A DNA stretch of 21,144 nucleotides, taken from a virus. Of the stretch, positions 1 to 21,144 are shown one piece after another (the first letter of the stretch is position 1; the number at the start of each line of letters is the position of its first letter). The notes below the pieces were generated by a model. That model was not told the DNA's origin and made no database searches. It saw only the letters and a program-made list of their open reading frames with translations. The stretch is from positions 1 to 21,144 of IMG/VR virus record IMGVR_UViG_3300042731_000228. The stretch is one strand, 5' to 3'. Made by a program: the position numbers and the translations under genes.

Positions 1-1028
1 GATACCATAACACCAAATAAAGTAGGACTAGTGATGTTATGAGCAGTAAGAATTTTAGCATCGTTTAATCGTGAGAGGACATCTATGGTTTTGTCTAAGT
101 TAGCCACATCAAGCGGTGTAAACTTAGGTGCATCCTCATCCTTTTTAACCCAACTTACAATGAAGTTATCCGCTTCAGGGCCTGTGAAAGACTCTTTAAA
201 TTTAAGGTACTCAGCCGCTTTTTGCTCGGCTGACATATTACGCCCAATGAAGGTAGCAAGAACTTTTGGCGTGAATCCATTTTCAGCAGAGTTTTTAATG
301 TGCTTACCAAATTCAAAGTCACTCGCAATGTAGTGATAAGCAGATATATAGTTAGGAACTCCGTAATAGGGGTTCCCACTATAAGGGTTAGAAATATATA
401 GTATAGCCTCTTTGGAAGTCTTGTCAAATTTACTGAACGCTTTGATTCTTCTTGGCTCATTATGCTGTACTGAGTTTGCTCCGTAGCCGAATGTTCTTCT
501 TACAATGTAGTGTGTTACCTCTCCTTGTGCGTTTGGCTCTGCTGCCCTAACGCCTTTAGGGTCTAGAGATTTGAACTCTAGAATTTTGCTGCGACCTGTG
601 TTCCAACGAACATAAAATGCTGCAGCACCCTTATGCTCATATTGGAATGCAGCGTGTGTAATCACATCGTACATTCCTTGGTTGTTACCTGCACAATTAT
701 TTAAGAAAACCTTTAGTTCTTGCTTGGCTTTCTTAGTGCCTAGGAAATCATCATTGTAAGAGATGTCGTTACCCGCAATCATCTTAGCCTTCTTGGTAAG
801 AATCCCTGAGTGTACAGGAGATTGGCGTAGCATACGCTCAAGAATTACAGGGAAGTCATCATTGACCCCAAACTTGATATAGTCACCCTCAGTAGTGTGA
901 CCTAATTTGTAGCGACCATTAAGGTCTATAATAGCGTTTTCTAATTCGTTAGCAGAAACGCTTTGCTCAGTAGCCTGAACAAAGGTTTTAGATGCGAAAA
1001 AGTCTACTATGTTATTTACTAGTCCCAT
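1..1028 (-). CDS. Phage portal protein, 3' end cut off by the window edge
   Basis: Portal proteins form the dodecameric ring at one capsid vertex through which DNA is packaged and to which the tail attaches. The frame is open from an ATG at 1028 to the left edge, giving 342 residues and no stop, so the C-terminus is missing. Family-like features are an Asn-Pro-Tyr then Tyr-Tyr-Gly-Val-Pro-Asn-Tyr-Ile stretch at residues 213-228, the downstream KHIKNSAENGFTP segment at about 242-254, and NITSPTLFGV at 331-340. That last segment matches the 'SP.LFG' signature I know from portal proteins of Bacteroidota phages and prophages. The family is usually about 400-550 residues, so most of the protein is present. 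It follows the 598-residue gene after a 16-base gap that contains the TTGTAAATTA word 15 bases before the ATG. Position is odd: portals normally follow the terminase, but this one is the last gene of the block. The portal call is fairly sure; the exact subfamily is not. Confidence 0.86.
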   Translation of the reverse strand, partial: MGLVNNIVDFFASKTFVQATEQSVSANELENAIIDLNGRYKLGHTTEGDYIKFGVNDDFPVILERMLRQSPVHSGILTKKAKMIAGNDISYNDDFLGTKKAKQELKVFLNNCAGNNQGMYDVITHAAFQYEHKGAAAFYVRWNTGRSKILEFKSLDPKGVRAAEPNAQGEVTHYIVRRTFGYGANSVQHNEPRRIKAFSKFDKTSKEAILYISNPYSGNPYYGVPNYISAYHYIASDFEFGKHIKNSAENGFTPKVLATFIGRNMSAEQKAAEYLKFKESFTGPEADNFIVSWVKKDEDAPKFTPLDVANLDKTIDVLSRLNDAKILTAHNITSPTLFGVMV

Positions 1029-1033
1029 TAATA

Positions 1034-1043
1034 TAATTTACAA
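1034..1043 (-). promoter_or_regulatory. Stop-associated word TTGTAAATTA, copy 1
   Basis: The minus strand reads TTGTAAATTA starting one base after the stop codon of the 598-residue gene and 15 bases before the portal ATG. Five other junctions carry the same word. Its function is unknown. Confidence 0.6.
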
Positions 1044-1044
1044 G

Positions 1045-2841
1045 TTAAGGCTCAAAATAAAACTCAGGAGAATTGATAGAGCCATTGTCTACATCGTAGT
1101 AGTATGTATTGTTTGTTCCGTATTCTTTAAATCCAAACCAAACAACCATATTGTCAAGAGTTTTAGTTGTATCTTCTTGTGCAAAAGATACTCTTGCATA
1201 AGGGTCAATATTCCCTTGATAGTTGGTTTGATAGTAACGAGTTCCTGTAGAACCTACATTAAAGAATAGAGATTTATTTTCCACCTCTATAACTGTTCCA
1301 TCAGTATAAGTTTCTCTTGTAAATACCTTAACATAACCTGGCGCACCCGAACCCTGCTCATCAAAATAACTCGCTACAGGACTTGCTGTTTCTCCTCCGC
1401 TAAATGTAGATGTTGCAGGGTCAAATACATTTGGTATTCCTGTAAAACCTATGTACAACTCGTATACACCGTATGATGAATTGTAGAAGACCTTGTTGGT
1501 TGGGTCATTCGGTCTACTCAATACAACAGGAGTCTCAGATTCAATTACATAATCGTTTCCGTTCAATGTTATTGTATGCTCTGAACGATGTCTTAGAGTA
1601 AAGACTCTACTAATACTTGCATTAGTTTGGTAGTAACTAATTGAGTTATCAGGTGCTGTCCATAAAGACACATCCTCGCTTATGGTTTGGCCGTCAACTA
1701 CCCAAGAACAAACGACATTTACTACTGAGTGACTAAATGCAGAATCATCTAAAGTCTTAAATGGATAAGGATTTTTGATTTCAGTCATTTGACCAACAGG
1801 AGCCGTGAAAGATTCAGAAACGACATTTTGTGTAAGTGAATCAGAAAAAGTTGAGTAATTAACAAAACTCTTATGTGAGTCAGCAGACAACAATTCCATT
1901 GTACACTGAGTATTCTCATTTACATAAGCGTACAAGTTAGGAGAACCTATCAATGTGTCATTGTACAAATCTATTCTTGCAGTTGTATCCGTTTCAGTAG
2001 ACCTGTAAGCAGTTGCATTTGTTAGGCTGTCAGCCATATACAAGTCAATGCTTGGAGGCATTAATACATTAAAGTTAAATGTGCTGTATGTTGTACCACC
2101 TTGAGAAACTACTACTTCAGTATCCCAAACATCACCAAGATTTAGACCTCTTGTAGATAGGTTTTGTATCGTAGAAGTTCTTGAGTTTGTAGAGGATAAG
2201 GTTCCGTGTGTTTTTACTACTGTAAATGTGTTATTATCAGAATCGGTACAAGTAATATTTAGGCTATAATCTTTGCCATTTACTTGTGGTATATCGTTTA
2301 TTCTAAAAGACACCAAGTCTTGCTCAACACTCACAATATAGTACGGGTCTGATGAGCCTTCAAATGTACCATCATTGAAATTAACACCTATGTCCCCCCA
2401 AGGCAAACTGCCTCCGCCACTAGTATCCGTGCTAGTATCCGTGCTAGTACTTCCACCTTCTTCAGGAGTTATAGAATCGGTATTTTCAACAGCAACACTA
2501 CCTGTCACATCGCCTGAAAGCACTATACTATCAGCATAGATGTCAGTCCCGTGAGTATTGTATTGATAACTTTGAACTTCACACAGGTATGAGGTTGAAC
2601 CACCTGCATTTGTAACGGTCATATAGTACTCACCACCTTCAATGGTATTGGATACTAGGTCTAGATTCAGAACAATAAAGTCAGAACAGGCCGCAAGACC
2701 CAACTCATCCTGAAGTTCAAACAAGGTGAGGACAGTACCCCCTACAACTTTCTCAAAAGTAACATCAAATGAGTTAATAGTGTAACTCAAGTTTCTAATA
2801 AAAGAAATAGAGTTTACTGACCCCGCCTTTAATCTTTTCAT
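1045..2841 (-). CDS. Large modular structural protein, probably tail or fibre associated (598 residues)
   Basis: Not assigned to a named family. Residues 1 to about 115 form a compact N-terminal module. It contains FELQDELGL near residue 41, an EGGEYYMTVTNAGGSTSYLCEV stretch near 68-89 (split here only for naming) and a following YQYNTHGTDIYADS. I have seen similar N-terminal modules in structural proteins of Bacteroidota phages. A low-complexity Ser/Thr/Gly linker at about 121-148 leads into a long beta-rich region of about 450 residues with Ig-like spacing of aromatic and Gly/Asp-Asn turns. There is no signal peptide or membrane segment. The ATG overlaps the stop of the preceding 79-residue gene by one base (TAATG), so translation is probably coupled. 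Its place after the fibre block and before the portal, and its linker-plus-repeat build, suggest an exposed virion protein such as a tail-tip or head fibre. The existence of the gene is certain; its role is a guess. Confidence 0.7.
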   Translation of the reverse strand: MKRLKAGSVNSISFIRNLSYTINSFDVTFEKVVGGTVLTLFELQDELGLAACSDFIVLNLDLVSNTIEGGEYYMTVTNAGGSTSYLCEVQSYQYNTHGTDIYADSIVLSGDVTGSVAVENTDSITPEEGGSTSTDTSTDTSGGGSLPWGDIGVNFNDGTFEGSSDPYYIVSVEQDLVSFRINDIPQVNGKDYSLNITCTDSDNNTFTVVKTHGTLSSTNSRTSTIQNLSTRGLNLGDVWDTEVVVSQGGTTYSTFNFNVLMPPSIDLYMADSLTNATAYRSTETDTTARIDLYNDTLIGSPNLYAYVNENTQCTMELLSADSHKSFVNYSTFSDSLTQNVVSESFTAPVGQMTEIKNPYPFKTLDDSAFSHSVVNVVCSWVVDGQTISEDVSLWTAPDNSISYYQTNASISRVFTLRHRSEHTITLNGNDYVIESETPVVLSRPNDPTNKVFYNSSYGVYELYIGFTGIPNVFDPATSTFSGGETASPVASYFDEQGSGAPGYVKVFTRETYTDGTVIEVENKSLFFNVGSTGTRYYQTNYQGNIDPYARVSFAQEDTTKTLDNMVVWFGFKEYGTNNTYYYDVDNGSINSPEFYFEP

Positions 2842-3080
2842 TATTCTTCTTTAATAACTTCGTACTCGCCTGTACTTAAATTTACATTGATGTCCCCATA
2901 GGACTCTTTAAGTGCTTCACGAGATTCATCTAGTCTCTTGTTTACTGCCTCGTACTGAAGCAATAAATTAGTTTTTTCCAACTCCAAACTACCAATAGCA
3001 GTCTTGATGTCAGTCATAAGTTTAACAATCTCTTGGAGAGATGTTAATTCGCTTTCGTTAATTTTCTTTGTCTTGGCCAT
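2841..3080 (-). CDS. Small coiled-coil protein of unknown function (79 residues)
   Basis: A short, highly charged protein starting MAKTKKINESELTSL. Residues about 10-62 are predicted by eye to be one long alpha helix with heptad-like leucine and isoleucine spacing. A short C-terminal segment (GDINVNLSTGEYEV) looks like a small beta hairpin. Small proteins of this build occur in phage structural regions, but I know no demonstrated function. The ATG at 3080 follows the 66-base AT-rich gap, and the stop overlaps the next ATG (TAATG at 2841). The protein is therefore probably made together with the 598-residue protein and may be its partner or chaperone. That partnership is inference from position only. 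Confidence 0.7.
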   Translation of the reverse strand: MAKTKKINESELTSLQEIVKLMTDIKTAIGSLELEKTNLLLQYEAVNKRLDESREALKESYGDINVNLSTGEYEVIKEE

Positions 3081-3146
3081 ATTATTATAATAATTTTATA
3101 GATTACTAATATAGTATAATATTATTATAATATACTTATGTTGTTA
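3081..3146. other. AT-only-like intergenic gap with palindromic duplicated 12-mer
   Basis: This is the longest stretch without a gene in the window, and it is almost entirely A and T. Bases 3081-3094 are a perfect 14-base palindrome (ATTATTATAATAAT). The 12-mer ATTATTATAATA recurs exactly at 3121-3132, forty bases away. No Bacteroidota-type promoter core (TAnnTTTG) is visible on the minus strand. The gap could be a promoter or operator for the 79-residue, 598-residue and portal genes, or simply AT-rich spacer. Confidence 0.4.
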
Positions 3147-3335
3147 TTAACTTTTGATAACTCGGCTGAAGATTCGGTATATGCCTTCAGGCAGATTATC
3201 AATATGAGCGTAAGCATCTTCCTGAGAAGAAAATGACTCGTGGTCATTTTCCTCTAGGTATAATTCCCAAGTACCATCGTTCATTAAGACAGTACCATCT
3301 TCTATATTTTCTATGTAATAGTTACTTGTTACCAT
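3147..3335 (-). CDS. Small protein of unknown function downstream of the collagen-like fibre (62 residues)
   Basis: A 62-residue acidic protein starting [17 protein letters not shown]. It has a beta-like N-terminal half with DGTVLMNDGTWELYLEEND around residues 13-31. Then comes an FSSQEDAYAHIDNLPEG segment that looks like one helix and a turn, and a final strand IYRIFSRV. No family is assigned with confidence. The ATG overlaps the fibre stop by one base (TAATG at 3335), so it is very likely translationally coupled to the fibre gene. Small genes directly after a fibre can be fibre-assembly chaperones or tip adaptors, which is only a possibility here. Gap-facing stop at 3147 precedes the AT-rich spacer. 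Confidence 0.65.
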   Translation of the reverse strand: MVTSNYYIENIEDGTVLMNDGTWELYLEENDHESFSSQEDAYAHIDNLPEGIYRIFSRVIKS

Positions 3336-5713
3336 TATACAATTCTTGTAATTGTGATTGCTCCGCCATCACCGTTAGTAGATGTTACCCCGTGGTTAAC
3401 AGCACCTGCGTGTAAGAATGTTTCAAAGAATAAAACATCTCCCGCAGCGACTGTAACAGCAAATGTTGACTGAGTAGTGCTTTTATGCCCATATGTATTA
3501 TATCGGAAGTACTGCAAGTTAGTACCACCCTGAATAGTAGAACCATTTAGTTTAGCAGAAGCACCAAATGTGCTTCGGTTAGCATAGTACGACTGCCAAT
3601 TTATATTCCAAGAGATGAGGTATGTACCTGCTTGGTTAAATACAATGTTTGATTCGCCTGAAGGCGAGGTAGATGTAGAGCCGTTGATTTCTTGAGTCGC
3701 TAAAACGATAGGCTGTCTACTTACCTCGTAAACCACACCTGTTTGGAATAGGTATTTATCAGGTCCATACATACTCCCGTTTGCCCCTGCAGGACCCTGT
3801 GGCCCTTGTGGCCCTGTACTCCCGCTCGGCCCCTGCGGCCCCGTGGCCCCAGCACTCCCTGCGGGACCCGCTGGCCCGATTGGACCCGTGTCCCCTGTGT
3901 CCCCTTTGGCCCCTGCGGGCCCCTGTGGACCCTGTGGACCGACACTCCCGTTGCTACCTGCAGGACCCTGCGGACCAATAAAGTCAGGGTAGTTTTCAGG
4001 TGTAAATTGTTCGGGTACAACATAACCTGCATTAGCGTGATTACCCCATCCGTAGGCAGTATTCCAATTTGTAGAGTTACCGCCTGTTGTAGTAATTTCT
4101 CCTGTAACACTTATACCTGTAGATGTAGTAGTTAGTTTTGTTGCGTTATCGTATCCTAATGTAAGACCTCCGTTTTCGGTAGACTTTAAAATCCACTCAC
4201 CGTTTTGGTCATCGTATAAACCACCTTCATTGCCATTAATCATTAATGAGATTATACCCTCATTAGAAGTGTTGGAAACTTGTAGCCCACCCCAAGATGA
4301 AGTAGAACTCTTAATCATTAACAAGTCTGCACGGTCGGTAGACTCAGTTAGTGTAGCACCACTACCAACTGCAAGTGATGTTACAGACAATGCAGAAGGT
4401 ATACTTGTTAAGTATCCTGCACCATTAGTCAATTGATTATTGTTTGTAGGAATATTACCATCTACAGTTGCAATAGCATCAAATACCTCAGTATCTATTC
4501 TTTGGTTTACTGCAGCAGCAGAACCTGCAGCATCGTATGTGTTTGCGGTAACGCTAAATGTCGTTCCGCTTAGTGTCAATCCCGTACCTGCTGAGTATGT
4601 TGTGTTTGTATCAGTAAATACTGCTCCTGAAGGTACAGGTGTTTTTACATTATCAAATGCCCAATTAGATGAGATTGATGTCGTTGTCGCTCCATTAACA
4701 GGAGTATCGTGAATACCTCTCCAAGTATTAGCATCCGAAGTAGTTACGCTAAATGTTGTGTTATCAGAGCGTGTGAAGGTTATTGTGTCGTTTGATACCG
4801 AAGCAGCCTTGATAGGGTTTACCGAAGCATCTAACTTTGTATCAATTGCAGGTAATACTTCCTCGTTAATACGAGCATCAACAACAGCCACGGCTGAACT
4901 TACTTCGGCATCAGTAGCGTATGAGGAAGGAATAGAAGTCAAGTATCTACCATCAAGGTCAACGGAGTTTCCGTTGCTTATAGTAAGAACGCCATTTGTT
5001 CCGTTCCAAGAAAGAGTCTGACTATCAGTTTCAGATGTAAGATATCCTGCATCAGCGTGATTACCCCAACTGTAAGCAGTCTTAAAGTTTTGGATGTTAG
5101 TCTTTGTTAAAGCCTCCCCATCCAATGTGAGTTGGTCACCCCTTAGATATGCAGTTTTTCTTGTAGACCATCCACCTGACCAATTCCCTGTGTGTGAATT
5201 AATCTCAAGACCTTGCTCTGCATTCAGGTAGATATATTCGTTAGTTTGTCCTGTAGCATAAGAGTGAGACTCACCTGCGTTTAAGACAAGTTGCTGTCCA
5301 TTACCCTTGATGTAAGCGTTAATGGTTAAAGCACCTGTTAAAGTTCCACCCGACAAAGGCAGGTAGTTGTGTGAGTGTGAGGGTAAAGATGTTAAGTACC
5401 CTGCATCTGCGTGGTTGCCCCAGGACCAAGCCTCTGCACCACGAGCAGAATCAGTAGCGGTCCCGTAAGTGCCTGACAAGTTGGGTATTCTTGCGGCATT
5501 AATAGTTCCTGAAGTGATTTTACTTGCATCAAGATTTGGAATACGAGAAGCACCAATAGAGCCACTTACAATTTTACCCGCATCAAAGTTGGGCATTCGT
5601 GAAGAACTGATTGTTCCGCTCGTGATTTTTGAAGCATCTAAATTAGGTACATCAGATGCAGCGATATTCATTGAACCTTCTACATCAACTCCATTAAGAA
5701 TCTTAATAGCCAT
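3335..5713 (-). CDS. Tail fibre protein with collagen-like stalk and possible C1q-like C-terminal head (792 residues)
   Basis: Probable host-recognition fibre. Domain order: a short N-terminal attachment segment (1-23); three 18-residue repeats of the form [12 protein letters not shown]..(A/S)RIP at 24-77; then repeats typical of fibre shafts, including two [12 protein letters not shown] copies (first at 98-109), a variant [10 protein letters not shown] before the collagen segment, [14 protein letters not shown], and a [14 protein letters not shown] segment. Residues 580-648 are 23 uninterrupted Gly-X-Y triplets rich in GPQGPAG, a collagen-like trimeric stalk. Residues 649-792 are a beta-rich C-terminal domain with [12 protein letters not shown] and a final [12 protein letters not shown]. 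The size and position recall C1q/TNF-like or BclA-like heads that follow collagen stalks; this fold match is an inference. The ATG follows a 63-base gap holding a terminator. DNA of the Gly-X-Y region is much more GC-rich than its neighbours. Confidence 0.85.
3770..3976 (-). repeat. Collagen-like Gly-X-Y repeat, 23 triplets
   Basis: Within the 792-residue fibre, 69 codons encode 23 perfect Gly-X-Y triplets ([15 protein letters not shown] and similar). The coding DNA has many near-identical nine-base units and is far richer in G and C than flanking DNA. It is a natural substrate for slippage or recombination that would change stalk length. Confidence 0.93.
5483..5644 (-). repeat. Three tandem 18-residue repeats at the fibre N-terminus
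   Basis: Residues 24-41, 42-59 and 60-77 of the 792-residue fibre align without gaps. All have the pattern N-(L/F)-D-A-(S/G)-K-I-(T/V)-S-G-(T/S)-I-x-x-(S/A)-R-(M/I)-P. A partial fourth copy (NIAASDVP) precedes them. Each unit is 54 bases. Confidence 0.9.
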
Positions 5714-5729
5714 AAAACACTTTTTGATT

Positions 5730-5760
5730 AAAAAAGAGGGAGGGAAACCCCTCCCCCTCT
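5730..5760 (-). terminator. Intrinsic terminator after the 391-residue fibre gene
   Basis: On the minus strand an AGAGGG..GAGGG arm pairs with CCCTCCCTCT across a short GTTT loop, with a two-base bulge, and is followed at once by six T. It lies in the gap between the 391-residue and 792-residue fibre genes. The plus strand has no T run after the hairpin, so it acts in the direction of the genes. Confidence 0.85.
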
Positions 5761-5765
5761 ATTAA

Positions 5766-5775
5766 GAATTTACAA
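5766..5775 (-). promoter_or_regulatory. Stop-associated word TTGTAAATTC, copy 2
   Basis: The word begins one base after the stop of the 391-residue fibre gene and is followed closely by the 5730-5760 terminator. The last base differs from the other five copies (C instead of A). Confidence 0.5.
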
Positions 5776-5776
5776 A

Positions 5777-6952
5777 TTATGCAGCCCCAACACCTGCAGC
5801 CAAGTAGTCTACGCCGTTTTCTAAGAACGCAAATACTAATCCGCTACCATCTTGGGTGATGTCAGTAAGTACAACTGAACCTGTGTTCAAATCATAAATC
5901 TGAACATTTACAAAACTATTGATTCCCTGTCCATTGAAGTCAATAGGAGTGTTTGCACCAGCACCTGTAACTTGAATTTGAGCAAATACAGGAATAGTTG
6001 GTTTGTTAGTTAGGTTGTTGTAGTTGCGGTAGTAAGCCGAAGACTGACCATCCAACAAATCTGCATCAAGACCTGAACCTGCACCATCAACTGTTTTAAT
6101 CTTAGCCAATACATCAGCAGCGGTGTAAGCAGAAGAATCCAACTTGTTACCGATTGCAGTAGTGATTGTGGTACTAAAGTTAGCATCATCACCGATTGCA
6201 GCAGCAAGTTCGTTCAATGTATCTAATGCAGCAGGAGCAGCAGCAACAAGGTTACTAATTTCAGTAGCGACATGAGTACGAGTAGCATAGTCGTTAAGTA
6301 CTTCGCTGTTTACTTTGCTGTCAAGTTCATCTTGTAGACCAATAACTTCACCAATTGGGTGTTGGTGAGCAGCAGGAGTAAAGGTAGTTGGAACACCTGT
6401 CAATGAAGAGTATGCCCCATTGAAATTAGAAGTACCTGCACCAATCAATGAGCGTACCTCTGCAGCAGTAATACCTGTAGTTAAAGCAGGTGCGCCTGAA
6501 TTGTTACGAATAGCAGGTTGGAAAGTAGCAGTTGCTCCTGCCTCAATGTTGGTTAACTTGTCATTTCGTTCAGTAGTGAAGTTAATCTCTGTAAGACCAC
6601 CATCACCAATACTATAAGTAGTATCAGTAAATACTGCGTTAGCAGGTACATTTGTCAATACTTGAGAATCATCAACCTTACCATTCAAGGCAGTTTGAAG
6701 ACCGCTTACATTGCTGATTGCGATAGTACCAATACTGATAACGCCTTCGCTTTCAGAAATCGTTGTACCATCAGCAGTTAATCCTACACGAACAAAGCCT
6801 GAGCCATTGTGTACGAATACAGCGTTTGCCGCTGTGTTAAAGAAAATCTGACCTGCAGTACCTGAAGAAGGAGCAGAAGCCAAATTTTGAAGAGAGAAAT
6901 TCTGTACTTCATTTCCCCCTAAATCTAAGTCAACTAGATATTTTAAAGCCAT
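5777..6952 (-). CDS. Tail fibre protein (391 residues)
   Basis: Probable tail fibre or fibre-shaft protein. It starts MALKYLVDLDLGGNEVQNF, a typical short attachment segment, then has shaft-like repeats rich in Gly, Asn, Thr and Ala: SNVSGLQTALNGKVD, LTNVPANAVFTDTTYS, a helical LDTLNELAAAIGDD segment, and ADLLDGQSSAYYRNYNNLTNKP. The last of these is a motif found in many phage tail fibres. The AVFTDT.TYS block also occurs in the 792-residue fibre, so the two genes share a module. The C-terminus from about residue 300 is a compact beta domain ending LENGVDYLAAGVGAA. The start at 6952 is preceded by an A-rich leader. The gene is followed by the TTGTAAATTC word and a strong terminator. No catalytic motif (lyase, peptidase) is visible. 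Confidence 0.83.
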   Translation of the reverse strand: MALKYLVDLDLGGNEVQNFSLQNLASAPSSGTAGQIFFNTAANAVFVHNGSGFVRVGLTADGTTISESEGVISIGTIAISNVSGLQTALNGKVDDSQVLTNVPANAVFTDTTYSIGDGGLTEINFTTERNDKLTNIEAGATATFQPAIRNNSGAPALTTGITAAEVRSLIGAGTSNFNGAYSSLTGVPTTFTPAAHQHPIGEVIGLQDELDSKVNSEVLNDYATRTHVATEISNLVAAAPAALDTLNELAAAIGDDANFSTTITTAIGNKLDSSAYTAADVLAKIKTVDGAGSGLDADLLDGQSSAYYRNYNNLTNKPTIPVFAQIQVTGAGANTPIDFNGQGINSFVNVQIYDLNTGSVVLTDITQDGSGLVFAFLENGVDYLAAGVGAA

Positions 6953-6970
6953 TTTTGTTTTTTGTTTTTA
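6953..6970 (-). promoter_or_regulatory. A-rich translation leader before the 391-residue fibre gene
   Basis: The minus strand carries runs of five or six A separated by single C directly before the ATG at 6952, with no GGAGG-like sequence. Bacteroidota ribosomes depend little on Shine-Dalgarno pairing and favour A-rich, unstructured leaders, so this is read as a translation-initiation region. Confidence 0.45.
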
Positions 6971-7327
6971 TTAATTAAGAAAAGCCTTTCCCTTAAAAGG
7001 GTATTTAAATCGGACAACAAGTACTGCATTGTCCAAGTACTCCACTTCGCCAACAACCTGAGTATTCGCAGAATCAACTACGCTTACTGATGGGTTCTTA
7101 CCAAGAGCGTGTTCTATAACCCATTCAGATGCCGTAACATTCTGGTGGTGTGTGTATGATGTTAGGGATTCCCCATTAACTCTAACATTAGAAGTAGATA
7201 CAGTAATAGGTAGGGCTGTACCATTACCATCGCTAAGTTGTACTTCGCCTGTAACTTCATTGCTGTCAATGGTCTTAATAAGACCTTTGTAGGTATCCTT
7301 CGGTTTATTTCCTGTTAGTGTAGCCAT
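6971..7327 (-). CDS. Small tail or fibre-associated structural protein (118 residues)
   Basis: It starts MATLTGNKPKDTYKGLIKT, an N-terminal segment common in short fibre or tail-tip proteins. A middle part has GEVQLSDGNGTALPI and VRVNGESLTSYTH. The C-terminal module from about residue 66 reads SEWVIEHALGKNPSVSVVDS, GEVEYLD and FKYPFKGKAFLN. The 'H.LGK.PSV.VVDS' module is a recurrent beta domain in phage tail and fibre proteins; that is family recollection, not a search. Its ATG follows the stop of the upstream 49-residue gene with no gap (TAAATG). It sits directly upstream of two fibre genes, so a baseplate-to-fibre adaptor or short fibre role is likely. Confidence 0.75.
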   Translation of the reverse strand: MATLTGNKPKDTYKGLIKTIDSNEVTGEVQLSDGNGTALPITVSTSNVRVNGESLTSYTHHQNVTASEWVIEHALGKNPSVSVVDSANTQVVGEVEYLDNAVLVVRFKYPFKGKAFLN

Positions 7328-7477
7328 TTATATCTCTTCTTCCCAAGTGTCGTTAATCATATCCCATCTCATATCATTTACATTCCAATACCTGTTATCA
7401 AACTCGTAAACACGCCCTGCAATAGGAGCCTGTCTCACGGATGTAGCCTGTATTGTTATGCCTAATGATAATAGCAT
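7328..7477 (-). CDS. Very small protein with a C-terminal W-rich motif (49 residues)
   Basis: Unrecognised. The reading frame can be opened upstream only by a TTG at 7513 inside the previous gene. I chose the ATG at 7477 because it overlaps the previous stop as TAATG, the arrangement used at nine other junctions here. The protein starts MLLSLGITIQATSVRQ and ends with W-x4-M-x-W-x2-I-N-D-x-W (7343-7387), which also ends the 84-residue protein encoded at 7740-7994. The shared ending suggests a common binding partner or a duplicated adaptor. Probable minor virion component. Confidence 0.6.
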   Translation of the reverse strand: MLLSLGITIQATSVRQAPIAGRVYEFDNRYWNVNDMRWDMINDTWEEEI

Positions 7478-7740
7478 TATCCAATGTACGCTAAAACTAC
7501 ACCTTGGTAGCAAGACACTTCGCTAAACTTTCCAAAAACGGTACTCCCTGTAGCCAAAACCTGACCTGTGAGAGAGTCACCAACTAAAGAAGTAGCGTTG
7601 ATACTAGCCTCCTGCAAACAAACAATAATTCGGTAAGTTTCCCCTTGAGGTGTCGTTTCATTAGCACCTAGTCTACGGAATCCAAAGTCACCCATTGATG
7701 CTTGGTAGTAGTTTCTATCTTTTGTTATATTATTCTCCAT
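7477..7740 (-). CDS. Small protein of unknown function (87 residues)
   Basis: Unrecognised. The preferred start is the ATG at 7740 (MENNITKDRNYYQASMGDFG), which overlaps the preceding stop as TAATG. A TTG four codons earlier is also open but less likely. The body is beta-like with TYRIIVCLQEA and a GDSLTGQVLATGSTVFGKF stretch. It contains two cysteines and no membrane segment. It lies between two small proteins that share a tryptophan-rich ending, so it is probably part of the same tail-tip or adaptor group. Confidence 0.62.
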   Translation of the reverse strand: MENNITKDRNYYQASMGDFGFRRLGANETTPQGETYRIIVCLQEASINATSLVGDSLTGQVLATGSTVFGKFSEVSCYQGVVLAYIG

Positions 7741-7994
7741 TATATATTCCAATAATCATTAATGGTTTCCCATTGCATATTAATCAATTCCCAATTTACC
7801 TGCCACCCACTTGATTGCTCAATAATAACATTTGAGTAGTATCCTGTTGGTCCTGTGAGGTAGTCCAATTTTCCAATGCTTTCTTGGATTGAATCTGCAT
7901 TGTACCCAATAGGACTAGAAGGGATGTAATCAAGAAAACCCTTGTCATATTGAGTAGAATCACTACTATATCCTTGCGTGAAAATTGCATACAT
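7740..7994 (-). CDS. Small protein with a C-terminal W-rich motif (84 residues)
   Basis: Unrecognised. It starts MYAIFTQGYSSDSTQYDKGF and ends WELINMQWETINDYWNI. This matches the ending of the 49-residue protein at 7328-7477 as W-x4-M-x-W-x2-I-N-D-x-W with no gaps. The middle part (IGYNADSIQESIGKLDYLTGPTG) looks like a short helix followed by a turn and resembles the short linker segments found in fibre proteins. TAATG overlaps join it to the genes on both sides. A small structural or adaptor role is likely but unproven. Confidence 0.62.
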   Translation of the reverse strand: MYAIFTQGYSSDSTQYDKGFLDYIPSSPIGYNADSIQESIGKLDYLTGPTGYYSNVIIEQSSGWQVNWELINMQWETINDYWNI

Positions 7995-8509
7995 TATGGT
8001 AATTGTATTACTCCTTCATCCTCAATAGCCAATGAAGCAATCCAACTTTGAGTGTTTAGTTCCACATCTACATATGAAAGTTCACCTCTTGTTGTACCGC
8101 TATTAGCAGTAAAATTCATATCAAGACCATCCATCCATCCGCTAAGAGTTACTGTACCGTTGTTGTGATACAACAAACAAACAATATCTCCTCTTCTAGA
8201 CATATAGTCTATCTTATTCATCTTTCTATCAATGATAGGTAACCTAACTACAATGTTTGTATTGATAACACCTAATCCATTGTTAATGGTTTTAGACTCA
8301 TTAAACGATGTTCTAGAGTCTTTTGGGTTATGCTCAAACACAACTGAGTCTTGCAACTCTAGTTGGGTGATTAATGTCTCATCAACAGGGTCAAGCGTAA
8401 TAGACAAGCCTCTTTGTAATCCTAGAACCACACGCTTAATACCCCCTGCATTATTAGTGTTGCAGTTAATATCAATGTCTTCTAGGAAAATACTACAATT
8501 GAAACTCAT
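7994..8509 (-). CDS. Paralogue of the preceding tube-like structural protein (171 residues)
   Basis: This protein resembles the 180-residue product of the gene immediately before it (8573-9115) along most of its length. Shared points are a GG(I/L)K(R/K)V motif near residue 22, a KD..(T/S).F.E(S/T)KT(I/V) segment near 63-75, and a GT...(S/V)GW..GL...........SGT.R segment near 118-141. The level of identity is low but the order and spacing are kept, which points to an old tandem duplication. Like its paralogue it is beta-rich with no signal peptide. I infer a tail-tube or tail-tip tube-like fold; head decoration is an alternative. It follows a terminator and ends in a TAATG overlap with the 84-residue gene, so it belongs with the small-protein and fibre group. 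Confidence 0.65.
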   Translation of the reverse strand: MSFNCSIFLEDIDINCNTNNAGGIKRVVLGLQRGLSITLDPVDETLITQLELQDSVVFEHNPKDSRTSFNESKTINNGLGVINTNIVVRLPIIDRKMNKIDYMSRRGDIVCLLYHNNGTVTLSGWMDGLDMNFTANSGTTRGELSYVDVELNTQSWIASLAIEDEGVIQLP

Positions 8510-8521
8510 AATCTATTAAAT

Positions 8522-8552
8522 AAAAAGGGGCGGGGCAATACCCCACCCCTTG
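8522..8552 (-). terminator. Intrinsic terminator after the 180-residue tube-like gene
   Basis: On the minus strand AAGGGGTGGGG pairs with CCCCGCCCCTT around a TATTG loop and is followed by a T run. The central mismatch is a G-U wobble only in the minus-strand RNA (C-A on the plus), which confirms the direction. Confidence 0.88.
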
Positions 8553-8555
8553 TAT

Positions 8556-8565
8556 TAATTTACAA
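8556..8565 (-). promoter_or_regulatory. Stop-associated word TTGTAAATTA, copy 3
   Basis: The word begins seven bases after the stop of the 180-residue gene and is followed a few bases later by the 8522-8552 terminator. Confidence 0.55.
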
Positions 8566-8572
8566 GAATTGC

Positions 8573-9115
8573 TTATGCAATTACATCAGCCCATTCCGTA
8601 GCAGCAATGCTGTAAGAAAGGCTATCCTCTTCACCTGTAAGAGTGATTTGGTAGCGGTTCTTTTCAGAACGACCTGTTCCTGAGTTACCATCAACAGTTG
8701 AAGCGTACAATCCGTACTCCCAACCTACCATATGGTAAGTTCCTGCAGCAGTCTCAACAAAAGCAACCAACTCAGCAGCAGGTTTAGCGATATTGTTAAG
8801 AGCGTTACGGTGGTCTTCGCTCATTTTAGGAATCTCAATAGAGATAGTAGGTACTGAGGTTACAACGCCATCAGCAGAAACGGTTTTAGTTTCAGAGAAA
8901 ACTGAGAAACCATCTTTCAAATTGAACTGAATCTCAATTACATCGCCATCAGTATCCAAACCTGTAGTACTAGGATTAATAGTTACTACATCGTTTGCAA
9001 CACTAACAACGCTAACTAAGTCAGCCTTGTTACCAATGTATACTTTCTTCAAACCACCGATTCCGAGGTCATCACAAGAAAAAGTTACATCAGCAAGAGT
9101 GATATTACAAGCCAT
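8573..9115 (-). CDS. Probable major tail-tube-type structural protein (180 residues)
   Basis: Unnamed but recognisable as a structural protein. It starts MACNITLADVTFSCDDLGIG and has GGLKKVYIGNK at 20-30, SVFSETKTV at 71-79, ISIEIPKMSEDHRNAL at 91-106 and GTYHMVGWEYGL at 125-136, then a SGTGRSEKNRYQITLTGEE segment. The all-beta composition, the size, and placement directly after the capsid gene between two strong terminators suggest an abundant virion protein. The tail tube is the best guess; a head decoration protein is the main alternative. No contractile sheath gene accompanies it, which fits a siphovirus-like tail. A diverged paralogue follows. The ATG at 9115 has an A/T-rich leader. Confidence 0.68.
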   Translation of the reverse strand: MACNITLADVTFSCDDLGIGGLKKVYIGNKADLVSVVSVANDVVTINPSTTGLDTDGDVIEIQFNLKDGFSVFSETKTVSADGVVTSVPTISIEIPKMSEDHRNALNNIAKPAAELVAFVETAAGTYHMVGWEYGLYASTVDGNSGTGRSEKNRYQITLTGEEDSLSYSIAATEWADVIA

Positions 9116-9142
9116 TATTATTCGTTTTTTAAGTGTTAAAAT

Positions 9143-9166
9143 AAAAAGGGGAGGATTTCCTCCCCT
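9143..9166 (-). terminator. Intrinsic terminator after the major capsid gene
   Basis: The minus strand reads AGGGGAGGA, a very short loop, then TCCTCCCCT followed by five T. It lies just after the capsid stop and before the 180-residue gene. Confidence 0.88.
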
Positions 9167-9178
9167 CTCTATCAGTTA

Positions 9179-10066
9179 TTATGCGTGAGCGTAAACTACC
9201 TCTTCGCCTTTCAAGTAAGAGAAACCAAGTTTGAATTGGCCCCAAATCTTATCAGAAGACAACTCAGGCTCGTACTTCATATCAATAGCACGAACATCGT
9301 TGTAGTCATCAGTCAACATCACCAAGTTCTGAGGAGCAGATACGATAAACTCACCTGCAGCCATACTTGGGAAGTGTACAACTTCCATACCGAAGTAAGG
9401 AGGGATGTTACCTTCTACGATACCTTGAGGAGTAGTAGTGTACTTCTCAGCGATAGCGATTTGGTAAACTTGCATAGCCTGTGTTCCTAAGAAGAAAGCA
9501 GGTTTGAAATCACGGTCAGCATCTCCGTAAACAGCAGCCAACATTACATCGCTCATAGCAGAGTAAGCAGCCTCCATTTCATCAAGGATGTTTGCAGAAG
9601 TCAAGCCACTTACAAGAGTGTGGTCAATAACATCAGCATCAGCAGTCATCTCAGCAGTCAATTCAGAAGCAGCCAATTCAAGTGCTTTTTGAGCAGACAA
9701 TTTTGCAAAGTAGTCAAATACCCAATCTTTGAACTCAGCGTCCATAGTTTCAGGGTTGTGTTGACCTTTTTTCAACAACAAGCCACGGTAAGAATCTTCT
9801 AGAGCGTTCTTACAGTTTAAGAAAGACCATTTGTAGTCAGAGACAGTCATTTCTTTTTCGCCAATAGAGGCAGTGCTTTGAGGGTCCCAAGCACAAATAT
9901 CGCTACCGAAAGTAAGGGCAGCATCAAAAATAGGTACATTTACTTTAGCCTTAACACCATCAACCAAGCGGAAGCGGTTAAGTACTGCAGCAGATTTTAC
10001 CATAGAGTCAATGAACAAGTCACGACTGCGGTCACCATAAGGTAGGTTAGAAATAGATACAGACAT
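9179..10066 (-). CDS. Major capsid protein (295 residues)
   Basis: Read as the main shell protein. It begins MSVSISNLPYGDRSRDLFID. The body alternates helical segments (a KDWVFDYFAKLSAQKALELAASEL helix at about 112-137) with beta segments. Near the end NIPPYFGMEVVHFPSMAAGEFIV and KIWGQFKLGFSYLKGEEVVYAHA look like the P-domain and final strands of HK97-fold capsid proteins. There is no long N-terminal delta domain, which fits a separate scaffold in the protease gene just upstream. It is the first gene after the protease, is followed by a strong terminator, and has well-adapted, repetitive codon use, all as expected of the most abundant virion protein. HK97 fold is inference; the capsid role is well supported by context. 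Confidence 0.85.
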   Translation of the reverse strand: MSVSISNLPYGDRSRDLFIDSMVKSAAVLNRFRLVDGVKAKVNVPIFDAALTFGSDICAWDPQSTASIGEKEMTVSDYKWSFLNCKNALEDSYRGLLLKKGQHNPETMDAEFKDWVFDYFAKLSAQKALELAASELTAEMTADADVIDHTLVSGLTSANILDEMEAAYSAMSDVMLAAVYGDADRDFKPAFFLGTQAMQVYQIAIAEKYTTTPQGIVEGNIPPYFGMEVVHFPSMAAGEFIVSAPQNLVMLTDDYNDVRAIDMKYEPELSSDKIWGQFKLGFSYLKGEEVVYAHA

Positions 10067-10097
10067 TTTATCTAAAATTTAGTTAGTTCGTTTTAAT

Positions 10098-10107
10098 TAA
10101 TTTACAA
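10098..10107 (-). promoter_or_regulatory. Stop-associated word TTGTAAATTA, copy 4
   Basis: The word begins two bases after the stop of the protease-scaffold gene and 41 bases before the capsid ATG. A TAAATTTT stretch closer to the ATG resembles a weak flavobacterial promoter core, but spacing is not convincing. Confidence 0.55.
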
Positions 10108-10109
10108 TT

Positions 10110-11177
10110 TTATTTACGATTGAAGAACTTATTAATCAATGCAACTTTCTCAGGAGTGATACCTTGGAAGTTGATTGTCTTATCTTCTACCGCTTCTTCA
10201 GTTTCTTCAGCCTTTTGTTCAGCAGCGAATTGCTCCTCAACTTCTTGCTCAGTTACTTCTTCTTCAGTAGCCTCGTAAGTTTCTTCTTCTTTAGTGGCTT
10301 CAACTTCAACAGCCTCTTCTCCTGCAGGAGCGATGCTTTTTTCTTCAGCCATTTCTTCTTCATCTTCGTGTGCGCCCATCTCTTTTTCTTCTTCAGCAGA
10401 AGCCTCTTCAGCCTCTACCTTTTCTTCTTCTTGAGATGTTCCCATACTTTCAATGTGCTTTTGAATCATCTCAATAGCAGACTTCAGACTGTCTACACCA
10501 CCAAGAGTCTCTTCAAAAGAGGTCAATGTTTCTAGAAGGTTTGCGTTTTCTTCTTCTAGAGCAGTAATTTGTGCTTGGAACTTAGCCATAGAAGCCTCAA
10601 AAGTGGCTTCCATTTTACCTAGTTCTTTTGCGAAAGCAAATTCATTCATTTCAAATTTATTTACAGGTTTAATATCCGCTTGAATCTCAATAGAGAAGCC
10701 GTTGACTTCTCCGTTTTTGATAGCATTAAATAATTCGCTAGACTCAATCTTAGCCTTTACGAATACGGTTCCGTTGGGAAGGTTGTAACCATAGTCCTTG
10801 GACTTGTCGTTATCGCTTTCCTTCATCCAAACTTCTAGCATCACCACATCCTGCGTATCATATTCGTGGTGAATACCAAATTCGTTGAACAAACCTTTTT
10901 TAGAGTAGTTATACATAATATCACGGATTGTTTCTTCCGTGAACCTAACATAGTAATATCCATTCTCAGGACTGAAGCGTAGAATCTCTTTATTAGGAAT
11001 CATAATTGGTCCTACTACTTCTTGCTTTTCATCGTTGGCGAACATCTCTACTACTTCAGTTTTGTTGAAGTATATGAAGTTCTCCTCAATCGCAGGTTTG
11101 TCCACGAGAGAAATTTTGTACATACCCTGTTCAAAATCCTCAAGTGTAATATCGTATAATGGTAAATCCTTATTCAT
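10110..11177 (-). CDS. XkdF-like prohead protease fused to an acidic scaffold-like domain (355 residues)
   Basis: Residues 1 to about 170 resemble the XkdF-type putative serine protease family (related to prohead protease S78). Matching points are MYKISLVDKPAIEENFI near 19-35, VGPIMIPNKEILR at 55-67, YYYVRFTEETIRDIMYNY near 74-91, GIHHEY with His103/His104, LEVWMKE, and GEVNGFSIEI with Ser162. The His and Ser are the likely catalytic pair. Residues about 184-245 look like a coiled coil. Residues about 249-333 are an extreme Glu-rich stretch with Ala, and the end FQGITPEKVALINKFFNRK is basic. This is the layout of a self-cleaving protease-scaffold: the enzyme matures the prohead while the coiled and acidic parts organise capsid subunits. 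The ATG overlaps the previous stop (TAATG at 11177), and the capsid gene follows. Confidence 0.83.
   Translation of the reverse strand: MNKDLPLYDITLEDFEQGMYKISLVDKPAIEENFIYFNKTEVVEMFANDEKQEVVGPIMIPNKEILRFSPENGYYYVRFTEETIRDIMYNYSKKGLFNEFGIHHEYDTQDVVMLEVWMKESDNDKSKDYGYNLPNGTVFVKAKIESSELFNAIKNGEVNGFSIEIQADIKPVNKFEMNEFAFAKELGKMEATFEASMAKFQAQITALEEENANLLETLTSFEETLGGVDSLKSAIEMIQKHIESMGTSQEEEKVEAEEASAEEEKEMGAHEDEEEMAEEKSIAPAGEEAVEVEATKEEETYEATEEEVTEQEVEEQFAAEQKAEETEEAVEDKTINFQGITPEKVALINKFFNRK
10179..10430 (-). repeat. Low-complexity Glu-rich coding stretch
   Basis: About 85 codons are dominated by GAA and GAG, giving many TTCTTC words on the plus strand. It encodes the acidic scaffold-like segment of the protease gene. 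The matching Phe/Ser-rich frame on the plus strand is an artefact of this composition. Confidence 0.8.
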
Positions 11178-11947
11178 TACTTTTTACTTCTTTTATGCCA
11201 ACTTGGTAACAAGTCGTTATCTTGTGTGTACTTAGGGTTAGATGGTTTTCCGTTCTTAACCAAGTACATAAATGCGTTTAACCTCGCTAATCCCCATTGT
11301 ACAGCGGATGTGACTTTGGGTGAGTGAGATGTATTGTATGCACCCATACCACGAAGTACAACACGCTTTGCACTTCCAACACCAATCTTTTTGTCAGGGT
11401 ACTTTTCATTGTACTTATTGACTTTGTTGGTGATTTGCTTTATAATCGCAGGAGAAAGTTTGCCACCTTTTCCAACACCTTTCGGATTCTTTTCAGGAGT
11501 GTCGCTTTTAGGTGCTTTGGGAGATTTCTTAATCTCTCCATCCTTGCCTTGCGTTGCGAGTTTATCTTCCACTTTACGGTCACCCCAAGGGTGGTTACCG
11601 CTGTCAACACTTGCCTTAACAGTTCCTCTTCGGATTGACTCAGCCTTCTTAATTGCCCAATTAACACCACTCGTTCCTCCCCAACCGAGCCAAGCGACAT
11701 AGCCTCTATCTTTCCAAGGAGTGTCCTTATACTTCGGGTCAATTTTAGCATTCTTGCGATGGCGATTAAACGCAGCCATACGAGCAATAGTTTCATAACT
11801 CAGTTTTGTTTTAGAGGCTAATTGTTTTGCACGAGTCCAACCCACAGGGGTCATCCCCTTTACTTCTTTTCCGTACTTCTTTTTCCACTCAAGAACTTTC
11901 TTGGCGTTATTAGAAGCAGATTGTGGATAGTCGTTGTAAGTAGCCAT
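11177..11947 (-). CDS. Two-domain phage protein, N-terminal YP..A..NA module plus DUF5824-like C-terminus (256 residues)
   Basis: Function unknown. Domain 1 (about 7-105) has YPQSASNNAKKVLEWKKKYG, TPVGWTRAKQLA, SYETIARMAAFNRHRKN and AWLGWGGTSGVNWAIKK. I recall this module from many phage structural regions, usually beside or fused to head proteases. A basic, Lys/Pro/Gly-rich linker covers about 105-165. Domain 2 (about 165-250) has VVLRGMGAYNTSHSP and VQWGLARLNAFMYLVKNG and resembles the phage domain I know as DUF5824; that name is from memory. The strong positive charge suggests contact with DNA, RNA or the acidic scaffold. It follows the 847-residue gene by nine bases and overlaps the protease start (TAATG), so it is placed with the head-assembly genes. 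Confidence 0.72.
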   Translation of the reverse strand: MATYNDYPQSASNNAKKVLEWKKKYGKEVKGMTPVGWTRAKQLASKTKLSYETIARMAAFNRHRKNAKIDPKYKDTPWKDRGYVAWLGWGGTSGVNWAIKKAESIRRGTVKASVDSGNHPWGDRKVEDKLATQGKDGEIKKSPKAPKSDTPEKNPKGVGKGGKLSPAIIKQITNKVNKYNEKYPDKKIGVGSAKRVVLRGMGAYNTSHSPKVTSAVQWGLARLNAFMYLVKNGKPSNPKYTQDNDLLPSWHKRSKK

Positions 11948-11952
11948 ATGAA

Positions 11953-11962
11953 TAATTTACAA
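11953..11962 (-). promoter_or_regulatory. Stop-containing word TTGTAAATTA, copy 5
   Basis: The TAA inside the word is the stop codon of the 847-residue gene (final codons TTG TAA). The next ATG is 15 bases from the first base of the word, the same distance as at the portal. Confidence 0.6.
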
Positions 11963-14500
11963 TATTATCGCTTCAATGTCAGCATATATTCCTTGGTCGT
12001 ACATCTCTCCCTTGACTGACTTAATGATAATTTCATTCGCTTGTATCTGAGACAGCGTTACTTTTGCATAGTTGTCTTTGATGTTAAATGCGTAATCAGA
12101 ATCTAGTAATGCTTTAAAAGACAATGTAGGCTTACTGAAATATAAGATGTTGTCGTTTCCGACAAAGAAATCATAAAGGTCAGTAGTTTGCTCTTGGTTA
12201 TCAAAGTAATCTAAAACTAACGAGTTTGTTTTATTTCTAACAAATCTTGGGAATGTATGACCATAAGGCACATCATATATCAATGTCTTGGTATCTCCCT
12301 GTGCAATAAACTTACCTCTTCTTATATTGGTTTGATACTGAGGGGTGTCAATGTATCCGAATACAACACCTGTTTTATTGTACTTGGTGAACTCATTTAA
12401 TGTAAAGCCTACTTCATACTCGCTAAATCCATCAGGGATTTCAATAAATGTTTCATCTCCACATAAAGAGCGGTTATAAACCCTAGATGCTAAACTAAAC
12501 TTCAACTCCTCAGTACCTGCGCTGTTTAATACTTTTGTTCCGTACCCTTCCGTGTCATAGAACAATGACTTTTGGCTAGTCTCTATTGTTATAGATTTTG
12601 CTAAGTCAGTAACAACTTGAACTTGTATCTCTTGAGCATCATCAATATTCTCGGTAATTGATTGAGTTGAGTTTGACTCACGAATGTCGTTGAGTCTATC
12701 AACGATTATAGAGTTCGTGTTTTGGTCGTATACAGCAGATAAATTGAACCTTTTGAAAATCTCTTTAACAACATCATAGGGCGAAACCTCTGCATCTTGC
12801 AGACCCCAAATAACATTAACATCATCATCATTAAAGTAAGGATTAAATGTACCTACCGACTCAAGAGCAAGATATAGTTCACCAACATTATTAGTATCCT
12901 CACGGATAATACCTTTTGTTATCATAGAATCATCAACTGAAATGTTAGTTTCCGTAACAATATCAGCATCACCGCTATACTGAGGGTCAGGCCCCCATTG
13001 GCTTACATAGTCAAGGTCTATTGTGCCGCTGACAAGTTCTACTTCTATAGAAACTGAATATGTAGAACCTGCTTTGATTTCATATTCCTTTTGCTCCCAA
13101 ATAAAGTTTCCTATTGTTTGAGATGCAAACTCAATATTGTTGTATAAAACAACAGGGTCTTGATTACCACGCCAAATATTTATCCAAGTTCCACCGCCTG
13201 AATTAACTTCGTACCCGAGGTACCCTGACTTCATTCCAACTATACTAGCACTTGAAAGATTTAGGTTTTTAATACTACCATCGGTGTTACACATCTTAAA
13301 TTTTGCTGCAGGTGTACCATCTTCCCAAAGGTTTGCTACAATATTAAACACAGCACTTGATTGTGATGCGTTTATTTGGCTAACCATAGCAAAGTTGTTT
13401 TGGCCTAACTGAATCATTGGTATCTCAAAACTAAAATGATTCGTTAAAGACCTAGGAGAATTTGTGTATATATCGTTTTGAACAGGCTCTGCATTATAAC
13501 CCATATTAGAGCCAAAGTAAGCCTTATCAACATCCTCTCCTGTATTAGGCAAGTTAGTCGTATATGTTAAACCAAAGTCGCTTCGGGTAGGATTAGCGGC
13601 AGGAGTGGGGCTGTAATTCCAACCAAATGATGGGTATGGGTAATTATCTTTTTCACGAGCATTGCTTTGTGAAGAGTCTACATCCTTAGTGTATATATTT
13701 CGGTAATATTCGTATGGACCCTCAACAACATAAAAGCCTCTTGTTCTTGCACGGCTACCCGCTCTAAGTCTTGTTTGTAGTGTGATGTATAAGTCGCTAG
13801 GATTTGAGTCAGTAATTCCTGTCCCGTAGTTCCCTAGTTCAAAGAACCTACTTATAGTTCCTACACCTGCTTCATCAAAAAATCTTTTTATAAACTGAGC
13901 AACATTAAATGCAGGTATAAAACCTACACGCTCCTCATCAAAACCAAACTGAAGGAACTGCCTAGCAGCATATCCAAACTTTTCAACATCGTTACACATA
14001 TCCAAGTAAGGGAACATAATGTCTCCCATAGTTGGTGATGAGCCTACTGAACCTCCATAAAGTGACCTGAAAGCATCAAAGTACATTAGCGAATTATAGT
14101 CGCTATACATATCTGCTAGTGTCACAGTCTTTATAGAACTAAACACTTCTTGAAGTTTGTCTATTAACCTTACTCCTATTACAGGTATTGCGTTATTAAA
14201 TGAGTATGACTCCACATACATATTGCCCTCTAACACTTTTGAGCCGTTTAGGTACAACTCAAAGTCAAAAGGTTCAGTAGGTAGTGTGTTATACTGAGTA
14301 GATGTTGGGTCGTATTTAATGACCGATATATTATTATCGTTCATAGGTAATGTCAAGTCAACTGACACGGGAACCTTAATCTTATCTAGATTGTTAACAT
14401 CGTAAAAATCTAAACCAAAATTAATTATTGTGTCAGGGAATAGACTGACCTCGCTGTAATTTGGGTCAGGCTTTAGTTTGACATTTAACTTGTAGTCCAT
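11957..14500 (-). CDS. Probable baseplate hub or tail-tip protein (847 residues)
   Basis: The second-largest gene, two genes after the tape measure, is in the place where siphophages keep the distal tail and tail-associated (Tal/hub) proteins. The N-terminus (LNVKLKPDPNYSEVSLFPDT, then KVPVSVDLTLPMNDNNISV near 42-60) resembles the start of tail proteins in Bacteroidota phages. Two similar helical segments, FNVAQFIKRFFDEAGVG at about 198-214 and PYDVVKEIFKRFNLSAVYD at about 574-592, suggest an internal duplication of a hub-type adaptor element. The middle part (about 250-560) is beta-rich with WGPDPQYSGDAD and looks like an inserted carbohydrate-binding-type or shell domain. No lysozyme or peptidase motif was recognised. 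TAATG joins it to the previous gene. Hub role is an inference from place and size. Confidence 0.65.
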   Translation of the reverse strand: MDYKLNVKLKPDPNYSEVSLFPDTIINFGLDFYDVNNLDKIKVPVSVDLTLPMNDNNISVIKYDPTSTQYNTLPTEPFDFELYLNGSKVLEGNMYVESYSFNNAIPVIGVRLIDKLQEVFSSIKTVTLADMYSDYNSLMYFDAFRSLYGGSVGSSPTMGDIMFPYLDMCNDVEKFGYAARQFLQFGFDEERVGFIPAFNVAQFIKRFFDEAGVGTISRFFELGNYGTGITDSNPSDLYITLQTRLRAGSRARTRGFYVVEGPYEYYRNIYTKDVDSSQSNAREKDNYPYPSFGWNYSPTPAANPTRSDFGLTYTTNLPNTGEDVDKAYFGSNMGYNAEPVQNDIYTNSPRSLTNHFSFEIPMIQLGQNNFAMVSQINASQSSAVFNIVANLWEDGTPAAKFKMCNTDGSIKNLNLSSASIVGMKSGYLGYEVNSGGGTWINIWRGNQDPVVLYNNIEFASQTIGNFIWEQKEYEIKAGSTYSVSIEVELVSGTIDLDYVSQWGPDPQYSGDADIVTETNISVDDSMITKGIIREDTNNVGELYLALESVGTFNPYFNDDDVNVIWGLQDAEVSPYDVVKEIFKRFNLSAVYDQNTNSIIVDRLNDIRESNSTQSITENIDDAQEIQVQVVTDLAKSITIETSQKSLFYDTEGYGTKVLNSAGTEELKFSLASRVYNRSLCGDETFIEIPDGFSEYEVGFTLNEFTKYNKTGVVFGYIDTPQYQTNIRRGKFIAQGDTKTLIYDVPYGHTFPRFVRNKTNSLVLDYFDNQEQTTDLYDFFVGNDNILYFSKPTLSFKALLDSDYAFNIKDNYAKVTLSQIQANEIIIKSVKGEMYDQGIYADIEAIIL

Positions 14501-15108
14501 TACTTAATCAATACATTAAAGTTAAGTGCGGTTTTAATCTGACCATTAATCGCTACTGCTGACAGTTCAGTAGGAGAAACGCTATACGCTCTATTGTTAC
14601 AACTATCCACTAAAACTTTGTCGCTGTAGTTATTGTACAAAGATTTTAGGTTGCTATTGAATACAAGCCTTTGCTGAGGTACGGATATATTGTAAGACTC
14701 TCTATAGTTGTATGGCTTATAATCCTTTCCGTATGTAGCAACTTGGAAGTTCGGTGACAGGTTGTAACTATTTAACTCAAGAATAGGTGTTGAAGGTAAT
14801 GCAAAGATTTCAAGTTTCACAACATTGGTGTTTGCTTCGGCAATACCCCCGTATACATTAGAGTCGTAGTCGCAAATCAATCGGTACTCCGTACCATCGT
14901 ATGTTTGGTCATTATAAACTCCGTATATAAACTTGTTTACTCCATTGTGCAAAACTGTAACCCTTACAATGTCAAAGTTGTTTGCAGGGAAGTTAGCCGA
15001 TGGCGAGTCATCAATGATTGTAAATGTTTCATCGTTAATGCTCTCAAATCTTAGAGGCTGATTGTGATGAACATATGTATCAATCTTGTATATGCTGTAG
15101 TCACTCAT
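14500..15108 (-). CDS. Possible distal tail protein, directly after the tape measure (202 residues)
   Basis: Not recognised by motif. It starts MSDYSIYKIDTYVHHNQPLR and is mostly beta with many Asn, Tyr and Val: FDIVRVTVLHNGVNKFIYGVY near 65-85, EYRLICDYDSNVYGG near 92-106, a VVKLEIFALPSTPILEL segment, and a C-terminal YSVSPTELSAVAINGQIKTALNFNVLIK. There is no membrane segment. TAATG overlaps link it to both the tape measure and the 847-residue gene, so the three are translated as a unit. By position it is a candidate for the distal tail ring that connects tube and hub, but no sequence signature proves it. Confidence 0.6.
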   Translation of the reverse strand: MSDYSIYKIDTYVHHNQPLRFESINDETFTIIDDSPSANFPANNFDIVRVTVLHNGVNKFIYGVYNDQTYDGTEYRLICDYDSNVYGGIAEANTNVVKLEIFALPSTPILELNSYNLSPNFQVATYGKDYKPYNYRESYNISVPQQRLVFNSNLKSLYNNYSDKVLVDSCNNRAYSVSPTELSAVAINGQIKTALNFNVLIK

Positions 15109-18100
15109 TAGATAGTGGTATTGTTATCTTTAATTCTTCTAGCGTTCTCATCTTTTCTGAGGTCAGTAGAAGTAACAAATGCTCTTACAGGTCTGCTGCT
15201 GTTAATAGCATTAGTTGTAGTTGCCTCGGCAATAGCCTTTAGGTAATTTACACTTTCCTGTGATTGTTGGCTAACATTAGTTACCGAATTGGTAACGCTA
15301 CCACCCTGTGCGTATCTAACAGGAGAAGGTGTTGTGTTAGGCTTGACTGACTGATTAAGTCGCTCTAGCAAGTCACGGTGTAGTGAGGCGGCTCTTTTGT
15401 TCACAATGAACTCTCCACCTTCCATCTCGTATCCACCCTGTCCCTGTACTGAGAATGGTACACCGCCATCCTGATGGCTAGGCCCATAAACCATACCCCC
15501 TTCAGCAAACTTCTTAGGGTAGAACTTGCGTTGGTTGATAGCACTTACTTCTGCAGCGTAAGATGCTGCGGCACTCGCTGCCGTAATAGCAGCCATAATG
15601 TTAAGAGTAGTAGGCTCTGCAATACCTTCCTTAATCAAAGTAGGAATGATAGATGCTACAGCCTCTAGGAACTCAACCTTTGCATCGTTTCTATCTTTCT
15701 TTTGCTCTGCTTCAAACAACTTTTTCTCAATCGCATTTTCTTCAGCAATCTGCTTCTTACGAAGTTCTTGTTGTCTTCTGCGGTACTGAGCCTCATTGAT
15801 AAGGCCGTTTTCAAACTGCTGCTTGGCCAAGTAGTCTTCAGTCTCGTAACGAGCCTTAATCGCTTCCTTTTCTGCCTCTAGCCTGTTCTTAGTGTTCTCA
15901 AATGCCGTGTCATTGAATCCTTCTAGCGCACCAACAACGGTAGATATAGCCTCATCAATACCTTTGTATAAAACTTTGTTCCAATCAACGCCATACTCAG
16001 GCTGAATGTTGTCAATGATTGCTTGGGCAACCATTTTCAAATCAGGGTCATCACCTGCAACGGTCATCAGGTCTTCTTTCATCTGCTCGTAGATAGCAGA
16101 CTCACCACGCTTCATTTCAACGCCTGTTATTTGACCTTTATCATACTGACTTTTTAGTGCTGTAATTTGATTTTTTGCTGCAGCGGTTACGGCTAGGATA
16201 TTAGAAACATTTGTTTCTAGAGCATCGTTTTTGTTATCATATGTCCTGATAAGGTTGTGAAGAGTTTTTTGCTCACGCTCCATAACGGAAATGTTATGCG
16301 CTGCTTGTTTTGTGAGTTCGCCTTTTGAGTTTACATTCTCTCTTTCCTTTTTTATCTTTTCATCAAGCACTTCAATTTCGCTGTAGGCGTACTGAATGAA
16401 CTTAACATTTTCTGCTTGTTTCTTCTTGTTGGCATCAATGTCATTAAATACAGTTTTAGTATATTCCTTGTTTGCCTCGGCTGCAGCATTGAGGGCTTCG
16501 TTACGCTTGTCAATTGCTTTTTTAGCATCTTCAGTAATGTCAATTTGGTCCTTGAAGTCTCTTGCTACTTGCCTTTCAATCCTAGGCTCAGTAACTTTCT
16601 TTCCCTCTTTGACTATTACTTTGATGAAGTTTGAGAATCTTCTTTCAAATCCTTCCAATTGCTTATCTCTTGCTTTCATCTGCAAGACAGCATCTTCATA
16701 CGCCTGAAGTTGAACAGCATCAAGTGTTCCGCTATCAATGATTTTGTTGGTTTCGTCTATAGAGTTTCTGAGTTTTATTCTTTCGTCTATAATCTCATCT
16801 ACCGCTTCAGCAGCCTCTTTCTGAACATTAAGACCCTTCAGTTCTTTTGTGATGAGGGCTTGAAGTCTATCTTCATATTCATCATCAACAAACGAGCGTG
16901 ACTGCTCAATAAGTATGTTTTTTCTAATCTGCTCATACTGCTCTTCATAAGCATCGGTCAAACCCTGTACTGCAAGTGTCTCATCTTGAGTAAGACCTAT
17001 TTTTACGGCTGTCCATTTTGTAGCAGTAACAATAACCCTACTCAAACCTGTCTGAGTTTTCTCAAGTCTATCTAGCCACTTAACGACATTAAATGTTGCT
17101 TCAACTTCTTTTAGAGCGTCCTTTTGATATTGTTCTGCAGTCTTACCACTTTGTTTAGCCAACCTTTCTAGTGCAACTGTCTGAGCATCTACCCCACTTG
17201 CTAACCTCTCCATATCTTTTTGGAGGTCTTCCGTGCTGATTCCCTCAAGAGCCTTGAATGCTTGAATTGTTTTCTTAGCCTCGTAACTAAGCAGCCCTAT
17301 TGCTTGGGTAAATAAATCACTTGAGATTATAGCCTCGCCAATACTAACCTGCATCTTGTTTATTTCAGATTTCAGTATCGCAATCTGACCTGAAACCGAT
17401 GTAGATTGAGTTGCCGCTGCTTTCATAGCACGGCCCATCTCATAGTATTTGTTATTGTTTTCGTCTAACGCATCAATGTTTGCTAGTAGCGTAATCAACT
17501 GAGATGCGTTTCGGACACCTACCAATTCGGCAGCATCAGCGACACTAAGATTTTGCTTTGCTAGTTCTTTTAATTTACCCTCAACATCAACTGTTTCAGC
17601 ACCTAGTTTTGTGAATATGGCACGAAGACCTGTACCAACACGAGATGCCGTAAACCCATTATCCGCTAATATAGCCATTGCACCCGCTGTCTGCTCTAGA
17701 CTAATTCCCAAGTCGTTAGCAATAGGCCCAATGTACTGAACTGCAGTAGAAAAAGAATCTAGCGACAATGCAGAATTGTTGATTGTTGTCACGAGAATAT
17801 CTGCAATCTCATCACTATCTTCTGCTAAAAGGTTGAATTGGTTGATGAGTTTACCTACCTGCTCTGCTGTAGTACCAACATCTGCTCCAAGGGCTTGGGC
17901 GGCAAATGATATTGAACTAGTTGCGGCTACTACTTCTTTAGCAGAAAAACCTAGTTTGGACAGTTCGGTTTGTAGTTTAACTACTTCAATAGCGGTAAAT
18001 CTTGTTTGACCCGCTACCTCAAGTGCGTTTTTTGAAAGAGCATCTAAGTCTCTCCCTGTTACACCCGCAACTGCAGAAAGATTTTTTACGGCATCCTGAA

Positions 18101-18650
18101 ACTGAACAAATGCCTTTATACTGTCTACAACAACAAATTGTATGGCTTTCATTGCCGCTCCTAAGATAGCACCTGCTGTAGCAAAACGAGCAAGTGTTCC
18201 CATCGCACTACCTACTCCTTTTGTAAACTTACCAAAAGCACCTGTAGCACCTTTGGTTCCGCCACTCATTTTTTTGTTAGAGGCAGCAACTTTTTGACCC
18301 GCTTTGGCATTTTTGTTTTTTGCCTTTGTATCCTTCTCTATTGCAGCAGTTAACTTCTTCTCAGCAGCGGTTAACTTGTTAGTACCTGCATTAATTTTAT
18401 CAAGGCGAGTCTTTAGATTTTTGTTTGCTCTTTCAGCATCCTTAGTTGCCTTATAGTAATTGTTAACCTGCTTGGTCAACTTGTCCCCGCTCTTACGCAA
18501 GACTTCCATTTCCTTTCCTAACTCCTCTTGAATCTTCTTTGCGGATTTGCCCTCATTGGACATCTCCTGCATCTTACGAGTTAGTTTACTAATGGATAAT
18601 TCCCAGTCCTCAATTGCCTTCGTGCTAGTTCCCCTAGTTTGCTTCGCCAT
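15108..18650 (-). CDS. Tail tape measure protein (1180 residues)
   Basis: The tape measure fixes tail length and is ejected ahead of DNA. The N-terminal 130 residues are Lys-rich coiled coil (WELSISKLTRKMQEM onward). A Gly/Ala-rich hydrophobic segment lies at about 151-176 (ATAGAILGAAMKAIQFVVV). Residues about 180-400 match the TP901-type phage tail tape-measure domain: FQDAVKNLSAVAGVTGRDLD, QTELSKLGFSAKEVVAAT, VGTTAEQVGKLINQFNLLA, AMAILADNGFTASRVGTGLR. Long coiled coils fill about 430-1020. The C-terminus at about 1048-1100 (FAEGGMVYGPSHQDGGVPFSV, EMEGGEFIVNKRA) is typical of Bacteroidota tape measures. At roughly 1.5 angstroms per residue the tail would be up to about 175 nm, an inference. 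No peptidase or transglycosylase domain was seen. TAATG overlaps occur at both ends. Confidence 0.93.
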   Translation of the reverse strand: MAKQTRGTSTKAIEDWELSISKLTRKMQEMSNEGKSAKKIQEELGKEMEVLRKSGDKLTKQVNNYYKATKDAERANKNLKTRLDKINAGTNKLTAAEKKLTAAIEKDTKAKNKNAKAGQKVAASNKKMSGGTKGATGAFGKFTKGVGSAMGTLARFATAGAILGAAMKAIQFVVVDSIKAFVQFQDAVKNLSAVAGVTGRDLDALSKNALEVAGQTRFTAIEVVKLQTELSKLGFSAKEVVAATSSISFAAQALGADVGTTAEQVGKLINQFNLLAEDSDEIADILVTTINNSALSLDSFSTAVQYIGPIANDLGISLEQTAGAMAILADNGFTASRVGTGLRAIFTKLGAETVDVEGKLKELAKQNLSVADAAELVGVRNASQLITLLANIDALDENNNKYYEMGRAMKAAATQSTSVSGQIAILKSEINKMQVSIGEAIISSDLFTQAIGLLSYEAKKTIQAFKALEGISTEDLQKDMERLASGVDAQTVALERLAKQSGKTAEQYQKDALKEVEATFNVVKWLDRLEKTQTGLSRVIVTATKWTAVKIGLTQDETLAVQGLTDAYEEQYEQIRKNILIEQSRSFVDDEYEDRLQALITKELKGLNVQKEAAEAVDEIIDERIKLRNSIDETNKIIDSGTLDAVQLQAYEDAVLQMKARDKQLEGFERRFSNFIKVIVKEGKKVTEPRIERQVARDFKDQIDITEDAKKAIDKRNEALNAAAEANKEYTKTVFNDIDANKKKQAENVKFIQYAYSEIEVLDEKIKKERENVNSKGELTKQAAHNISVMEREQKTLHNLIRTYDNKNDALETNVSNILAVTAAAKNQITALKSQYDKGQITGVEMKRGESAIYEQMKEDLMTVAGDDPDLKMVAQAIIDNIQPEYGVDWNKVLYKGIDEAISTVVGALEGFNDTAFENTKNRLEAEKEAIKARYETEDYLAKQQFENGLINEAQYRRRQQELRKKQIAEENAIEKKLFEAEQKKDRNDAKVEFLEAVASIIPTLIKEGIAEPTTLNIMAAITAASAAASYAAEVSAINQRKFYPKKFAEGGMVYGPSHQDGGVPFSVQGQGGYEMEGGEFIVNKRAASLHRDLLERLNQSVKPNTTPSPVRYAQGGSVTNSVTNVSQQSQESVNYLKAIAEATTTNAINSSRPVRAFVTSTDLRKDENARRIKDNNTTI

Positions 18651-19276
18651 TATCTAAATATTTTCAATAAACTTGTGTCTATCGCCTCAATTAATGTTTC
18701 TCCGTACAATTCAATCATTCTTGCAGCGGCTTTGTTGACACCTCTTTGCAGGGTGGCATCAAACCCTTTATCTTTATATTCAAATGGATTCAAAAAGTTT
18801 GTTCTTTTCTTAATACCATTTTTACCCATTGATTTAGCAATCCTAAAAGCAATTCTCCTAGCCTCTTGAACATCGCTAGAAATTCCTTTTTTCATTACCC
18901 AAGAATGTATTGGGTCAATCTTTGGATACCATTTTTTCTTTTTACTCTTTTCCCATAACACCGAGTAGTATTGATGGTCTTTACCAAGCCCGTACTCAAT
19001 GTTAGTTATTATCTTAACACTTTCAGGTATGTTGTTTCTATACGAGCCAATAACGACCCGTATGCTGTCTTTTTTGACAAGCCACCTGTCATCGCTTTCA
19101 GGCATTAATGACTTGCTGCTCTTAGGATTGGTCAACCTACCTGTAGCGACCATACCCTTGGATTTAGCAATCTCTACTATCTTAGCAATAATAGCGGATT
19201 TCCTAAACTCCTTGGCTATTGCAGCAACAGCAACCAATCGCATTTGATTCTCTAACTGTTTCTTGCTTCTAGCCAT
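18650..19276 (-). CDS. HK97-gp10-like neck or tail-completion protein (208 residues)
   Basis: Resembles the HK97 gp10 / neck type-1 family, which joins head and tail or caps the tail. Points of similarity are KGMVATGRLTNPKSSKSL near 39-56, a KKDSIRVVIGSYRNNIPES strand pair near 68-86, NIEYGLGKDHQYYSVLWEKSKKK near 92-114, then IHSWVMKKGISSDVQEARRIAFRIAKSMGKNGIKKR near 122-157. This last helical pair with an 'I..W...KG......A..IA..I...GIK' pattern is typical of the family in Bacteroidota phages. The protein is strongly basic. TAATG overlaps join it to the genes on both sides. Its place directly before the tape measure fits a tail-completion role. Confidence 0.75.
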   Translation of the reverse strand: MARSKKQLENQMRLVAVAAIAKEFRKSAIIAKIVEIAKSKGMVATGRLTNPKSSKSLMPESDDRWLVKKDSIRVVIGSYRNNIPESVKIITNIEYGLGKDHQYYSVLWEKSKKKKWYPKIDPIHSWVMKKGISSDVQEARRIAFRIAKSMGKNGIKKRTNFLNPFEYKDKGFDATLQRGVNKAAARMIELYGETLIEAIDTSLLKIFR

Positions 19277-19713
19277 TAAAAGTTAATTGTCCTGTTGTAA
19301 GGCTTTCTTGCTAAAGTAAATGTAAAGTCGCTAGTCGCAGTTGTGATATTGTAATCTCCCATTGACTCATTGCCCAAGTCCACTTCGCCAAACTCAACAT
19401 CCCAATCCTCTTGGATTAGGTGGTCCTGCAACTGCCCAATTACGAAGATGTTTTCATCAACGGAATTGATAGAGGCTTCATCGTTTTCGGCAGGTACTTT
19501 GTCTAGTAAGAATATGCCGAAATCAATGTAGTATGCAGGTGCTGCATCCTCTCTAGAGATGTTTGCTTCTAAAGGCATCATTACCATCGTGCGGTAATTG
19601 AACTCTCTGCCTTCTAGTTCATCTTCAGACTTGACAAGGATTACCTCATTGACCATTTCGTGGCGTTCACCAAAATCCTTGACAGCCTCGTATATGCCTC
19701 TGAGGTTGTTCAT
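19276..19713 (-). CDS. Possible tail terminator or neck protein (145 residues)
   Basis: No firm family. It starts MNNLRGIYEAVKDFGERHEM, an N-terminal helix, then alternates strands and helices: NEVILVKSEDELEGREFNYR, TMVMMPLEANISR, AYYIDFGIFLLDKVP near 60-75, a helical NIFVIGQLQDHLIQE and TSDFTFTLARKPYNRTINF at the C-terminus. The size and alternating alpha-beta pattern match tail terminator proteins, which cap the tube and stop its growth. It lies before the gp10-like and tape-measure genes, where terminators and neck proteins are common. The ATG at 19713 is preceded by a 17-base gap with the TTGTAAATTA word. The stop overlaps the next ATG (TAATG at 19276). Confidence 0.6.
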   Translation of the reverse strand: MNNLRGIYEAVKDFGERHEMVNEVILVKSEDELEGREFNYRTMVMMPLEANISREDAAPAYYIDFGIFLLDKVPAENDEASINSVDENIFVIGQLQDHLIQEDWDVEFGEVDLGNESMGDYNITTATSDFTFTLARKPYNRTINF

Positions 19714-19726
19714 ATGTACTTTTTTA

Positions 19727-19736
19727 TAATTTACAA
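19727..19736 (-). promoter_or_regulatory. Stop-containing word TTGTAAATTA, copy 6
   Basis: The TAA inside the word is the stop codon of the 237-residue gene (final codons TTG TAA). The next ATG lies 23 bases from the first base of the word. Confidence 0.6.
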
Positions 19737-20444
19737 CTTATTAAGGGCAGCCTGTTGTCTTTGATTCGCTGCTTCAATCTTATTTTTCTGAGATAAGTAA
19801 CTCATTTCAGGGAGAACAACGCTCATCTTGAGCATATATATAGAGTCATACCTACGAATATCCTCTTGAGCCAACATACGAACTATGCTGTACCAATACC
19901 ATTGTTGATTAAACAACTCATCAGGAGTGGGCGTGGAAATAACATCGGGGTCATCCTCTTCCTCATCTTGCGTTGAATAAAAAACCCCTGAAAACTGCTT
20001 GAACAAAACATTGTCTCTATCAATAAGAAACTTATTTAGTAAACAATAAAGGTCTTGTACAGGGGTGTTTAGTATGGCTTCACGGTGTTCAGCCTCTTTA
20101 CTAGTGCTTGTGTTGTCAAACTCCTTCTCATCCTTTGGCCTCAGCACATATGTGAGCAGTTCTAGGTCTAGGTCAGTCTCGTTTTGGAATTTGAACTTGC
20201 CCGTAAGGATTTGCTCAATCATAATAAACTGCCCAAGCACTAAGTCAAATACATTGTCGTAGTAATTAAAATGCTCTTTGATGCAGTCGGTAACATCAGG
20301 CTCCGCTTTTATCGGATAGGTGTCCTTCATTGACCTAAGCAATGTAATGTGTTCTAACGCATCCAATTCTGCGAGATATGCCTTTAGGTCTTCCTCGCTA
20401 GAAAGTCTCTTAGAAACGCTTATATGCTGCTTAAATGTCATCAT
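19731..20444 (-). CDS. Protein of unknown function after the terminase (237 residues)
   Basis: Unrecognised. The frame is open further upstream to a TTG inside the terminase gene, but the ATG at 20444 is preferred because it overlaps the terminase stop as ATGATGA; the next codon (20441) is also ATG. The protein is mostly helical and acidic, with LDALEHITLLRSMKDTYPI near 27-45 and EHFNYYDNVFDLVLGQFIMIEQI near 57-79. A disordered DEEEDDPDVISTPTP linker lies near 167-181, and the C-terminal helix region has QQWYWYSIVRMLAQEDI and VVLPEMSYLSQKNKIEAANQRQQ. Tail-assembly chaperones and small baseplate factors can look like this and are encoded before tape measures, but a tail or neck role is only a position-based guess. 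Confidence 0.6.
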   Translation of the reverse strand: MMTFKQHISVSKRLSSEEDLKAYLAELDALEHITLLRSMKDTYPIKAEPDVTDCIKEHFNYYDNVFDLVLGQFIMIEQILTGKFKFQNETDLDLELLTYVLRPKDEKEFDNTSTSKEAEHREAILNTPVQDLYCLLNKFLIDRDNVLFKQFSGVFYSTQDEEEDDPDVISTPTPDELFNQQWYWYSIVRMLAQEDIRRYDSIYMLKMSVVLPEMSYLSQKNKIEAANQRQQAALNKL

Positions 20445-21144
20445 AGGAACATTGTTACACCTCCATCTTGTTCTTCTCGTGTACAATATGCCGCAATGGC
20501 TAGACTCATAACCATATCATCGTGCTTACCATCCGTGTTGCTAAACTGCAAGTTACCTGTAATCGCATTTCGCTTAGACTTGAAGTCGTACAACTCCTTA
20601 ATCAGGTCATCGTTCTTAGGTATCTTAATCACTTTGTCCTCAAATAGTTTGATTAGGTTGCGTATCATCTCAGGCTTTGATTGTGCTGTAGTGTGTATGG
20701 GTATCATTTTGTACAGCCTTTCATCATCCGTGAGGTCATCAAACAGCAAATCGTTGTTATTTACCTCAAAGTACGCAGCAGTTAACTTTTCATCGTGCTT
20801 TAGGTAGAAAGACTTAATGCGCTCTTTGAACTCATCGCTGTCCATTCCCTCTTCTTTGTAGTTGAATCGGTCTATGTCAACTACCTCGTAATTCTCGGTC
20901 ATTGCAGTAAGTACCGTGTAATCTTGTGCGACACCAATATCCATTCCGATGTACAGCCTTTCGTAATTCGCGAATCGCAATTCAGTAACAGCATCTTCCA
21001 CATTGCTGAATAATGCGTTAGCACTTACAGGTCGGCACAGGAACTCTTGGTCAAACTGAGCCTTAGTCATACTCTTCTTAATACCAAGTACTGTTTTTGC
21101 TACATTCTCATCGTTGAGGTCTAGGTAGGTGCGCTTGATAGATT
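20441..21144 (-). CDS. Terminase large subunit, C-terminal nuclease part (5' end outside the window)
   Basis: The large terminase is the packaging motor: an N-terminal ATPase pumps DNA and a C-terminal RNase H-like nuclease cuts it. Only the last 233 residues are visible; the frame is open to the right edge, so the ATPase is outside. A methionine at 21070 is internal, because the upstream in-frame residues (YLDLNDENVAKTVLGIKKS) continue the linker typical of terminases. Nuclease signatures in visible numbering are YIGMDIGVAQDYTVL with Asp68, AAYFEVNNND with Glu126, and GKHDDMVMSLAIA with His207, Asp208 and Asp209. These fit the usual metal-binding Asp/Glu/Asp set. LCRPVSANALF just before the domain is also characteristic. 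The stop overlaps the next gene's ATG (ATGATGA). Confidence 0.92.
   Translation of the reverse strand, partial: SIKRTYLDLNDENVAKTVLGIKKSMTKAQFDQEFLCRPVSANALFSNVEDAVTELRFANYERLYIGMDIGVAQDYTVLTAMTENYEVVDIDRFNYKEEGMDSDEFKERIKSFYLKHDEKLTAAYFEVNNNDLLFDDLTDDERLYKMIPIHTTAQSKPEMIRNLIKLFEDKVIKIPKNDDLIKELYDFKSKRNAITGNLQFSNTDGKHDDMVMSLAIAAYCTREEQDGGVTMFL

Follow-up and report, generated by a model that had tools for sequence, protein, structure and literature searches.

The 10-bp word TTGTAAATTA, which recurs at gene ends in the 21,144-nucleotide stretch of viral DNA analysed here (the window), is very probably the core of its phage family's late promoters, and it is probably read by a phage-made, gp55-like sigma factor with the host RNA polymerase. 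We infer the transcription start, the pairing of sigma factor with motif and the timing of expression from what the sequences show: the word itself, the strand and sites at which it occurs, a downstream A at constant spacing, conservation in relatives and a predicted protein fold. The owner of the word is an uncultured marine siphovirus family. From sequence, a common but uncultured family thus gains a readable transcription programme comprising late promoters, starts predicted at the base level and a candidate sigma factor that is not named in any family library.

The word in the window

Five exact copies of TTGTAAATTA lie on the minus strand, which is the coding strand, and a sixth junction copy (P7) is TTGTAAATTC, with a final C; all six sit in the tailed-phage structural module (Table 1). 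A sequence-only reading of the window had reported the word at these six gene ends, and our analysis confirmed every site, including the deviating base of P7. As that reading had also stated, the copies occupy six of the nine gapped junctions and lie 0-7 nt past the upstream stop codon or overlap it. The distance to the next start, however, had been given as 15 to more than 60 nt, and the actual distances from the end of the word to the ATG are 5, 52, 46, 31, 5 and 13 nt. The anchoring to stop codons is correct as to position, but it more plausibly results from the compactness of the gaps, since a tighter, fixed spacing runs from the word to the downstream A.

Table 1. Copies of the word, terminator-like hairpins and principal genes in the window
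Feature	Position	Strand	Remarks
Terminase large subunit gene	20441..21142	-	cut by window end; phrog_2, E 3e-14
P2, TTGTAAATTA	19727..19736	-	precedes 145-aa gene (19276-19713); predicted +1 A at 19721; 8-nt leader
Tape-measure gene	15108..18650	-	phrog_1533, E 2e-46
P3, GTGTAAATTA	15244..15253	-	probable internal promoter, 3' part of tape-measure gene; predicted +1 A at 15238
P4, TTGTAAATTA	11953..11962	-	overlaps upstream stop codon; predicted +1 is A of ATG, gene 11177-11947
P5, TTGTAAATTA	10098..10107	-	precedes major-capsid-like gene; predicted +1 A at 10092
Probable major capsid protein (MCP) gene	9179..10066	-	phrog_1623 virion structural protein, E 2e-4
P6, TTGTAAATTA	8556..8565	-	predicted +1 A at 8550, foot of terminator hairpin
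Hairpin + T run	8525..8551	-	directly after P6; -23.4 kcal/mol, z -3.9
P7, TTGTAAATTC	5766..5775	-	precedes tail-fibre gene (3335-5713); predicted +1 A at 5760
Hairpin + T run	5733..5760	-	directly after P7; -21.2 kcal/mol, z -3.1
P8, TTGTAAATTA	1034..1043	-	predicted +1 is A of ATG, portal gene
Portal protein gene	3..1028	-	cut by window end; phrog_11226, E 9.6e-17

Throughout the window, exact TTGTAAATTA was found neither on the plus strand nor in coding DNA. The earlier claim that coding DNA lacks the word therefore holds for the exact form but not for copies with one mismatch, two of which lie within genes: P3, and TTGTTAATTA at 1856-1865, which is probably a chance match. The exact word was present in five gaps, a number that exceeds chance: among 20,000 Markov simulations of the pooled gaps, none placed it in two or more, and when any 10-mer was allowed, 2,000 simulations never produced a word common to more than three. 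The one-mismatch count over the whole window was only weakly raised (8 versus 4.5 expected), so the signal consists of the exact word and its location. An equal frequency inside genes was not observed.

Conservation in relatives and the fixed downstream A

The word is kept in relatives of the phage. Across 80 of them it occurred 230 times on the late strand versus twice on the other strand, and no copy was present in 18 distant outgroup loci (distant TerL relatives). In 10 large contigs, the copies were almost entirely confined to late-gene junctions. Assigned by position in near-complete relatives, the copies precede structural genes, weaker ATGTAAATTA copies stand before lysis genes that run in the opposite direction, and almost none fall in the early arm. 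Ahead of the candidate sigma gene, one copy on the opposite strand falls within conserved coding sequence and may be coincidental. The copy GTGTAAATTA inside the tape-measure gene is conserved in relatives with the same codons, GTA and AAT/GAT being used in all 23 loci (synonymous use: GTA 42%, AAT 50%); judged from this codon conservation, it is probably functional.

The pattern TTGTAAATTA-N5-A recurs in relatives in unrelated downstream contexts. With the A counted as index 15 of the site, and with nonredundant relatives making up the MCP, hairpin and tail-gene classes, the A was present in 23 of 23 relatives for the MCP class, at 42 of 43 sites for the hairpin class and in 16 of 16 relatives for the tail-gene class 'p146'. 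At the portal gene this A is the A of the ATG in 10 of 13 loci, and at the phrog_2859-like gene in 46 of 50; the mRNAs of both genes are therefore predicted to be leaderless. A sequence logo of the sites consisted of the 10-mer, AT-rich bases downstream and the A at index 15. Upstream of the word, the logo contained only a short A-rich flank and no -35 element, and a sigma-70 promoter scan of the window gave no excess over shuffled sequences.

In the mechanism that we propose, the word would lie at about -15 to -6 and RNA would start at the A (TTGTAAATTA-N5-A+1). Late in infection, a sigma factor made from the early arm would direct the host RNA polymerase to the word, and on one strand six or more copies would switch on the genes for packaging, tail, capsid, fibre and portal, while the weaker copies may serve the lysis genes on the opposite strand. 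The portal and phrog_2859-like transcripts would begin with the ATG itself. An endonuclease that cut 5 nt past the word would likewise yield 5' ends at the A.

A GC hairpin with a T run is found at only two of the six junction copies, P6 and P7. In the P6 hairpin, which would form the 5' end of the P6 transcript, 6 of 11 pairs showed compensatory changes among 14 relatives. A start at the foot of the hairpin, predicted at both sites, would allow one short junction to end the upstream transcript and begin the next; it is also awkward for a promoter, because the hairpin might stop the new transcript straight away. The sequence-only reading had taken these two copies to argue against a simple promoter and had listed RNA processing, termination or antitermination, translation reinitiation and protein binding as possible roles. 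The hairpins are indeed there, but a promoter is favoured by the near-invariant A, which coincides with the ATG at two genes, by the lack of a -35 element, by the restriction of the word to late-gene junctions (and, weakly, to opposite-strand lysis genes) and by its co-occurrence with a gp55-like sigma factor; that reading was right to see a real, recurrent and functional-looking word, while the promoter it set aside is what the relatives point to.

A candidate sigma factor and the probable host

The early arm of the relatives encodes a conserved, unannotated protein of about 134 aa. The window does not include an early arm, so the phage's own copy of this gene is presumed from the relatives in which it is seen. 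The AlphaFold model of the protein (pLDDT 79.9) had as its best PDB match in Foldseek T4 gp55 in a promoter complex (7d7c_F; prob 1.00, E-value 0.21), and VIA superposed it on gp55 with a Z score of 12.5 and 2.2 A over 97 residues, ahead of the next match at Z 9.7, figures to be read with the caution that helical bundles call for. All of the top structural rows were sigma region 2, and several of the best viral structural matches are named as late or sigma-like factors. Comparison by hhalign with seven gp55 sequences, using a low-diversity profile, was not significant (probability 0.8%, E 0.074), and Pfam, PHROG and NCBIfam contained no credible match. Sequence matches in the PDB were to designed armadillo repeats only and were taken as spurious. 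On the basis of the modelled fold, the protein is probably a small T4 gp55-like late sigma factor and the reader of the word.

An overlapping gene next to it encodes a helix-turn-helix protein of 70-94 aa with generic matches only. Foldseek and VIA listed TetR and sigma-A domains for this neighbour with Z scores of at most 7, below the meaningful level; the weakly superposed part of sigma-A is presumably region 3. A speculative extension, which we consider rather unlikely, is a split minimal sigma factor in which the gp55-like sigma-2 protein would read TAAATTA and the helix-turn-helix protein would supply the missing domain, for example by reading TTG or keeping hold of the polymerase; with leaderless late mRNAs and with terminators fused to promoters, a single junction of 30-60 nt could then both end and start transcripts.

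The family has a siphovirus-like genome of 38 kb and at least 184 MCP relatives in IMG/VR. No named phage was related to it by DNA or by the MCP, TerL or sigma proteins; the tape-measure protein matched a generic domain only, and a host search with the MCP gave no match in 84,980 genomes. The family genomes are depleted of Shine-Dalgarno sequences and the best viral structural match of the sigma candidate is a Tenacibaculum phage protein, two indirect hints from which a flavobacterial type of host is likely. The sigma factor and its 15-bp promoter could serve as an orthogonal expression pair, probably in Bacteroidota, for which few such tools exist.

It is through co-occurrence and fold that we pair the phage sigma factor with the word, which leaves room for a promoter read by an unmodified or alternative host sigma factor instead of the phage protein. 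We regard this as improbable: the word resembles neither a sigma-70 promoter nor the flavobacterial sigma-A promoter, with its TAnnTTTG box at -7 and upstream TTG (PMC9723704), and the TAnnTTTG consensus was not enriched in the phage genomes of the family and was absent at the sites. The word also marks late genes, and the early arm is almost free of copies.

Alternative readings and known phage promoters

Less probable still is RNA processing, in which a phage or host endonuclease would recognise UUGUAAAUUA in a long late transcript and cut about 5 nt downstream, releasing separate mRNAs, of which some would be leaderless and others would carry a protective hairpin at the 5' end. The copies just past stop codons on the strand of the genes, the two hairpins directly downstream and the fixed A, which could mark a cut as readily as a start, would all agree with this, but the weaker copies before the oppositely oriented lysis genes and the copy inside a coding sequence would not. 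Moreover, no phage nuclease was identified, whereas a gp55-like sigma protein is encoded, and an AT-rich element without a -35 box, set at the right distance from the A, is the form that phage late promoters take.

A terminator-linked or antitermination element, with the word being part of a terminator or modifying the elongating polymerase, would account for the two window copies that directly precede a hairpin and T run at a spacing that is constant in relatives. It is very unlikely, because no hairpin accompanies four of the window copies or the sites of the MCP, portal, phrog_2859 and tail classes, the terminator behind the MCP gene has no word, and the spacing to the A is fixed in all classes. 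A ribosome-binding or reinitiation signal would suit the two genes with the word 5 nt before the ATG in genomes without Shine-Dalgarno sequences, but it is scarcely credible given distances to the ATG of 5-52 nt, the many genes without the word (most of them) and the two copies separated from the start by a hairpin.

The promoter reading finds its closest parallel in phage T4, whose late octamer is TATAAATA; TGTAAATT from TTGTAAATTA matches it at six of eight positions with a 1-bp shift. A T4-type 8-bp TATA box at about -13 to -6 was not found, the consensus here being the longer word described above. T4 late promoters likewise have just one AT-rich box of the -10 type, roughly a helical turn ahead of the start, with an AT-rich melting region and no -35 element (PMC2988020). 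Late genes on both strands and a very small sigma factor made of the sigma-2 domain are further shared features (PMC2988020), as is the modelled fold of the candidate, with gp55 as its best structural match. In contrast to T4, with its 169-kb genome, the family has a small genome, its candidate has no detectable sequence similarity to gp55, and it has predicted leaderless starts and overlapping promoters and terminators. As for the partners of T4 gp55, the coactivator gp33 and the sliding clamp gp45, the helix-turn-helix protein next to the candidate gave generic matches only. The sequence-only reading knew of no described element of this form; this stands for the exact word, for which a literature search returned no relevant paper, but phage sigma factors are known to read elements of this kind, -10-only late promoters. 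These results suggest that late sigma factors of the T4 gp55 type extend beyond the large T4-like phages and drive small siphoviruses as well, with a word of their own.

In phages phiEco32 and 7-11, a 9-bp intergenic word, TAATGTATA, is read by a phage sigma factor (PMC4331800). These phages share the two-arm layout, in which one strand carries the structural genes and the other the functional genes, including the sigma gene (PMC4331800). They belong to a different phage family, their word is not the one found here, and their sigma factor is described as distantly related to sigma-A (PMC4331800), whereas our candidate is gp55-like by fold. A further resemblance is that, in phiEco32 and 7-11, phage promoters also lie within the downstream portion of the functional gene cluster (PMC4331800).

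The word at gene ends and its conservation

The window is a 21,144-base IMG/VR virus record in which all called genes lie on the minus strand, and no close named phage was found for it. Its tail-fibre gene at 3335-5713 holds a collagen-like Gly-X-Y stretch. The 10-mer TTGTAAATTA (the word) was present as five exact copies and once as TTGTAAATTC, on the coding strand every time. Our recount confirmed the sequence-only reading that the word stands at gene ends: the copies were positioned 0-7 nt past a stop codon or overlapped it, at six of the nine gapped junctions. A one-mismatch copy, GTGTAAATTA, was located at 15244-15253 within the tape-measure gene. In simulated pooled gaps any 10-mer was common to at most three gaps, compared with five observed for the word, and a chance origin of its recurrence is therefore excluded.

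Among 80 relatives' loci obtained by a capsid-protein scan, the late strand carried 230 copies of the word and the opposite strand two, and the corresponding ratio at 61 loci reached through the terminase was 92:3; these strand counts are not independent, because related phages have common ancestry. The word was absent from 18 loci whose terminases are distant. Ten large contigs each contained it four to seven times at non-homologous junctions, and these repeats inside each contig, rather than the strand counts, carry the weight of the conservation argument.

In the 35-39-kb relatives one strand encodes the structural genes, and the opposite strand those for replication and early functions. 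A weight-matrix scan placed copies before the tail, phrog_2859-like, capsid and portal genes, at two hairpin junctions and within the tape measure. The copy preceding the first late gene was weaker (TTGTA[CGT]ATTA, in four contigs), as were opposite-strand copies at the lysis block (ATGTAAATTA, score 8-12), whose proteins we read from their sequences as probably holin-like and M15-peptidase-like. Within the tape-measure copy, the codons GTA and AAT/GAT were kept in 23 of 23 loci, although among synonymous codons they account for 42% and 50-62%, respectively. In the relatives' contig L087, an early-strand copy (7421-7430, minus strand) falls within a 68-aa gene immediately upstream of the sigma candidate; it could provide the sigma operon with positive autoregulation or be coincidental. 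This copy was not relied on because its bases code for a conserved CKL peptide and another contig, G004, lacks it.

Features of the window and of relatives' contig L087
Feature	Location	Strand	Description
Gene set of the window		-	Terminase, tape measure, probable major capsid gene, tail fibres, portal
Terminator-like hairpin	window 9116-9178	-	Strong (-23.2 kcal/mol), directly 3' of the capsid gene (junction 9179/9115)
Sigma candidate, ~134 aa	L087:6636-7040	-	Early arm; conserved, 92 relatives, aligned
Small helix-turn-helix protein	L087:7012-7296 and relatives	-	Gene upstream; overlaps the start of the sigma candidate

Predicted promoter anatomy and adjacent hairpins

The sequence logo comprised the 10-mer, a brief A-rich flank upstream, AT-rich bases downstream and, at index 15 (the first T of the word being 0), a strong A, with no -35-box-like signal at the word sites. 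This A was found in seven of seven window copies and, by context, at 23/23 capsid, 42/43 hairpin and 16/16 tail-gene sites. It coincided with the A of the ATG in the window genes 3-1028 and 11177-11947, and likewise at 10 of 13 portal and 46 of 50 phrog_2859-like loci. The simplest reading of these sequences is that the word is a promoter starting RNA at the index-15 A and that the portal and phrog_2859-like mRNAs are leaderless. In one flavobacterium, leaderless mRNAs form a minority of 5.5% (PMC9723704). Across all start codons of ten relatives, Shine-Dalgarno-like 4-mers were depleted before starts (25/360 versus 51/360 for a control stretch), and positions -11 to -14 were enriched in A. 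This pattern resembles that of Bacteroidota and suggests this phylum as host.

Strong hairpins with T runs directly follow the copies at 8556-8565 (-23.4 kcal/mol) and 5766-5775 (-21.2 kcal/mol). The former has undergone compensatory changes at 6 of its 11 pairs and is therefore maintained, and the predicted start sits at its foot; the hairpin probably terminates the upstream transcript and then forms the 5' end of the next one. The capsid-gene terminator lacks the word, and the two elements are thus separable.

The candidate sigma factor and other signals

We infer the transcription start, the sigma-motif pairing and the timing. The sigma candidate is known from the relatives' early arm; the window itself carries no sigma gene. 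The candidate had no match in family libraries, and its profile comparison with the T4 late sigma factor gp55 was not significant. The best PDB match of its AlphaFold model (pLDDT 79.9) was gp55 in the promoter open complex (Foldseek probability 1.00, 2.2 A, E 0.21). VIA-align gave gp55 a Z of 12.5 over 97 residues, with the next row at 9.7, although helical bundles can reach 13 by chance; the top rows were all sigma region 2, and this single functional family among the leading rows supports the modelled fold match despite the caveat. In a viral structure library, the best match was an uncharacterised protein of Tenacibaculum phage pT24 (E 3e-4), and later matches included proteins named late-transcription or sigma-like factors. 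The helix-turn-helix protein may be a partner of the candidate, either a coactivator or a second sigma domain, on weak structural evidence: its best sigma-A superpositions (Z ~6) lie, in our judgement, on region 3.

The proposed system would work in the same mode as late transcription in T4 (PMC2988020) and phiEco32 (PMC4331800), but the word is its own and the sigma factor is unannotated. We did not class the word as a T4-type late promoter because it departs from the T4 consensus.

Two further signals lie between the two arms of relatives: a palindrome, TATTATAATA, repeated in the divergent region (e.g. G003 8186-8280 and G004 10937-11045), and an inverted repeat, ACCTTTACT-ATGG-AAGTAAAGGT. 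Possible roles for both are an origin, an operator or a further promoter class. The palindrome also occurs in the window at 3080-3147, preceding the gene 2841-3080.

Follow-up and report, generated by a model that had tools for sequence, protein, structure and literature searches.

Why do two small phage proteins, encoded on either side of a tail-free gene, end in the same short tryptophan-rich peptide? The window, by which we mean the whole stretch of 21,144 bases analyzed here, is an IMG/VR virus record whose minus strand encodes a terminase fragment and a tape measure protein, and a 295-aa protein of the window has a weak virion-structural match. All genes relevant to the question lie on the minus strand, in a series that runs from two paralogues of 180 and 171 aa through proteins of 84, 87, 49 and 118 aa to fibre-like genes:

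8573..9115, minus strand: 180-aa protein paralogous to the 171-aa one, sharing about 25% identity with the L048 homologue described below
7994..8509, minus strand: 171-aa protein, putative tail-tube fold by way of the L048 homologue, which is 67-68% identical and itself tailed
7740..7994, minus strand: 84-aa tailed protein, GY..(N/S)(A/S).Q...G.LDY repeats followed by the tail
7749..7793, minus strand: W-x6-W-x6-W tail at the C-terminus of the 84-aa protein, WELINMQWETINDYW
7477..7740, minus strand: 87-aa protein, tail-free, between the 84-aa and 49-aa genes
7328..7477, minus strand: 49-aa tailed protein, its stop codon abutting the ATG of the 118-aa gene with zero gap
7343..7387, minus strand: W-x6-W-x6-W tail at the C-terminus of the 49-aa protein, WNVNDMRWDMINDTW
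6971..7327, minus strand: 118-aa protein, fibre anchor domain at the N-terminus followed by a small C-terminal domain
7157..7327, minus strand: anchor domain, residues 1-57 of the 118-aa protein, putative binding partner of the tails
5777..6952, minus strand: 391-aa protein resembling a tail fibre, encoded downstream of the anchor gene
3335..5713, minus strand: 792-aa collagen-containing tail-fibre-like protein

The 84-aa protein ends in ...NWELINMQWETINDYWNI and the 49-aa protein in ...RYWNVNDMRWDMINDTWEEEI, with 2 and 4 residues, respectively, between motif and stop. The initial annotation had described a shared 15-residue motif, W-x4-M-x-W-x2-IND-x-W, at 7749-7793 and 7343-7387, interrupted by the 87-aa gene; the motif is true of both proteins at these positions, and the separating gene (7477-7740) has no such tail. 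It had also linked the ending to no named family, and searches of PHROGs and Pfam (E <= 1) and of NCBIfam (E <= 0.1) turned up nothing for either protein. The pattern itself was drawn too narrowly, as 69 distinct strict tails (defined below) have the W-x6-W-x6-W heptad as their core and IND lies outside it.

Absence of recurrence had been named as the outcome that should sink the idea; the tail instead recurs, in relatives as well as in unrelated phage proteins. Searches of IMG/VR retrieved related loci with the 84-aa (14 loci), 49-aa (25) and 171-aa (27) queries, and both W-x6-W-x6-W tails are present in 54 of 65 loci, one of which is the window itself and several of which share a contig. Two loci that cover only part of the region (L015 and L041) have no tail, nor do L059-L065, and L057 and L058 have one tail each, carried by a relative of the 171-aa protein. 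Members of the 84-aa family (in the window, L023 and L025-L027) contain a variable number of GY....Q...G.(L/V)DY repeats and range from 84 to ~125 residues.

A pattern scan of viral contigs that was blind to neighbouring genes (W-x2-I-N-x2-W-x2-I-N-x2-W) returned 80 stretches, and 56 of the 86 pattern matches in them fall 0-10 residues before a stop, across several protein families. Besides relatives of the 84-aa and 49-aa proteins, the tail ends proteins of a Cys-rich family (..RACLC..KCCDG..AQGIG..) and a hydrophobic, Gly-rich protein of 39 aa; the remaining matches are low-complexity sequence or frame noise. A looser pattern, for which 47 of the 100 viral matches listed lie near a stop, with real tails mixed with frame noise, brought in a family of tailed proteins with a basic helix. 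When the tails were removed from 98 tailed proteins, the bodies fell into 17 BLAST clusters at E < 1e-3; several of these are basic-helix clusters that may be one superfamily, and by eye we count about eight unrelated bodies. This clustering drew on an earlier anchor count (141 unique, 61 with strict and 37 with degenerate tails) that is superseded by the count of 183 anchors below.

The initial annotation had read the motif as a docking peptide for a shared partner such as the baseplate or the base of the fibre. Recurrence favors a partner at the base of the fibre, as does the identity of the usual neighbour, a single type of fibre N-terminal domain; the binding event itself is something that we infer. 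This anchor domain begins M-x-T-L-x-G-x-x-P-(K/x)-D-T-Y-x-x-L-I-K-x-x-D-N..L-S-D-G-x-G-N or a close variant, and in the window it forms the N-terminus of the 118-aa protein. In all eight contigs that we read gene by gene, a tailed ORF lies immediately 5' of the anchor gene (at L308 the contig ends at the tailed ORF, and the anchor start there is listed as L495). Beyond the anchor domain, the remaining sequence differs widely in length, from under 120 residues to more than 1,000, as expected of fibres that share one base. Residues 53-118 of the window's 118-aa protein match four PHROGs of unknown function at E < 1e-11, and in three of them the match falls at the very C-terminus.

To quantify this neighbourhood, three scans with anchor alignments each kept 80 loci (of 457, 468 and 376 confirmed), giving a clean count of 239 loci and 183 unique anchors that are preceded by 200 nt or more; four of the 239 anchors were omitted for having less, and identical upstream stretches were counted once. 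A strict tail was defined as W-x6-W-x6-W plus 0-7 residues in an ORF ending between 150 nt upstream of the anchor and 30 nt inside it; a degenerate tail permits F or Y and a spacing of 6 or 7. By these definitions, 106 anchors are preceded by a strict tail, 35 by a degenerate tail and 42 by none, compared with 32 strict and 10 degenerate tails among 1322 control ORFs (other ORFs of at least 80 aa from the same loci, on both strands and including spurious ones). On sequence outside every locus retrieved earlier, strict tails precede 57 of the 134 anchors, degenerate ones precede 35 and 42 are tail-free, against 5 strict and 6 degenerate among 922 control ORFs. The Fisher p for this comparison is 1e-50 for strict tails and 7e-86 for strict and degenerate tails together, values that are only indicative because the sequences are related; the tailed fraction is biased upwards because genes found beside tails supplied the seeds of the anchor profile. 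In an earlier count over 1333 control ORFs from nearly the same loci, 31 of 32 strict matches were of the 84-aa type, located before an 87-aa gene in the same operon, and the 32nd was a tube-like protein with a tail, encoded ahead of a divergent anchor.

The 84-aa type is usually followed by the 87-aa gene rather than by an anchor. In two loci (L409 and L411), a tailed relative with an 84-aa-type N-terminus sits directly 5' of the anchor, an arrangement that ties the 84-aa tail to the same partner as the other tails. Relatives of the 87-aa protein, judged by eye, also precede a tailed gene in L300, L277, L348 and L308.

Tails were found with 13 of 18 anchor clusters, and the other five clusters (33 anchors) have none at all; together with the 42 tail-free anchors among 134, this implies that an anchor can also be held in another way. 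In some tail-free clusters, as in loci L424, L428 and L418, a small W-containing ORF with the pattern MTI..W...YC...(W/F)G precedes the anchor and is a possible second kind of adaptor. In L435, L414, L399 and similar loci, tail-free anchors are preceded by a 166-171-aa protein with a conserved C-terminus, GW or SW and then two more residues (WVL, WNI, WML or WQL). No fusion of tail and anchor in one ORF was found among the fetched anchor loci. Near the tailed gene of a further locus (L576, 79-1910) are apparent GroEL and GroES genes.

We think it likely that virion proteins carry the three-tryptophan tail as a docking tag at their C-terminus, where it putatively binds the fibre anchor domain. 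The tail would form a short amphipathic helix, either inserted into the anchor or packed against it, the anchor probably being that of a fibre trimer, such that different body proteins (adaptors or tube subunits) could present one class of fibre whose distal end is free to change. A single anchor in the window would be served by two tailed adaptors, of 84 and 49 aa. We put forward more tentatively, and at somewhat less than even chances, the broader idea that the portable tag and its matching anchor constitute a general plug and socket that mounts interchangeable fibres on various parts of the virion, including the wall of the tail tube. Should this broader idea be true, fibres and their carriers would be exchangeable independently of each other across many uncultured phage lineages.

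The tail also occurs on tube-like proteins, in two lineages of relatives. The homologue of the 171-aa protein in L048 is 197 aa long and ends in ..NRWSPNSITWSNNNINWS, and the relative in L057 and L058 ends in ..NLWIDASDNWNTTNLNW. The next gene in L048 and L057 starts MNL(T/N)N..I..TYGN.LT.GS..G....GTLQNGAGQ; we call its product a divergent anchor, which matches the anchor profile weakly (7.8 bits in L048 and 12.8 bits in L057) and begins 0 nt (L048) or 2 nt (L057) after the tailed ORF. In L057 and L058, two relatives of the 171-aa protein, one W-tailed and one tail-free, flank the divergent-anchor gene. An AlphaFold model of the L048 protein (L048:5001-5591) has a mean pLDDT of 67, with the tail below 50 and without predicted secondary structure. 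Foldseek alone gave no PDB match for this model at E <= 0.001 (best E 0.016); structural re-alignment gave Z scores of 10.2 to 8.2 over 94-132 residues, in keeping with a tail tube fold, and nearly all the matches listed are phage tube, neck or tip proteins, tubes of contractile injection systems or Hcp. From this model, the 171-aa family appears to adopt a tail-tube fold, and the main tube protein could be the 180-aa paralogue rather than the 171-aa protein.

These proteins weigh against a Tfa-like role for tailed proteins, as chaperones of fibre assembly or aids to trimerisation that are absent from the virion, an explanation that would suit their small size and the position of their genes beside fibre genes. 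A tail-tube-like protein should be part of the virion, so a tail on it (L048 and L057) favors a role in attachment, and the bodies are too diverse for one common chaperone function. We therefore regard a chaperone role as unlikely, at perhaps one chance in six.

The tail sequence itself is compatible with both docking and self-association. In the 69 distinct strict tails, all taken from upstream of anchors, the definition itself fixes W1, W8 and W15; position 4 is aliphatic in 72% and position 11 in 71%, mostly as I, position 12 is N in 67%, position 13 is D in 29 of 69 and position 2 is polar in every one. Tryptophan at 1, 8 and 15 with aliphatic residues at 4 and 11 gives the hydrophobic a/d pattern of a heptad, and the helical moment at 100 degrees is 0.353 compared with 0.265 when residues are shuffled around fixed tryptophans. 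These data fit a short amphipathic helix that places W at heptad a and I at heptad d; some tails (tube-like proteins, WDFRNNNWNSGNQTW) suit a helix poorly, and some have K, N or D at heptad d. The complex prediction that the initial annotation had suggested was made by joining the 49-aa and 118-aa proteins into one chain, with 24 alignment rows for AlphaFold, 13 of them paired across the stop. It produced a helix at residues 29-51, covering the tail, with a pLDDT of ~44, and a mean pLDDT of 61; no confident contact appeared with the single anchor copy in the model, the real partner probably being a trimer, and no PDB fold matched at E <= 0.001.

The same heptad spacing, raised helical moment and low-confidence helix could mean that the tail is a self-association module, a tryptophan-rich coiled coil that assembles copies of one protein into an oligomer or links the two tailed proteins to each other, and that its nearness to the anchor reflects no more than gene order. 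Such a module would leave unexplained why the tail persists beside the anchor through 17 body clusters and appears on a tube-like protein, and we consider it somewhat less probable than a chaperone role. The evidence for a partnership between tail and anchor is genetic neighbourhood throughout. It is conceivable, if improbable, that the gene block is conserved by descent and that the tail binds some other part of the virion, such as the baseplate hub, or the host surface; the two tails for one full anchor in the window would suit that explanation, but tail and anchor stay constant and paired while bodies and flanking genes differ.

Finally, many tailed genes stop within a few nt of the next ATG, as expected if the tail were a by-product of translation signals for the next gene (a ribosome site or coupling) in the 3' end, but this explanation is very improbable given that the stop-to-ATG distance ranges from a 4-nt overlap to a 47-nt gap, that the tryptophan codons are 21 nt apart and well upstream of the ATG, that other genes of the same loci lack the tail and that synonymous codons vary, with a pS of 0.52-0.60 in the tail. 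The tail pN/pS is 0.26 for the 84-aa type (26 distinct sequences), 0.33 for the 49-aa type (28) and 0.34 for the Cys-rich type (24), and these low ratios with variable synonymous sites indicate selection on the residues of the tail rather than on the DNA.

Beyond the viral contigs, tblastn against 50,697 isolated-phage records gave no convincing relative of the tube-like, 847-aa, tailed, anchor or 87-aa-relative queries. Nonlabens phage P12024L, in which one protein resembles the tube model, was considered and set aside, as it has neither an anchor nor a credible tail. In bacterial genomes, 20 of the 168 pattern matches listed lie no more than 10 residues from a stop, most of them where the DNA is a simple repeat, and no clear tailed phage gene is among the matches listed; the anchor profile matched 0 of 4 and 0 of 395 genomes, counts that carry little weight as they came without a positive control. 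Against PDB sequences, neither the anchor alignment nor the two tube alignments produced a significant match.

Fibre attachment in uncultured phages is mostly obscure because adaptors are tiny and unrelated in sequence. A 15-residue tag with a recognizable anchor would make fibre genes and their adaptors findable in metagenomes, allow them to be paired and account for a class of unnamed ORFs of 40-90 residues, and the 49- and 118-residue proteins offer a directly testable binding pair. Fibre adaptors as such are already known, and the W-tail tag is not named in the literature and databases that we searched. A weakly matching profile is PHROG 12650, a 58-aa family of unknown function, which one tailed protein resembles over residues 17-43 (profile 30-55 of 58) at an E of 0.012 that is not significant, in a stretch that spans most of its tail.

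With established tail tube proteins, the 171-aa family has a fold in common by way of its L048 homologue (Z 9.5 to lambda gpV, 9.7 to 80alpha and 9.3 to SPP1), and the L048 and L057 proteins add to that fold a C-terminal W-tail and a fibre-like gene next door. Designed tryptophan-rich coiled coils place W at heptad a positions, as the tail does; the tail, in contrast, is natural, only two heptads long and strictly C-terminal. The closest functional parallel may be LtfC of DT57C and T5, which, in the published account, is a separate protein that holds the fibre N-terminus and is essential for fibre attachment, forming a dodecameric collar around the LtfA N-termini through strand contacts (PMC10713586). 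The tailed gene adjoins a fibre gene in the manner of an LtfC-type adaptor, with a putative role in attachment. Whereas LtfC is one collar protein, in the phages considered here a heptad tail of 15 residues is carried by many unrelated proteins.
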